From Phanerochaete sordida (taxonomy: Eukaryota > Basidiomycota > Agaricomycetes > Polyporales > Phanerochaetaceae): a stretch of DNA of 64,000 nucleotides. The stretch spans positions 1 through 64,000 of the forward strand of contig BPQB01000120.1 of NCBI GenBank assembly GCA_019973155.2. The letters run 5' to 3'. Numbering within the stretch: position 1 is the stretch's first letter; each line of letters starts with the position of its first letter. The notes beneath the pieces are model-generated. The model was not told where the DNA came from. It did not search any database and was given only the letters and a program-made list of their open reading frames with translations. The translations under genes were made by a program, and so were the position numbers. Shown here in pieces: positions 1 through 64,000 of this stretch.

Positions 1-109
1 TAAAACCCTAAAACCCTAAAACCCTAAAACCCTAAAACCCTAAAACCCTAAAACCCTAAAACCCTAAAACCCTAAAACCCTAAAACCCTAAAACCCTAAA
101 ACCCTAAAA
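1..109. repeat. Telomeric repeat tract, unit TAAAACCC
   Basis: Thirteen perfect tandem copies of the 8-nt unit TAAAACCC (1-104) plus a partial copy (105-109) begin the window. The C-rich strand runs 5' to 3' inward, as expected for a left chromosome end, so the G-rich strand is TTTTAGGG. The same unit is known from Chlamydomonas-type telomeres, while TTAGGG is the usual fungal form. The tract is short and may be cut by assembly. Confidence 0.95.
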
Positions 110-2936
110 GGATGGGGTTTGAGATTTGCACATTTACAAGCTGTCTATCGCGCACACAATGCCTTACGCACGTATGTTGTAACAACTAGAATCTCGCACG
201 GTGTTTTAAGTTTTTCTTAGGGTTTTAGAAGTCTTAGGGTTTTAGGGTTCTCACATCTCAATCCTTTTGTATGTGTGTATGGTGGCCTGGTGCTTAGGGT
301 GTTTAGAGCTTGTATAAGTGGTGTTCTTATGATTTTGATTTAGTGTCTTGAGTTTTTCTAGGTTGAGGGGTTGGGTTTGGGGTTTTAGGGTTTTAGGGTT
401 TTGATGATCTTTCAAACTTAAATTGTGCTTTCTCTCTGATAAAGTATCTGTAATTTCTGGTATGAATAGGTGCTATAGGTGGCCTGTATTTGTAGGGTTT
501 GGTTATTCAACCATAGGTTCCTGGTATTGATTCATAGTTAACTGCTTAATAGTCTATGCATGGACAGCTAACTTCCATTGCAATTATCACTGTATAGTTG
601 ACGAGCTCATAAAGCATGAGTTGATCGTGCATAACTCATCATCGTGCATATCACAGGCCTCGAACTAAGTTAGTGGCAGCAAAATATGCATGTATACTTC
701 GTAGTGCATAATAATAGATATAGCTCTACTGGATTATATGCATCTCTGGCAAATATCTAGCTTGGTTCACGAGGGTGTGTCTCTCATCTCAACCAAACAC
801 TTAATTCAACAAAGGAAAATTGCGATAACTCGGCAAACAATAAGTAAGGACTGTTATATCTATGGCAGCACCACACTTTACTGCCACATTGTCAAGGTGC
901 AGGAAAGCGGAGTAGGCAGATGTTGGAAGACCCAGAGATGTAACTCCAGATACAGGGAACGGACAGTGTTGACTTCAGCCTTAGAGAGCTGCACCACTTG
1001 CGATACTGCAGTGCCTGAGATTTGCAGACCAGAGCGAAGAAAATCAGAATGCAGAGTTCCAATGTAGTAACAAGGATGTATAGAGACAAGACGAGAGTGA
1101 GTACAGAACAAGTCTTAGACCAAAGTCAAAATCTGAACTGTGATGACAAGCATGAGAGTGGGAGCTTATATAGTAAGTGAGTTCAGAGATGGAGGAGATG
1201 GAACAGAGTGTAGGAAGATCTTAACATTACCTAACTAGCAAAATTCCACGTACCAGATATAGGATGATGCTAGAAGATAATGAGACGCATGGTGAAGGAG
1301 GGAAAGCCTTGTACTGTGAAGTGGTTGTATGAAGACCAGAGCTCATGTTCTTTGCAGGAGTGCCAACTCCGACATCCATTGGGTTCTTTGGTCTTTGGAG
1401 TTGCACGCCGTGACACACATTGCTTATGAGTCAATTTCCAGGATAATCTACCCAATGCAAGCAGACTAAGCATCTTAAGGCAACATTAGTCACATGCTGC
1501 AACATGAAATGTGGTGGTAACATTGTACAGAAGCTACTGCGAACCATGCCACGGCCAGTGCACTTTTTTAGCAACTATTGAGGTGTGCTATATCTCATGT
1601 AGCCGTATTTGATGTGCTCATCAAGTACTGTAACTGTTTTTGGAATTTGGGGTCCATCACCTGAGCTTAAGAAGATGTCTGGGCAGTAGTCACAACAGAT
1701 TGTTTCGCTTCGCCCTGCAGTTGCTACTACGGCAATTGCTGTTCCCATGGATACAGGGATTGTGACTACTGCTTTCACAGTAACTGGTTCAGCTGGTCTG
1801 CTGGTTGATGCAACTGAGATTCTATGGAGATTCTTATCTTTGTGCCCTGAGGAATGGGATTGTGCTGCCTGCAGTGACTGAGACATTCACGGGTGATCAC
1901 TATGGCCACATATAATGGCAGATGTGCTTCGGAGCGCACATCTGAATGAAAATTGTTGTGATGGAGCAGACAGTGGAGAAGCAGACAGTGTACAAATAAA
2001 GCAGATGGTATACTGTACATTTACGATCCTACCGAATGATAGTGTGACCATGACAAGATGTAACCCTATCGGATGAGCGGATGAGGGTCAGGATTGAGCG
2101 TGACACATGATGGATATGGGACACAGACAATTTAATTCAGCACGTACAACACACGGCTGGACTGGAATGGGTGTTAGTGCACCATTTGAAGCAATACGAG
2201 CGCCGCAGACAGGAAAATGTTCGAAACACCTGCAAGAATGACCGGTCAGAAAGCTTGGTGACACATGACAAATGCGAAATACCGAACGGAATGAAGGCCC
2301 AGTGACACGTGGCATTCGTTATGGTTGTAAATGTACAGTATAAGGCTCTGTTGAGATGCCACCTGAGAATAAAATACCACGAGATTGCAAACACGCGCTT
2401 GTGACAAAATCGTGACTGATGTGATGATGTGTGACACTTTCGGAGCTGCTGGGCTGCGCGCTGCATCTCCGTATTCGAGACAAGCATCTTTGTCTGGTTT
2501 TTCTCTCAGATGCATGCAGAAGTGCTTATGAAGTCATAATTAATCTTATTCAGGATTATCTGAGTCAATGCGTAAGGTATAATGGTGTAGCCGCACCCTT
2601 GGACAGTCTGGCACTTCTTTGCTATCTGTGCAGCCTCTGAAAGGCTCAAACACGGTACTTGGGGTTTCAAAATAATCATATCAAGCTATTTTCATTCCTG
2701 AATGCTGAGATGAGTCTTAAATGCTGCTTGATACTGCTTTACGCGAGGCTCTACGGCTCAGCGACAAGAGGGTGACGGCGCCAATACCATGGGACGTCAC
2801 ACGAGAACTAGATCTTGCGAGATTATATTCTCGGACGGCATCTGAACAGAGCCTAGAGGGCGAGGCCGCATGACCCAGAGCATTAAAATCACGGGTGTGG
2901 AGGCCAAGGGTCATGTTGGGAGTGTTTGTGGTGAGC
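110..2936. other. AT-rich subtelomere with no supportable gene
   Basis: I see no conserved coding region here. Open frames are short (at most about 116 codons), lack recognisable motifs and have no paralogue elsewhere in the window. Base composition is AT-rich, unlike the GC-rich block that starts near 2.9 kb. One 58-bp segment (813-870) resembles 29524-29581. A minus-strand frame at 1575-1886 contains a Cys-rich stretch (CCDYC) that might be retroelement debris, but I cannot support that. Confidence 0.6.
217..402 (+). repeat. Interstitial telomere-like TTTTAGGG stretches in inverted orientation
   Basis: Short runs of the G-rich telomere unit lie on the + strand at 217-228, 234-249 and 379-402. 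Each holds one to about two and a half units. Their orientation is opposite to the terminal tract, where the + strand carries the C-rich unit. They are degenerate at the edges and separated by T/G-rich sequence. Confidence 0.75.
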
Positions 2937-3511
2937 GGCCTCCAGTGGAAGCCTAAGATTTGCGCAGTCGGCCGGAATGGATATGCTGCGAGTGCTGGTG
3001 CCGGGTGGCCTCCAGTGGAAGCCTCGCGTGCGCGTGGTTGGCCGGCATGGACATACTGCAGGTGCTCATGTCAAGTGGCCTCCAGTGGAAGCCTCGCGTG
3101 CGCGTAACGGGCTGGCAGGGACGTGCTGCAGGTGCCCGTGTCAAGGGGCCTCCACTGGAAGCCTCGTGAGGCGTGTGCCTTGTCGGTGGGCATCCACCTA
3201 GTGCCGGTGCTCGCGGCGCGTGGCCGCTAGTGGTAGGGTAACATGTGTGGTCGACGCATGAACATGCTGCAGGTGCTCATGGCCGGTGGCCGCCAGTGGA
3301 AGCCCAAGGTGTATGGTCAGCTGGCATGAGCATGGTCCGAGTCATCGTGGTAAATAGCCTCCAGTGGAGGCAGGGAATGTGTGCACCCGGGTTTGAGAGG
3401 TGTGCTATAGGTGCTCGTGGCCGGTGGCGGCCAGCGGAAGCCTACTCTGTGCGTGTGCGCGGCCGGCAGGCGCATGGATGTGCCCGTGGCCAGCGGCCGC
3501 CAGTGGAAGCC
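2937..3511. repeat. 70-bp minisatellite with a 17-bp near-palindromic core
   Basis: The core GGCCTCCAGTGGAAGCC or a variant starts at 2937, 3007, 3077 and 3147 (exactly 70 bp apart). It continues with degenerate copies near 3222, 3288, 3356, 3426 and 3495 (66-75 bp apart). The sequence between cores is also repeated (CATG...GCAGGTGCTCATG-like), so this is a tandem minisatellite rather than a repeat-spacer array. It is the first of many arrays in the block built on the same core and lies just upstream of the unknown gene at 3891. Confidence 0.9.
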
Positions 3512-3890
3512 GAATGGTTTCCAACGCTTATGAACACGTAGTGCACGGGGAACCACGGCATGCACTGGGGCCTTGGAGCAGATACGGCATACAGTGAAAG
3601 GCCTCTAGTAACTTCGCGGGAGGTGCTGGTGGACAGCAATCTGACGGCAGGACCTGAGGTTGTTGGTGGTAAGAGGCTCAACATGCCTGGAGATGGGCTA
3701 ATGTTCTTGGGGCTTGAAACATAGTCGGGGTACAATAGATTGTTTATCTTGAATAGGGGCTCGGAGACAGCCGATAGAGGTAGGGCTAGTGAAACAGTCA
3801 GATCGGCTGGGATGGCCCCTGAGGCGATGGGGATTTAAGGGCGCGTGTGTTCGAGCTTCCTTCCTGTCAACCTTCACCCCAACGTTCACC

Positions 3891-6596
3891 ATGTCCTCGT
3901 TCCCTCACGAATGGCGGCCTGTCGTGGACATGTCAATCGCTGCATGGGCAAATCAAATCGTGCTAGCAAGCGAGGAGGAGGAGGATTGGGATAGGCAGAT
4001 GCTTGATCTCACGCTTGCAGGCCGATGGAAAAATATCGAAGGACAAGAGGAAGACCTGGTGCGACTGGTGCGACTCACTGAGCCACCAGTCTTGTACGAC
4101 GCAAATAGGCGGATGTCGGTCGAGCGCAAGGTGGAGGATGCGATGGGCGTGGCAGACCAACTACCGAACGGTCAAGACTTGTATGTGTACAGATGCCCAC
4201 CACTCGAGGCAGTGGCAGATATCAAGACTCCAACGCGCTTGACGCGAAAGATACAGAATGAGCCTGTAAGCATTTCGTCTTATCTGCCACCGCCGATCTG
4301 ATAGAAACATATCACCAGCCCGGGTTCAGCGGCGAAGTTGCTGTCGAGAACATTCCTCATTTCCTATTCGCCACCGCCGATGCAGTGACAATCTGGCTAT
4401 TTCTCCCTGGGCTATACTTCGCAGGAAGCGAGGATAACAGGGTGAACCTCAGCGAGATAGGATGCCTCTATATCGCGGCAACAAAGCCAGCACTGCTGCA
4501 TGTCGGTGTCGCCCTCCCCGACAACGATCCCTCAGCTGCTATCGATTTCACAGCGGTTCGCTCCTCGCGCTTCCAAGGCCTTCATGGATCCACAGTGCGT
4601 GTACCACGCCACAGCATCTCGGATTTTACGGAGCACTTCCTGGTGGCCACGGGAGGGGACCCGCGGTTCCACGCCTGTTTCTTCGGCTACCAGTTATCTC
4701 CCGGGGACACGTGGCATGATATCAGCGAGGTCGAAGAGAGGACCAAGGCCCACAACATCATCCAGTTCAAACTCGGCCATCTCGCTCATGCCTACCGCCC
4801 GGCATCTGAGCAGCGTGTATGCCGGATTAGCATGCGCTTTCGATATCCGGGACAAGCTCTACTCTGGCAGCCTGCAGCCCTCGAGAACTTCCTCATCGAA
4901 CTTCGTCCGTGGGCCCGTCCGGAGCTGACTGACGAGGAGATAGAGGAAATCGTAGGAGGAGCGGAGCGGGCAGGGACCGTCGGGGCAGTGACCTTCGCAA
5001 TGTGCCACAAGACGACAGTTACACTGTCGAAGAACAATAGCAGCAACATGAAGGCAATAGAGTTTCGAGCATTGGCCCCAGCTGAAAGTGACAAGCTCCC
5101 CGGCTTCAAAGTCTTCACAGCACAGGACACATATCCCCAGCGTACCGCATCCATGCTAGACGCGCTGGACGCGGCATCAACTCAATGTAACCGCCTCGCA
5201 GCACTCGACAACGGAAGAGGCGACGTGGAAGCCTTTGTCTCCTTGGACATGGATTACCGTCATAGCCGAAATGCTTTGACTACGTTCCCAGCAGTCCATA
5301 CACTGTTTTGGGACGTCAAGAGAACAGCATGGTGGTGAGTGTTGTAGAACTGTGACGTGAACGTGGATGATGAGTGTACTGATTGTGGGTATCAGGAAGT
5401 ATAGAGGATTGAGACTTCTCGCGATTAGCATCGCGTTGAAGAGGCTGCGCGATGATGCTCCGCCTGACGCGCGGCTTTGGCCCAGCTGTTTGGGCTTCGC
5501 TGCGATCTGCATCGTCATCATGAACTCATGCATCCTCCCACAAGAAGAAACCGAGGATATATCGGAGTTACTCGACATTACCGCATATTCCAAGGTACCT
5601 GATGCGGACAACGAGATGGCTGCTGCCTTCGGACAAGCAGCAGAGCTAGGCGAGCCGTGGATTCAAGATCGAGGAGCGTTCTTCATTGCAGGGATTGTGA
5701 AGAACATGATTCATGAACCCGATTACTATTTCTTCCGCCTGGCAACATACATGCAACCGTCTGCAGAACATTTGGCGCGGATTTATGGAGTGCAGTCACT
5801 TCATGAGCTGGGAGAGCAGTTCGGCATTGGAGCGCACAAACAGGTCATCGTCAACTACCACCCCACGCGCCTGTACAAGGGACGACATACCGCGATCGCG
5901 AGCAGCGGCATCACAAGAGCCTTGCCTGCACCACGGCAGTTCGACTTGCCTGACATTCGCGTGAGGCGACCCACGGTGCTTCGGGGACAAGATATTCTCG
6001 ATGAAGTGGAGGACCCAGACAGCGAAACCAACCTGGGATTATTCTTCCAGGGATTGCCTCTACAAGAAACTCTGGATAAGATCCTGCTCCAGCTGGCATT
6101 CGATATCATACAGAAGTCGCCTAACGAGCGGGGAGGGTCCATGTACACGACACTCAACGACGCCGAGCGCCGAAACGTCATTCCTGAGCTCTACCAGCAA
6201 CCAGTGCTTCCGTTCCGAGCAGCACACGTCATCCTCGTCTCCTCGGCAACATGGGAATCCATCGTGTGCTGCCTACTGCCTTCGAAGGGGCACGTAGTCC
6301 GCCAGAGGGCCTCAGGCTACACTACGAGCACGTATTTCAGGGCATGGACCGAACTGCAGAATCGCTTGACCCCGGGCGACTCCGCCAAGGTCACCAGAGC
6401 TATGCGAAACGAGGTGAGGGACTTCTTGTGGCTGCCCAAGGCGGATCCGTCAGGAATGTGGAGCTCCCAGCGGGACCTTGCAAAGGACGCAATCATTCTC
6501 CCGACAGGTTCAGTGGGTATTCTTGCCCCACAGATCGCGGCAAATCCTCGCCAGATGCCATCGTGGACCCAATTGAGCTTCTTTTCTCTTAAATAG
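3891..6596 (+). CDS. Unknown subtelomeric protein, paralogue A (863 aa, 3 exons)
   Basis: I do not recognise the family. The model is exons 3891-4265, 4319-5334 and 5396-6596; introns are 53 and 61 nt and phases agree, giving 864 codons with stop. The start was chosen because the N-terminus aligns with paralogue B (MSSFPHEWRPVVDMSI versus MPPYPDEQLPVITYSI). Exon 2 is 1016 nt in both genes. Shared landmarks are an IPHFLF/IPNICL segment opening the middle part, a WW pair straddling intron 2, a hydrophobic LGFAAICI segment just after it, a GS-YxTL...ELY...LPFRAA block, and a WLP tail motif. The LGFAAICI segment could be a buried helix; no signal peptide or catalytic motif is evident. A weak TATA-like TTTAAG lies at about 3833. 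The pair sits next to a subtelomeric SNF2 helicase, but a functional link is only inferred. Confidence 0.8.
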
Positions 6597-6822
6597 TCTT
6601 GCGGTAAGGACGGCATGGCTTGATGCAACAGCTCCAGGGCACTGATTAGTGGGGTTTTTAGTGATCGATGAAGTGAAGAGATATGGGATAAGCCTGCAAC
6701 ATTTCCCATCTGTATCCGGTTACAGTTTTACCTGCGGTCGACATAATAAAACGAGCATGTGATAGGAAAGGTGGCAGGGATGACCAGTGGTTTGGTTCTA
6801 GGGAGCAGACCATCAGATATGG

Positions 6823-7668
6823 GGCGCCACCGGAGGCCACCGAGGGCGGGGTCAGTATGTCAGGCTAGCTGGGGCCGCGGGGGTTTCGTGTGAGGAGCTT
6901 GATCTGTCTCCTGCGATATCCACATGTGAGAGTGCACCGGCCACTGGAGGCTCCCAGGCTGGCAGTCCTACCATCGGCGCCGGCGCTGCTCAGTCGCCAC
7001 ACTAGCGATACCAGGGCCGCCACAGGCGGCCGTGGAAGACATGCGGACACCAGGTGTATGGCGAGTTGGACTGGTGCGCGAGCATGAGCGGCGGTGTTGC
7101 AGACGCCACTGGAGCCTGCGACGCTGGCGGGGGCGTGCGTGCCTGACGTGTCTAGTGGGCACGGGGGCATGCCCAGAGCGCCGCCAACAGAAGGCTGCTG
7201 TTGTTACATGGAGCAAGCAGGATGGACTTCCCCGGTGCGACCAGGCGAGCCGCACGTGGGCCGCCAGTGGCGGCCGCGCCCCCTCAGAGCAGAGTAGAGC
7301 CTCCAACACACGAGCGCGTCACGGTGCCAGGGCCAGGGCGGCTTCCAGTGGCGGCTACACGACGGCTGGCACAGCGCGGGGAGACATATCCCGATGGCTA
7401 GTGGCGGATGGGAGGCGCCACTGGAGCCCTGATTGCAGCATCGAGCACCTGCGCGCGTTGAGCGTTGAGCCGCACGGTGGCCGCCCGTGGCGGCCGCTGC
7501 GTCTCAGCGAGACAAATTGCGCCTAAAGCAAAGTAGAGCCCCCAACCCATGAGCGCATTAACAAGTGCCAGTGCCGGGGTGGCTTCCAGTGGCGGCTACA
7601 CCATGGCCGGCACAGGGCGGGGAGACGTATCCGAATGGCCAGTGGCGGTTGGGAGCGCCACTGGAGCC
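6823..7668. repeat. Intergenic palindrome-motif cluster with a ~220-242-bp tandem duplication
   Basis: The region between paralogues A and B carries many copies of the 17-bp motif, for example 7015-7031, 7259-7275 (a perfect GGCCGCCAGTGGCGGCC), 7340-7356, 7479-7495 and 7582-7598. Sequence around 7259-7470 is repeated imperfectly around 7479-7700: matching cores start 220 bp apart at the left and 242 bp apart at the right, because of indels. No gene is supported here; GC-rich open frames on both strands are artefacts of the repeats. Confidence 0.85.
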
Positions 7669-7872
7669 CTGATTTCAGCATCGAGCACTTGCGCGCGTTG
7701 GGCCTTTCGTTCTGGTGGGGCTGATTCGCTCCAGCTGCTAGTATGGGAACATGGGACTCTGAATGACGTCAGAGAGGAGCTATAGTGCGGCTTGTGGGGG
7801 CTACCAGCGCGGCTTGCGATCGCAAACACGAATCGATTTGCAATGGTGGCAGGTGACGGGTGGGCGTGGCTG

Positions 7873-7880
7873 TATATAAT
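7873..7880 (+). promoter_or_regulatory. TATA-box candidate for unknown paralogue B
   Basis: TATATAAT lies about 32-39 bp upstream of the chosen ATG at 7912. If transcription starts about 30 bp downstream of it, the leader would be very short, which also argues against ATGs further upstream. This is inference from position and motif only. Confidence 0.45.
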
Positions 7881-7911
7881 GGGAGGCGACAGGGCCCTGG
7901 GGAAGATGGTC

Positions 7912-10589
7912 ATGCCTCCATATCCAGACGAACAATTACCTGTGATCACCTACTCCATCCAAGAGTTCAATGCCCGCGCGCACGAAATTCTTACAGGAGG
8001 GGCTGGAATCCATGACTTCCTGAACTTCGTTCTAGCTGGGCGTACAGAGCTCGAGGACGGCATGTGGCGTATCAATATCGACGTTTTCAAGGACTGCATC
8101 AATCTGGACGGACGCGAAGACGTGAAAGTCAATCGAGACTACGACTCCATCATAGGCATCACCCAGAATCTACCATATCGCAAAGCCATCTCCATTTACC
8201 CTGTCCCCAGCTTCCGAGATTGCCTCTTCAAGTCGAATCATATAAAGAGGACCATCCGTTTACCGGTAAGGGTTTATTTCGATGGAAGGTCCTTTTGCAC
8301 TCACAGAGACCGTTTGTTAGGGGTGGCAGGCATCACGGAAGGTTGATCTGTGCAGCATTCCCAACATCTGCTTGTGCACTGCCGGGCTGCGGCTCAAAAC
8401 CCTCCTTTTCTTCCCACGAATGTACGATGCTCAAGAACGTCGCCCCATCACCAAGGAGCAGATGGCGTTACTATATAACCAATGCCTTCGCCCAGCAGCA
8501 GCGGCGGTCTATCCACACTTCATGTCTCACTGGCCGGTCACCTACGATGCAGGACTAATGGCAATGCGAGACACCAGAGGGCGGTTTCATTTTTCTCGTA
8601 TCGACCTACCAGCACATCTGATAGATGACTTCGTTGTCCACCTCCGGGAGCATCTCAATGCCCTGCCCATCTTCCAAGATAGCTTCTTTCTCCACGAGGC
8701 CCGAGGAAGCAAGGGCTCAACAAATCACAACCCGGAGGACGTCGATGAGACTGACAACGCCTTGGAGGTTGCTCTCGACGAATTTGACGTGCCGAAGATG
8801 TTGGGAGAAGAGCACGAGTGGTACATCGACATTGGGCTGGAGATACAGCTAGCGAATGCAGTACTGCAGTGGAAAGCGGCGCATCACTCAGACATTCTAC
8901 GGTACACCCTGCCCTCAGCAACTCCAGAAGCGATCCACCGGACGGTGACCGGCCGCCACTTCAAGGTAGACGTCAGCTCCCTCTTGTACGAGCTGGCGGG
9001 TTTCCGTGTGGAGGTCCCTTCGGTAGGTGCACAAGACCATGTGCGCTACGTCAACGTCTACACAACAGACAAATCAGCGACTTATCAGCTGCATCCTGGC
9101 GCATTTCGAAGACATCGAGCATCAGATCTACTCCCACACTCCCTTGGGGCACTGGTCAAAGACATCGACTCCACGGGTGCACTGTACGACATGTGCAGGG
9201 GACTGACGGGCATCAAACAGGAGGGAGCGGCAAGGCTCGAAGTCAGGATGAAGATGATGCCAGGACTGATAGCAGGCAAGCTGCGGGACTTGGATCGTGC
9301 CGAAATCAACCAGTGGGTTGTGGGATATGATGCGCTCCAGTGGTGGTGAGACATTTCATGGGATTTTCGCCGCACAATCGACTTACAAGCTGACAACGTG
9401 CAGGATGTTGCGATTCTGGCGCTTGGCTGCAGTGAAATATGTGGTTAAGGCAAGCTTGGAGGCAAAACCACGGCTGCGATCAATGCGACCAGCCTTAGGG
9501 CTCGCGGCCATCTGTATATGGATCAAGAATGGGCTTATATTCAGGCCAGGAGACCAGCGATGGGACAAAGACATCGTAGCCAACGCAGCTTTCTGGGATA
9601 GCATCGACGAGGACAATCTGGCAGAAGAGGAGGAGCTGGAGGAGCTGATAGCCCAAGGCAACATGATACCCTCGACAGAGCAGCGGGGGCTGTACTTCGT
9701 CTCAGCTGTGGAGGAGACTCACGGAATCTTCCACCTTCCCTGGACCAGATCGCTCACCGCAGAAAATTACGCCTTGCTGTACAACGTCAACAGCTTCGCC
9801 GACCTCGAATTTCAGTTCATGCAGAGCGAGAACAAGAAAACTCGCCAAGACGTGTTAGCCGGACCTCGACGGAACAACAAGCGGAAACGAGCCCAGCAAC
9901 CGCCGAGAGAGCGGTCCCCCGCAAGAGACATTGCCTTCCGCCTGTCCGAGGCAGGCGTGAGGGTGGCTCCGGTTGCAGCCAGCATTCCCGCTGCTGTCTT
10001 GGAAGGAATGATTGCTGAAGGGCATGACCACCCGGATGCCGAGCTCAATGCAGTATGGCAGGACTTCCTGCGCGACGTCGTCGCAGTGATTCCGATGGCT
10101 CAGAGAGGTGGGGGGTCATACTGCACGCTGGACGTAGAGGAGCGGGAGCGGGTGAGCGAGGAGCTGTACAAGTCAAGAGAACTGCCATTTCGAGCGGCAA
10201 TCCTCAAGGTCGCTGAGGATAGTACGTGGGACGGGCTATTTTTTGACCGGTTTTTCCCCGACAGCGTGGAAATCAACCGACGTCAAAGACTGACTCAGCA
10301 CTTCGGGGCCTGCCACTATTGGACACGATGGCAGGTGTTGATGGCAAAAGTCATCGACCGCGGGCAGCAGATCACAATACGGGGCAAACTTCGCAGCGAG
10401 TTCAGGAAGCTCATGTGGTTACCGTGGACATCAAGCGACCGGATTTGGGTCACGGGAAGGACCGAGAAGGGGACATTCGTGAAGCTGCCTGAGGGTCACG
10501 AAGGCCCAGCGCCCAAGATCGCAATCAACGGTCGCCTCGGGACGGCCCTGAGCTTGTGGTCCCTGAAGGGGCAAGGGCAGGGGAACTAA
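7912..10589 (+). CDS. Unknown subtelomeric protein, paralogue B (851 aa, 3 exons)
   Basis: Tandem paralogue of the gene at 3891, of unrecognised family. Exons are 7912-8265, 8330-9345 and 9404-10589, with introns of 64 and 58 nt at the same positions and phases as in A, giving 852 codons with stop. The ATG at 7912 aligns with the start of A; an in-frame ATG at 7906 is an alternative. Conserved blocks are those described for A. A basic stretch, RRNNKRKRAQQPPRERS, in exon 3 looks like a nuclear-localisation signal and is absent at that place in A. The two proteins are clearly diverged (many substitutions, indels) while gene structure is kept, suggesting an old duplication with both copies still open. 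The 17-bp repeat motif is not found in the exons. Function unknown. Confidence 0.8.
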
Positions 10590-10641
10590 CAAGGCTTAAT
10601 GCACCGCGGGGGTGGGATTCGAGTGGATGGAGTCGAATACG

Positions 10642-11131
10642 GACGCCATTGGCGGCCCTCGAGCGGGGACGGCATGGCGGAAGCTAGGCAGCGTATGTTT
10701 TGTAGGTACCTTAGAATGAGATCCCACTCGCATCGCCCACAGCAGTGCACCCGCCAGAGGCGGCCACCCGAGGTGGCGAAGGAAGGGTCGTGAAGACTGT
10801 ACTTTGTGCTGGATTGCCGTGTCGTTGCAGCGCTTCCGCTGCACAAGGTGGCTTCCAGTGGAAGGCATGGGGCACGCGACAGGACTGGCCAGCCTCGGGG
10901 TAGTAGCTTTGGTGGTGAGGTGGGGCGCGCCGGCTTCCAGTGGAGGCCACCCTGTACTGACTGAGAAGGGTGAATCGTACGGTACACATTTCCAGGTATG
11001 CCCCACCATCTGCTCATCTCGGGTAATCATGGGAGAGGGGCATTTTGAGTGACCGTGGGAGCGATTATGTCACGTATTTGGCGGAGACTGCAGAGGGCGG
11101 GCGGGTGCGTCGCAGGCCGCCAGTGGCGGCC
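10642..11131. repeat. Dispersed 17-bp near-palindromes upstream of helicase 1
   Basis: The gap between paralogue B and the first SNF2 gene (10590-11392) holds at least five motif copies or variants, near 10642, 10750, 10849, 10930 and 11115-11131. The last is a full GGCCGCCAGTGGCGGCC. Here they are spaced irregularly and not in an obvious tandem array. Nothing else is evident apart from the TATA-like site at 11321. Confidence 0.8.
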
Positions 11132-11320
11132 TCCCCTCTTGGCCGCGTAGGCATGTCGAATCAGACCTCACGGTCACGGGCCAGGGCGTCAGGGGTAAAC
11201 GGTGACGTAGCTTCATCGTTGTTGTCGGCCGAGGGCCTTGAAAATCTTGTGATCGAGTCGGCGCCTCCGAAGCACGGGAAGGAGAGGCATTATGAAATAC
11301 ATTCCCGGCAGTCCCCGTGG

Positions 11321-11330
11321 TAATATATAG
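11321..11330 (+). promoter_or_regulatory. TATA-box candidate for SNF2 helicase 1
   Basis: TAATATATAG lies about 65-70 bp upstream of the ATG at 11393. The second helicase gene has TATATATA at a similar distance from its ATG (about 58-67 bp), so the core promoter layout seems conserved between the two copies. Confidence 0.5.
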
Positions 11331-11392
11331 TGTCAGGGTCGACATGTGCTTCTTTCCCTGACCTTCCCCATCAACCATCACCTGTCATTCCC

Positions 11393-14300
11393 ATGGCTCC
11401 ATCCTGGGGTCTATTCCTGGTGGCATGGCCGCAGCTGTGGGACAACGAGGTCTTCTCGGAGGTGACAGGCATTAGGCGCCCGATCTACATGGACGACCCT
11501 GTACCTGCCATGCCCGGACTGTTTGCCACGGACACCGACAAGCAGCAGCTGCGCGAGTTCGTCCAGCGAGTTCAGCACACGGCCGGCAAAGACCAGAAAG
11601 AGACCGTGTGGTCAGCGAAGCGTGCGCCCGCGGAGCTGCGCAATCGCCTGAATAAGTGGGCGGGATACGTCAAAAAACGGCCGGGCTTCACGCTGCACCG
11701 AAAGGTTCAAGACATTCTGGTGGAAATGCAAATGGACCACTGGGCCCAGCTTGCCCATTCCAATAATCCCAGAGACCTGAAATCGGTGAGTGGCAACAGG
11801 CTTCCAGCTCTTGGAGAGGCTGCTGATGCGCCCCCTAGATCGACATGCCAGTGCAGATAATTGTGGGCAAGTGCGGCGAGCAAATTCTCGAGCTTCTCTT
11901 CGACGACCCTCCTCGTCTCATGGGGGAGGGGCTGAGCAGCATGCTCACGATGCTGGTCACCATCGTCACCGGGGGCATGCGATCCGAGGTCAACCGTACC
12001 CTCAACAAGATTGAGCAGCTGGAGAAAGGGGTCGAGGATGATGCGGCTGGTGCGTACCCGAGCTCGATGAGTTTCACCCTATGGGCTGACAGGTTGCCCT
12101 GTGCAGAGCTCTACAACCCGAAGATCGAGGCGAAGCGACTGAAGGCCATCATCAATTCAATCACAACCAACTCAACCAAGCTGATTGAAGCAAGAGCGAA
12201 GACTCGACGAGCAGAAGATGAGGAGAAAAACACCAACTTGCAGGAGCGCATGAAGGCGATCAGGGACGCCATGGAGAGCAAGAAAGCCCGAGGTTGGTCC
12301 CACGGGGATTGAGTCACCGCTTTACTGAATATTGCTATAGCTATGCCGGACGAGACCTTCCGGATGATCGCCCAGATGACAAACGAAGCACAGCTCGAAG
12401 ACGAGCGTCAAGCTCTGGATGCGGCACTGGAGGCACAGCCTGTCGAACACGACTACGAGCCCGTCGGCCACGGGAAGCCCATGGAGAACTGGAACCTTGA
12501 CGACGAGCTAGGCCATCTCAATGGTCGATCCAGAAAAGACATCTACATCTCTCTCGGCATTCCGAACGAGCACCTGCCAACCCTTACCACCTGGCGCGAC
12601 CAGTACCGTTGTCACGATACATGGACAGAGCAAGAGGACCCGGCTCCTGAAGACCACAAAGTCCCCGCCGAGCTGAAGTGGCACCAGGTTGTCGGGCTTC
12701 GCCGCATGGCCGAAGCCATGATGGCGCACAAGAGTCTCCTGGTCCTGGACGAGGTCGGCGTGGGCAAGACGCTGCAAGTCCTCGCCCTCATCGCATACCG
12801 CATCCTGTGCTTTCGAAGCGTGGAAGTGCACAACAAGCTGTGCGGCGACTTTGGTGAGTTCCGATCCTTCTGGTGAATCCTACGGCAGGGTGTAGGACAG
12901 CCGCCGCCGGCGACCGCATGAGCTACGCGCGTTGCAGTCAATGCGGAGTGCATCGGCGAGGTGTGGACGCCAGGGGCGGCCCCTCCGTCCCGGGGCGGAG
13001 CGCACCGAGCAGATGACGCGGCGGGCATACGCTGCGAAGACACCAGTGGTGGCCACACCGCAGCAGCCCCATGTAGGGCGCAGCCACTGGTAGCACCGCA
13101 GCGCGTGCACGAGCGGTGTGGGAGGACGCCAGTGGCGGGGCACGACGTGTCTGCCGGCATGCAGTGGGGAGCGCGGTGTGGCAGGCCGCCAGCGGCGGCC
13201 ACCTTGCAGCAGCCCATGTAGGGCGCACCCACTGGTAGCACCGCAACGTGTCCACGAGCGGTGTGGAAGGACGCCAGCGGAGGCCGCTCGGGGTGGGGCA
13301 CAATATTTCTGCAGGCACACAGCACGGAGTGCAGGGTGGACGGTGTGGCAAGCCTCCAGTGGCGGCCACCTTGCAGCAGCCTATAGGGGGCGGGACCTCG
13401 ACGGGGGTGCTCGCCAAGGACGCCAGCGGCGGCCCTACAGCTCGTCAGATGCAGTCTGCTGACTAATACCCTTCCGCATCCTCCGCAGCGAAAGACCCGG
13501 TGGAGACACTCCAGCCTGGGATTGTTGTCATCGTCCTGCCGCCGACCCTCATCAAGCAGTGGCGGGGAGAAATCGAGACATGGTTCCGCTACAACTCAGT
13601 CTTCATTGCTGAATACACGACCAAATATAGCAAGGAAGTTAGGCGCAAGTGGTGGGAAGCCTTCGTTTCGCAAAGAGACTACCCGGCCCACCACAAGATT
13701 GTCCTGGCGTCACGTGGGGTGAGCAGTCACATATTCTTGTGGCAACGGACGGCTGACGAGATCTCCGCAACAAGGCCGTGTTCACAGACGCGGAGCACTG
13801 CTTCACCAACAAGGGCAAGGTCCGCCCGGAGAAGGTCGAGAACACCTTGTTTGGGGCAGAGATAGGGCTCCTCATCGCCGACGAGATTCATGAGATCCGG
13901 AACCCCGGTCACCGTCTCACTACAATGATGGAGCTCAGAGCGCGTGTAGGTTGGTTGATCGCGTTGAGTGCTACACCCCTCGTGACACGCCCGCAAGTAA
14001 GTGTCACAGGCTTGTCGAGTATGAAACACGCAGCTTACAATGTCAAGGACCCCGTTCAAATTGGCAGGATAATGGGCGTCCCAGGTTGTACGGAGACCGT
14101 CGTGAAGCAGTTTGAGCGCCGCTTGCGCCAGGCGAGGACTATCGACAACAATCGCCGTAAGGCTGACGGTTCGGCGGTCAATGTCGAACGTGCCAAAGCT
14201 TTGCGCGGCGAGCGAATCTCCACAGAGGAGTACGAGGTCCCGAAGGCGCAGCGGGAGTGTATTGCGACCCTGAAGACCCTCTTCAAGGGGTGGGCCATGC

Positions 14301-17300
14301 GCCGCACAATCAGGAGCCTCGACAATGAAGGCAACCCGATCTGGGGCGCAGACCCTCCGATCGAAATCTACATCTTCGGCAAGCTGTACGAACACGAGCG
14401 GAAGGCGATCGCAGAGCGCGTCGCGGAGGACATCGACGACGGCGACGTTGGCCAGTGGCAGTCGGTGAGTACTGGTGACCTGCTAGTTTAAACGTGTCAT
14501 GCCTGCCAGTGGCTTGCGCTGCGGCCTGACCCCATTTGGAGACGGGCTGGCGACCACTGATGGCTAAAATGTCCTGCGCGGAGGCAGGGTGAGCTGCATC
14601 ACGGCGGCCACTGGCGGCCGCGCTCCCCCGAAGCTGGCAGCTCGCGGTCAGCTAGCAGTGTCCGCAGCCACATGCATGGCGAGGCTGTATGGCACGCAAC
14701 GCACTCAGCGGCGGCAGCCTGTGGCGGCTGTTCGTTGCGGCTGCGCATCTTGGGCGGGACCCGTGGTGCACGCAGGCCGCCAGCGGAGGCTACCGAGACG
14801 GTCAATACTTGCACATACTGACCTTCGAACAGAATTTCTACTACGACGTACGCAAGATTCTGGTCCACGTCAACTTCTACAGGTATGACGTCGCGCGAGC
14901 GGGCAAGGACTACACTGGGCCTGCCGCATGGCAACTGCCTCAGACACTCGAGGAATACCAGCAGCTGCCGTCGACGAAGATTGATCTGGCGGTCGAGATC
15001 ATCAAGCATCACCTCGCGATGACGGGCGCCGCACCCCTGGTCAACGCCTGTTTGCATGGGGACCGTCTCGGTCCCGGGTCTGAGGAGTGGGACAAGTATA
15101 CCAATGCTCTCGTTCCTTCCGTTGAGGCTTTCCGACACCGTCCGTCGATTGGGCCGACTCCGGCTGCCTCGACGCGCATCACTCCGGATGCTGTGTCAAA
15201 CGCAGACGAGAGTTCTGACTCTCCCGCAGCACCAGGGAGCTATGCAGGCTCCGAGATGGGTGGAGACGGGGACAAGGCTACAAGCGAGGACGATGAGTAC
15301 AGGGACGACAACGACACCACAGACAGCACCGATGTGGGTGAATCCAAGGAAGAGGATGACTCCGAGGATGAGGATGAGGATGACGATGACGATGCCGACG
15401 CTACCAGGCCCGAGGAGTATGTCCCTCTGTGGGACACGACACTTCCCGACAAGATCGTGGTATACAGCTTCTTCACGCAACAGCAGCAGCTGCTGAAGAA
15501 GGTAAGGTTGCCGTGTCACTGCTTTGCCCTTCTGACACTGGCAGCAGGTGCTCGAGTTCCATGGCATTCACGCTCTGCTGCTGCATGGCAGTCTTTCGCG
15601 GAAAAAGCGAGCAGAGGTTCTGCAAAAGTTTCGGCAGTCGCCCGTTGGATGCGTCTTGATCGTTACCTCAGTCGGGATCACGGGGCTGAACCTCGACTGT
15701 GCAAACATCGTCATCTTCCTGGTGAGTTTTCTCGTCTGTGAGCATTATTCGGGGGCCTCACTCGTCCGGCAGTCCTCGATGTGGTCAGGGCAAGAGGACC
15801 GGCAATTCATCGGACGTGTCTGGCGCAGCCCACAAACTAAGCCTGTGCTCGTCTACCGACCCCTGGCGATGGAGGTCAACGAGAGCAGCCTCAGCAACAT
15901 CGCGTTCAGCAAGGAAGAGATGCACGACGACTTTATTTCGCCGGCGGACGATGAGCGTTCCTCACTGATTAGTACGTGATCACTACTGGGTGGGCGATGT
16001 CACCGGGTAATAACCAAGCTCCCGTACCAGGCACTGCTGCCGCTGAAGCCTTGCTCAAGGGAGTAGAGGAGATAGGCGTACCGGGCTCATCTAGCAACAA
16101 GGGTCGCGGCCGTGGCCGTGGCCGCGGCCGGGCTCGTGGAGCCAGGCGGAAAGAGCCGTCCACCAGGGCTGTTGTCGAATCGGAGGATGAGCTTCCAGTG
16201 GTGTCCGCCCCTAGCCAGGCTGAGCAGACACCAGGAGGCAGCAGCAGGACCAGTGCTAAGCCGTCACGGAAGCGACAACGGAAGTCTTCTACGCCTATCC
16301 GCGAGGCCAATGACGCAGGGATGGGCCATGAGACGCAGGCCACCACGACAACGGCCGCCGCGGGAGGCCAAGGGGCGCTGAGCTCAGTCTCGCCTCCGGT
16401 GCCCACTGCATCCGCTACTGGCAACGAGGACCGTGCACTGGGCGACGGCGGTGGGGCATCGCAAGTCGACAGCAGCAGCGGGGTCAAGCAGCCTGGAAAG
16501 CGAAGGAGGACGTCTTCGGGGCCTACCCGCGCGGGTGGTGACACGAGGTTGGGGGAGGGAACGCAAGGCGCGGTGGTGGCAGGCGCCGCTGGCGGCCATG
16601 CGGCGCGCGGCCGTTCTCCGAGTCCTGCCGCTCAGGACCCTCCACCACTCGATGAACCACGCTCGCCGACAGACGACAGTGGCGCTCCCCGCGCAGGCAG
16701 CGAGCCAGTGCTGCACGGAACGCCGGCATCGCCTGCAGCCAAGGCCGCCAGCGGCGGCCCTTCTTCTGCCGCGCCCCGGGACACGGCTGCGAGCTGTCCC
16801 CCACCCGTGAAGGTGGGCAAAGATTCCGGCGGTGGCTGGGATGAGAAGGCCTCGCCTGGCGGCCATCCGTCTGCAGCACGCCGTGGAGCTACCATGCCCC
16901 CACGCTCAGCCGCGGGCGCCGGTGATGACGGCCCAGGCGAGGAGGCCTCCACTGGCGGCCGTCCGTCTGCAGCGCCCCGCAGAGCTACTACGCCCCCACG
17001 CCCAACCGCGGCCCCCGGTGGTGACGGCTCGCGCGAGGAGGCTTCCACTGGCGGCCGTCCGTCTGCAGCGCCCCGCGGAGCTACTGCGCCCCCACGCCCA
17101 ACCGCGGCCCCCGGTGGTGACGGCTCGCGCGAGGAGGCTTCCACTGGCGGCCGTCCGTCTGCAGCGCCCCGCGGAGCTACTACGCCCCCACGCCCAACCG
17201 CGGCCCCCGGTGGTGACGGCTCGCGCGAGGAGGCTTCCACTGGCGGGCTGCCGTCTGCAGGTAGTCCTGGAGATACCATGCCCGAGCAGCCTGGGCGCGA

Positions 17301-17954
17301 CCTGCCGGAGGCGAGGTCTCCTAGGAGGGCCCAGCGGGCAGGCACAGCTCGTGGACCGGTGGTCCAGATGCGCCTGGAAGATGAGACCATGAGCGAGGCA
17401 GTGGATAGTATGCTGGTCGGTTCGTACGGCTGAGGCAGCTGTCTACGTCGAGTTTAGCTAACTGGGTGAGCGTAGGGTCAAACCGGAAAGGCAAGGGTAA
17501 AGGAAGATCTGCCCAGTACGACTCCACCAGAGCGATTCGACTTGAAACACTGGAGCTCCGGGCGCGATCGGCTGTGCAGCCCCAAACCCATGCAGAAGGC
17601 ACGCCGGGTGGCGATGATATGGCAGCGGTGGCCCACGACAACGCTGGAGCAGGCTCAGCAGAGGACAGCTCCAGCAGCAGGAGCGGGCTCAGGCGATCTC
17701 GATCGCCTCAAGCGCAAAGCCCATCACGGAAGAGGCCCAAGACACACAGCTCCGCTGTCGAAGCATTCGGGAGCGCACAGCCCCCGAGCACACGTGCGCG
17801 AGCGAAGGCTCAGGAGCAGGACACTGCCGCTGCTGCGGCGGCGGGTCCTGCGTTCGACAAGCTGCCAGGATTCGATAGCTCAAAGACGAGAGAGCAGCCC
17901 AAGGGCGGTGCATCGTCTCGCGCATCGGGTAGCACCAGTGGTCGCAGGCCGTGA
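11393..17954 (+). CDS. SNF2-family helicase-like protein, copy 1 (1,693 aa, 12 exons)
   Basis: Exons: 11393-11785, 11839-12049, 12107-12292, 12341-12853, 13489-13718, 13775-13996, 14048-14464, 14833-15501, 15548-15721, 15773-15971, 16031-17419, 17476-17954; phases agree, giving 1,694 codons with stop. Helicase motifs in order: I DEVGVGKT, Ia VLPPTLIKQW, II DEIH, III SATP, IV KIVVYSFFTQQQ, V VTSVGITGLNL and VI QEDRQFIGRVWRSPQ. These match SNF2 ATPases (DNA translocases), not RecQ. An acidic D/E tract precedes motif IV. The ~430-residue N-terminal region is not recognised. The C-terminal tail has a GR-repeat (RGRGRGRGRARG), the motif VESEDE, five 32-aa Ala/Pro/Gly-rich repeats and a basic end. 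Introns 4 (635 nt) and 7 (368 nt) are filled with 17-bp palindromes; the others are 46-59 nt. A nuclear role at chromatin or the subtelomere is inference. Confidence 0.88.
12971..13436. repeat. Palindrome-motif array in intron 4 of helicase 1
   Basis: The 635-nt intron 12854-13488 contains about nine motif copies or variants, including 13184-13200 (GGCCGCCAGCGGCGGCC) and 13351-13367. A larger unit containing GCAGCAGCC(C)CATGTAGGGCGC recurs near 13061, 13207 and 13373, with periods of about 146 and 166 bp. The matching intron of helicase 2 has a different array built on the same core. Confidence 0.88.
14502..14791. repeat. Palindrome motifs in intron 7 of helicase 1
   Basis: The 368-nt intron 14465-14832 carries a full copy at 14603-14619 (GGCGGCCACTGGCGGCC), another at 14775-14791, and partial copies near 14502 and 14708. 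All other introns of this gene except intron 4 are 59 nt or shorter and lack the motif. Confidence 0.85.
16848..17248 (+). repeat. 96-bp coding minisatellite with the palindromic core in frame
   Basis: The core starts at 16848, 16944, 17040, 17136 and 17232, exactly 96 bp apart. Units 2-4 are nearly identical; unit 1 is diverged and the last is partial. Because 96 is a multiple of three, each unit adds 32 residues of the form EEASTGGRPSAAPRGAT... followed by a Pro/Ala/Gly stretch. Two further cores lie upstream in the same exon at 16582-16597 and 16743-16759. The repeat is inside the C-terminal tail of SNF2 helicase 1. Confidence 0.93.
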
Positions 17955-18487
17955 GTTAGAGGCCTCGTGACGAAATGAAAAGGAGAACTCCACTGTGTAG
18001 TAATCGCATTCCGGTCACTAGCCGCAGTTTGATCTTCTTGCCACAACGTACCTGCAATGCCACATGTTTTCCATCTGTTTTGCATCCGCGCCATCAAGCG
18101 AGAGGGCTTTGTGCGATTCCAACAAGGTGTGATAGGATTAGCACCGGTGGTGCCGGCCAGTGGCGGCCCTTCCCTCATGACCTGGCTTCATGTGGGCAGG
18201 ATTAGCTATTCAACCCGTCGGGTGGAGGGCCGCCGCTGGCGGCCATTGCGAGGTGATTCGGCCCATGCCCAGCAGTGGCCTTCAGTGGCCTTGAGAAAGC
18301 ACGACGAAGCCATAGACACAAACAATATATACTGCGGGGCAAGCTAGTAGTACACTGGCGCTAATAGTACACTGGCGAAAAGAGAGCTGGGGGGGGGCGG
18401 ATGATGCGTGCGCAATTTGTACAAGACGGGCATGGAGAGCTCGAGACCTGGCGGCAACCGAGACGATGGCGACGACGAAACCTTCAC
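17955..18487. other. Intergenic gap between the two convergent helicase genes
   Basis: This 533-bp gap between the two stop codons contains motif copies at 18152-18168 and 18228-18244 (GGCCGCCGCTGGCGGCC). A short direct repeat of AGTACACTGGCG occurs near 18350 and 18368, followed by a run of nine or so G residues. No gene is supported. Confidence 0.7.
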
Positions 18488-19917
18488 CTACGCTGTGCCG
18501 GAACCCCGGCCAAGGGGTGGCTTGACGCGTGAGCGAAGCGTCCTGCCGGACGGCACCGGATCCTTCGCCTTCTGCACAGGGCTTTGTGGCAGCGGCGGCG
18601 GTGACTCTGCGTCGTCATCGGGGGTAGGTGTGAGCGGGCTACTCCCACGATCTTCCTCCGCTGCACTGGGCTCGGCGCTCACGTCCTCGGGGACAGCGGG
18701 GAGGCCTTGCTCAGCAGTGCTGCCGGGGGGGTCGTCGATGTGCATCTTGTCGAGGTTATTTTCGAAGCCCCCCAAGTCGCGGGCTGCGGCGGGCTGGGCG
18801 CCACTAGCGGCCGCTGCTGAGCTAGAGGGGCGAGCGTGCACAATGGGGCGACGGACGCCACTGGCTGGCAGGCGGATCGTCACAGGCGCGGACTGGGCGC
18901 CGCCCGCGAGGATCGACGTGGCGCGGCTTGGCTGAGCGTGCTGAGGGGGCAGGGGGACTCCACCGGCGGGCGGAGTGCCAGGTGACGGCGGCTCGTAAGG
19001 AGGATCGGCCATCTGGATGTCATGCTCTCCTCGCATGGAGTCCGGCGACGGAGGCCTAGCAGCGGCCTTGCCCTGGTGCTTCGCCTGAGACCTGAGTGGA
19101 GTCTCATCCTCCGACTCGACCTCCTCCTGGGTGACGGGTGCTCTACGACCACGTCCGCGTCCACGGCCACGACCGCGACTACGCCCACTGTCCGAGGGAC
19201 CTGCCTCGGAAGGATCGTCGTCGCCGCGGATTGCCTGCACGGCCGCATTGCCTAGTGTTCAAGAGAGATGTCAGATGTGTAAACGGTATGTGGATACGGA
19301 TCGTGTCCACACTTACGTATGAGGGGCGAGATCTCCTCGGGGGCGATGAAAGCGTCGTGCATCTCTTCCTTGCTGAAAGAGATGTTGCTCAAGCTTGTCT
19401 CGTTCACCTCCAAGGCCAGAGGGCGGTAGACGAGCACAGGTTTCGTCTGAGGGCTGCGCCACACACGTCCGATGAACTGACGATCCTCCTGGCCTGACCA
19501 CATCGACGACTGCATTGAGCCGAAGATGTTTGGCTGAGATCAGCTCAATGACCCAGCGGCGGGAAGGAGGGCGTACCAGGAAGATGACGATGTTGGCGCA
19601 GTCGAGGTTGAGGCCGGTGATTCCGACGTGGGTGACGATCAAGACCTCGGGAGTATCGGAATCCCGGAAGGTCTCAAGAACCTGGGCCCGCTTCTTGCAC
19701 GAGAGGCTACCGTGAAGGACTGTAGCCTGAATTCCCCATCGCCAGTCGAGGACCTGCGCAGGGTTACAGCGATCTGAAGCAGAGACATAGTATCTGTACT
19801 TACTTTCTTCAGCAGCTGCTGCTGCTGCGTGAAGAAACAGTAGACGACAATCTTGTCGGGGGTGGAGATATCCCAGAGCGGTTCAGGGGGTACGTAGTCC
19901 TCCTCGTCCTCGTCGTC

Positions 19918-19952
<35 letters not shown>

Positions 19953-22900
19953 TGTCGCTCGGGTCTTGCTCGGCCTTGTCGCCGCCGTCCTCGTCTTGCT
20001 CGTCCTTGTCGCCGCCTCGTGGCTTAGCGGCCTGCCGGGCACGATCGCGCTCCTCCTGGATGCGACGAGCTTTGCACTCCTTGGCATGTATGCGGAAAGG
20101 CTCGTAGGAGGGGTGAAGTTCGTTCTGGAAGGAGTCCCACTGCGGCGAATCGGGGGTGAGGCTATCACCATTGGGGTGCTTGTTGACAAGGGGCGCGGCC
20201 GCGGGGATGTAGAGATGGTTCTGGATGATGTCGACGGCCATGTCGATCTTCATGGACGGCTTCTGCATGTACTCCTCCTTGGTGTGGGGGAGTCTCCACG
20301 TCGCTGGGCCATCGTAGTTGGGCGTGGCTTCGACGGTGAGTAGGTGCTGGTAGAAGTCGACGTGAACGAGGATTTTGCGAATGTCGAGGTAGAAATTCTG
20401 ATGAGGTTTAATCAGTATGTGTCGCAGTATTTAATGCAGGAAGCCACTGGAGACCAGCGCGCGCTGCGAAGCTCGTCACCCCGAGCTACTAGCAGTAGCA
20501 GCGATGGCGTAGCATCCTGTCATCCGCGCTGGCAGAGGAGCCGCTGGAGGCCGCGCGACACACGGCCCTCGCGGTGTGGCAGCGCGTGGGGAGCGCACGA
20601 GACCTGGCAGCCGCTGCGGGCCCACAGGAGGCGGACCGCGAGGTTCCACGGTCGCCAGTGGCGGCCGTGGGGATACTGGACGCATGGCAGTATCCTGGCC
20701 AGTGACGGGGTGTCACGGCACCAGCCAGCCAGCGCACTGGCGAAGCAGCCACTGGAGGCCGCGCGTGCCTCCGTCCTCGCGGCATGGCGACGCTCAGGGC
20801 ATCTGAGGCGCAGCCCGCGCTGCTCTGCGGCCGCCACTGGCAGCCACGAGCGCTGCCCGGGACTGCCACGGACCATGGGCTAGGCGAGAGTCGTCGCGGG
20901 TGGGTGGCCGCCACTGGCGGCCGCGGGGCGGTGGAGGCGCCCTCTCGGCACAACACCGCAGCGCGCACTCCGCGGACACGCAGCCCGTGCACCCCCGCAG
21001 GCGCCGCCGCGGGCGGCCGCACTGCCCTACGGCCGCCACTGGCAGCCGCGAGCGCTGCCCGGGACGGCCGCGGGCCGTGGGCTAGGGGTGAGTCGTCGCG
21101 GGTGGGTGGCCGCCAGTGGCGGCTGCGAGGCAGTGGAGGGTCCCTCCCAGCACAACACCGCCGAACGCACTCCACGGACACGCAGCCCGCGCATCCCCGC
21201 AGGCGCCATCGGCGGCCGCAGCCTGCGGGGATCGAGCGGTGGACCCCAGCTGTGGCCAGCAACGAACGCGGCCTCCCTCACATGTGGTCGCCAGTGGCGG
21301 CCACTATGCGTCTACAAAGAAATGCAACTCACCGACTGCCACTGCCCAACGTCGCCGTCCCGGATGTCGCGCGCGACGAGGCCAGAGATGCACTCGCGCT
21401 CGTGCTCGTACAGCTTGCCGAAGACGTAGATCTCGATGGGAGGGTCCGCGCCCCAGATGGGGTTCCCCTGATTGTCAAGACTGCGAATTGTGCGGCGCAT
21501 GGCCGAGCCCTTGAAGAGGCGCTGGAGGGACGCGATTAACTCCCGCTGTACCTTGGGAGACTCATACTCCTCGGTGGAGATGCGCTCTCCGCGCAAGGCT
21601 TTGGCGCGCTCGACGTTGACGGGTCCGCCCTCCTGCTTGCGACGGTTGGCGTCTGCCTTTCTGGCAGCACGGAGGCGGCTCTCGAAACGTCTGGCAAGCT
21701 CCGCCGTGCAGCCGGGAATGTGCATCATGCGGCCAATCTGTACGGTGTCCTGCGAGTATCGCTGAGCATGTCGCTGAAATGGCAATCTGGAAAACCATAC
21801 CTGGGGACGGGTGACGAGGGGGGTGGCGCTCAGAGCAATGAGGAACCCGACGTGGCGCACGAGCTCTATCATCGTGTTCAGGCGGTGGCCGAAGTTACGT
21901 ATCTCGTGGATCTCGTCGGCGACGAGCAGGCCGATTTGTGCGCCAAACAGGGTGTCCTCGACGCGGTCAGGATTGACGATGCCCTTGGCGGTGAAGGCCC
22001 GCGTGGCGTCACTAAACACGGCCTATGGGTGCGCGATCCATGAGCTCTCGAGTTTGCTCGACACATGTGACACTTACCGAGCGTGACGCGAGAATGATCT
22101 TGTGATGAGGCGGGTAATCTGTCTTGTCGTTCAAGGCTTTCCACCATGCGCGACGCGTGTCGGCGTCCCATTTCGTGGTGTACTCGGCGATGAAGATCGT
22201 GTTGCACAAGAACCATGTCTCGATCTCGCTGCGCCACTGCTTGATGAGGGTAGGGGGGAGGACGATGACGACGAGTCCAGGGAGGACCTCGGCATCGGGA
22301 GATTCTTCTGAGGAACGAGTTAGCGTCAAACGTGGGATGGCGAGGCAGCACGAGCGATGCAGCCGCCACTGGCGTCCTCCGCGGTGTGACTCGCGGGCAA
22401 GACGCAGCGGCGCGGTTGCACCAGGCCGCCACTGGCGGGTCGCGGGCACAGAGAGCAGTGGCGGCGGGACGTCACACTGCCTGCTCCGCCGAAGCTGCCA
22501 GCGGCGGCCGTCACAGCAGGGGACGGAGCGTAGCCGCAGGCACGGCGCAGCGAAGGCCGCCAGCGGCGGCCGTCACAGCAGGGGATGGAGCGTAGCGGCA
22601 GGCACAGCGCAGTGAAGGCCGCCAGCGGCGGCCGTCACAGCAGGGGACGCAGCGTAGCGGCAGGCACGGCGCAGCGAAGGCCGCCAGCGGCGGCCATGTC
22701 CAGTCATGACGGCGTGATTGCCCAGAGAACAGGCTGATCGCACTCACCAAAACTGCCGGGGAGATGGCCTTGCTTCTCCAAGCTCCGAAGGCACAGGATG
22801 CGATATGCGATGAGGGCGAGGACCTGCAGCGTCTTGCCAACGCCGACCTCGTCCAGGACAAGGAGGCTCTGGCGCGCCATCATGGCTTCGGCCAGTCGGC

Positions 22901-24193
22901 GGAGGCCAACAACTTGGTGCCACTTCAGCTCGGCGGGGACCTTGTGATCCTTAGGAGCAGGGTCCTCCGCCTCTGTCCACGTGTCGTGGCACCGGCTGGG
23001 GTCCCGCCAACCTGAGAAACAGGGAAGGCGCTGGGCGGGGATGCCGAGCGAGACGTAGATCTCGGGCTTGGAACGACAGGATATGTGACCCACCTCGCCA
23101 TCGAGGTTCCAGGTGTCCATGGGCTTGCCGTCCTCGACAGGATTGTAGTTGTCGTCGTCGATAGGCTCCTCCAAAGCGGCATCCAAGGCTTGACGGGCGT
23201 CGTCGAGTTGTCGTGTGTTCGTCATCTGAACGATCATGCGGAAGGTCTCGTCCGTCATCTCTGTCAGCGACGATCAGCAAGCATGGGAACGCTGCATGCG
23301 AGACACGAACCCTTTGCTTTCTTGCGGTCCATTGCGTCCCTTAGACCCTCCATCCTCTCCTGGAGGGTCGCGTTCTTCGCCTCGTCGTCGTTGCGTCGCG
23401 TCTTGGACCTCGCCTCGATCAGGCGCTTGGCATTCGTCGTCACGGATTTGATAGCTGCCAGAAGTTGCCGGCTATCCAACTTGGGAGAGAAGAGGACTGC
23501 CATATACTACCATGAGCTGATGCACTGAAGATGGGCACAGTAACTCACGGGCTGCGTGCCCTTCGACGGTATTCTCCAGCGTCGTGATCCTGTTGAGGGT
23601 ACGGGTGACGTCGGAACGCATACCCCCAAGGACGACAGTGATGAGCATGGTGAGGAGGGGGCCGTCGGCCATTGGATTTGGCGGGGGCTGGTCATAGAGA
23701 AGCTCGAGGATCTCGTCGCCACACTTCCCGACGATAATCTGGACTTGCATGTCGACCTAGGCGACAATAAGAAACGAGCCGAGAATTTAAGTGGGCTGCT
23801 CACAGATTTCAAGTCACGAGGAGTAGCGGAAACATTGAGCATGGCCCAATGGTCCATCCCTGCGTCGGCGATGATCTCGTGGACTCGCCGGTGGAGGACG
23901 AACTGCGGTCGTTTTTTCACGAACATGGCCCACTTGGTTAGTCTGCTCCGTATGGTGCCGGGGGCATTCTTCGCCGACCAGACGGTCTCCTTCTCGTCCT
24001 TTTTCGCCGCCTGCTGAACTCGCGCGACGAACCCGTACAGCTCGTCCTTCTCGGCATCCGCGAACAGGCCGGGGACGTCAGGAACGGGATTCTGCATGAA
24101 TATAGGACGGGTGATGCCTGTCACCTCGGAGAAGGCTGCGTTGTCCCACAGGTGGGGCCATGCGACGAAAAACAGCGCCCACGACGGCGCCAT
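18488..24193 (-). CDS. SNF2-family helicase-like protein, copy 2 (1,297 aa, 11 exons)
   Basis: Paralogue of the gene at 11393, convergent with it. Exons in transcription order: 24193-23804, 23756-23549, 23496-23311, 23260-22748, 22307-22078, 22022-21801, 21749-21333, 20397-19804, 19753-19577, 19509-19317, 19251-18488; phases agree, 1,298 codons with stop. Exons 3-7 have exactly the copy-1 lengths (186, 513, 230, 222, 417 nt) and every intron position matches. Motifs I (DEVGVGKT), II (DEIH), III (SATP), V (VTHVGITGLNL) and VI (QEDRQFIGRVWRSPQ) are intact, so it looks functional. It retains the acidic tract and GR-repeat tail (GRSRGRGRGRGRGRR) followed by VESEDETP, but the tail lacks the 32-aa repeats and the final basic exon; a further unrecognised 3' exon is possible. 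Introns 4 (440 nt) and 7 (935 nt) hold palindrome arrays; the others are 47-67 nt. Confidence 0.87.
20440..21302. repeat. Palindrome array with a 202-bp tandem duplication in intron 7 of helicase 2
   Basis: The 935-nt intron (20398-21332) carries about nine cores, including 20650-20666, 20744-20760, 20829-20845, 20906-20922, 21031-21047, 21108-21124 and 21286-21302. The pair 20829/20906 recurs as 21031/21108, a shift of exactly 202 bp, and the sequence between them is duplicated too. This is the longest intron in the window. Confidence 0.9.
22493..22695. repeat. 62-bp minisatellite in intron 4 of helicase 2
   Basis: Cores of the form GGCCGCCAGCGGCGGCC start at 22493 (first copy AGCTGCC...), 22555, 22617 and 22679, exactly 62 bp apart. 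The spacer (GTCACAGCAGGGGA...GCGAA) is nearly identical between units. Two more cores precede it near 22360 and 22423. It lies in the 440-nt intron 22308-22747, the counterpart of the array-bearing intron 4 of helicase 1. Confidence 0.93.
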
Positions 24194-24250
24194 GCGAGCA
24201 GATGGTGGTTGGGGGCGTGGAGAGGAAAAGGGGTGCATGACCCACGCAGG

Positions 24251-24258
24251 TATATATA
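24251..24258 (-). promoter_or_regulatory. TATA-box candidate for SNF2 helicase 2
   Basis: TATATATA lies 58-65 bp upstream of the ATG at 24193, matching the TATA placement of helicase 1. Assignment is by motif and spacing only. Confidence 0.5.
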
Positions 24259-24507
24259 CCAGCGGAGTTTAAGATTGCACCCAGATAAGCAAGAAGCGCA
24301 TGCAGCCCTATGCACCGACTGCGGCGACCAGTCCGGTCAGCTGCCACCAGCGACCTCCGCCGCAGGCCGTGAGCCGCCACCGGCGGCCGGCAGGAGAGAA
24401 GCAGGCTGCCGAGTCACGCTGGGAAGTCCAACGCGGCGCGAGGTTGGATCTTCGGCTCGCCCATGCCGCCATCTACGCAGGGCGGACCGGAGTCATTGTG
24501 GGGCGCT

Positions 24508-25062
24508 GGCCGCCGATGGCGGCCCCCCGGGGCCAAGCAGATCGGCTGCGCGGATGGCGACGATCCATCACCTGCTGCCCGCCAGTGGAAGGCATCGCGC
24601 GCAGGACTGTTACCATCCCCGCGGCCGTGAGCTCGGCCCGCCTGGCCGCGTCGTCCACCCTGAGCGGACCGTGGCGGAGACCGGCGCGCTGGCCGCCACT
24701 GGCCGCCATACTGCGCGGAGCAGATCAGCGCCGTCCCCGCGGCTGAGCTCGGCCTGCCTGGCCGCCGCCTCGTGTACCCGGATGGAATCGTGGCGGAGAC
24801 CGGCGCGCTGGCCGCCACCGGCGGCCACACTGGGCTGGGCAGATCATTGCCGTCCCCGCAGCTGGAAGCTCGGCGTGCCTGGCCCCGTGGTCTACCCTGA
24901 GCGGACCGTGGCGGAGACCGGCGCGCTGGCCGCCACTGGCGGCCACACTGGGCTGGGCAGATCATCGCCGTCCCCGCGACTGTAAGCTCGGCGTGCCTGA
25001 CCCCGTGGTCTACCCTGAGCGGACCGTGGCGGAGACCGGCGCGCTGGCCGCCACTGGCGGCC
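24508..25062. repeat. ~118-bp minisatellite upstream of helicase 2
   Basis: Cores GGCCGCCACTGGCGGCC or close variants start at 24691, 24810, 24928 and 25046 (118-119 bp apart), preceded by copies at 24508 and 24577. The intervening sequence, containing GGGCTGGGCAGATCAT and TGAGCGGACCGTGGCGGAGA, is strongly conserved between units. The array fills most of the gap between helicase 2 and the unknown gene at 25356; the rest, to 25355, shows nothing else. Confidence 0.92.
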
Positions 25063-25355
25063 ACACTGGGCTGGGCAGATCATCGCCGTCCCCGCGGCTG
25101 TAAGCTCGGCCCGCCAGCGCCTCTCCGCCCAGCAGCGCACGGGGCAGATCCTGTTATCCCGCAGCGCCCCGTGTCCCCAGCTACCGCTGCCTGTGGCCGT
25201 CGCTCCTAACAGCCATACCACCTACATCCACTGAAAGCTGAGGGCGTGCTGCGTTGATCGTCCTCACAGCGAGCAGGCTTACTGTACAAGGTGCTGGATA
25301 GGTACATAATACACGGTTGCATACATGCTACTGTACATTCGACGGGGACAGACAA

Positions 25356-26808
25356 TTACAGAAAGCCAGCATGACGGATCCGGCGAGCCACCCCCGCTAG
25401 ACTCGCGCGGATGTTAGCAAGCGTAGCCCTAGCGATCTGCTGGTCGCGGCCTTCGATAGCGTCAACCTCCGGCTGCGGCGACGGACTGCGCGACGAGTCA
25501 GCAGGCACGTGGGCCTGGCGCTCGGATCGAATTTGGGTGCTAATGAGCCTGGCGACGTCAGAGGGGCGGGTGACAACTGGAGTGGCGGACAGGCGGATGC
25601 CACCCATCCCTATGAGGTTCGCGACACTCGGGCCGTGTGACTGACGGAGTGGACTCCCTCCACCGCCAGGTACGGCGGCGCTCCCTTCGCGCGCGGTCTC
25701 GAGCAGGTCATCCGATGAGTCAATCTCAGAGCTCATATCGGAGATGGTGAGCAGGGAGGGGAGAGAGGAGCTGCGGGGCAGGGTACGGTCCTGCGACGGC
25801 TCCTGGTGACGCGTCGGCTCTCTGACCCACGCCTCCCCAATGGACTGTCTGTCGAGCTCCTCGATGAGCGCAGCATGACGGCGTAAGGTGACTGCGCTGC
25901 GCCGGGTAGTGTCGAGCTGCTCGACGGGCGCGGCATGACGGCGTAAGGTGACTGCGCTGCGCCGGGTAGTGGACGGCCACTGCACTGAGTAGAGGCCCAG
26001 GAGGAACTCGTCGATGGTAGGCAAGGGATAGTCGAGATCGAGAGAGGGTGGGGTGAGATGGCCAGACAGCCGGTCCTCGACCAGCGCACGCTCCTGATCC
26101 TCGGAGGAACCAGGAGCAGAGTACGCGTTCGTGCGCAAGAGGACGTTGTCGATGGGGTAGAACGCGATAGGAATGCTGGTGGTGAGATGGCTGCGCGCGT
26201 GTAGGAATTTGGCGAGACGAGTCACAGGACGCTGGGTCTGAACGGTGTTGACGACGGCGTGGAGCTCCGCGTCAGAGAGGGCCTGGAGGGGGAACATGAG
26301 GCCCCTATCTGCCACAGTTTGCTGCGCGGCGCAGATACGCTCAAGCACAGCTGGCCGAGCTATCTCGAACGCCTGCGTGAACAGAGCGTCTATCCAGCGC
26401 ACGTGAGATACGGCTTCGTCGCGCATTGCTGCAAAGCGCAGCACCAGCTCGAACGCCGCCTCTCGGCAGTCGGCGTCCTCAAACTGGGGGTCATAGAGCC
26501 GCCATGCTGCCTGCAGGTGCAGTCAGCCTCGGGAGGTGTGCAAGAACGCTGCACGTTGCGCTCACCAGTTCAGCCAGAGCGCTGCTGCAGTCCACTCGTC
26601 CACGGAACTCCACGTTCCGGGCCAGGAGCTGCTGTCGCGCGCGTTCCAGGCCACGACCTTCTGTTGCATCCAGGAAGCTCAGCACAAGCCAGCGGGCGAT
26701 CATGCAGCCCTCGACTGGGGTGAGATCATCCTTCAGGCTCCCTGTGAGAGGCGTTCGGGACTCATAGCTGGGAAATGCGGCAGCGTAGGCTCCTGCAATG
26801 GAGGCCAT
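25356..26808 (-). CDS. Unknown subtelomeric protein (465 aa, 2 exons)
   Basis: I do not recognise this protein. Exons are 26808-26566 and 26510-25356, with a 55-nt intron; both end in phase 0, giving 466 codons with stop. The ATG at 26808 (MASIAGAYAAAF) is the first in frame. The first ~250 residues look like a folded helical domain (many Leu/Ala/Glu, for example AAWRLYDPQF and IDALFTQAFEIA). Residues after about 260 are low-complexity and Ser/Arg/Pro-rich. A 60-bp tandem duplication gives two copies of TTRRSAVTLRRHAA. The upstream side carries a 111-bp palindrome minisatellite. It is the innermost gene of the motif-rich block, and no link to the helicases beyond location can be shown. Confidence 0.72.
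25861..25971 (-). repeat. 60-bp tandem coding duplication
   Basis: Two nearly identical 60-bp units (25861-25920 and 25921-25971) share CATGACGGCGTAAGGTGACT and continue alike for about 20 more bases. The period is a multiple of three, so the unknown protein gains 20 residues in frame. This repeat lacks the 17-bp palindrome. Confidence 0.9.
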
Positions 26809-26979
26809 GGCGGGGAACAAGAAGCAGCGGGGCCTCAGGAGAGCCCGTCTTCCAGACTAAGTACCCCTCGAGCCCAGCCCCTATCAGCGGACCACATGTT
26901 TCATGTGGTCAGCAGCGGAGCCAAACCTGGGACTGGCTCCCTCCGTGTGAAACCCGTGCCGTGAGTGCAGCGCTGAGTG

Positions 26980-27355
26980 GCAGCCAGTGGAAGCCGCGTG
27001 CCAGCAGCGCCAGCCTACACGCGTGCCCGACGCGAGTGCTCGCGTGCAGCCGCCACTGGCGCCCCGCTGGACAAGCAGGCCACGGTCCAGCAGTGGCAGT
27101 TGGCGCCGGTCCGAGCGGCCGCCAGTGGAAGCCGTGTGCCCGGGGTGAGTGCCCGCGTGCAGCCGCCACTGGCGGCCCGCCGGACAGGCCATGGCCCACC
27201 GGCGGCGATCAGCGTCTCTCTCCGAGTGGCCGCCAGTGGAAGCCGTGTGCCCGGCGCGAGTGCCCGCGTGCAGCCGCCACTGGCGGCCCGCCGGACAGGC
27301 CATGGCCCACCGGCGGCGATCAGCGTCTCTCTCCGAGTGGCCGCCAGCGGAGGCT
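26980..27355. repeat. 111-bp minisatellite with two alternating cores
   Basis: Cores GGCCGCCAGTGGAAGCC start at 27117, 27228 and 27339 (last as GGCCGCCAGCGGAGGCT), 111 bp apart. A second core, AGCCGCCACTGGCGGCC, starts at 27161 and 27272, also 111 bp apart. A diverged unit precedes them at 26980-27060. These are the last motif copies seen in the window; none were found to the right. Confidence 0.9.
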
Positions 27356-27475
27356 GCTCTGCGGCACCGCGGCACCTGCTGTGGCTTGCTTCAGACGGCA
27401 TGAAGGCCAGGGGCCGGGCGCCTAGGGCCAGATGTCGGCGCCAAAGTCGACATCTGGCGACATCTAGCTAGTCTC

Positions 27476-28930
27476 ATAACCCTAAGCTGTCTCTGTCTAC
27501 TTCTTCTCGTTCTTTTGCACCTCTTTTCTGCCTGTTGCCACTTCTCCTCACTTTTTGCCACCTCTTTCCAACTCTTTTTCACTTCTCCCCACCTCTTTGT
27601 TGTTTCTTTCCACTACTCCTCACCTCTTGCAACTTTTTTTCCCCTTTTTTCTGCCTCTTTCTGCTGCCCTCACCACTGTCCACCTCTTTCCACCTCCTTT
27701 CACCTCCTTTTACACTTCTTTCCATCTCTCTGTTGTCTTCTACCTGTTTCCACCTCCCTCACCACTGTCTGCCTCTTTCCACATTCTTTTACCTTTTTCA
27801 ACCTCTTTATCACTTCTTTCCACTTTTTTTTGTCCCTTCCACCCACTTTCACCTACTTCCACCTGCTTTTCCTCCTGTTGCTCACCAACACCCATTACAC
27901 CTGGGCTTTAGCGCATTTTTTACTTCTCCCCCCTTTACTTTTCTCTGTTCTACTGTTAACTCTCCTGACTTCTGCTATTCCAACTCCTCTTCACTGGCAC
28001 CTGGACTTTAGCACATTTTTACACTCTTCCTTTCTTCCTGTCTCTCTCTTTTAATTAATACACTTGCTTGCGTTGCTGCAACTTCTGTCTGCCAGCACAC
28101 GGGTTTTACACCTTTACACTGCTTGACCATGCATTCTGCCAACTCAGCTTTACATGCTTGCTCTTTGCTTGTTCCTATACTCTTCACATACATCCATCTA
28201 AGCACTCTTCAACTTGGTTGTGTTTGATAAAATATTTTTTCACTGTTTTTCCACCTCTTTTTGCTGTCTACCTTGTTTCACTCTTTCGCCCTCTCCCGCT
28301 CTTCTTTACGGTCTTGTCAACTCTTCTTATTCTCTTTCCACCCTCTTCTCTCTTTCACTTTTCTCCATCTCTTTTCGCTTTTTTTTACCTGCTTTTACCT
28401 GCTTTTACTTGCCTTTACTTATCCTTACTTGCCTTTACCCATTGTTACTCTGTTTTACCTGCCTTGCCCTGTTTTACTGTCTTTCACCTGCATTTGCCCA
28501 TTTTTACTCTCTTTCACTCTTTTTTGCTCACTTTTTTTACTGATCAACACGCACTGATGTTCGGGTTTTAGCATTTTTTGACCATCCTCCTTGTTTTTCC
28601 TTGTCTCTGTTCCTTTGTTAACCCTGGCTTACTTGTGCTATTGCAACTATTATTCATCAACACCTGGGTCTTAGCGCTTTTCACCTCCTTCCTTTGCTCT
28701 GTGTCTCTATCCTTTTGTCAATTCCACTTGCTCCCATTATTGCAACTTTTGCATGCCAACACATGGGCTTTACACACCTACTTTCTCTCACTATGCATTT
28801 TACACATGCGCTTTTGGTTCCATGTCACGCATTTTGCACACTTCTGGTTGGGGTGCTGCTACGTGTTCTACACATGTGCTTTCATTTCACCATTGGGGCT
28901 TTACACATTTACTTCCACTTTACTGCAATT
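27476..28930 (+). repeat. ~1.4-kb pyrimidine-rich tract, degenerate repeats
   Basis: The + strand is overwhelmingly C and T for about 1.4 kb, with recurring words such as CACCTCTTTCCAC, CACTTCTTTCC and TTTTACCTGC. Beyond about 28.55 kb it grades into repeats with GGGCTTTACACA. Open frames rich in Phe/Ser/Leu/His on the + strand (up to 181 codons) follow directly from this composition and show no domain. No gene is supported. Confidence 0.85.
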
Positions 28931-29830
28931 GTTGCGGACCGAGGGTACAAACGCGGCACGAGGGACGACAAACGGGGAGGACGACGACGAGGCGCGGCGG
29001 AGCGAGTCACGCAGCGACGCACAACTTATTCAGCTGTCCGTATTGACCAAGATAATATTAGCGTTGTATTCTAAGTTACAAACTGGGGCTTACCTGTCCG
29101 TATTGACCAAGAGGTCGAGATGACGGACAGGCTACAGGAGCAGGGGTATATATACTACTGAGGGCTGTGCACGGACCAGGCAATCATGTGATGTGAAGGT
29201 CGCGCGCGTTTCAGAGCGCTTGAGATCGAAGGGCGAAACAGGTCGGAGATGCATCAGCGTGGCTGAGTATTCCGGCCCTTTCGGCGAGGCTGCGTCTGGG
29301 GAGTCATCAGGTATGATGGTTTCGGCCCGGGGAGATCACGAGGCTACGCGCAGAGCCCTGGGGCTGTTCTGACACGTGATGGACCGACAGTGACGCGCGT
29401 CGGGGACGCTGGCGGCTGTGGTGTGATGCGCCATCAGGAGCGCTGGCGTCTGTGCCACACGCGTGCCCTGGGCGGCTATGACTCCGGATGCGTCGAGGGC
29501 TGCTCGAGCGCTGGATTAAACCAGGGAAAATCGCAATAAATCGGCGAAAAATAGGGCAGGACCGTCATATCCATGACAGCAATGGGTTTTACTCTTTTGC
29601 TTCCGAGTTGCTGCTGCGGGTTTTGCACACTTATTTTTGACGGGATGCTACGAGTTTGGTGCACTTGCTTGTAGTTTGCTGTTACAAACTGTACACATGT
29701 GCTTTTGGCGACTTTCACCGGTTTCGCACCCTGGCTTTTGGGTTGCTGCCACGGGTTTTAGCTGCGTGCTTTCAGTTCACTTGCTGGTTTTATCTGCTTG
29801 CTTTTGATTTGCAGTTATAGGCTTCAACAC
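28931..29830. other. Possible retroelement or repeat debris, no gene
   Basis: A 19-bp direct repeat, CTGTCCGTATTGACCAAGA, occurs at 29034-29052 and 29094-29112, followed by a TATA-like TATATATACTACTG at about 29147. This recalls an LTR promoter, but I see no paired LTR, primer site or coding domain. A 58-bp segment at 29524-29581 matches 813-870 near the telomere. From about 29585 to 29830 degenerate repeats with GCTTTT and CGGGTTTT resume. All interpretation beyond the repeats is tentative. Confidence 0.4.
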
Positions 29831-30359
29831 TTTGAAAAACCCTCTGTAGACAGACATGCCACTTGCACTATCTTGACTTCGGGCAAAGCTTGCTGTCATG
29901 TCAATGCTGTCAACTGATCCAGGTCTATCACTGGCACCTTGAAGTGCAGTGCTAGCAGTTGAGTGAGCTATACAATCCATCTGCACATCTCTGTACAGCC
30001 ACAGTAACATGGTATGTTTATACTTATGTATAAGGCAGCACTCAGGTAGTGCAGTCATTGCAGTGGGTGTGCAAGCTCATCTACTGTCGCATTGATGTTC
30101 TGGTCTTTGCGCCAACAGTAGAGCACGAAGACGATGCTGACGAGCTGCCGTATGAGCGTAATGATCTCGTCAAGCGTGCGCAGGTTCAAGTTGCACGCAG
30201 TTATCATTGTAGTCGTGGCATGCGCGGCGGAGGAGAGCACGATCGGCGAGGATCGTCTGGCACCCATCGTGAGCAGGGCTTCGTCCTAGAAGTCGACGCT
30301 AGGTCGACAAGGAAGAGGAGTGGCAGCAACTGCGCTGCGTGCGCCGGGTCTTGGTTCTA

Positions 30360-30961
30360 GTCAGTGCGAGGCCTGCGACCCAGCGGAGCATACCTTCGTC
30401 GGACATGGGTGTGCTGTGCCAGTAACCTGCGTCCTCGAACACACCGACTGCCACCATCATCGCGCAGGTCCCAGGACAAAAGGCTGACCCTCGCGGCTGT
30501 GTTTGTCATGTCGACTCCCGCGTAGAGGATCCGAACCACAAGCAGATCGGTGTCCCATGCAGCGGTGACTTGTGCATGGCCGTTGTCCAGCCTACGCGTA
30601 GCCTACGCCAGCAGCAAGCACGTTACCCAAGTTCCGAAAAGTGTTGGACCTACGACCTGGACATCCTTATCCAAACCAACACCATCAGACAGAATGAATC
30701 TAGTCGATCGTCAGATGTTTCCAAAGGCTACTAGGGACGTTCAAAGTTGGCTGTAGCTCGAGCTACAGCCTCTGTATTTGCTAAGCGCCCCCGCGTAAAC
30801 CGAGCTACAGCTACGTCGTAGCTCGAGCTACGACGAACTTTGAACCTCCCTACTGTCGCGCGCAGGTCTTGCCCGCGTGTCAGGAAGAAGTCCGTGGGTA
30901 GACGCTGCATTGTGATGGTGAAGACATCGTAGTACCCTTTCAGTTCCAGAAGCGTGGCCAC
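30360..30961 (-). pseudogene. Broken MYND-family gene, relative of the gene at 60763-62237
   Basis: Translated on the minus strand in changing frames, this stretch matches in order the protein encoded at 62237-60763. LELKGYYDV (about 30945) matches LELKRYYDV; LDSFCLMVL (about 30700) matches LDSFQLMVL; AGVDMTNTAARVSLLS (about 30500) matches AGAQMANGAAMLGLFS; VFEDAGY...MLRWVAGL (about 30430) matches AFEDAGY...MLRWVASF. At least one frameshift, stop codons and a ~119-bp insertion break it. The MYND finger itself is not seen. It is a relic, not a functional gene. Confidence 0.8.
30733..30851. mobile_element. MITE-like element with ~34-bp terminal inverted repeats
   Basis: The ends AGGGACGTTCAAAG and CTTTGAACCTCCCT are inverted copies with one mismatch. 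The inverted match continues through GTAGCTCGAGCTAC for about 34 bp with a few mismatches. Flanking ACT at 30730-30732 and 30852-30854 is a likely 3-bp target duplication; a TA duplication is an alternative reading. There is no coding capacity in about 119 bp. It interrupts the MYND-family relic. Confidence 0.7.
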
Positions 30962-30969
30962 AAGATGGG

Positions 30970-31391
30970 TAGGGTATCGTCTGATACGCTAAGTACAGTC
31001 GTGCAGCACGTATCGACAGATGCTAGGGGTCTGATAGCTGCAGAGCGCGCAATGTGGACATTGGGTCATGGTAGCAGAAAGGACGAGGCGTAAGCAATCT
31101 CTGTGGTCAGTAGTGCGCAGATATCGCAGGAGTCCCACAAGCAGACGTACATATACGCCGCCAGACAACTTCAGCACTCGAGTGATTGCAATTCCGGAGA
31201 CATGTTATGCTTTTGTACAGTAACTAACATACCGCGGCAGCTTTTACAATTACGAGGCTATATACAAGCAGAAAGGACAGAGATTCTATGTACTATACGC
31301 ATTAACACAACATACACCGGAGTCCGGTGTCCCTCCACCTCCTAGACAGCAGCAAACGTAAGGTGCGTGTCTGGTCATGATGTTCGTCGCA
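30970..31391. other. Gap between the MYND relic and the permease gene
   Basis: No gene, repeat or RNA is recognisable. The region should hold the 3' flank of the permease gene, whose stop is at 31392. Confidence 0.5.
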
Positions 31392-33606
31392 CTATATCGA
31401 GTCCGCCCAGCGCACTGCACGACGCCAGTAGTAGCGTAAGCCGGGAGTCTGCGCCTCGATCTCGTCGCGGATGCGCTTCTCCTCGGCCTCGCGCGCGCGA
31501 ACGTTCTTGCCCTCGCCGGGGAGCCACACCGCGTCCGTGTCAAGGTCGACCTCCATGATGGGCACGAAGTGGTACGGCGCCTTGTACACGAGCTTCTCCC
31601 AGACCGCGTACACGACGTACGCGAGCACGTAGAGCACGAGGCCGATGTACGTCGCGATGATGTTGCGGACGCTGAACGGCTGCTCGATGACGCTCGCGTA
31701 GCCCTGCGCGGCGAACATGAGGATGCAGAGCACGATCACGAGGATCGGCAGGACGGGGTACAGCGGCTGCGTGAACGGCAGGTCGCTGAGGTCGCGGCCC
31801 TGGGCCTTCCACGCCTGGCGGAAGCGCAGGGAGATGACGCCGATCGTGCCCCAGACGAGGAGCGACGAGATGCCCGTGAGGTTGATGAACCACGTGAAGA
31901 CGACACCGTCGCCCCAGATGGTCGTGAGGAACGTGAGGCAGGCGACGAGGAGAGTGAGGAGGTTGGCGGGGATCGGGACGCCGCGCTTGTTGCACCAGCC
32001 GAACACGCGCGGGGCCTGGCCTGAGCGCGCGAGCGCGAGCAGCATGCGCGACGAGGCGTAGAAGCAGGAGTTGGTGGCGGAGAGGACGGCGGTAAGCAGG
32101 ACGGCGTTGACGATGTGCACCGCGGCGCCGAACCCGGCGCGGACGAAGACAACGGTGATGGGCGAGGACGCGACATCGGAGTCTAGGAGAGGCGTTAATC
32201 AAAGCAAGAACGGCAAAACAATGTCACAACTTACTGCTCGACGCGTTCAGCAGGGTCGGGTCGTTCCAGGCGATACACAGACCGATAGTGAGCATCGTGA
32301 GGACGTAGAAGAAGATGATACGGAAGAACGTCGCCTTGACGGCGCGTGGGATCGTGATGTGGGGCTGGCTCGACTCGCCGGCCGCGAGCGACACGAGCTC
32401 GACGCCGCCGTACGAGTAGAACGCGTACACGAACGTCTGCGCGAACGCCTTGAAGCCGCCGTGGAAGGCCTGGCCGTTCCTGAAGTTGGCGAGGCCGGGG
32501 CCAGGGTGCCCGATGACGCCTCCCCAGTCGTAGATGAGGCCGACGACGATGAAGAGGATGATCATGATGACCTTGATGAGCGCGAACCAGTACTCGGACT
32601 CGCCTGGCGAGGGAGGTCAGGATACGCGCGAACGGGTGGCTGAGACGACGTACCGTAGACGCGGACGTGGATCAGCTGCATGGCAAAGATGGGAACGATG
32701 ATGATGATCGCCCACTCCCAGGTTTGCAGCTTCGTTGTCCAGTACTGTGTAGCGAGGTCATTAGTCGAGTGTGGATTACAGGCGCGATATCGACGTACCT
32801 GAAGAATGACCGCAGCCGCAGTCAATTCACTCGCTGCACAACGGACGTGAGCTTTGACATTCTACAGGTACACGCTTCTCACGTACGAATAGACAAAGCC
32901 CACTGAAGCCAGTAGTTCCAGCCTGCCCGGACAGTGAGTCACACGATCGTTCGACAGCGGCATGGTACGCACCGATGGTGAAGCCTAATGAGGGCGAGAC
33001 GAAGCGAGAGGCGAAGGTAGCGAATGTGCCGGTGACAGGGATGTATGAGACCATCTCTCCGCTGCGAAGGAAAGAGTCAGAGGCGGCGGGGGACGCAGGT
33101 CGCGAGTACGTACAGAGTGATGACGACTCCGTAGCAGAAGATACCGGTAATCAGGTACGAAAAGAGTGCGCTTGCGGGTCCTGCGACAGACACAGCCTGC
33201 ATGCGCGGAGAGTCAGGTCAGCGAGCGAACTACCAGAATCCGGACGGTGCGACGTACCGAGCCTGCACTGAGGAAGATACCCGTTCCAATCGTCCCCCCG
33301 ATGGCTGCGCAGAGAATGAGCTACATGTAGCAAAATAAGGGTAAGCGACGCACCAATCATCATGATGTGCCTCGTATTGAGGGCCCGCTGCGTGTCATGG
33401 CCCTTTGCATCGCCCGCGACGATCCGCTGCCAGGCGGGCCTGGAGAGATCCTCCTCGGCGACATTGATCGCGGACGCAGACGAGCTCGACGCCTCGCGCT
33501 TCTCGGCGTCGACGTCGCACGGTTTCTCTTTCTCGACAATCGAGGACGAGCTGGGGGACTTGGAGGCGTACGCCGGGGGCGCGCCTGAACCGGTCGCGGA
33601 GGCCAT
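31392..33606 (-). CDS. Amino-acid permease, APC superfamily (YAT/GAP1-like)
   Basis: Plasma-membrane amino-acid:H+ symporter family. The N-terminal cytosolic tail starts at 33606 (MASATGSG...) and is followed by RHIMMI|AIGGTIGTGIF, the family hallmark; the intron between them uses the acceptor CTGCGCAG. Next come GSAVSVAGPASALFSYLITGIF, GEMVSYIPVTGTFATFASRF, the conserved VELVSLAAGESSQPHITIPRA, and a C-terminal exon (32120-31392) with several membrane segments (CFYASSRMLLALARSGQAP, FTWFINLTGISSLLVWG). Several short introns separate the exons. Substrate cannot be read from sequence; YAT members range from general to specific. It diverges from the Zn2Cys6 gene at 35010 across a 1.4-kb gap. The acidic VDLDTDAVW segment near the C-terminus resembles the tail of general amino-acid permeases. 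Confidence 0.92.
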
Positions 33607-35009
33607 GCTCGGGGTGGGCGTCTAGGGGCGTCCGACGGGCTCGCGGGTGCGTGCGCTGCGTCAGAGGGGGGCGGTCGCGAGTGCGCCGCTCGAGGGGCCG
33701 AGGCGGGGAGGGAGAGGAGGAGGATGAAGAGGACGAGCAGCGCTGGCGAGCGCGCCGTGCAAATTTGTACTGACTCCATTGCCGTGCGCGGCACTTCGCG
33801 CATTAAACTGATCAATCGTTCTGCCGGCGTCTGCGGCGGGGCGGACCCCAGGGGCTCTGGCGTCGGGTGGGGCGCGTCCAGCGGCGGCGGGGATGATGGC
33901 GGGCTGCTGCAGGGCGTGCAGGACCGCGTCTGACCTTTGATTGCGCCCGGGTGCGGTCTGCGCAGCGCGACGCGACGCCAGATAAGACAAGATGAGCTGA
34001 GACGCGCGCAGAGGCCGCCTGATAACTGCCTGGGCGACTCGGCCGAACGCCGTGGCCGCCTCCTGCCGTGCTCTCCTTGCTCCAGACGGTGGTGCAAGTC
34101 TTCGACTTCGTGAACTATGACTGCATCGTATTCCATTGGCAGGCTAAAATACAAGGTACCGAAGGGCACGGCGACGCCGCGAGCTGGGAGAGAGAGATAA
34201 ACTTACCGCATCCCCGCTGCAGACCTCCTGCCCAGGCTTTCCCGCGACGCCCCTCCGCAGTCAGCCATCCTGTAGCGAAGAAGATTGAGGTGTTTCGGCT
34301 GGGTTCGCGGGCACGAGAGGCGGTGGTTCGTCGAGGCTTCACGGGAGGTGCGATCGGAGAAGTGCGCGGCTTCTGGGCCGCTAGAGCCGTGCCCGCGGGC
34401 CGTCCTGGCCCACGAAGCTAATCCACCGCGCGCCCTCGTTGCTGTGCGGCGTCCAGAAGCTTGTACCGTGCAGGGATGACGGCGGGCGATATGAACGACG
34501 CGCCAGGTGAGCAACGCCAAGCAGGGATGGGGCAAGCACGGCGCCGACGCGAGGCATCGCCAGTAAGCACGGCGCAATTTCGAGTCGGACGTGCGCAGCG
34601 CGAGGGTTAGGAGGGCAGTGCTTGGAGGTGTGTGTGGGTGTAGTCGTTCCTGATACACTTTGCGGTGATACATGTGGCTGGGCGCGCCGACGAGGGTGGG
34701 CGTATAAAGGGCAGCATCGCTGGTTGGTTCGCGCGTATACACCCCCCCCGTTCGCCGTCACCGCTCTGAAGATCGCCGCCGCCGTCTGTGGAGGGTTGCT
34801 CGTCGTGGAAGGTCGTGTGCGCCAGCCGTTCCTTCGCGGCTCCCCGCAGTGCTGTGATTTGTAATTGGCGGCCGTCAGCTGTCGCGCTTCGATCGAGCGT
34901 ACCTAACCCTAACCCGTGGATTCTGGGCCCCTGGCAAGCTCGTTCGTCGAGGACACACTTGCCTCCTCCGCTGACGACCCCCCGCCTCCGCCTGCTGCCT
35001 CTCGCGACG
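33607..35009. other. Divergent promoter region, permease and Zn2Cys6 gene
   Basis: This 1.4-kb gap separates two divergently transcribed genes. A 269-codon minus-strand frame running in from the permease exon is low-complexity (Ala/Pro/Ser/Arg) and not credible. A telobox-like CCTAACCCTAACCC lies at about 34903-34916, roughly 100 bp upstream of the transcription-factor ATG, and a run of eight C occurs near 34741. Confidence 0.6.
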
Positions 35010-38000
35010 ATGAAGGAAGAGCGGAAGCCCCCCAAGACCGGCTCCGGCCGCGGAACCTACGCCCGCCAGGCCTGCAACCACTGTCGACGCCGGTGCGTTT
35101 GCCTTTCCCCGCACCGCCGTTGATCTGACCCGCCCCGTCCGGCCCCCGCTAGCAAGAGCAAATGCGACGGCCAGCAGCCGGTCTGCGGTCCCTGTCGCGA
35201 CTCTGGACGTGCAGACGAGGTGTGCCGCTCGCTCGTCGCCGTGTGTCCCACTCGCTGACCGCCTCCCGCAGTGCACCTGGGGACGGGAGACCGCGAAAAA
35301 GGCTCGGACACAACAGCACTTTGAGAGCTTAGTCAATCACATCAAGAGCCTCGAGGCCCGAGTAAAGGAGCTCGAAGGCGAACTCTCGAGTTCTCGGAGC
35401 GCGACGCGCAGATCGGGCTCGGTCTCGGACGCAACCAGACAGTCGTCGTCGCTCTCCCCGCATCCGTCCCCTGTCACCAAGTTCGAAGAGCACGACGACA
35501 GTATACCCAACGGCGACGACGACCTGGACTCTGCGGCCGGTTCGGACGTGGACTCGGAGATTGAACAGCTCATTGCGCCCACCAGGCATCTAGTGGTGCG
35601 TCCCCCGGTTCTAGGATCGCCACGAGTGTCTAACGGGCCGTTGTCTTTGATCCCTTCCTTTATGTTGTCATCCATCGATGTTACAACCATCGACGCATCG
35701 GTGCTGCCATCCGCTCATGTACGTCAATGCTCGACGACTTCGCGACACTGTTCATCTGGTCGGTGCTGTGCTGCCCCCTCCGAACAAACCGGAAACTTGC
35801 GCTCCTCGCTCTATACCCCTCTGGGCCTCCCCGTAGCTGCAAAATGGCGATCTCGAAGTCTATGGCCCGACGTCAGCCTACCGCCTAGCACCTGAACGCC
35901 ACACAGAAGGACCATGCCCGCAAGAAACGCAAAACCATATTGCACAAGAAACGTCTGCACCCGTCTTTGACTGGAGCCGTCACCTGCCACCAGAAGCCCC
36001 GCTATCGCGCGTGGAGCATGACAGGTACGTCTTACCGTCCCAACCGCGTCGTATTTTGCGCATATATTGACCTTCCTACAGACTATTGGATCTCCTCTTC
36101 CGCTTCTGCACCTCATGGTGCTTCCGCGTTATCCCCAGTTTATTCCTGCGCGACATGCACCGCGCGCTCACCACTCCGCCTTCTGCGCCCGCCCCTCGCC
36201 TCAGCCACTACTCACCCATGCTCCACAACTCGCTTCTCGCTCTCGCTACAGCGTACTCAGAGGATCCCCGCGTGCACGACATCGAGTTCCGCCGGATGTA
36301 TGCGCGGCGCGCGAAGAGCTACCTCGAGAAGGACTGCCTGACCCCCAATGTCAGCATTGTCAGCGCGCTGAGCCTCCTCAGCACGTTCCACTCAAGCCGC
36401 GGCGAGCAGAGCTTGGGTTATCTGTATGCCGGTACGTCGTTCGTGCGAATGTATGCGGATCTTGGGGCTGACGGTGCGCAGGCATGGCCGGCCGGATGAC
36501 ACAAGCCCGTGAGCACCCACGTACCCCTGCGCTGAGGCGAAGGCTGACGCTGCTGGTGATCTAGTCGGTCTGCAGATCGACTGCTCGTCGCTCGTCAAGT
36601 CCGGGCGGATAAAAGAGTCGGACATGCACAACCGCAACTGGGCGTTCTGGGCGACGTTCTGCCAGGTGCGTGCATGTGTTCCCTTCCGAGTCAGCTGCGA
36701 GGCTGATGCCTCGGATCTCAGGACGTCTGCTGGTCGCTCTACATTGGTCGCGACTGCGCGATGGCACCGCCCAAGGAGCCCGTCATCCCGGTCCCGTTCG
36801 TTGACTCTGAATTCGACCACGAGCCGTGGGTCTGGGATCCGTCCGGTCTGCCGCCGCAGAAAAGCAACATAGCGAGTGTCTTCCAGGCGACGTGCGAGCT
36901 CCTTCGGATAGGTCGCAGGGTGATGGACTTCGTGTAAGTCTCAAACGCGATGGTTGTATGCGCGCGACTAATGGAGATACGGCAGGAACGGCCTGGGGAC
37001 TGACTTCCGGCATCCAAACTTGCAAGTCGTGAGTGAACTTGAGTGCGTCCTGTCCCTGTCCATCACCTCAAGTTCCGCGCGCTGATATCGCCATCCCAGC
37101 ATCGAGCTCAACGCCTGGAAAGATTCGTTGGCGCCTGAGGTCGATCTCACGGCGGCCACCCGCCCATCCGCGCTCCCGCACAGGCTCACCGTGCACCTCA
37201 TGTTCTGGTGGCTCTTCATCCTTCTGCACAGACCTTTCTATCGGCGGACCAAGCCAGGAAACGTGGACATCGACCATGTCAAAGTGAGCTTGTTACTAAG
37301 AGATGCGCCTCTGACGTACTGACCACGCCCTTATCCGAACCCCAGCTCTGCAACAGGGCCGCTGAGAACATGATGCTCCTGCTTGGGATCTGGCACAACA
37401 ACTACAACCTCCGCTACGTCTCAACCACGCATGTGCAGTTCACGTTCTCCGCGGGCACCGTGTTCGTCCTCTCCGCCATCCAAGCGATCTCCGGCCCGCG
37501 GCTCGGCCGTGTCACGCTCGCCTCCTCCCTCTCGCAGGTCGAGACATGCCTCGAGTACCTCTCCATCATCGGGCGCTCCTGGGAGACCGCCGAGTGCGCG
37601 CGCGAAATCCTGCTCAACTTCTTCGACGAGACCTTGAAGCCACGCCTGCTCTTGCGGAGCGGCGACGCGAACCTCAAGCTCGAGCTTCAGAACGTCGACC
37701 AGCGTGCACGCGCACGCGCCAACTCGAGCGCGTCCAGCGTCGGGCGCAAGCGCAACGGCAGCGTCGCGGAGGACGCGTCTCCCTCATTCGCGCCGGGACT
37801 CTCACCGCCCGGCCCGCGCCCCGTGTCGAACGGCGGCCCGAGCATGAACGAGTTACAGTACTTCCCGGGGAGCCCGACCGTGTCGACGCTCGGGTGGCCG
37901 GTGCTGACGGGGCCAAAGGAGTTCTTCGCGCCGCCGTCGTCGACGGTGCCGAGCCCGACGGTCGAGCACGTCTCGTTCGCGCACCACCAGCACCCGGCGC

Positions 38001-38296
38001 ACGTGCACCCGGGCACGGACATGGACCTCGACGTCGGGTACTCGTTCAGCCTCAGCCAGCAGATGAACATGGTCGCGGACGTCGTCGCGAATGGCGGCCA
38101 GTCGTCCGCGCAGCCGACGCCGGCGGACATGATGGCGTTCGGCGTACCCGAGCTCGGCGTCGGCTACCAGTTCGACCCCCACGTGCACCCGCAGATCGCC
38201 CTCGACTTCAGCGCGGAGGAGCTCGCGATCATGGACCAGATCGTGCGACAGCAAGGCGGGAACGTCATGTTCGCAGTCGGGCAGCCTGTAGGATAG
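35010..38296 (+). CDS. Zn2Cys6 transcription factor with fungal-specific regulatory domain
   Basis: Nuclear DNA-binding regulator of the Gal4-type family. The binuclear cluster is assembled from three exons. Its six cysteines follow C-x2-C-x6-C-x5-C-x2-C-x8-C (CNHCRRR|KSKCDGQQPVCGPC...C), with the last Cys opening exon 3 at 35272. A coiled-coil dimerisation element follows (HIKSLEARVKELEGEL), then a Ser-rich linker. The fungal_trans (middle homology) domain is recognisable from LLDLLFRFCTSWCFRVIPSLF, LALATAYSEDP and DCSSLVKSG...NWAFWATFC to CELLRIGRRVMDFV. The C-terminus (37700-38296) is Gly/Pro/His-rich and may be an activation domain. At least eight introns interrupt it; the exact middle exons are approximate. 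Target genes cannot be inferred, although it is divergent from an amino-acid permease. Confidence 0.88.
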
Positions 38297-38587
38297 TACA
38301 CGGGTCGGGCGTTCAGGAGGAGGATTCGTGCCGCTCGTACGTTTTTGTTGATTGCTTTCTGCATATCAGGATGTTGTGATATTCCCCGCGGACTTGTATC
38401 TTGTATTTGCCTCGAACCTCTGCGGAAATGTGTATAGTAATCGTGTACGATATCCTTGTTGTAATGGAGGCTATCTGGAGTTTTCACACACGAACATCAT
38501 TCCCGCGGCACGCGCATCCCTCGCGGTCAGTGCCAGACCGGACCCGAGCGTGTATTGGATACTCGTCGATACAGGAACGTGTATGTC

Positions 38588-41500
38588 TCACTGGCTGCCC
38601 ACCAACCCGCGCATAGCGTTCAGGACCTCCCGCGCCTCGTCGCGCTCGCTCATCGCCTCTTCCAGCCGCTTCCTCAGCTCTGCGTTCTCCCGCTCTAGTA
38701 TGAACTTCGTCGCCGTCGTCGCATCGCCCCGCAGATCCAGCCTCTCCTGCGTCTTCGCCCAGTGCAGCGGAGGGACGTGCGGAGTGTCCGCCAGCATCGA
38801 GTCCAGCTCTTGCTCTAGCCGAGGCAGCGGCTCTTGTAGAAGGCTGCTGGTGTACATGTCATATACCTCGGTTGCGCTATCTAGGTGGCATAGCGTCAGC
38901 GCGAGGTGTTGCCGACATGAACACCATGCTCACCTGTCGAGTATATGCTAACGTCGTCTTCTCCAAGGTCGAATGGTGCAGCAGTCTCGAATAGCTTTCC
39001 TTGCAAGATCTCCTTCGGCAAGTCTAATTGCGGAGGATGCAGCTCAAGACCGAGCCCCACTGCACGAGGTGGCAGCGACGCCTCGCGACTTCGGACGGGA
39101 CGTACAGACGGCCGCGACTGCCGCGCCATAGCAGTGGAGTCCATTGGCGACAGAGGTGCGCTGTAGTCGTCCGACTCCGAGCTGTCCGTCGACTGCTCCG
39201 AGACGTACACGCGCCGCTTCTTCTCGCCTTCGCGATCACCAGACACTTGACGATGCTTCATGCCTGGCTGCGGGCTCTGCTGGTCGTCGTCTCGCCTTGC
39301 CGCCGAGAGCCGACCTCCCTGCCGGTCGGAGACGGATTGTCGCTGCGCCTGTCTGGGGCCCCGTGACTCCTGGGCGGGCGATTGCTGGCTCTCTTTCGTT
39401 CTGGGGTCGACCAGCGACTGCGACCGCACCCTCTGCATGTCTTCTTGGGTGGTGCTCCGGGATAAGGAGGTCATGCGCGCGCGCCACCGTCCAGACTGCT
39501 GCTCGTCCTCGGTCTCGTACGCAGAAGAGATCTGCTCCCAGTGTTTGATGAGCCACGCGACGATCTTCGAGCCCTTGTCGTCCTTCTCGCGCATGGCTCG
39601 CACGCCGGTACGCCCTCCTTCCGCTTCGGCAGGCTCTCCGCGCATCGTGGCATCTTGGGCGTCGCGGGGTTCTTCATCTTGGGTCAGGCCACCCTTCCGT
39701 GTCCTGCCGCCGACGATGGCGCCGCCGAACATGCGCCCAATGTCCTCGGGCGTGAGACCGTCGGGGCAGATCTGCAGCGTCGCGAAGAAGGTGAGCATGC
39801 AGAGAAGCATCGAAAAGTGCCGCCGTGGGAGGAGCAGCAGCACTTGTTGCGCGATAGCGATCTGCACGCGCAGCGGCGGGAGGTTGAGCAGCACCTCTTC
39901 GCGCTTGCGGAGGCGTGCGCTGTAGTTTGGGGTGTCTTCGTCGATGTCCGAGTCCGATGACGACGACTCGGAGGCGGCGTCATCGCCATGTCTGCGCTGT
40001 CGCTGCTCGGCGCGGATTATGGACGGCGAGACGCACCATGCCCAGAGCGCGTCCACAAGCGAGCGATGAATGAGTGGAGCTGGGAGAGAAGTAAGGTACG
40101 TGACGAGGAGGGCGGAAACCTCCGAGTATGACTCGCGGTGCAGCGAAAGACGTGACTTGACGGCGGTGGACGAGGAGGCGAGGTTCGGCAATGATGGTCG
40201 AGGCGACAGTTGACCGTATTGCTGGGGGGTGTCGTAATATGTAACAAGATTAAGGAGCCGATTACGGCTGGGCAGTGTGCGGAATAGGTCGTGATGGTAT
40301 ATGCCTGTGCAATAGTCAGAAAACGTCCGAAGACCGTGTCGGCGTGTCTCGTACCTGTCTTGTAAAGCTCGTCCGTACACGCGTGGACTACTTCAGGTAC
40401 GTGGTGTCTATATCCACCAATGATGACCGGCACCATGGCAGAGTCGGGCAAGTCTTGCAGATACGAGCCAAACACGCCTGCAAGAACGCGAAGTCAGAAT
40501 GATTCACGGTCAAGCGTTGCGATACTCACTTCCGTCTCTCCTGCGAATGTCACGGCTCACACGTTCCATGAGCCGCCTCTCTCGTCGCTCTCTCCTCCAT
40601 ACACCGTCATGCCCCGAATCGTCGTCCGTCTTGTCTCTGACGCAGTCCACCGGTAGCTCGTCCTCATCATCCCACAGCCTCCCAGTCATCAGGTCCTCCA
40701 CCTCGATGTAGTCGTGCATCTTAAACGTCTTGGTCTCCTCGGTTAGGACGCGCTTCAGCGTCTTGACCGCCTGGGGCTTCTGCGGGTGAGGAAACGGCTC
40801 GGCGAGCTGAACAGAGCGGCGCGCGTCCAGGGCCACCGAAGAAGGCGACCCATGCCTCTTGCGGGCGTCCGAAACCGACTGCGAACGTGCGCGCGGGGAC
40901 GAGTTCGTGAACGCGCTTGAGTCAAGGTACGGCGAGGGTGCGATGGGCGAGAAGGGGCCATCACCGCATGCGCGGGCGAGGCGGTCAGCCTCGGCGTCGG
41001 AGCATCGAGGGGCCGCGGCTGCGCGAGCGCGCGAGTCGAGTTGTGAGAGCGAGGTCGAGGCCTTGACTGAGCTGTGCAGCGGACTGCGGTCGCGCGGTGG
41101 CGGTGGTTGCTTGTTCCCGATGGAGCCGCGCGAGCGCGCTGCTGGTAGCGACAGAAAACGGTCCCGGCCAGCCCTCGTCGGTGACTGGTCCCGAGGAGAC
41201 GACGCATTTCCCACGGACGCGCGGGTCGTAGGCCTTGACTCCCTGTAGCCTGGCGAGAGGCGGTCGCTGTTGCGCAGGATGCCCCGCGGTGAAGGCCGCG
41301 CGCCGTCCGGATACCTCGACGAAGACGCGCTGTCCGGCCCCTGCTGGTGCTGCCAGTTCTTCCATTCATCCCAGGACTGCTCGTCGGAGGGCAAGACACT
41401 CCGCATCGACTTTGATTTCGAGAACATGTGCATCTGGGCGAGAAGTAAGCACTGCGTGACCGGCACGAAGTGGGCGTAGGGGATGTGGGGGATCAAGTCG

Positions 41501-41588
41501 CGGTCTGAGAAGACTCACGGGGCGGAGGTGGGACATCGGAGGCTGACAGGAGAGCCGTCGAGGAGGGAACGAGGGTCGTTTTGGACAT
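38588..41588 (-). CDS. RhoGAP-like protein with disordered regions and C-terminal coiled coil
   Basis: The first exon begins at 41588 (MSKTTLVPSSTALL). After an intron it continues with MHMFSKSKSMRS and a Ser/Pro/Arg-rich stretch. The GAP-like part follows: FGSYLQDLPDS..VPVIIGGYRHHVPEVVHAC, then (after an intron) YHHDLFRTLPSRNRL, SALLVTYLTSLPAPLIHRSLVDALW and RVQIAIAQQVLLLLPRRHFSMLLCMLTFF. This order fits RhoGAP domains, which accelerate GTP hydrolysis by Rho GTPases. The Arg in DLFRT may be the catalytic finger, but the usual GIFR-SG context is altered, so activity is uncertain. A long disordered region precedes the last exon (38857-38588), which forms a coiled coil (LERENAELRKRLEEAMSERDEAREVL). 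Some fungal members act in polarity; that is not shown here. Confidence 0.78.
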
Positions 41589-42015
41589 GGCTGACAGGGG
41601 CCAGCGCTGACGCTACTTCCGGCGACTTTGCAATCGACGAGTCTCGACCTTCCGGTGAGATATTGCACAGGAACAACGTCACTGGTACGAAGAAAGCCTA
41701 GAGCCCGATTCGGCGGGCGTGTGAGATCTGCGCGAACGCGAACGCGTGCTCGTGTACCCAGGTCTAGAATAGTGCTGCAGGAATGTCTTGCCCTATCACA
41801 CGCAGAATCGCGAACGTACTAGCAGACCAGACACGAGTAGATGTCCCTGTATTCTGTGCAAGTGCAGTCAGCACATGTCAACCACAAACGCATAAAACAG
41901 CGTACCGTTATCTTGCGCGCACCCGGCACCCCGATTATGTGTAAAATTACCGGTACTAAAAATGTGTAGGATATAATTACGAGCTCTATCCAAGCGTCTC
42001 TTCCTGTCCAGGGTG
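41589..42015. other. Intergenic, nothing recognised
   Basis: This gap lies between the start of the RhoGAP-like gene and the stop of the unknown gene at 42016, both on the minus strand. It should contain the RhoGAP promoter. No repeat, RNA or conserved open frame is apparent. Confidence 0.5.
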
Positions 42016-43335
42016 CTAATTTTTCTGTGGGGTGGCGAGCAAGGTGTCGAGACAACCAAGCATCCGAAGAAAAGTTACAGGGGACGACCCTGCGCCCTTG
42101 CCCTGAGCGCCGACAAACGTTCGCAGGCCACCTTTTTGGCCAGTGCGATATTCCCCAAGGTACTTCAGGACCGTCGCCGGCTTCAGGCCCGTTATGCTCT
42201 CCAGACGCCCGGCCAGCTGGTGTTCGTGCAGGGTGCCAGACTGGACCAGGTCGTCGCGTACACCAAGGAGGGTATGGCCACGTCCATTGGATGTGAGTAC
42301 TGCGGGCTCAACGAAGAATCGGTACCGCTTAGGTAGGAAGTATGTACGCGGATGGGCCAACGTCGCTTGCGTATCCGAGCCTGCAGGCAGGGGAATGCCA
42401 GGGTTCGAGAGATCCAGTCCAATACGTGGAGACCGATAGATCTTCTTTGGCTTCGACGGCATCCCAGACACGTTCCGCACATGCAGTCGGAGCGACGCAG
42501 CGGTCTTCTCAGATTCAGTCGGGGGCGTGAACGTGTCCGTGTCTTCCATCCATACGGACTTGACCAGGTCCGAGATGTTCGTCGCGCCGCTCAGCCGAAG
42601 AAGTTCATCGACAAGGAGACTAGGCCCTGAGAACACCTTGGATGACTCTCGATTCTGCAGCGTGCGCAGAAGGATACCGCCGCGGACTGCGTTCTGAGGG
42701 GTCTCCGGCGCTGGGGAGGACACAGGTTTGGGAAAGAAGCGGGATGTAGACTCGCTCGGTAGCGGAGAAATGACAGGGCTGCCAAACGTGAGGTCCAAGC
42801 CTTTGCGCGTGCCGCCTCTGTACCCGCCCGCCGCGGTCGGGGCACGCGCGGTGGAAGCGCTTTGCGCGGGAGTGCGTCGCGGAGCACGATGGAAGTACCT
42901 GTGTTCAGCGGACCGGAGAACGAGATGGTCAGACGAGAGGTACCCGCGAATGACCGTACGAACGCACCACTTTCCGCTCGCCCGCTGCTCCTCCGCGGCA
43001 TGCGTGAACGGGTCCTCGTGGCACTCGGACTTGTGCAAGTAGAACTCGAGCTCCAGGATCTCGAAGTCAGTGGATGTGCTGGACGTTGCCAGACGCAGGA
43101 CGACATGATTCAGAAGTATATCAGCGATGTCTGCGAATCGCGCAGAGAGGTCGGCGTGACTGGTGAGCGAGGTGAGGTCGAGCAGGGCCCTCAGGCGGCT
43201 CAAAATGTCTGCGGCGGACGCGATGGTTGGCGACCTTCCAGCGTCGACTTTCGAGGATGGCTCAGCAATACGAGTAGGCTTAGAGTTTGCTAGCTCAAGG
43301 TCGTCATCTTCACGTTTGCGTTTTAGGGATGACAT
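42016..43335 (-). CDS. Unknown protein, 439 aa, intronless
   Basis: A single open frame starts MSSLKRKRED, whose basic stretch could be a nuclear-localisation signal, and ends LLATPQKN. The middle contains GGILLRTLQNRESSKVFSGPSLLVDELLRLSGATN and the C-terminal half RTYFLPKRYRFFVEPAVLTSNGRGHTLLGV. These read as a folded domain with a strand/helix pattern, but I do not recognise the family. It is one of few intron-free genes in the window. Neighbours are unrelated. Function unassigned. Confidence 0.75.
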   Translation of the reverse strand: MSSLKRKREDDDLELANSKPTRIAEPSSKVDAGRSPTIASAADILSRLRALLDLTSLTSHADLSARFADIADILLNHVVLRLATSSTSTDFEILELEFYLHKSECHEDPFTHAAEEQRASGKWCVRTVIRGYLSSDHLVLRSAEHRYFHRAPRRTPAQSASTARAPTAAGGYRGGTRKGLDLTFGSPVISPLPSESTSRFFPKPVSSPAPETPQNAVRGGILLRTLQNRESSKVFSGPSLLVDELLRLSGATNISDLVKSVWMEDTDTFTPPTESEKTAASLRLHVRNVSGMPSKPKKIYRSPRIGLDLSNPGIPLPAGSDTQATLAHPRTYFLPKRYRFFVEPAVLTSNGRGHTLLGVRDDLVQSGTLHEHQLAGRLESITGLKPATVLKYLGEYRTGQKGGLRTFVGAQGKGAGSSPVTFLRMLGCLDTLLATPQKN

Positions 43336-43632
43336 GAAAGTCGAAGAAGAGCTGAGTTCGCCTCAAGCGCCGACGCGTCCCGCGACGACAAGCGGCGAAG
43401 GAACGTCTATACCTCGAAACTCGACACAACCTCGAAAGCAACCGATACCCAAAATTGAGGATGATAGTAGGACAAAGTATTTGGTATTCCGAGAGTAATC
43501 TACTAGTGCAGCGGACATCTATGGACGATGATACAGCGTAATCGGATACAATGGGTACGATAAATGGAGGATTTTGTGCGTGCGTCAGTAATACAACTGT
43601 GTATGTATGCGTCGTGTCCGTGCGCGAGCTCC

Positions 43633-45753
43633 TTACACCTTCGCCTTCGCGGCCGTCTTCGAGAACAGCTTCGCCTTCTCCAGCGCCGCCTGCGAGTTCT
43701 TGACGAGCATCTTCTTGTAGTCGACGATCGAGATGTCCTCCTTCGTCAGGTTCTTGATCTTGCGGTCCTTGACCTCCCAGAGCTCCTCCGCGACCTGCGA
43801 GATGAGCCGGAAGTCGTGCGACACGATCACGACGCCGCCCTCGTACTCCTTGATCGCCTTCGCCAGTGCGTCGATGGACGCCATGTCCAAGTGGTTCGTC
43901 GGCTCGTCGAGCAGCAGGATGTGCGGGTGCTCCATCGCGAGCTGCGCGAACACGACGCGGTTCCGCAGGCCGTCCGACAGCTGCTTGATCGGCGCCGTCT
44001 GGTGCGCGCCCGACAGACCGAACCGGCCGAGCTGCGCGCGCCACGCCTGGATGTCCTTCTCGGGGTACTTCTCGTGGTACAGCCGCTGGAAGTGCTCGAT
44101 CGGCGACGTGTCGTACGGCAGCTGGTCCGCCGAGTGCTGCGAGTACTTCGCGAGCTTCAGGCTCGCGTGCCGCGACACCGTGCCCTCGCACGGCTGCAGC
44201 GCGCCCGTGATCAGGTTCAGCAGCGTCGACTTGCCCGTGCCGTTCTGCCCGACAATCGCGATACGCGAGTCCATGCTGCGCGCGGAGGTCAGCCGATGTG
44301 CGTGCTAAGATACGAGGACACTCACTCGACACCGAAGGACAGCCCCTGGTACAGGTAGTCTTCGCGCTTTCCGGAGTACGAGAACGCGACGTCGTTGAAC
44401 GCCAGAATCGGCGGCGGCAGCTTCGACACGTCCTCGAAGTTGAACCGCAGCGGCCGCGGCGTCTCGATCTTCTCGATAAGACCAGCCGCCTCCATCTTGT
44501 CGATGATCTTCTGCTTCGACTTTGCCTGCTTCACCAAGTTCGCGTACGTACCCGCCGACGCGATGAACCTGGGGCGACGTCAGTGGACGGCAGCAGACAA
44601 AGACAGCCCGCTACTCACTTCTTGATGTGCGCAATCTCGTCCTGCTGCTTCTGGTACGCCTTCATCTGGTTCACCTCGTTCTCGCTCTTCGTCCGCACGT
44701 AGGTCGAGTAGTTACCACCGTAGTACACGAGCTTCTTCGACATCGTCAGGTCCATGATGTTCGTGCACACCGTGTCCATGAAGTCCTGCGAGTGCGACGT
44801 GATCACGAGGATGTGGTTGTACATCGACAGGTACGCCTCCAGCCACACGACCGCCTCGAGGTCCAAGTGGTTCGTCGGCTCGTCGAGGAGCAGCAGGTGC
44901 GGCTTCACGAACAGCGCACGCGCGAGCGCGACACGCATACGCCAGCCACCGGACATGTCCTTCGTCGGGCGGAACATCATCTCCTGCGAGAAGCCGAGAC
45001 CGTGCAGGATGGAGCCCGCCTTCGCCTCGAACGTGCTCGGGTCGAGCTCCTCGAGCTCCTCGTACAGGTGGTCGAGCTGCACCTCGTCGACGTCGTCCGC
45101 GACCGAGAGCTCCTCGATGCGCGCCTCGAGGCGGGCGACCTTTTCCTTTGCGCTCCGCACGATGTAGTCGAGGGCGTTCACGTCGGACGGCTCGGCCTCG
45201 CCCCTGACGAGGTAGATGTCGATGTGCTCCGGGATTTCGATGTCGCGGTCGGCGAGGGATTGCAGGAGGGTGGACTGGGGGACGCATTAAATTTTACAAA
45301 CGCGCTGCCAGAAGATAGGCACGTACCTTTCCTGAGCCGTTCTCGCCAAGGAGACCATAGCGTTGGCCGTAGTTCAGCGAGATCTCGGCGTTTTCGATGA
45401 GCAGACGTCCGTGGAACGACAGAGTGAACGAGTCGATCTTGATGTCGCGGCCCTTGGGGTCAGAGACGAGGACACCGGCGGCACTCCTGTGCAGCAGTCA
45501 GCGCCGCATCGCCCTCCGCAAAAGCGCGCACGCACCTGTCGGTAGCGATCTGCAGCTTCGCCATCGCGTTGAGGTCTTCCTGGGACCCCGCCGCAGAGTT
45601 GCTGGTCAGCGGGGTGTTTACGCTCGAGCCAGGGACTGAGCCTGTGGGGGTCGTGCCAGTGGTGGACGAGGCATCGGTACCGCCCTTGCCCTTGGAGGCC
45701 TGCTTGGCAGCCTTCTCGGCGAGACGCTTCTGTTTGGACGCGGAGGGGGCCAT
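43633..45753 (-). CDS. ARB1: ABC-F ATPase, ARB1 / ABCF2 orthologue
   Basis: Soluble twin-ATPase of the ABC-F family without membrane segments. In yeast Arb1 shuttles between nucleus and cytoplasm and supports 40S and 60S ribosome biogenesis. The N-terminus is Lys/Ala-rich (MAPSASKQKRLAEKAAK). ABC domain 1 has LLGENGSGKST (Walker A), MSGGWRMRVALARALF (signature) and LLLLDEPTNHLD (Walker B). The linker helix is followed by domain 2 with VGQNGTGKST, LSDGLRNRVVFAQLA and a second LLLDEPTNHLD. The second signature reads LSDGL instead of LSGGQ, which occurs in this family. Exons are separated by short introns near 45480-45540, 45280-45330, 44570-44620 and 44275-44330. The protein ends AAKAKV. Its neighbour encodes ribosomal protein L10a on the same strand, a plausible but unproven co-regulation. 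Confidence 0.93.
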
Positions 45754-46247
45754 TCTGAGTCTTTTTGGGCTACGCTGCGCTCGTTGACGAGTGCGAGCGA
45801 CGAGGGGATGGGGAGATGGTGGTGGATGTGCAGAAAGCGCACTTTTGCAGAATCGATCGTGAAGCGCCGGCCAAATTTCGAGGTCGGCGGCGGTGCCGGC
45901 GATGAAGTCACTTTTTCCGGGATTGCTCTCACGCTGCGGCCAATGTCGAATCGTTCTTTACGCAGTGATCCAGATGTTCCTCAAGATGATGTTACACAAT
46001 ATGCCCATAGAATGTGTACACTACGACATACAGCACACCACCCATGCAAAAGGTATGAGAGAAAGCAGGCAACTACCCAAAGCCGCATCAGCTCCCAATC
46101 GGCTCCCAGCCCTCTAAGAAGCCGTTGGTCCAAGCGTGCGGGGCTTCATGTTGTGCATTACGGCCCCAGGCAGCGCACACGCATCCCTCTACACATGATC
46201 CTCTTGCAGGTCATCAAAAGACGACTCGACGTGGTGGGGAGACCCGC
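45754..46247. other. Intergenic, ARB1 promoter and 3' flank of the L10a gene
   Basis: This 494-bp gap separates two minus-strand genes. No conserved open frame is seen; frames running through it are antisense or low-complexity. Confidence 0.5.
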
Positions 46248-47112
46248 TCAGAAGAGACGGACGGGCTTGCCCATCGTGGACTTGATGTGAAGAGACTTGA
46301 CGTTCTGCCAGTTCTTCTTGAGGAGAGAGACGAGGAAGTTGATGCCTGAGGGGACGGTTAGCGGTGAGCCGCGCTGCAGCCAAGAGGTCTATACGCACTC
46401 AGCATGACGTTGCCGAGAACCTGGTCCTCAGTCATCTCGCAGTGGCCGACGGCGACACCCAGGCAGAGAACCTTCTTCAGCTGGAACTTGATGGTCGAGC
46501 GGACCTCGACGATCTTGGCGTTCAAGTCCTCGGCGTGGGAGACGGGAGTGGGGAACTTGCCAGCTGGGAGGGAGTCAGCGGGAGACTCCGAAATCAGCAG
46601 GATTGTACTTACCCTTGGAGAGACCGGGACCAAGGAGACGAGGAATCTGCTTGATGAGAGTCTCGGACGCGAGGAAAGCGTCGTACTTCTTGGCAAGCTT
46701 CTTGACAAGCTTCTTGTTCTTGTTGAGCTTCTTCAAGTCGTCGACGGACATGTACTCGAGGTCGATCTGCTTAGCACGGTCGATGTCGGCGGCATCGGCG
46801 AGAATGCAGATGGACATGCGAGGGCGGGGAACGTGGGGAAGCCTATATGCGTAGCTCAGTCGCTAGCAGAGAGCCCAGAGGCGGTAAACGCACTTGACGG
46901 TACCCGAGAAACGCTTGTCGCGCTGGGGGTCGTAGTTCTTGAGACCGATCTGGAGCTCGATGGTCTCGACGAAGTTGCGCTTCTTCTCAGCGCTGGCCGC
47001 GAGGAGGTCGCGGACGGAGCCCCGCACGCTTGACACTGAGAGCTTGCTTCCGCTGCATGACGGGGGGTGTGAATCGCTGCTCGCTGTCGAGCACAGCGGC
47101 GACGCACCTCAT
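46248..47112 (-). CDS. RPL10A: 60S ribosomal protein uL1 (L10a)
   Basis: Structural protein of the L1 stalk of the large ribosomal subunit. The first exon is only five bases (ATGAG, 47112-47108). Its intron ends at a GAAG acceptor, giving [20 protein letters not shown] followed by [32 protein letters not shown], the expected L1 N-terminus. The next exons read [16 protein letters not shown], ...[25 protein letters not shown]..., [13 protein letters not shown] and [26 protein letters not shown]. The last exon ends [15 protein letters not shown] (stop 46250-46248). Length and order fit the ~217-residue family. The tiny first exon with an early intron is typical of fungal ribosomal-protein genes. 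Confidence 0.94.
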
Positions 47113-48013
47113 GCTTTTGGATTTGAGGGCTGGAGGGCTGTGGGACAAAGTCAGTAAGCGCCCGTCCCTGGACGAGGGCCAAGGTTTGGGTGGCGGGAGA
47201 GACCGGGAGATGCCGAGAGTGACTGTATAGCGTGACACGCGCGCCAGTCACGGCTGTCGCGAGCGCGGCTGTGACGCGTCGGCCAGGTCGGACGCACGTC
47301 ATGGCTAGGCTCCGCGCCCTTCGTCCCCTGCCAATGCACTCGAGCTGCGACGCTGTTATCCCCAGCGTTCTGAACGATGGCTGCCCTCTTTGGCTTCTGA
47401 CGCCTGGCGCTCGCCCTCGCTGCCCAGTTTCCCCGCCTCTCGGTACCTTGTCATCCCGACTCGCTCATCTTCGGGGTCGACAAGCTCGCATTGCAAAGAT
47501 GCTGTTTCACTCAGACATCCGGCGGGTTCTGCGGAGCGCGTCGGGAGCGCGCTATGCTGCTGCGAACTGTCAACGCCGCTCGGCATATCTTGCTCCACCA
47601 CCACGTACGCCTCTGCACCCTTCGAGCCGCGCAGATCCACCTCTTTGAAGGCTCATTACACAGTCTGGCACACGCAGCGCCTTCGGATCGACTCTGAACT
47701 GGTCAATCATGCCTTCGAGGCTTCGTCACCTCAGCATTGCCGCAGCGCTCTCAGGATCCCGAACGCGCGTGTACACGGCTAGAACTTGATCGCATGCCTC
47801 ACGCAGCAGCTCTTGGCTGCCGGGCCATGTACGCAACACGAGCGCAGGGTCCGTGGCGAACATTATCGATAAACGTGCCTACTGCAGTTTCGGGGCGTAT
47901 ATGAGGAGCGGAGCGAGAGCAGCCCAGCCAGCAGACTGCCCCTGAGCAACTCCTATAACACCCACGAGCACCCACGAACTCTACTACTGATCATCTCTAG
48001 GATCGCTTCCATC
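47113..48013. other. Divergent intergenic region, L10a gene and FAD oxidase
   Basis: This 900-bp gap contains the promoters of the L10a gene (leftward) and the oxidase gene (rightward). Open frames of up to 138 codons on the + strand are arginine/proline/serine-rich and show no motif. A GC-rich leader with CCTATAACACCCACGAGCACC lies just before 48014. Confidence 0.5.
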
Positions 48014-49814
48014 ATGGTCGCTGATATTACCTCTGTGCTCCCCAAGGACCAGATCCTCACGCCAAAGGACGGTGAAGCGTACAAGGAAGCCTTGCACCGC
48101 TGGGCGGACAACGCAGAAAGGCCAGCCAAGTTCATCGTCTTCCCGAAGACCTCTGAGGAAGTTGCCAACACGGTGAGAGCCTGCGTCGCCCCTGCCCATC
48201 TCCATCTACTCACGAGCCAATTAGGTCAAATGGGCTGTCGCCAACGGCCTTGAGATCGCTATCAAAGGTGGCGGTCACTCGACCTCTGGAGCCTCCTCCT
48301 CCGAGGACCTCGTCATCGATCTTCGCCACTTCGGCGGCGTTACTGTCGACACCGAGAAACGCCTCCTTACGGTCGGCGGTGGCGCGATCTGGGAGACTGT
48401 CGACAAGGAAGCTGCAAAGTATGGCCTCGCGACCGTCGGTGGGACCGTCAACCACACCGGTATGCATCACGCCATTCACCCGCTTCTCGAGCGCATGTCC
48501 TTTGGACGCTAATATGGGCGTACAGGTGTCGGTGGACTGACGCTCGGCGGCGGGTACGGATGGCTCACGCCCAAGTACGGGCTCACCATCGACAACCTCG
48601 TCCAGGCTGAGGTCGTCACAGCCAGCGGGGACATCTTGACATGCAGCGAGACGGAGAACGCGGACCTTTTCTGGGCCATCCGGGGTGCGTTACAGCACAT
48701 AAACTACTGCCTCTGAAACTCACGCTTTGCAACCCAGGCGCTGGCTCGAACTTCGGCGTTGTCACGTACTTCGTGCTGAAGGCGTATCCTCAGACTAACC
48801 CCGTCTGGTCCGGACTGGTGCGTCTCTTCTAGTATCCAGTGACTAGTGTGGTTCGCTAACTGCTCCCAGGTCGTCTTCACGCCCCCGCAACTGCCCGCCT
48901 TGATCAAGGCCGCGCGCACCTGGGCTGCGAGCGCATCCGAAGACGAGAGCTGCTTCATCTTCTTCGCGTGCCCGCCGCCGGCGTTCCAGCCGATGCCCGT
49001 GCTGCTCCCCTTCTTCAACGGCCCCGAGGAGGACGCCCGCAAGCGCTTCAAGCCGTTCTTCGACGTCGGCCCCGTCGCGGACATGACGAAGGTGATCCCG
49101 TACGAGCAGCAGAACTCGCTGCAGAACCCGATGGCGGGCCACGGCGACCGCAAGGTCCTGAAGAGCGCAGCACTGTCCGCGATCGACGAGGGCATCATCA
49201 TGACGCTCTTCAAGGAGTACGTCAAGCTCACGCAGGAGCAGCCCGAGGCAAAGACGTACGTGGCTCTTGATTCTTCTTTGCGTGTGAGGCGCACAGCTGA
49301 TACCTTGCTGCAGCTGCGCGATCCTGGTCGAGCTGCACTCCTTCGAGAAGCTCATGCAGGTGCCCTTCGAGGCGACGTCCTTCGCGAACCGCGGCCCGTT
49401 CTACAATATCACGTTTGCGCTGCGGTGGAAGAGCCCTGAGCTCGACTCTGTGGTGCGTGTCCGCTGCTCTCTGCGGACACTGGCGGCCCTGAAACTCACT
49501 ACATGCACAGATGCGCGAGTGGGCGTCCTCGCACGCCAAAGCGGTCCGTCATGAGGAGAGCGAGCGCTCGGGCATGAACCTCGAGGCTGCCCGCGGTGTA
49601 CGTCCTCTTCACCCTTTACACCTCCGCTCATGCTGATATCCTGTTCGGTGGACAGTACGCGAACTTCGGCCTCGGCGACGAGAAGGCGCGCGACGTCTTC
49701 GGCGAGAACTACGACCGCCTGGCTGAGGTCAAGGCGAAGTACGACCCACAGCTCGTCTTCCGCAAGTGGTTCCCGATCGTGCCCAAGGGCTACACCGGGG
49801 AGGTGCCGGCGTGA
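48014..49814 (+). CDS. FAD-linked oxidase of the berberine-bridge-enzyme-like (VAO/PCMH) family
   Basis: Flavoprotein oxidase. The FAD-binding PCMH part reads [36 protein letters not shown]; the His in GGGHS is the usual covalent flavin-attachment residue. It continues [27 protein letters not shown] and [19 protein letters not shown]. The Cys that forms a second flavin bond in bicovalent members is absent in this loop, so single attachment is predicted. The substrate half has [14 protein letters not shown] and further segments across several exons. The BBE signature at the end is [20 protein letters not shown], with stop at 49814. No secretion signal is seen ([14 protein letters not shown]), so it is probably intracellular. 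Substrate unknown; relatives oxidise alkaloids, sugars or nicotine derivatives. Confidence 0.9.
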
Positions 49815-50513
49815 GGGGCTATTCGCGGCTTCTCTGACGCCCTGGTGAACGAAGGCTCGAGCCCAGATGTAGAACAGAGCTGTTCCAGACAGTCGAACGT
49901 GTACCATAGTGACATTGCGAAGGAATATTGGATACCTTGTGCCCGATGTCCCAGGTGGACGACTTGTATCGTGACCTTCCAAATCTTCACGGTCTGACAG
50001 GTGTGTCTTTACTGCTGCCACTATAGCTGTAAGCAGGACTCGGCTTACTGTACATCGACCTGGCGCCGCCGCCTCTTTTCAGTTCCTCCAAACCTTGCAT
50101 TTACAGGTGACCTTACCTCTAAGTGCACGAGCCACATATCTACGCCGGAGTAGGTACGTCGGTCACTTGTCCACCGATCTTCGCAGAACACATGCGGACA
50201 ACATCTTCCCTCGCACCTCCACGAAGCGCGAATACGGTTTCCGAGAAGCTGATCCCGCCGCCGGACCACCCGCGGCCCTCCGCCGCGGGCCCAATCGCAT
50301 CGCCGCTCCTGCGCATGTTCGAGGCACGCGCACGACCCGGGCGGCGAGGCTGTCGCGCGGGCTGCAGGGAAGGCGCCGCCGCGCTTCGCTGCTTGCGGCC
50401 GCCCCCACACGCTCCTCCACGCCCGCCACAAGGCTGCTGGCGTTCAAATGCGCGGGAGCAGGGCCGCGTACGAGCTGCTGCCCCTCCGCCCGCCGAGCCC
50501 ACCCGACGCTGCC
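49815..50513. other. Intergenic, oxidase terminator and transporter promoter
   Basis: This 699-bp gap shows no conserved gene. Frames on both strands near 50100-50500 are Arg/Ala/Pro-rich, lack motifs and overlap the 5' end of the transporter. Confidence 0.5.
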
Positions 50514-52586
50514 ATGGACGACCTCACGATGGAACCGGGGAAGGGCGTCGACCCCGATGCGCGCAGCGAGTGCACGGCAGTCGAGCTGAATGCACGGCGG
50601 CGCGCTGCGCTTGCTGAGGTCGACAATGCGCCGTGGTCGTGAGTGCTGTTAGTTTCGAGAACTTCGGTGGTTGCTCATTGCTTCGCAGGTGGTTCCATGT
50701 CAAGATTCTTGTCGTCACCGGCATAGGTTTCTTCACGGACTCGTAAGCCTTCAGTCCTCTAAGCCTGACTGCGGAATGTTGATGTCCCTGCCCGCCCGTA
50801 GGTATGATATATTTGCAGTGAGTCTTTGACAGGCCTATGTCGCCTCGGAAGTCTGACATATGTTCTGCGATAGATCAACATCGCTGCAACGATGCTAGGC
50901 TACGTCTACGGCAAAGACCAGCAGCTCTCGACAAACCAAGACCTTGGCGTCAAGGTTGCGACACCCGTCGGGACGATCTTTGGGCAGCTCATCTTCGGAT
51001 GGCTGGCAGACTATGTCGGGAGGAAGCGGATGTGTAAGTCGCTGTCTCGCTCATCGCATACTCGAACTGAAGGACGCGTTAGATGGCATCGAGCTCATGA
51101 TAATAATCATCGGGACGTTCGGACAGGCGCTTGCAGGAGAAGCCCACGCTGTCAATATCATCGCCGTGATTATCTTGTGGCGGGGCGTTGTAAGCCTTCA
51201 CCGTCCAGCACCTTCTGCGTGCCCTTGACTCACCGTATTTTTCCAGATGGGCGTGGGCATAGGTGGAGACTACCCATTGTCGACAATCATCCCTTCCGAG
51301 TTTGCATCGGTCAAGAGCCGCGGTGCCCTCATCACTGCTGTCGGTGCCGCGCAAGGCTGGGGCGCGTTTTGTACGTGCGCCACATATTCACCCTTTGAGC
51401 TCGTTTGCTCAACAGACATGGATAGGTGGCGCACTTGTCGGCCTCATCATCACCGCAGCATATAAGGACGCACTTCTCAAGAATGACCCCAATGACCTCA
51501 CCACCCCCGACGCGATGTGGCGCCTACTCATAGGACTTGGCTGCGTACCCGGGGCGGTCGCGCTGTACTTCCGACTCACGATCCCGGAGACACCGCGCTA
51601 CACCATGGATATCGAGCGGAACGTCAAACAGGCGGCCGACGACGTGGACCATTTCCTGAGGAACGGCACGTTCGTCGTCGACCCTGACGCGACTATCCAG
51701 CGCGTCAGTGTTCCCCGCGCGTCGTGGCGCGACTTCCGGCGCTATTTTTCGCGGTGGAAAAATATGAAGACGCTCATCGGGGCATGCTGGAGCTGGTTCG
51801 CCATCGACGTACGTCTTCGTGCACGAGGCGCTGTCGTAGAGGCTGACTCTCCTGGCAGATCTCGTTCTATGGTCTTGGCTTGAACACAGCCATCATCCTT
51901 GACGCTATCGGTTTCGGGACGCCATCACCCGACCTAACTGGCACGGCGGCGATATACGAGAACCTGCGCAACATCTGCATCGGAAACCTCATCCTGACCG
52001 TCGCGGGGCAAATACCTGGCGCCTACGTCTGCGTGTTCACGATAGACCGCTTAGGCCGCAAGCCTATCCAGGGCATGGGCTTTGCGGTGCTCGCCGTGCT
52101 TTTCGTCATCATGGGCTTTGCGTACGACAAGCTCAACTCCACCGTGGGCGGCACGCGCTTCTTCGTCTTCCTGTACTGCATGTGCAACTTCTTCTCGAAC
52201 TTTGGGCCGAACTCGACGGTGAGCCTATCGCCGGGCGAGGCGTTCCCGACGCGATACAGGAGCACAGCGTTTGGCATCGCCGCCGCATCTGGAAAAGTCG
52301 GCGCGGTCATTTCGCAGGTCGGCTTCTCGCGCCTCAAGGACATCGGCGGCGAGGATCATTTCGTCAAACACCTGTGAGTGGACGTGCGCTGATTGCGATC
52401 CCGCGGCTTCTAACAGTGCATCTCAACAGCCTCGAGATCTTTGCACTGATTATGATTACCGGCGTGTTCTCCACAATGCTGCTCCCGGAGACGATGGGGT
52501 GGTCGCTGGAGGACATGTCCAACGAGGACCAGGAGGATTTCATTGTGGGTCTGGCCCAGGCCAAGTACGACGAGCGGGACGCATGA
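50514..52586 (+). CDS. Inorganic phosphate transporter, PHO84 family (MFS, PHS subfamily)
   Basis: Plasma-membrane phosphate:H+ symporter of twelve membrane helices. The ATG at 50514 has a good context (GCCATGG); an in-frame ATG at 50448 is possible. After the N-terminal tail come [46 protein letters not shown] (the MFS loop signature), and [19 protein letters not shown], the PHS-family fingerprint. Further on lie IPETPRYT, a large central cytosolic loop, then [55 protein letters not shown] and [12 protein letters not shown]. Several introns of about 50-60 nt interrupt it, with one very small exon near 50803-50820. In fungi such genes are usually phosphate-starvation-induced; I did not identify a regulatory site. 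Confidence 0.93.
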
Positions 52587-53055
52587 GAGGCATGCCGAGA
52601 GCGTTGCAGGTGTACCGCCACTGCCATCTACGAGAAATATGTCGGGTTTCTGTCTGTATCTGGCTGCTGCGGTAGCTAATGGGGCGAAGAATGGTCCGTT
52701 ATCTGCTATACCAGGACGATATTTTGGCTCAATCCGTCTACTGGGGAATGAGACCAAACCGCTTTTAGAACTCAGTCCGACCAAAATGATGAGGCGTTAT
52801 CTTGATATAGATAAGTCTTGGGCTCTTTGATACCCGCTCAGTTCAGGATCGGCGCTGGTTTGGTCCTTCCCTACCTTAACGGCCACCGTTGAACGACTCT
52901 TTCCCAACGACGACAACGTCGCATGCGCAAGGAGGAGAATCCATTATTCTTCTCTTCCTAAGCCGCCCACTCCTACTTCTCTCATCTTTGTCTCGGCTTT
53001 CCTGCGTGTTCGGAGCTGCAGACTGTCATCCTAGGCGACGAGCAACGCTTCATAC
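52587..53055. other. Intergenic, promoter of the PIP5-kinase gene
   Basis: This 469-bp gap ends in a CT-rich stretch (52940-53010) typical of fungal promoters of constitutive genes. No coding sequence is supported. Confidence 0.5.
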
Positions 53056-55341
53056 ATGTCCACTGTTCTCTCCGTCCCTCTCTCGTCCTCTCCCGAAAGT
53101 CTAGGCGAACCCAGCAGGCTCGGCCAGGCAAGCACTTCGAACATCTCCTTCCTCTCGATCCCCGGCCCCGCCGCGTCGAAAACGCCGGTTACCACTCCCG
53201 TCCCCGACACTGGCGAGGACGAGGTGCGCCTGCAAGTCAAGCATTCGGTGACCATCGTCACTGACGGATCGTCGCAAAAGATCCATTATGCTCCTGGCAA
53301 GCGACCCCTGTCGGCCTCACCGCTACCTGAACATCCACTAGAATCGAAAGTCGGTCCGCCCCCGCCCTCACCACCAGCGAGCGTCGGAGACGAGATCGAA
53401 CCCATGGAGGACGAGCACATCCCAGAATCCCCAAAGTCGCATACGCCTTCCATGAATGGCCGTCCGATAACTTTTGAGGAACCCCCACGACAACCGCCAT
53501 CCCCACGCAAGGCCTCGCCAAGACTGCCGCCCAGCATAGGACGGCGGTCGTCTGCCGACACAGACGTTTCACAGAAATACGCGTCCTCCTCTGTCTCGCC
53601 GCGTCTTGCACGCGCGCAGTCGGACGGCACATCGCTTGCCCCATCCAGTCCAGAAGACGGCCTTCTCCACCCGCCCCATCACGTCCCCTCGCGGCGAAAC
53701 ACCACGGGTTCAGCGAGCATACTGTCCTCGTCGTCGCGGCATCCGCCCACGCCTCTAGGCCAGCAGCTCAGCCATGACACGCTCGACACCAACGACAACG
53801 AGCTCGGCGAGCTCGCGTCTGATATACAGCAACAGGCGGAGCAGATCCGGAAGGAGCGGTTATCGAAGAGGAAAGCACAGGAGGCAGAGCAGGAGAAGCT
53901 GCGGGCGGAGCAGGAGGCCCACAAGCTTGCGCGGACTACATCGCTGGTGCGTGCGTACTCGAATCGCGAAGAGAAGCCGGTCGTTGGGAACCTCATCGGC
54001 GAAGGGCACGTCAACTATGTGCTCATGTTCAATATGCTCACCGGTATCCGCGTCTCCGTCTCGCGATGTCAAGCGAAAATCCGACGCCCACTGACCGACG
54101 AGGACTACCAGGCTGCGCACAAGTATTCCTTCGATTTGTACGTCCGCAGCTCATCCATTACCCTGCTTCGCTGATCGTCCGCAGCGCCGGCAACGAGCTT
54201 ACCCCGTCGACCAAGTACGACTTCAAGTTCAAAGACTATGCCCCCTGGGTCTTCCGCGAGCTGCGTGAAGATTATTTCCAGCTGGATCCTGCCGACTACC
54301 TGCTATCTCTGACTGCGAAGTACATTCTCTCGGAGCTGGGCTCGCCGGGAAAGTCAGGGTCGTTCTTCTACTTCTCTCGCGATTACCGTTTCATCATCAA
54401 GACGATCCACCACAATGAACACAAGTTCCTACGTCGCATCTTGAAGCAATACCACGAGCACGTCAAGTCGAACCCGCATACACTCCTCTCCCGCTTCTAC
54501 GGTCTACATCGCGTCAAACTGCCTCGTGGCCGGAAGATCCACTTTGTCATCATGAACAATCTCTTCCCACCGCACAAGGACGTCCATGAGACGTACGATC
54601 TCAAGGGCAGTACGGTGGGCCGGGAGTATCCTGAGGAGAAACTGGAGCACAACCCTCGTGCGGTGCTGAAGGACCTGAACTGGATCAACCGCGGCAAGTC
54701 TCTCGAGCTGGGCCCCGAGAAACGTGCACTGCTCACGGAGCAGATCCGCCGCGACGCGGAGCTGCTTAAGCGGCTGCACGTCATGGACTATTCGCTGCTC
54801 GTCGGCATCCACAACATGGTGCGGGGCAACCGCGACAACGTGCGGCGGAACACGCTCAAGGTGTTCTCGCCGGACGTACCGATCCTGAGGCGCAAGCCGA
54901 CGATGGGGCAGAGCAGCAAGGGCGCGTCGTCGCCGGAGGCGATTGCGATGCGGCGCGTCGTACGCGAGAGCGACCCGCAGGCCCTCGACACCGAGCACGT
55001 CGCCGCCGACGCAGGCGAGCGGCAGTACTTCCTGTTCTACCAGGACGAAGGCGGCTTGCGCGCGACGGATGAGGCGAACGAGGGCATGGACACGATCTAC
55101 TACCTTGGCATCATCGACATCCTCACGCCGTACAACACGACGAAGAAGCTGGAGCACCTGTGGAAGGGCCTCCAGTCCGATCGAGTGAGTTCATTCAGTG
55201 CCTTTCCCCATGTCGCGCTGACGAGTTTTGCAGCATAAAATTAGCCCCGTTCCACCTGAGGAGTACGCCGACCGCTTCTTCTCCTTCATGAAGGCGATCA
55301 TGCGCGGCGGCGAGGGCGGTACGCGCTTCAAATCCGAGTGA
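53056..55341 (+). CDS. Phosphatidylinositol-4-phosphate 5-kinase (MSS4 family)
   Basis: Makes PI(4,5)P2 at the plasma membrane, controlling actin and endocytosis in fungi. The first ~280 residues are Ser/Pro-rich and disordered. They are followed by a coiled coil (EQIRKERLSKRKAQEAEQEK) and the kinase. The kinase core has LIGEGHVNYVLMFNMLTGIRVSVSR, FKFKDYAPWVFRELREDY, the glycine loop SPGKSGSFFYFSRD, FIIKTIHHNE (catalytic Lys), LYGLH-like RFYGLHRVKLP, NNLFPPH, YDLKGSTVGRE and MDYSLLVGIH. The acidic activation region follows with YYLGIIDILTPYNTTKKLEH. The last exon ends MRGGEGGTRFKSE. Short introns lie near 54137-54183 and 55184-55233. Size and order fit the family, with a typical extended fungal N-terminus. 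Confidence 0.94.
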
Positions 55342-55858
55342 GCCTGAGGCGACCCCGCCGGACATTGTTTTGTATTTATGCTTCGCATCCCCTCTTTTCC
55401 GTCTCCACTTGGGCTGTGTCTTGTGGTGTTTACAACTTGCGTCCAGCGCATTCATCCGTCGTTCATTGTACATTTGCTTGGTATACCCTTCACCGTTTAC
55501 CCTCATGCTAGATAATCGTCATTTGCACGCCACGCTCGTTTGGATGTATTCATCAATGGACCCGTCTCGCTAATACACTGAAGCCAAATGCACTAATTTC
55601 GAAGCCCCTCGCTCCTGTAGTACTCTACCACATGTCTGTATGTGATTTACCTTACACGTGCCGCCTTGAGTCGTCATTTCTCCGAGAGGTGGGTGCAGCA
55701 ACGCCGAGGATGGTCGCCAATCAGCTGCGCCACTCGAGGTGAGTAGCAACCTTGTCTCTCCATTGTTCGTCTGACAACGGTCGTTGTAACCAGGACGCAC
55801 GTACTCATACGCATCTGCCACTCGAGCCACTTCCGTTGAGCTCTTCCTACCCCCAGCT
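55342..55858. other. Intergenic, PIP5-kinase 3' flank and MYND-1 promoter
   Basis: No conserved open frame, repeat or RNA is recognised in this 517-bp gap. Confidence 0.5.
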
Positions 55859-57160
55859 ATGACCGACGCCTTTCGCCTGAGCAGGTTCTATCGTAACGCC
55901 GAGTTCACACTGCCATGTTCTTACTCGATCTACGGGGTCCCTCACATCGAGGGTTATTTGGACGATGCCGCAGACAGCCTATTTGTTGGCTCATTAGAGT
56001 TAGAGAACATGCTCGACCGCGGGGACGGAGGGGATGCCGAACGTGTTGAGCTTGCGAGCAGGTACGCCACACGTCTGGTCATTAATATTGTGGTCTCACC
56101 GCGAACTTACTCGCTCTCCTCAGGTATTGGACGGGCCTCGACGTCTTCCAAGACCCCGAGTACGCCATTGAACTCCTCCTCCGCGTCTGCGCGACGCCCG
56201 CGAACGACAAGAATAACGGCGCACGCTTCCGCCCGACCCAAGCCCGCGCACGCTCAATGCTCGCAGCAATGCTCCTCGGGACGCTCGGCGACCTCTCAAA
56301 CGCGGCGGCGACCGTCGGTGCACAAGGCTTCGGGGGCACTGACGCGCTCGCGCACGCGCTGTACACCGCCGCAGTGTACGCCGACGAGGCGGCCGCGCTC
56401 GGCCTGTCCTCGTGTGCGGTCCTGCAGATCGCGGTGCTCGTCGAGAGCCTGCGGCTGCGGCGGCCGCAGGACCGCGGCGCCGCCCTCGAGGACCTACGCT
56501 TCGAGGCACTTGGGAGCCTCTGGCGCGTGCGGGATGCGCTGGAGACGGACCCGGTGCTCTCGTGGGTGCCGTACCTGACCGGGGACTACCCAACGCGGCC
56601 GGCCGGCGTAAGGGTATGTGCGGTGAAGGGGTGCGGCATCGAGGAGACGGCGAAGTGGTCGTTCGTGCTCGTGTGCGGGGGCCCGTGTCCGCAGAAGGAG
56701 AAGCCGGCGTGGTGCTCGAGGGCGTGTGCTTGGGCTGTGCGTCTTTGTAACTGCTTTGCAGCTCCTCGCTGACGATTTCTGTTAGGGCTGGGCAGCGCAC
56801 AAAGCGCTCTGTGCGTCCCATGCAAAGGACAAAGCAGTGAACGGAGCCGGCCCAACCGACGCAGAGCGGGTAAGGACGGCCATGCGCACGACTCTGGAGG
56901 GGCGCGACACGAATGCGGAGAACGTGCGACGCTTCACGGCGATCACTCAGAAGACCTCCGACATACTCTGCGTCGACGACTTCGGAGAAGACACGGCGCG
57001 CTTTGTGCGGGACTACCACGATCTCGTCTCCGATGCAGAGGACCAGGACCACTCCTCAGATGAACCTGCACATAAGAAGCGCAGGCTGAATGAGATCCCC
57101 GAGCAAGATTCAGGAGACGAAACAGAGACAGAGGAGAGTGTCCGACTGCGGCGGCGCTGA
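55859..57160 (+). CDS. MYND-type zinc-finger protein, cluster member 1
   Basis: The protein starts MTDAFRLSRFYRNAEF. A helical ~200-residue N-terminal region contains ELASR|YWTGLDVFQDPEYAIELLLRVCATP, GARFRPTQARARSMLAAML and AVYADEAAALGLSSCAVLQIAV. The zinc finger begins CAVKGCGIEETAKW, continues CGGPCP.. and CSRACAWA, then crosses an intron (near 56738-56785) to GWAAHKALCASH, the C-terminal half of a MYND finger. The tail is acidic and ends in a basic stretch. Three exons are inferred. It is clearly related to the minus-strand gene at 59011-60288, with which it shares GARFRPTQARAR and the finger layout. MYND fingers mediate protein-protein contacts. Exact role unknown; such genes are often amplified in agaricomycetes. 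Confidence 0.85.
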
Positions 57161-57284
57161 GATTTTAAAACCTCCTACGATTTTAGTGGACGTGAATTAC
57201 ATCGTCATAGCCAGCTGTTGTACACTGCGCCCGTCCCGCACAGACCATGATATCGACCAAAACCCGATAAGCTCAGTGCACATC

Positions 57285-58767
57285 CTACGACTCCTCTCCG
57301 TTCATGAGTCGCTGGAGATGGTACTGAACGTCGCGCATGAACTCTGGCGTCATCGTGCTTGAGCTCATCGTAACTCCGCCACCCTCTGGCATGCCTATAT
57401 TCATCCTACGCTCGTGTCTGCCAGACGCTATCTCCTCGGGCGTGCGTTGCACGAATCCGGAGGTCGCTGGTACGGCCTGTGGTTCCTCGCGCTCGCCTGG
57501 CTCAGACTCGCCGCGGATGATTCGCTCGCGCAGAGCCACAATGGATGGGTCGGGCGTTCCGTCGGCCTTGCAGAAAGGCTTGTGGCGAGGCCAGTCCTGC
57601 CACAGAAGACTCAATCAGTCAGCCCCTCTGCAGGGACGAGATCCAACACGCACCTTTCTCTGGCACTCCTTGCTACAATAAGACGGCTTCCAATCCTGCT
57701 TGCACTTGCCAGCGCAGCTGGAGAGCGCGGAACCATGCGTCGCCTCGATGCCGCAGCCTTCGGCGGCGCAGAAGTAGCGGTTCGGCATCGCGAGCATCTT
57801 GGCGTCGCGCGCGCCGTCGCGGCGCTCGAGTTCGGCCTTGCGCTGGTCGTACACGCGCCAGAGGTCCGTGAGCTCAGCAAAGCGGGCGGCGGAGTGGCCG
57901 GCCGGACACGTCTCGGGGCGGCGGAAGCCGGTGCGCTCGACGACGTCCGCGATGCGGAGCACGATAGGCGCGACGAAGCCGAGCTTGGCCGCGACGTCCG
58001 CGAGCACGGCGCCGCGGTGCACGGCGTCGATGTTCATCGTGCCGCGGTCGGGCGTGAAGCCTTCTTCGAAGCACATGTGCGCCATGATGGCGAAGCCGCG
58101 TGCGCGACGCGAGCGGGAGAGCTGCAGCGGGTTTGCATCGTCCGTGAGCTGCATGAGCAGAAGTAAGGCCTGGTCGTAGTCCTTCCCCGCGCCGCAGCCT
58201 GTGCAGGTCCTGTGTCATACCATCAGATCGTCACAAAAAATACAATTGGAGCAAGAGTCGCGCTCACCGGAATATCATATCCATCATGTCGTCGACGTTA
58301 CCAGCTTGGGCGCCGGCGAGAGCCTCGATGGAGTTCTTCGCGTTGAGACGCTTGACTACGGTCTCCAGAACTGTTTGCAGTGGAGGCTGGTCGCGATACG
58401 TGACGCACGTCGTCATGTAGAGGTTCACATAAGGCAACGCTTCAGGCCATTCGACCATGTCGACTTTTGCAGCTGGCTTCAACTGTCCCGACTCAGCTTT
58501 CTCGAGCAACAGAGGATTTCGGGCATTTAAAAGATGTAGCAATGGCTTGAACACACAGGCGACCGTGCAGACTCGAAAAGAGGATGTTGTGGAAGAGGGC
58601 AGCTTACCTTTGAGGTGCTGGCTGTGGTCAAGGTCAAGGTAAGAGAAATAGGAGAAACGTCCCGCAAACGCGAGGCGCCAACCTCGTGGCGTTGGATCGA
58701 GACCCCGCATCCCCATCCTCTCTAACATTCTTTCTGGATTTTCTCCCGAGCTAACACGAAAGCTCAT
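57285..58767 (-). CDS. MYND-type zinc-finger protein, cluster member 2
   Basis: Starts at 58767 (MSFRVSSGENPERMLERM); TTG-initiated frames upstream were not used. After two exons (LLHLLNARNPLLLEKAES..., VLETVVKRLNAKNSIEALAG) comes a Sel1/TPR-like helical part (DDANPLQLSRSRRARGFAIMAHMCFEEGF). The finger follows: FCAAEGCGIEATHGSALSSCAGKC, SYCSKECQRK and, after an intron, DWPRHKPFCKA. The spacing fits MYND. The tail ends RLMNGEES at 57285. It is tail-to-tail with cluster member 1, only about 125 bp between stops. Repeated helical units before the finger suggest a protein-interaction scaffold; no catalytic motif is visible. Confidence 0.85.
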
Positions 58768-59010
58768 CACATCTGACAAGCCGAACTATCAATGTGTTAC
58801 AACCTCTCTTTTTTTTCTCATCGCGCAGGAAGCGGTGATAAATAGGCCAGAGGCACTTCCGTCCCGCGTTGGGGTCCAGGGGAAAAGATGAGATGTCCAT
58901 TAATCGTTCATGTAGTATAGAGCACAGAGTCGCCGAACGTATATCGTGATACACTGATGCTCCAGGCTAGGGCCAGTATTTTAACATCTAATACGCTCCA
59001 AAGTTAGTAC

Positions 59011-60288
59011 CTAACAGCCGAGACAGAAGCACCCAAAGCTCACCGGCTGAACCATCGCACGATTCTTCATATTTTCGATCCTGAATGCACTCGCCATGTA
59101 TTCTTGGATCGACTCCTTCACTTCCGTGTCAAAGTTTCTGAACGCTCGGATACTTTGCGTTTGCTTTGTGATTGCGGTAAAGCACGCTTCGCTCTTTAGA
59201 TCGTCCGCCTCGCGCTGCTCGAGCGAGAGCGCCATGCCCTTCCTGGCGCGTTCCGCGTCGTCCTCCGAGCTCGCGCGTTCTTCACGCCCCTTGCCTTTAC
59301 CACTGACGGGCTCGTCAGAGCGACAGTCGTCCGCGTGGTCTTGCCAGCCCTATCGGCTCATCAGCCCATGTAACCGGACTGGCATGGGAGCGGACGTACA
59401 CTCCAGCTGCATGCCCGACTGCAGTACCACGGCTTCCTCTCCGCAGGGCACAGTCCTCCGCAGCACAGGCTAAACGGCCAGGCCGGCGTCTCCTGGATGT
59501 CGCACCCGCGCCCCGCACACACGCGCACGGCCGCCGCGCGCACGGGCCGCTTGCCCGTCGCGAACGGCATCCATGCCTCGATGGGCGCGAGGGCGAGCCG
59601 GTCGTGGAACGCGGCGAGCGCGGGGAAGGCGTCGCGGGCGTCCGGCGCGCAGGCGGCAGGGAAGCGGCGGCGCGCCGCGGCGTGCGCCACCGCGACCTGC
59701 ATGCATGCGAACGACGGGAGGCCGAGCGCGATGGCCTCCTCGGCGAAGGACGCCGCGCGGTGCAGAGTGGCGAGGGCGCGCCGCAGCTCCGGGGGTGCCT
59801 CTCGCTCATTGTCTCCGTCGCGGGGTTCGTGTTTGGCAGCGGTGAAGGCGCTGTCGGCAGCCTCGAGGTCGACGGTGCACCAGAGCATCCACGCGAGGAG
59901 TGCGCGGGCGCGAGCTTGAGTCGGGCGGAAGCGTGCGCCGTTGCGCGTGTCGCGCACGGATGTGGCGCAGACGGCAAGGAGCTGTTCGAAGGCGGCCCGA
60001 TGGTCCTGCGGCGTTTCGAAGCCGGTCCAGAGCCTGCTTCCGCGATGAGTGTTGGGCCTCGGTTAGGAGACTGAGAGAGGCGCACCTGCAGGCGAGCTCG
60101 ATGCGGTCTCCGCTTGCGCCTTCGGCGTCGACGGCGTGGAAATACTCGATGGTGGGGCGCCATGAGCCGCGGTTGAGGGCGCGCTCGACGTAGTCGCCGA
60201 CCTCAGGGCATTCGTAGACGGACGCGCAGCAAGCGAGCTGGACGACGGTCGTCTTCCAAATGCCCGTCTCACGAATGGTAGGGTCCAT
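59011..60288 (-). CDS. MYND-type zinc-finger protein, cluster member 3
   Basis: Starts at 60288 (MDPTIRETGIWKTTV) and parallels cluster member 1: ELACR|LWTGFETPQDHRAAFEQLLAVCATS, GARFRPTQARARALLAWML, and ASFAEEAIALGLPSFACMQVAV. The finger reads CAGRGCDIQETPAW, CCGGLCP and YCSRACSW, then crosses an intron to GWQDHADDC. In the last half the usual HK is HA (DHADDC), a small departure from the consensus. The C-terminal region EACFTAITKQTQSIRAF matches RRFTAITQKTSDI of member 1. The frame as drawn ends at 59011 with a Cys-rich tip. A GTGAGC donor just after VQP suggests the true last exon may lie further left, so this end is uncertain. Confidence 0.82.
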
Positions 60289-60762
60289 GGTCGTTTATGA
60301 TGGGATAGTAGTGGGGAAGGTCGCTATATATTACAAGGAGGTCGAAAAGTCGTGCGAAAGAGGAGCGCTCGAATACAAGGCAGGGTCTGGCACAGGAACC
60401 CGGCGAGTGGCGGATCGATAAGCAGCCACACAGGTGAGCCACCAAATGAGTGGAGGCAAAGCAGGGTCCTTCTCCATTCGTCCATCACCGCCTGCAGACA
60501 ACATCGCAGATCTTGGGCCAGAACCGCCCGTCTGTTCGGCGCGAGGAGATCGGTCCGACAGCTGGGTGAAGCACGACATTCGCGTCGGGCCTAGACGCAT
60601 CATCTCGATGTCGAACTGCGTATAGGACTGGATCATGTCGGCGTCGATCCAGCTAGTCTTGGTGGGATGCGAGTAACGCTGGCGGCGAGAAAAACGGTCT
60701 CGTCTTGCTTCTAATGGTTGTCAGGGAAAGATGAAGATATGGAGAGGGGTGTACGGATCCCG
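60289..60762. other. Intergenic between MYND members 3 and 4
   Basis: A minus-strand frame of 101 codons (60331-60636) and short + strand frames overlap here. None has a motif or a counterpart near the other cluster members. I treat the gap as promoter and 3' flank. Confidence 0.45.
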
Positions 60763-62237
60763 TCACAAAGGCTCTTCTTGCATCGTCTCCATATTGAACT
60801 TCGTCGACGGATGTATCGGATAGAAGATGCCGTTGTCGAACGAATAACCCATGCGGACTCTGAAGATAGCTCGGCCGCGGCGCCTGTCGCTCCAATCGGT
60901 CCGCGGGGAGAGCAGGGCGCCCGCAGGCAAAGCCAGGTCGCTGCTCTCGATGGCAAGCCCACTGCGCAGGAGGCGTCAGCACATGTGTAGAAAGTCGGAG
61001 AGAAGACCGTACATGTAGACGTTGGTGTCAGCGGAACGCTGCGCGAGGATCTTCATACGCTTCATCTCGTCTGTGCTGGTCGTCTGAGAGTACATGCGTA
61101 CCAGGCTGTCGCCGTCTGGCACGTCAATAGAGTACTCGTTCGAGAAGTTGTTCTCTGTAGACATGGTGAACATGCCGACATCTTTGTGTACGTCGCCCGG
61201 GCTCAGCATTGCCGTAGCCCCTGAAGGCTCCGGTGGAAGCGACGCGAGAATCTCGTCATCCGTATAGCTGGGCGCGGGTACCGCGTGAAACTCTTCCTCG
61301 GTTATGTTCTCGCGGCAGATCGCCTTGTGCCTAGCCCAGTCCTAGGGGCTGATCAGCAAGCATCGTTGTGCGCAAAGACGGGGTGGACCAACAAGCTTCT
61401 GGCACGACTTGCTGCAGTACATAGGCTTGAAGCGCAAGGGACACTTGCCGGCGCAGCGTTTCGTGGCGTTAGCCTTCGACGCGACGATGCCGCAGCCCGC
61501 GCTACACGCCACCTTCTCCTCATCAGGCTTCGGGATCACCTTGCGGTCGAACGCCCTCTTGCGGATGTCGAAGCCGCGCCAAAACGTTGCAAAGCTCGCC
61601 ACCCAGCGAAGCATATCGTCATTCGACCTGTTCGCGGGAAGCGTCACGAGCGCGTCGCGCCGATTGCGGCGGTAGCCCGCGTCCTCGAACGCTTGGCCGA
61701 CTGCCATCGTCGCGCGTGAGAAAAGGCCGAGCATCGCGGCGCCGTTCGCCATCTGTGCACCGGCACACAGGTGGAGGATGACAGGAGGGCCGCCAGGGGT
61801 CTCAGCGTTGTAGAACGCCAAGTGTCGATAGCCGTATGCAAGCAGGGAGAACGCACTCGCGCGGGCGACACGGTCGAACAGCTTGTTTTGAGTGATATCG
61901 AGCATCTTGCTTTCAAAAACCTCAACATTCATCACTGCGCCACACCCAGAGACCATTCTGCCAGCCGTGAGAGGGTGCTACGCCGCCGGGTAGGAAGTGT
62001 ACTAACGTACCTGAGCCCCAGTTCCAGTATGTGCTTCGGGTCCGCGACCTTCCCACACACTTCCAAGCCTAGGACCATTAACTGAAACGAGTCTAAGCCG
62101 TTGTTGAACGCTTCAAGGGCCTCTGCGGTGAGGTGATCCCCTCGCAAGGGCGTGATGTAGTCAGGAGGCAGCGGCTCCATAGTAGCGCGCTGAACATCGT
62201 AGTAACGTTTCAGCTCCAAAGGCGTTACTTGCGGCAT
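60763..62237 (-). CDS. MYND-type zinc-finger protein, cluster member 4
   Basis: Start 62237 (MPQVTPLELKRYYDV) was preferred over an in-frame ATG at 62306 because the relic at 30961 begins at the same place (MATLLELKGYYDV). Exons encode LDSFQLMVLGLEVCGKVADP, NVEVFESKMLDITQNKLFDRVARASAFSLLAYGYRHLAFY, then AFEDAGYRRNRRDALV. The finger is CSAGCGIVASKANATKRCAGKC, MYCSKSCQK and, after an intron, DWARHKAIC. The frame continuing past 61013 stops at 60976. A 51-nt intron (61012-60962, GTACGG...branch TGCTGACG...GCGCAG) instead leads to a further exon ending NMETMQEEPL at 60763, and I chose that model. The long C-terminal domain (EYSIDVPDGDSLVRMYSQTTS...MGYSFDNGIFYPIHPS) is unrecognised. Confidence 0.82.
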
Positions 62238-63097
62238 GGGCACGAGCAAAAGAAGAGTACGCGGGACGTAAGAGCTAATCCAAGATACAGGGTGCAAGGG
62301 GTTCAATCATGGCAGTTGCGAAACAAGGGATAGGGGAGCACTCATTGTCAAGTCCAGACCAGTAGCGCCCAACGGCCGCGAGACGAGCAAAAAGTATTCC
62401 GACACGGGGAATCGAACCCCGGGCTATCGCGTGAGAGGCGATAATGTTAGCCACTACACCATATCGGATGGTAAATTAAAGGGCACACAAGTATGAGGAT
62501 AATACAGTAAGGTGTAGATTATTGCATTGAGGGACGCGTGCAGAATCGACAACCATCCTTCTCTTCGTACTCTAACCTAGTCTTCCTTCCGAATCTCCAT
62601 CTGGTTCTCTTGGTTTCGTACCTGTCGCACAGCGACCGTACCTTCCGGGTTGTGCTGCTCCCGGGCTCGCGTCGCTCGCGCACCGATCCCACCGCTGGCC
62701 GATGACATCCGCAACACCCCTCGCCCGACCTGCAGCGTGTCCCACTCTGCTCACTTGGGAAGGGACCCTAGCGCCTCGCCGCCGCATGCTCAGCTCCGGA
62801 TTCGTCTTGTGGTTTGGTCACGGACCCGGGTTATATTCGCCTAAGTAGGTCTGGACGCTTGCTGAGAGGGTCCCCGAGCATGGTTTCCCTGGCTGTTAGA
62901 TGGCGGCGCTGCTCACATGCACTCGAGAAGCCCTGCGGAATGCTGTCGTTGCATAATGGAGTCGAAGTCCATGCTCTCGTTCGTGCCTGGCTCAGGATTC
63001 GTTTGTCAAGCCCCGGAAGCATATAACATGGTAGCTGCCGTCTCGCTGGCCGCACACGTACCCTTTCCCCCATCTTCGCAGATCCCCTAAACGCACG
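62238..63097. other. Intergenic region containing tRNA-Glu
   Basis: Apart from the tRNA at 62398-62468 this 860-bp gap shows no gene. The stretch 62470-63097 carries the promoter of the gene at 63098; open frames there have no motif. Confidence 0.5.
62398..62468 (-). tRNA. tRNA-Glu, anticodon CTC
   Basis: Read on the minus strand, the 71-nt sequence opens TCCGATA and closes TGTCGGA, pairing in a 7-bp acceptor stem with one G-U. The D arm has GTGTAGTGGCTAACA, the anticodon arm ATCGC-CTCTCAC-GCGAT gives anticodon CTC, and the T arm is CCGGG-GTTCGAT-CCCCG-like. No intron. Decodes GAG. Confidence 0.95.
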
Positions 63098-64000
63098 ATG
63101 ACAGTCCTCCAAGGTTTCCACAGAGGCGAACTCGCCATCCAGGAGAAGCTTGCCATCGCCGATGCCGTGGCGAACAACTACACCTGGATCGAGCCCGAGA
63201 TGCCAGACCAGCATCGCGCCTTCCACATGACGCGCCCGCCATTCCTCCCAGTGACGACCCTCGACCGTGAGGGCCGCCCCTGGACATCCGTCCTCGCCGG
63301 AAGCACCGGTCAGCCAGGCTTCATCTCGTGCCCGTCCCCGAGTCGGTACGACATGGACGTCAAGGTCTGGGAGGGCGACCCCTTCCGCGAGAACATGAAG
63401 AAGTTCGCCGACGGCGAGACCACCCTCATTGCTGGCCTCGGCATCGACTTTACCACGCGGCGAAGGTTTAAGATTGCAGGGCATGTACGCAAGATGCGCC
63501 AGGACGGCGAGCGCTACCGGATGAGTCTCTCTGTCGAGCAGGCCTTGGGGTGCGTCCGTCTACGCGCCATGGTCGTAAAGTATACTCACACCCACTCAGA
63601 CTCTGCCCGAAGTACATCAACGTACGAGAATTCGAAGCGCATCCTGAAACCTTCCCCGTCGTCGTCCACCAGTGTCCCCAACTGCCGGAGAATGCACGAC
63701 TACCTGACGAGCTCGTCGACTTCATTCGCGCAAGCGACACCATGTTCGTCGGCACATCCTACCAGGCAAGGCCTGAAGAGTCTGCCAAGTTTCCGTCACA
63801 TCTTGGCCAAAATCAGCGCGGTGGAAGGAAAGGCTGGGTCCGCGTACGATCGGATGGGAAGACTATTGTTATCCCAGATTACTCAGGTAAGGATTTCGGA
63901 ACATATTTCCATAGCCCATCCTGACGTAGATTTACAGGCAACCGCCTGATGAGCTCTCTGGGCAACATCGAGACTACGCACGTCGCTGGCGTGACTATTG
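63098..64000 (+). CDS. Pyridoxamine-phosphate-oxidase-like flavin-binding protein (partial)
   Basis: The 5' part of a gene that runs off the window. It begins MTVLQGFHRGELAIQEKL. The split-barrel PNPOx fold is suggested by MTRPPFLPVTTLDREGRPWTSVLAG, which resembles the opening strands, and by RRRFKIAGHV further on. An intron after SVEQALG (donor GTGCGT near 63549, acceptor near 63600) joins to LCPKYINVREFE, the family's conserved Cys-Pro-Lys-Tyr-Ile motif. Next come FIRASDTMFVGTSYQ and HLGQNQRGGRKGWVRV. A second intron (about 63888-63938) joins DYSG to NRLMSSLGNIE, another conserved block that faces the flavin in relatives. Some fungal homologues continue into an oxidoreductase domain, which cannot be checked here. 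Cofactor FMN is expected; the substrate is unknown. Confidence 0.88.

Follow-up and report, generated by a model that had tools for sequence, protein, structure and literature searches.

A dense 17-bp near-palindrome in a telomere-linked gene block of Phanerochaete sordida, a predicted protein-binding site

Results

The window, by which we mean the whole 64-kb stretch of Phanerochaete sordida DNA analysed here, starts in telomere repeats and carries a gene block with arrays of a 17-bp near-palindromic motif. The block lies between telomere repeats and common subtelomere sequence and is fully seen at one contig end, that of the window (C120). Its features are as follows:

1..109: telomere repeat (TAAAACCC)n, 13.6 copies
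2880..3560: array 1, before gene 1; 8 sites in 70-bp units, 388-946 bp 5′ of the ATG
3891..6596, + strand: gene 1 (exons 3891-4265, 4319-5334 and 5396-6596, modelled here), 863 aa
6780..7700: array 2, before gene 2; 10 sites, 245-1076 bp 5′ of the ATG
7906..10589, + strand: gene 2, a gene 1 paralogue (modelled here; first splice site uncertain)
10590..11160: array 3, before helicase gene A; 5 sites, 270-744 bp 5′ of the ATG
11393..17433, + strand: helicase gene A (exon-intron model partial)
12854..13487: gene A, one of its two large introns; 8 sites (splice sites placed by eye)
14467..14820: gene A, the other large intron; 4 sites (likewise placed by eye)
16150..17300, + strand: coding tail of gene A; 9 sites, 96-bp (32-codon) repeat
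18100..18300: intergenic stretch flanked by the 3′ ends of genes A and B; two sites
18450..24193, - strand: helicase gene B, inverted paralogue of A (model partial)
18700-19000: probable coding tail of gene B; 3 sites
20402..21332: large intron of gene B; 11 sites; matches the place of gene A 14467-14820 (by eye)
22310..22747: large intron of gene B; 6 sites in 62-bp units; matches the place of gene A 12854-13487 (by eye)
24270..25200: array 5, before gene B; 7 sites in 118-bp units, 187-861 bp 5′ of the ATG
25356..26808, - strand: gene 5 (PsYK624_160540), 465 aa, no family
26860..27400: array 6, before gene 5; 7 sites in 111-bp units, 179-539 bp 5′ of the ATG
27488..28154: pyrimidine-rich repeat, inner border of the block

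The pyrimidine-rich repeat also occurs within 150-250 bp after the telomere repeats at six other contig ends.

Genes 1 and 2 share 29-32% of amino acids in the last exon. A protein search with gene 1 gave no match, and one with gene 2 gave six proteins, three of them named fungal and the other three unnamed; relatives of gene 2 are found in Trametes sanguinea, Chiua virens and Tulasnella. This family has no Pfam match above cut-off, no credible one in PADLOC and no solved relative; the structure predicted for the gene 2 family, at pLDDT 57, is a weak one and gave no structural match. The search with gene 5 returned only the two copies in this genome, and viral contigs contained no relative. 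Helicase gene A matches Helicase_C above cut-off (E 1.2e-12) and an SNF2-related domain below it (E 4.2e-5), with no RecQ match in Pfam; paralogues A and B share 71% of amino acids in the compared exon, with a dN/dS of 0.18. Pfam called no DNA-binding domain in the block gene pieces scanned and no transposase in 20 window pieces, a scan that was not exhaustive. Ten ORFs on C97 and C91, eight of them around the C97 motif cluster, had no Pfam match above cut-off. The observed/expected CpG ratio is 0.95 in the block vs 1.18 further in; this mild depletion does not speak for an unmethylated block, and as a sign of methylation it is not decisive.

Allowing at most two mismatches, GGCCGCCASTGGCGGCC has 41 sites in the window, all at 3,288-27,288. 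In 100 shuffles of the window the mean is 0.06 and the maximum 1, so base composition does not account for the motif. Genome-wide, the same search finds 93 places vs 16 with a reversed control. A symmetrised matrix (score ≥10) places 80 sites between 2,937 and 27,355 and none at 29.6-64 kb, against a mean of 1.1 and a maximum of 4 in 20 simulated second-order sequences. The scanned block had also served as training set for the matrix; the GGCCGCCASTGGCGGCC mismatch count is independent of it. The core CCASTGG occurs 58 times in the block, where 6.7 are expected, and once in the 34.4 kb beyond. The dense near-palindrome of the original prediction is thus confirmed; its count by eye of at least 45 copies was too low. 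At the motif centre the base is G in 40 sites, C in 37, T in 2 and A in 1.

Upstream regions of five ATGs hold 37 of the 80 sites (8, 10, 5, 7 and 7, at 179-1076 bp), four large introns hold 29, coding tails 12, and two lie between genes. Both helicase paralogues have their arrays in the same two introns, and the other exons and short introns of the block are without sites. Instead of the "one exon" first described, the coding tails of two modelled genes are involved (9 and 3 sites). Density ranges from 7.5 to 13.7 sites/kb over 12 arrays, with array limits drawn around the sites. Spacing is quasi-regular, mostly 60-118 bp, and irregular in some arrays; long-unit tandem arrays have one or two sites per unit. 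Once the motif is masked, none of the 12 arrays resembles another (best E 0.25), and we rejected a common flank or old satellite since the masked arrays are unrelated. Tandem units of six arrays or pairs differ by 0-6% in the motif vs 9-46% outside it.

The two arms vary independently. Matched arm positions average 6.15 over the 80 sites vs 6.05 when permuted (p 0.11), and 5 of the 80 are perfect palindromes vs 7.9 expected from random arm pairing.

A close copy of the block on C62 is 93-97% identical to the window in long pieces; its gene 5 copy is at 91%. Across three arrays, sites differ from those of the copy at 13 of 441 positions (2.9%) and flanks at 167 of 1935 (8.6%), a contrast that vanishes 10 bp from the motif centre. 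The Fisher test (p 1.4e-5) and the rotations, of which a fraction of 0.0004 gave so low a value, rest on this one close copy pair, and the p values are too small, because sites in tandem units are non-independent. Synonymous divergence is 0.056-0.089 in four of five stretches and 0.028 in the remaining one (57 codons); the rate of change of the flanks is close to the synonymous one, that of the sites a third of it. Gene conversion could mimic part of this preservation. In the three well-aligned arrays, 24 of 25 window sites stand at the same columns in the copy; the differences are two point changes at one site and one 80-bp repeat-unit indel, and nowhere in this one copy pair does a 17-mer come or go by itself. 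A fourth array shows rapid unit turnover, and unit number differs between the copies. With dN/dS values of 0.40, 0.13, 1.34, 0.49 and 0.77 over five stretches, the genes look weakly constrained between the two copies, and for this reason we are not sure of the block's present working.

Dense clusters accompany certain gene blocks near contig ends. Of the 39 genome-wide matches to GGCNNCCAGTGGNNGCC, the window holds 22, the C62 end 10 and C91 two, five lie elsewhere, and the reversed control has none; with 5 of 39 outside these three places, interiors do not reach an equal density. The 11-bp core CGCCAGTGGCG has 104 matches vs 51 for the control, a tally made of 100 among the matches listed and 4 further sites read on C191; 46 lie in six clusters, and the 58 scattered ones, five of them on C23 within 78 kb, are at about control level. 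The ends counted as telomeric are the six contig ends whose sequence begins with telomere repeats. Clusters are present at three of these (C120, C91 and C97). No site with a score of at least 14 stands on C56 and C121, where 30 kb were read, or on C178, where 9.8 kb were read; C178 has one at 12.2. The original wording of a "whole subtelomeric block" holds for C120, and a general telomere feature is rejected, with three ends clusterless in the stretch read. C146 and C148 were left out of the telomeric ends because their repeat, a 38- and a 46-bp run, is set back from the contig end by about 90-110 bp. The sequence outside this internal run is also found at 6.6 kb on C91.

Diverged homologues of genes 1 and 2 lie on C191: one is 51% and 36% identical to gene 1 in two exon pieces, and the second gene stands at 26%. 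Six sites stand about 520-640 bp upstream of one and six about 400-980 bp upstream of the other. Their cores, CGCCAGTGGCG, CGCCACCGGCG or CGCCGCTGGCG, are nearly the same 11 bp as in the window, and the arrays differ from those of the window in outer bases and repeat units. Among CG-type half-sites, of which the window has 93 and C191 has 25, the outer triplet is GCC/GCT in 63 vs 0 and AGT/GGT/GGG/ACT in 3 vs 23, in a comparison that covers these two lineages and 4 kb of C191. Arms are heterogeneous inside the window as well.

Discussion

Chromatin at chromosome ends is usually silenced, and the block raises the question of how fungal genes located there stay expressed. That question is directly testable in this one genome, which offers the word in 80 natural variants with near-neutral flanks, and besides them a close copy and a diverged relative.

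We consider it probable, with some reserve, that a sequence-specific protein binds the 17-bp word as a symmetric dimer and that the arrays are the self-recognition code of an element regulator. Each motif half, reading approximately (A/C)CGCCA toward a shared central G/C, would be bound by one subunit of the dimer; arms that vary independently fit protein half-sites and not base-pairing. The original interpretation is partly supported: of the options first offered, a protein target is the best-fitting one. Arrays of 4-11 sites could mark a telomere-borne selfish or accessory gene block, serving as upstream control regions of its five modelled genes, with further arrays inside the genes, in large introns and in coding tails rich in repeats. 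The putative element-specific regulator probably switches on the block genes or shields them from silencing at the chromosome end. New sites would arise by local tandem duplication and then be held by selection while flanks drift, and block lineages may shift to other outer bases, a course that a co-evolving binding protein would lead one to expect; it is mainly because of C191 that we speak of an element-specific code. A fuller version, that the dimeric protein is encoded by the block, binds the arrays to overcome subtelomeric silencing, co-diverges with the outer bases and is a convergent counterpart of VANC, we put forward tentatively, and we lean against it as a whole.

Could the reader of the arrays be a host protein instead? 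A heterochromatin, insulator or silencing factor might silence the block or shield the chromosome interior, in agreement with the position near the telomere, the slow change of sites relative to flanks and the arrays within introns. Yet half of the terminal telomere ends lack clusters where read, scattered sites elsewhere stay at control level, and a common factor would be expected to serve C191 and the window alike, where the outer bases differ; we judge this reading unlikely. That the motif acts in replication or recombination, as an origin or a hotspot of unequal exchange that spreads or amplifies the block at chromosome ends, seems to us improbable. Tandem arrays with one or two sites per long unit, unit numbers that differ between copies and the location between telomere and common subtelomere repeat would suit it, but an origin would not need 12 arrays, and the position before ATGs, together with the absence from other exons and short introns, favours gene control.

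The remaining explanations concern the motif as such. The original prediction listed a mobile hairpin, and a 17-mer able to copy and insert itself, or to work in the form of a cruciform or an RNA stem-loop, in the manner of mitochondrial GC clusters and bacterial REPs, would be palindromic, GC-rich, surrounded by unrelated flanks and placed chiefly in non-coding DNA, as this one is. The negative arm covariation test led us to reject the hairpin, perfect palindromes being no more frequent than random pairing gives, and the lack of a bare empty site in the one copy pair led us to reject the mobile motif, since 24 of 25 sites kept their columns and no 17-bp insertion by itself was seen; this reading is very improbable. 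Hardly credible, finally, is a slowly mutating core left over from an old satellite and without present function: quasi-regular spacing would be its natural trace, but the arrays share no flank similarity, sites change at a third of the near-synonymous rate of their flanks, and a near-identical core stands before the diverged C191 homologues.

Several known systems bear a likeness to the protein-bound arrays proposed here. Y′ elements are helicase gene blocks at some chromosome ends, and the P. sordida helicase block likewise occupies, at a subset of ends, the place between telomere repeats and common subtelomere sequence. It differs from Y′ elements and telomere-linked helicases in that its helicases match SNF2-related and Helicase_C models, not RecQ, and in carrying the motif arrays and genes of two other families. 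Telomere-linked RecQ helicases are described in Agaricus bisporus, in a paper whose main text does not contain "palindrom" (PMC7473861). Short-motif arrays relate our block also to other transposon systems, with the difference that the P. sordida arrays stand before genes and in introns. In En/Spm (TnpA) and Ac, such arrays are subterminal, at the element ends, and are bound by an element protein for transposition. Compensatory arm change and the precise presence or absence of single copies, known from mobile GC clusters and double-hairpin elements, are not seen in the 17-bp motif, the latter in one copy pair. Bacterial REP palindromes are dispersed and tied to a gene system, that of TnpA-REP, and are processed as folded single strands (PMC8266576); the arms of the P. 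sordida motif do not covary. Judged by listings, searches of open-licence papers brought up none on the 17-bp motif, and fragments of its letters appear in seven papers whose titles look unrelated.

The closest parallel is VANC-VANDAL of Arabidopsis. There, a short motif crowded in a single mobile-element family and scarce outside it is bound by an element-encoded protein; the motifs stand upstream and in introns, carried by tandem repeats whose unit number rises and falls, and differ between related families, and VANC21 sites are arrayed in one orientation (PMC5735166, PMC10398659). The P. sordida motif is similarly concentrated in one group of elements, falls to background outside it, lies upstream of genes and in introns within tandem repeats of changing unit number, and, in the two lineages compared, differs in outer bases between the window and C191 around a nearly common core. 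It is unlike VANC motifs in being an odd-centred 17-bp palindrome with no orientation, in a fungal, telomere-linked block with no recognised Mutator-like transposase or VANC gene; as no transposase was found in the scanned pieces, we do not file the block as a VANC-VANDAL member. The best reading, by analogy, is that the arrays may work like the VANC motifs of VANDAL transposons, with a candidate regulator that would be dimeric and probably element-specific. If it is true that the binder is encoded by the block, this would be a case of a coevolving element protein and motif arrays outside plants.

Abundance and Form of the Motif

The 17-bp near-palindrome had been predicted to be dispersed through the block, the telomere-side ~27 kb of its contig (C120, 69,194 bp, whose initial 64 kb make up the window). 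This was borne out: all 41 matches to its word in the window, with at most two mismatches, fall inside the predicted region, and a symmetric matrix finds 80 sites (score of at least 10), where simulated sequence yields about 1 and the final 34 kb of the window none. Base composition does not account for such frequencies, since 0.06 word matches are expected by chance. CCACTGG occurs 58 times in the block (6.7 expected), and the top of its list of over-represented 7-mers consists mostly of pieces of the motif. The consensus of the 80 sites is approximately RGC(C/T)(G/T)CCA-S-TGG(C/A)(G/A)GCY; the CC/GG flanking the central base triplet hardly vary (80/80 and 78/80 position pairs), and 26 of the 80 sites carry another base on one side in place of the A/T adjoining the centre.

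Placement among Genes

All 80 sites lie in 12 stretches, the limits of which we drew around the sites; once the motif is masked, no two stretches are similar beyond E 0.25. Sites precede the ATG of all five block genes: 8 for gene 1, 10 for its paralogue gene 2, 5 and 7 for helicase genes A and B, and 7 for gene 5, always 179–1076 bp upstream and never nearer. Of the remaining 43, four large introns account for 29 and two coding tails, one of which bears a 32-codon repeat, for 12; the last 2 lie in the space that separates the 3′ ends of A and B. The models of start codons, introns and the gene B tail are ours, a deposited protein confirming gene 5 only (spliced model identical to PsYK624_160540 of Phanerochaete sordida, 100% over 465 aa). 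Helicase genes A and B, paralogues in inverted orientation (71% aa, dS ~1.3, dN/dS 0.18 over the exons compared), each carry arrays in two large introns at corresponding positions, and the flanks of these arrays are not similar; the motif is thus kept or re-established while the surrounding sequence is replaced.

Preservation of Sites and the Nature of the Motif

The end of contig C62 copies window 20.3–28.1 kb; the four longest pieces, which reach to 26.99 kb, are 93–97% identical and the last ~80%. The last 127 bp of this contig match window 28930–29055 inverted, adjoining the match at 20256, apparently a rearrangement or an assembly join inside helicase gene B. In three well-aligned arrays, sites (the union of both copies' sites) differ at 13/441 positions (2.9%) and the rest at 167/1935 (8.6%; Fisher p 1.4e-5; 0.0004 of rotations as low), p values that are optimistic because tandem copies are not independent. 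Including a fourth array gives 24/527 vs. 268/2230. Divergence rises with distance from the centre, from 2.1% (0–4 bp) to 4.2% (5–9 bp) and 6–13% beyond. Since synonymous divergence between the copies is 0.056–0.089 in four stretches out of five, the fifth, with only 57 codons, giving 0.028, the flanks behave about neutrally; dN/dS ranges from 0.13 to 1.34 in these stretches, and the genes are apparently weakly constrained between the two copies. In six arrays or unit pairs compared within themselves, the motif differs by 0–6% and the remainder by 9–46%, the outer flanks of end units partly extending beyond the arrays.

The original prediction offered a mobile hairpin among its readings of the palindrome. 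Pairing arms would show matched changes, but arms do not covary: matching positions average 6.15 vs. 6.05 with arms dealt at random (p 0.11), and 5 perfect palindromes are seen vs. 7.9 expected. Half-sites combine freely (GGCCGCCA 44/160, GGCTTCCA 16/160, GGCCTCCA 8/160), which looks like two independent halves of a putative dimer site. Movement of the 17-mer by itself is also contradicted, as 24 of 25 window sites in the three well-aligned arrays stand at identical columns in the C62 copy; the 25th falls across an 80-bp gap in the alignment, at which that copy has one extra repeat unit. The copy has two extra sites, one from this unit and one from two point changes. The fourth array, at 22.3–22.7 kb with 6 of the 31 compared window sites, differs by unit turnover, has no site-by-site alignment and does not enter this tally. 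Rather than hairpins or mobile units, the arrays would be binding platforms for a predicted dimeric protein, which may control the block genes or shield them from silencing.

Chromosomal Setting and Distribution

A draft genome of 41.2 Mb is reported for P. sordida YK-624, a white-rot fungus (PMC8530024); our searches covered 40.8 Mb in 222 contigs. The word (at most two mismatches) occurs at 93 places vs. 16 for the reversed control. GGCNNCCAGTGGNNGCC matches 39 times (reversed control 0). The window, the C62 end and C91 3.5–3.7 kb account for 34; of the five elsewhere, three have a sequence in common (C14, C27, C162). The core CGCCAGTGGCG matches 104 times; clusters lie at the C62 end (16), on C120 (14), C191 9.2–9.3 kb (6), the first 504 bp of C17 (4), C91 (3) and C97 16.2–16.6 kb (3). 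By our count, with 100 of 104 listed, 46 are clustered and 58 scattered vs. 51 for the control, so chromosome interiors do not share the density of the block. Five scattered matches, among those listed, lie on C23 within 78 kb. The four C17 cores (116–504, 390 bp) stand at the very start of the contig, and none has the GGC..GCC form.

Telomere repeats (TTTTAGGG) begin C120. Of the six contig ends that start in such repeats, three carry clusters (C120, C91, C97), whereas no site at 14 or above occurs in the 30 kb read of C56 and of C121 or in the 9.8 kb read of C178 (which has one site at a score of at least 10); over the stretches read, the predicted subtelomeric character thus holds for some ends and not for others. 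C146 and C148 were rejected as telomere ends, their telomere-like run being short and inside the contig; neither has a site at 14 or above in the 20 and 19 kb read (one at 13.2 on C148).

A pyrimidine-rich repeat (window 27.49–28.15 kb) begins within ~150–250 bp of the end of C56, C97, C121, C146, C148 and C178, and because of this the C120 block looks like an insertion separating the telomere from the common subtelomere. This region (27500–28900), common to several chromosome ends, has a CpG observed/expected of 0.30. The inner end of the block stops at ...AGTCTCATAACCCT on C120 (27460–27490) and C91 (3950–3980) alike. Short telomere-like runs lie behind one common sequence inside C91 (6704–6718), C146 (90–127) and C148 (near its end), as if elements had stacked up within telomere repeats. 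By eye, window 815–875 resembles 29530–29590, and the two look like termini of a single repeat family.

A Diverged Relative and Candidate Proteins

The case for putative binding arrays rests on placement, preservation and a diverged relative of the block on C191 (16,139 bp, ~4 kb read) rather than on the count of telomere ends. Homologues of genes 1 and 2 occur on this contig with order and orientation unchanged. The first is 51% and 36% identical to gene 1 in two pieces, the second 26% to gene 1, its start being 51% to P0001, the best relative of gene 2. Six cores lie upstream of each, five in an 18-bp tandem unit and five in a 90-bp unit, respectively. They are CGCCAGTGGCG, CGCCACCGGCG and CGCCGCTGGCG, all seen in the window as such or in one-step forms. 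The outer bases differ: GCC/GCT in 63/93 CG-type half-sites of the window vs. 0/25 on C191, and AGT/GGT/GGG/ACT in 3/93 vs. 23/25, array copies not being independent; C97 has both kinds. A host factor would recognise a single word, so the presence of two in the same nucleus suggests that every block supplies a putative reader protein of its own. On C91 (~5430–5690), a different palindrome, GACCGCGGTC, is arrayed by eye in CATGACCGCGGTCGTGCG-type units upstream of a telomere-near minus-strand reading frame (3.97–5.17 kb; sub-threshold DndB match); other blocks may have their own words.

The gene 1/2 family (relatives in Trametes sanguinea, Chiua virens and Tulasnella) and gene 5 (no relative found outside the P. 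sordida genome by protein search) are candidates for the motif-binding protein; no DNA-binding domain was called in either. The C-terminal part of P0005, the Chiua virens relative of gene 2, has a fused cysteine cluster (spacing 2-7-8-2-6, no Pfam call), close in spacing to Zn2Cys6 DNA-binding clusters. Such clusters read CCG/CGG halves; many motif sites contain these.

Comparison with Known Systems

Searches of the open-licence literature brought up no report of the 17-bp motif. Y′ elements are telomere-side gene blocks with helicases, and the block resembles them. Telomere-linked helicase regions share this likeness (PMC7473861). The block helicase, however, is SNF2-like, not RecQ. VANC of Arabidopsis VANDAL transposons has a short motif dense in its own element family, located in introns, upstream regions and tandem repeats, related families having different motifs (PMC5735166; PMC10398659). 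The block is not classed as VANDAL, no Mutator-type transposase being found among the window pieces scanned; in its element-dense motif, intronic and upstream placement, tandem repeats and differing related words, VANC/VANDAL is the nearest described system.
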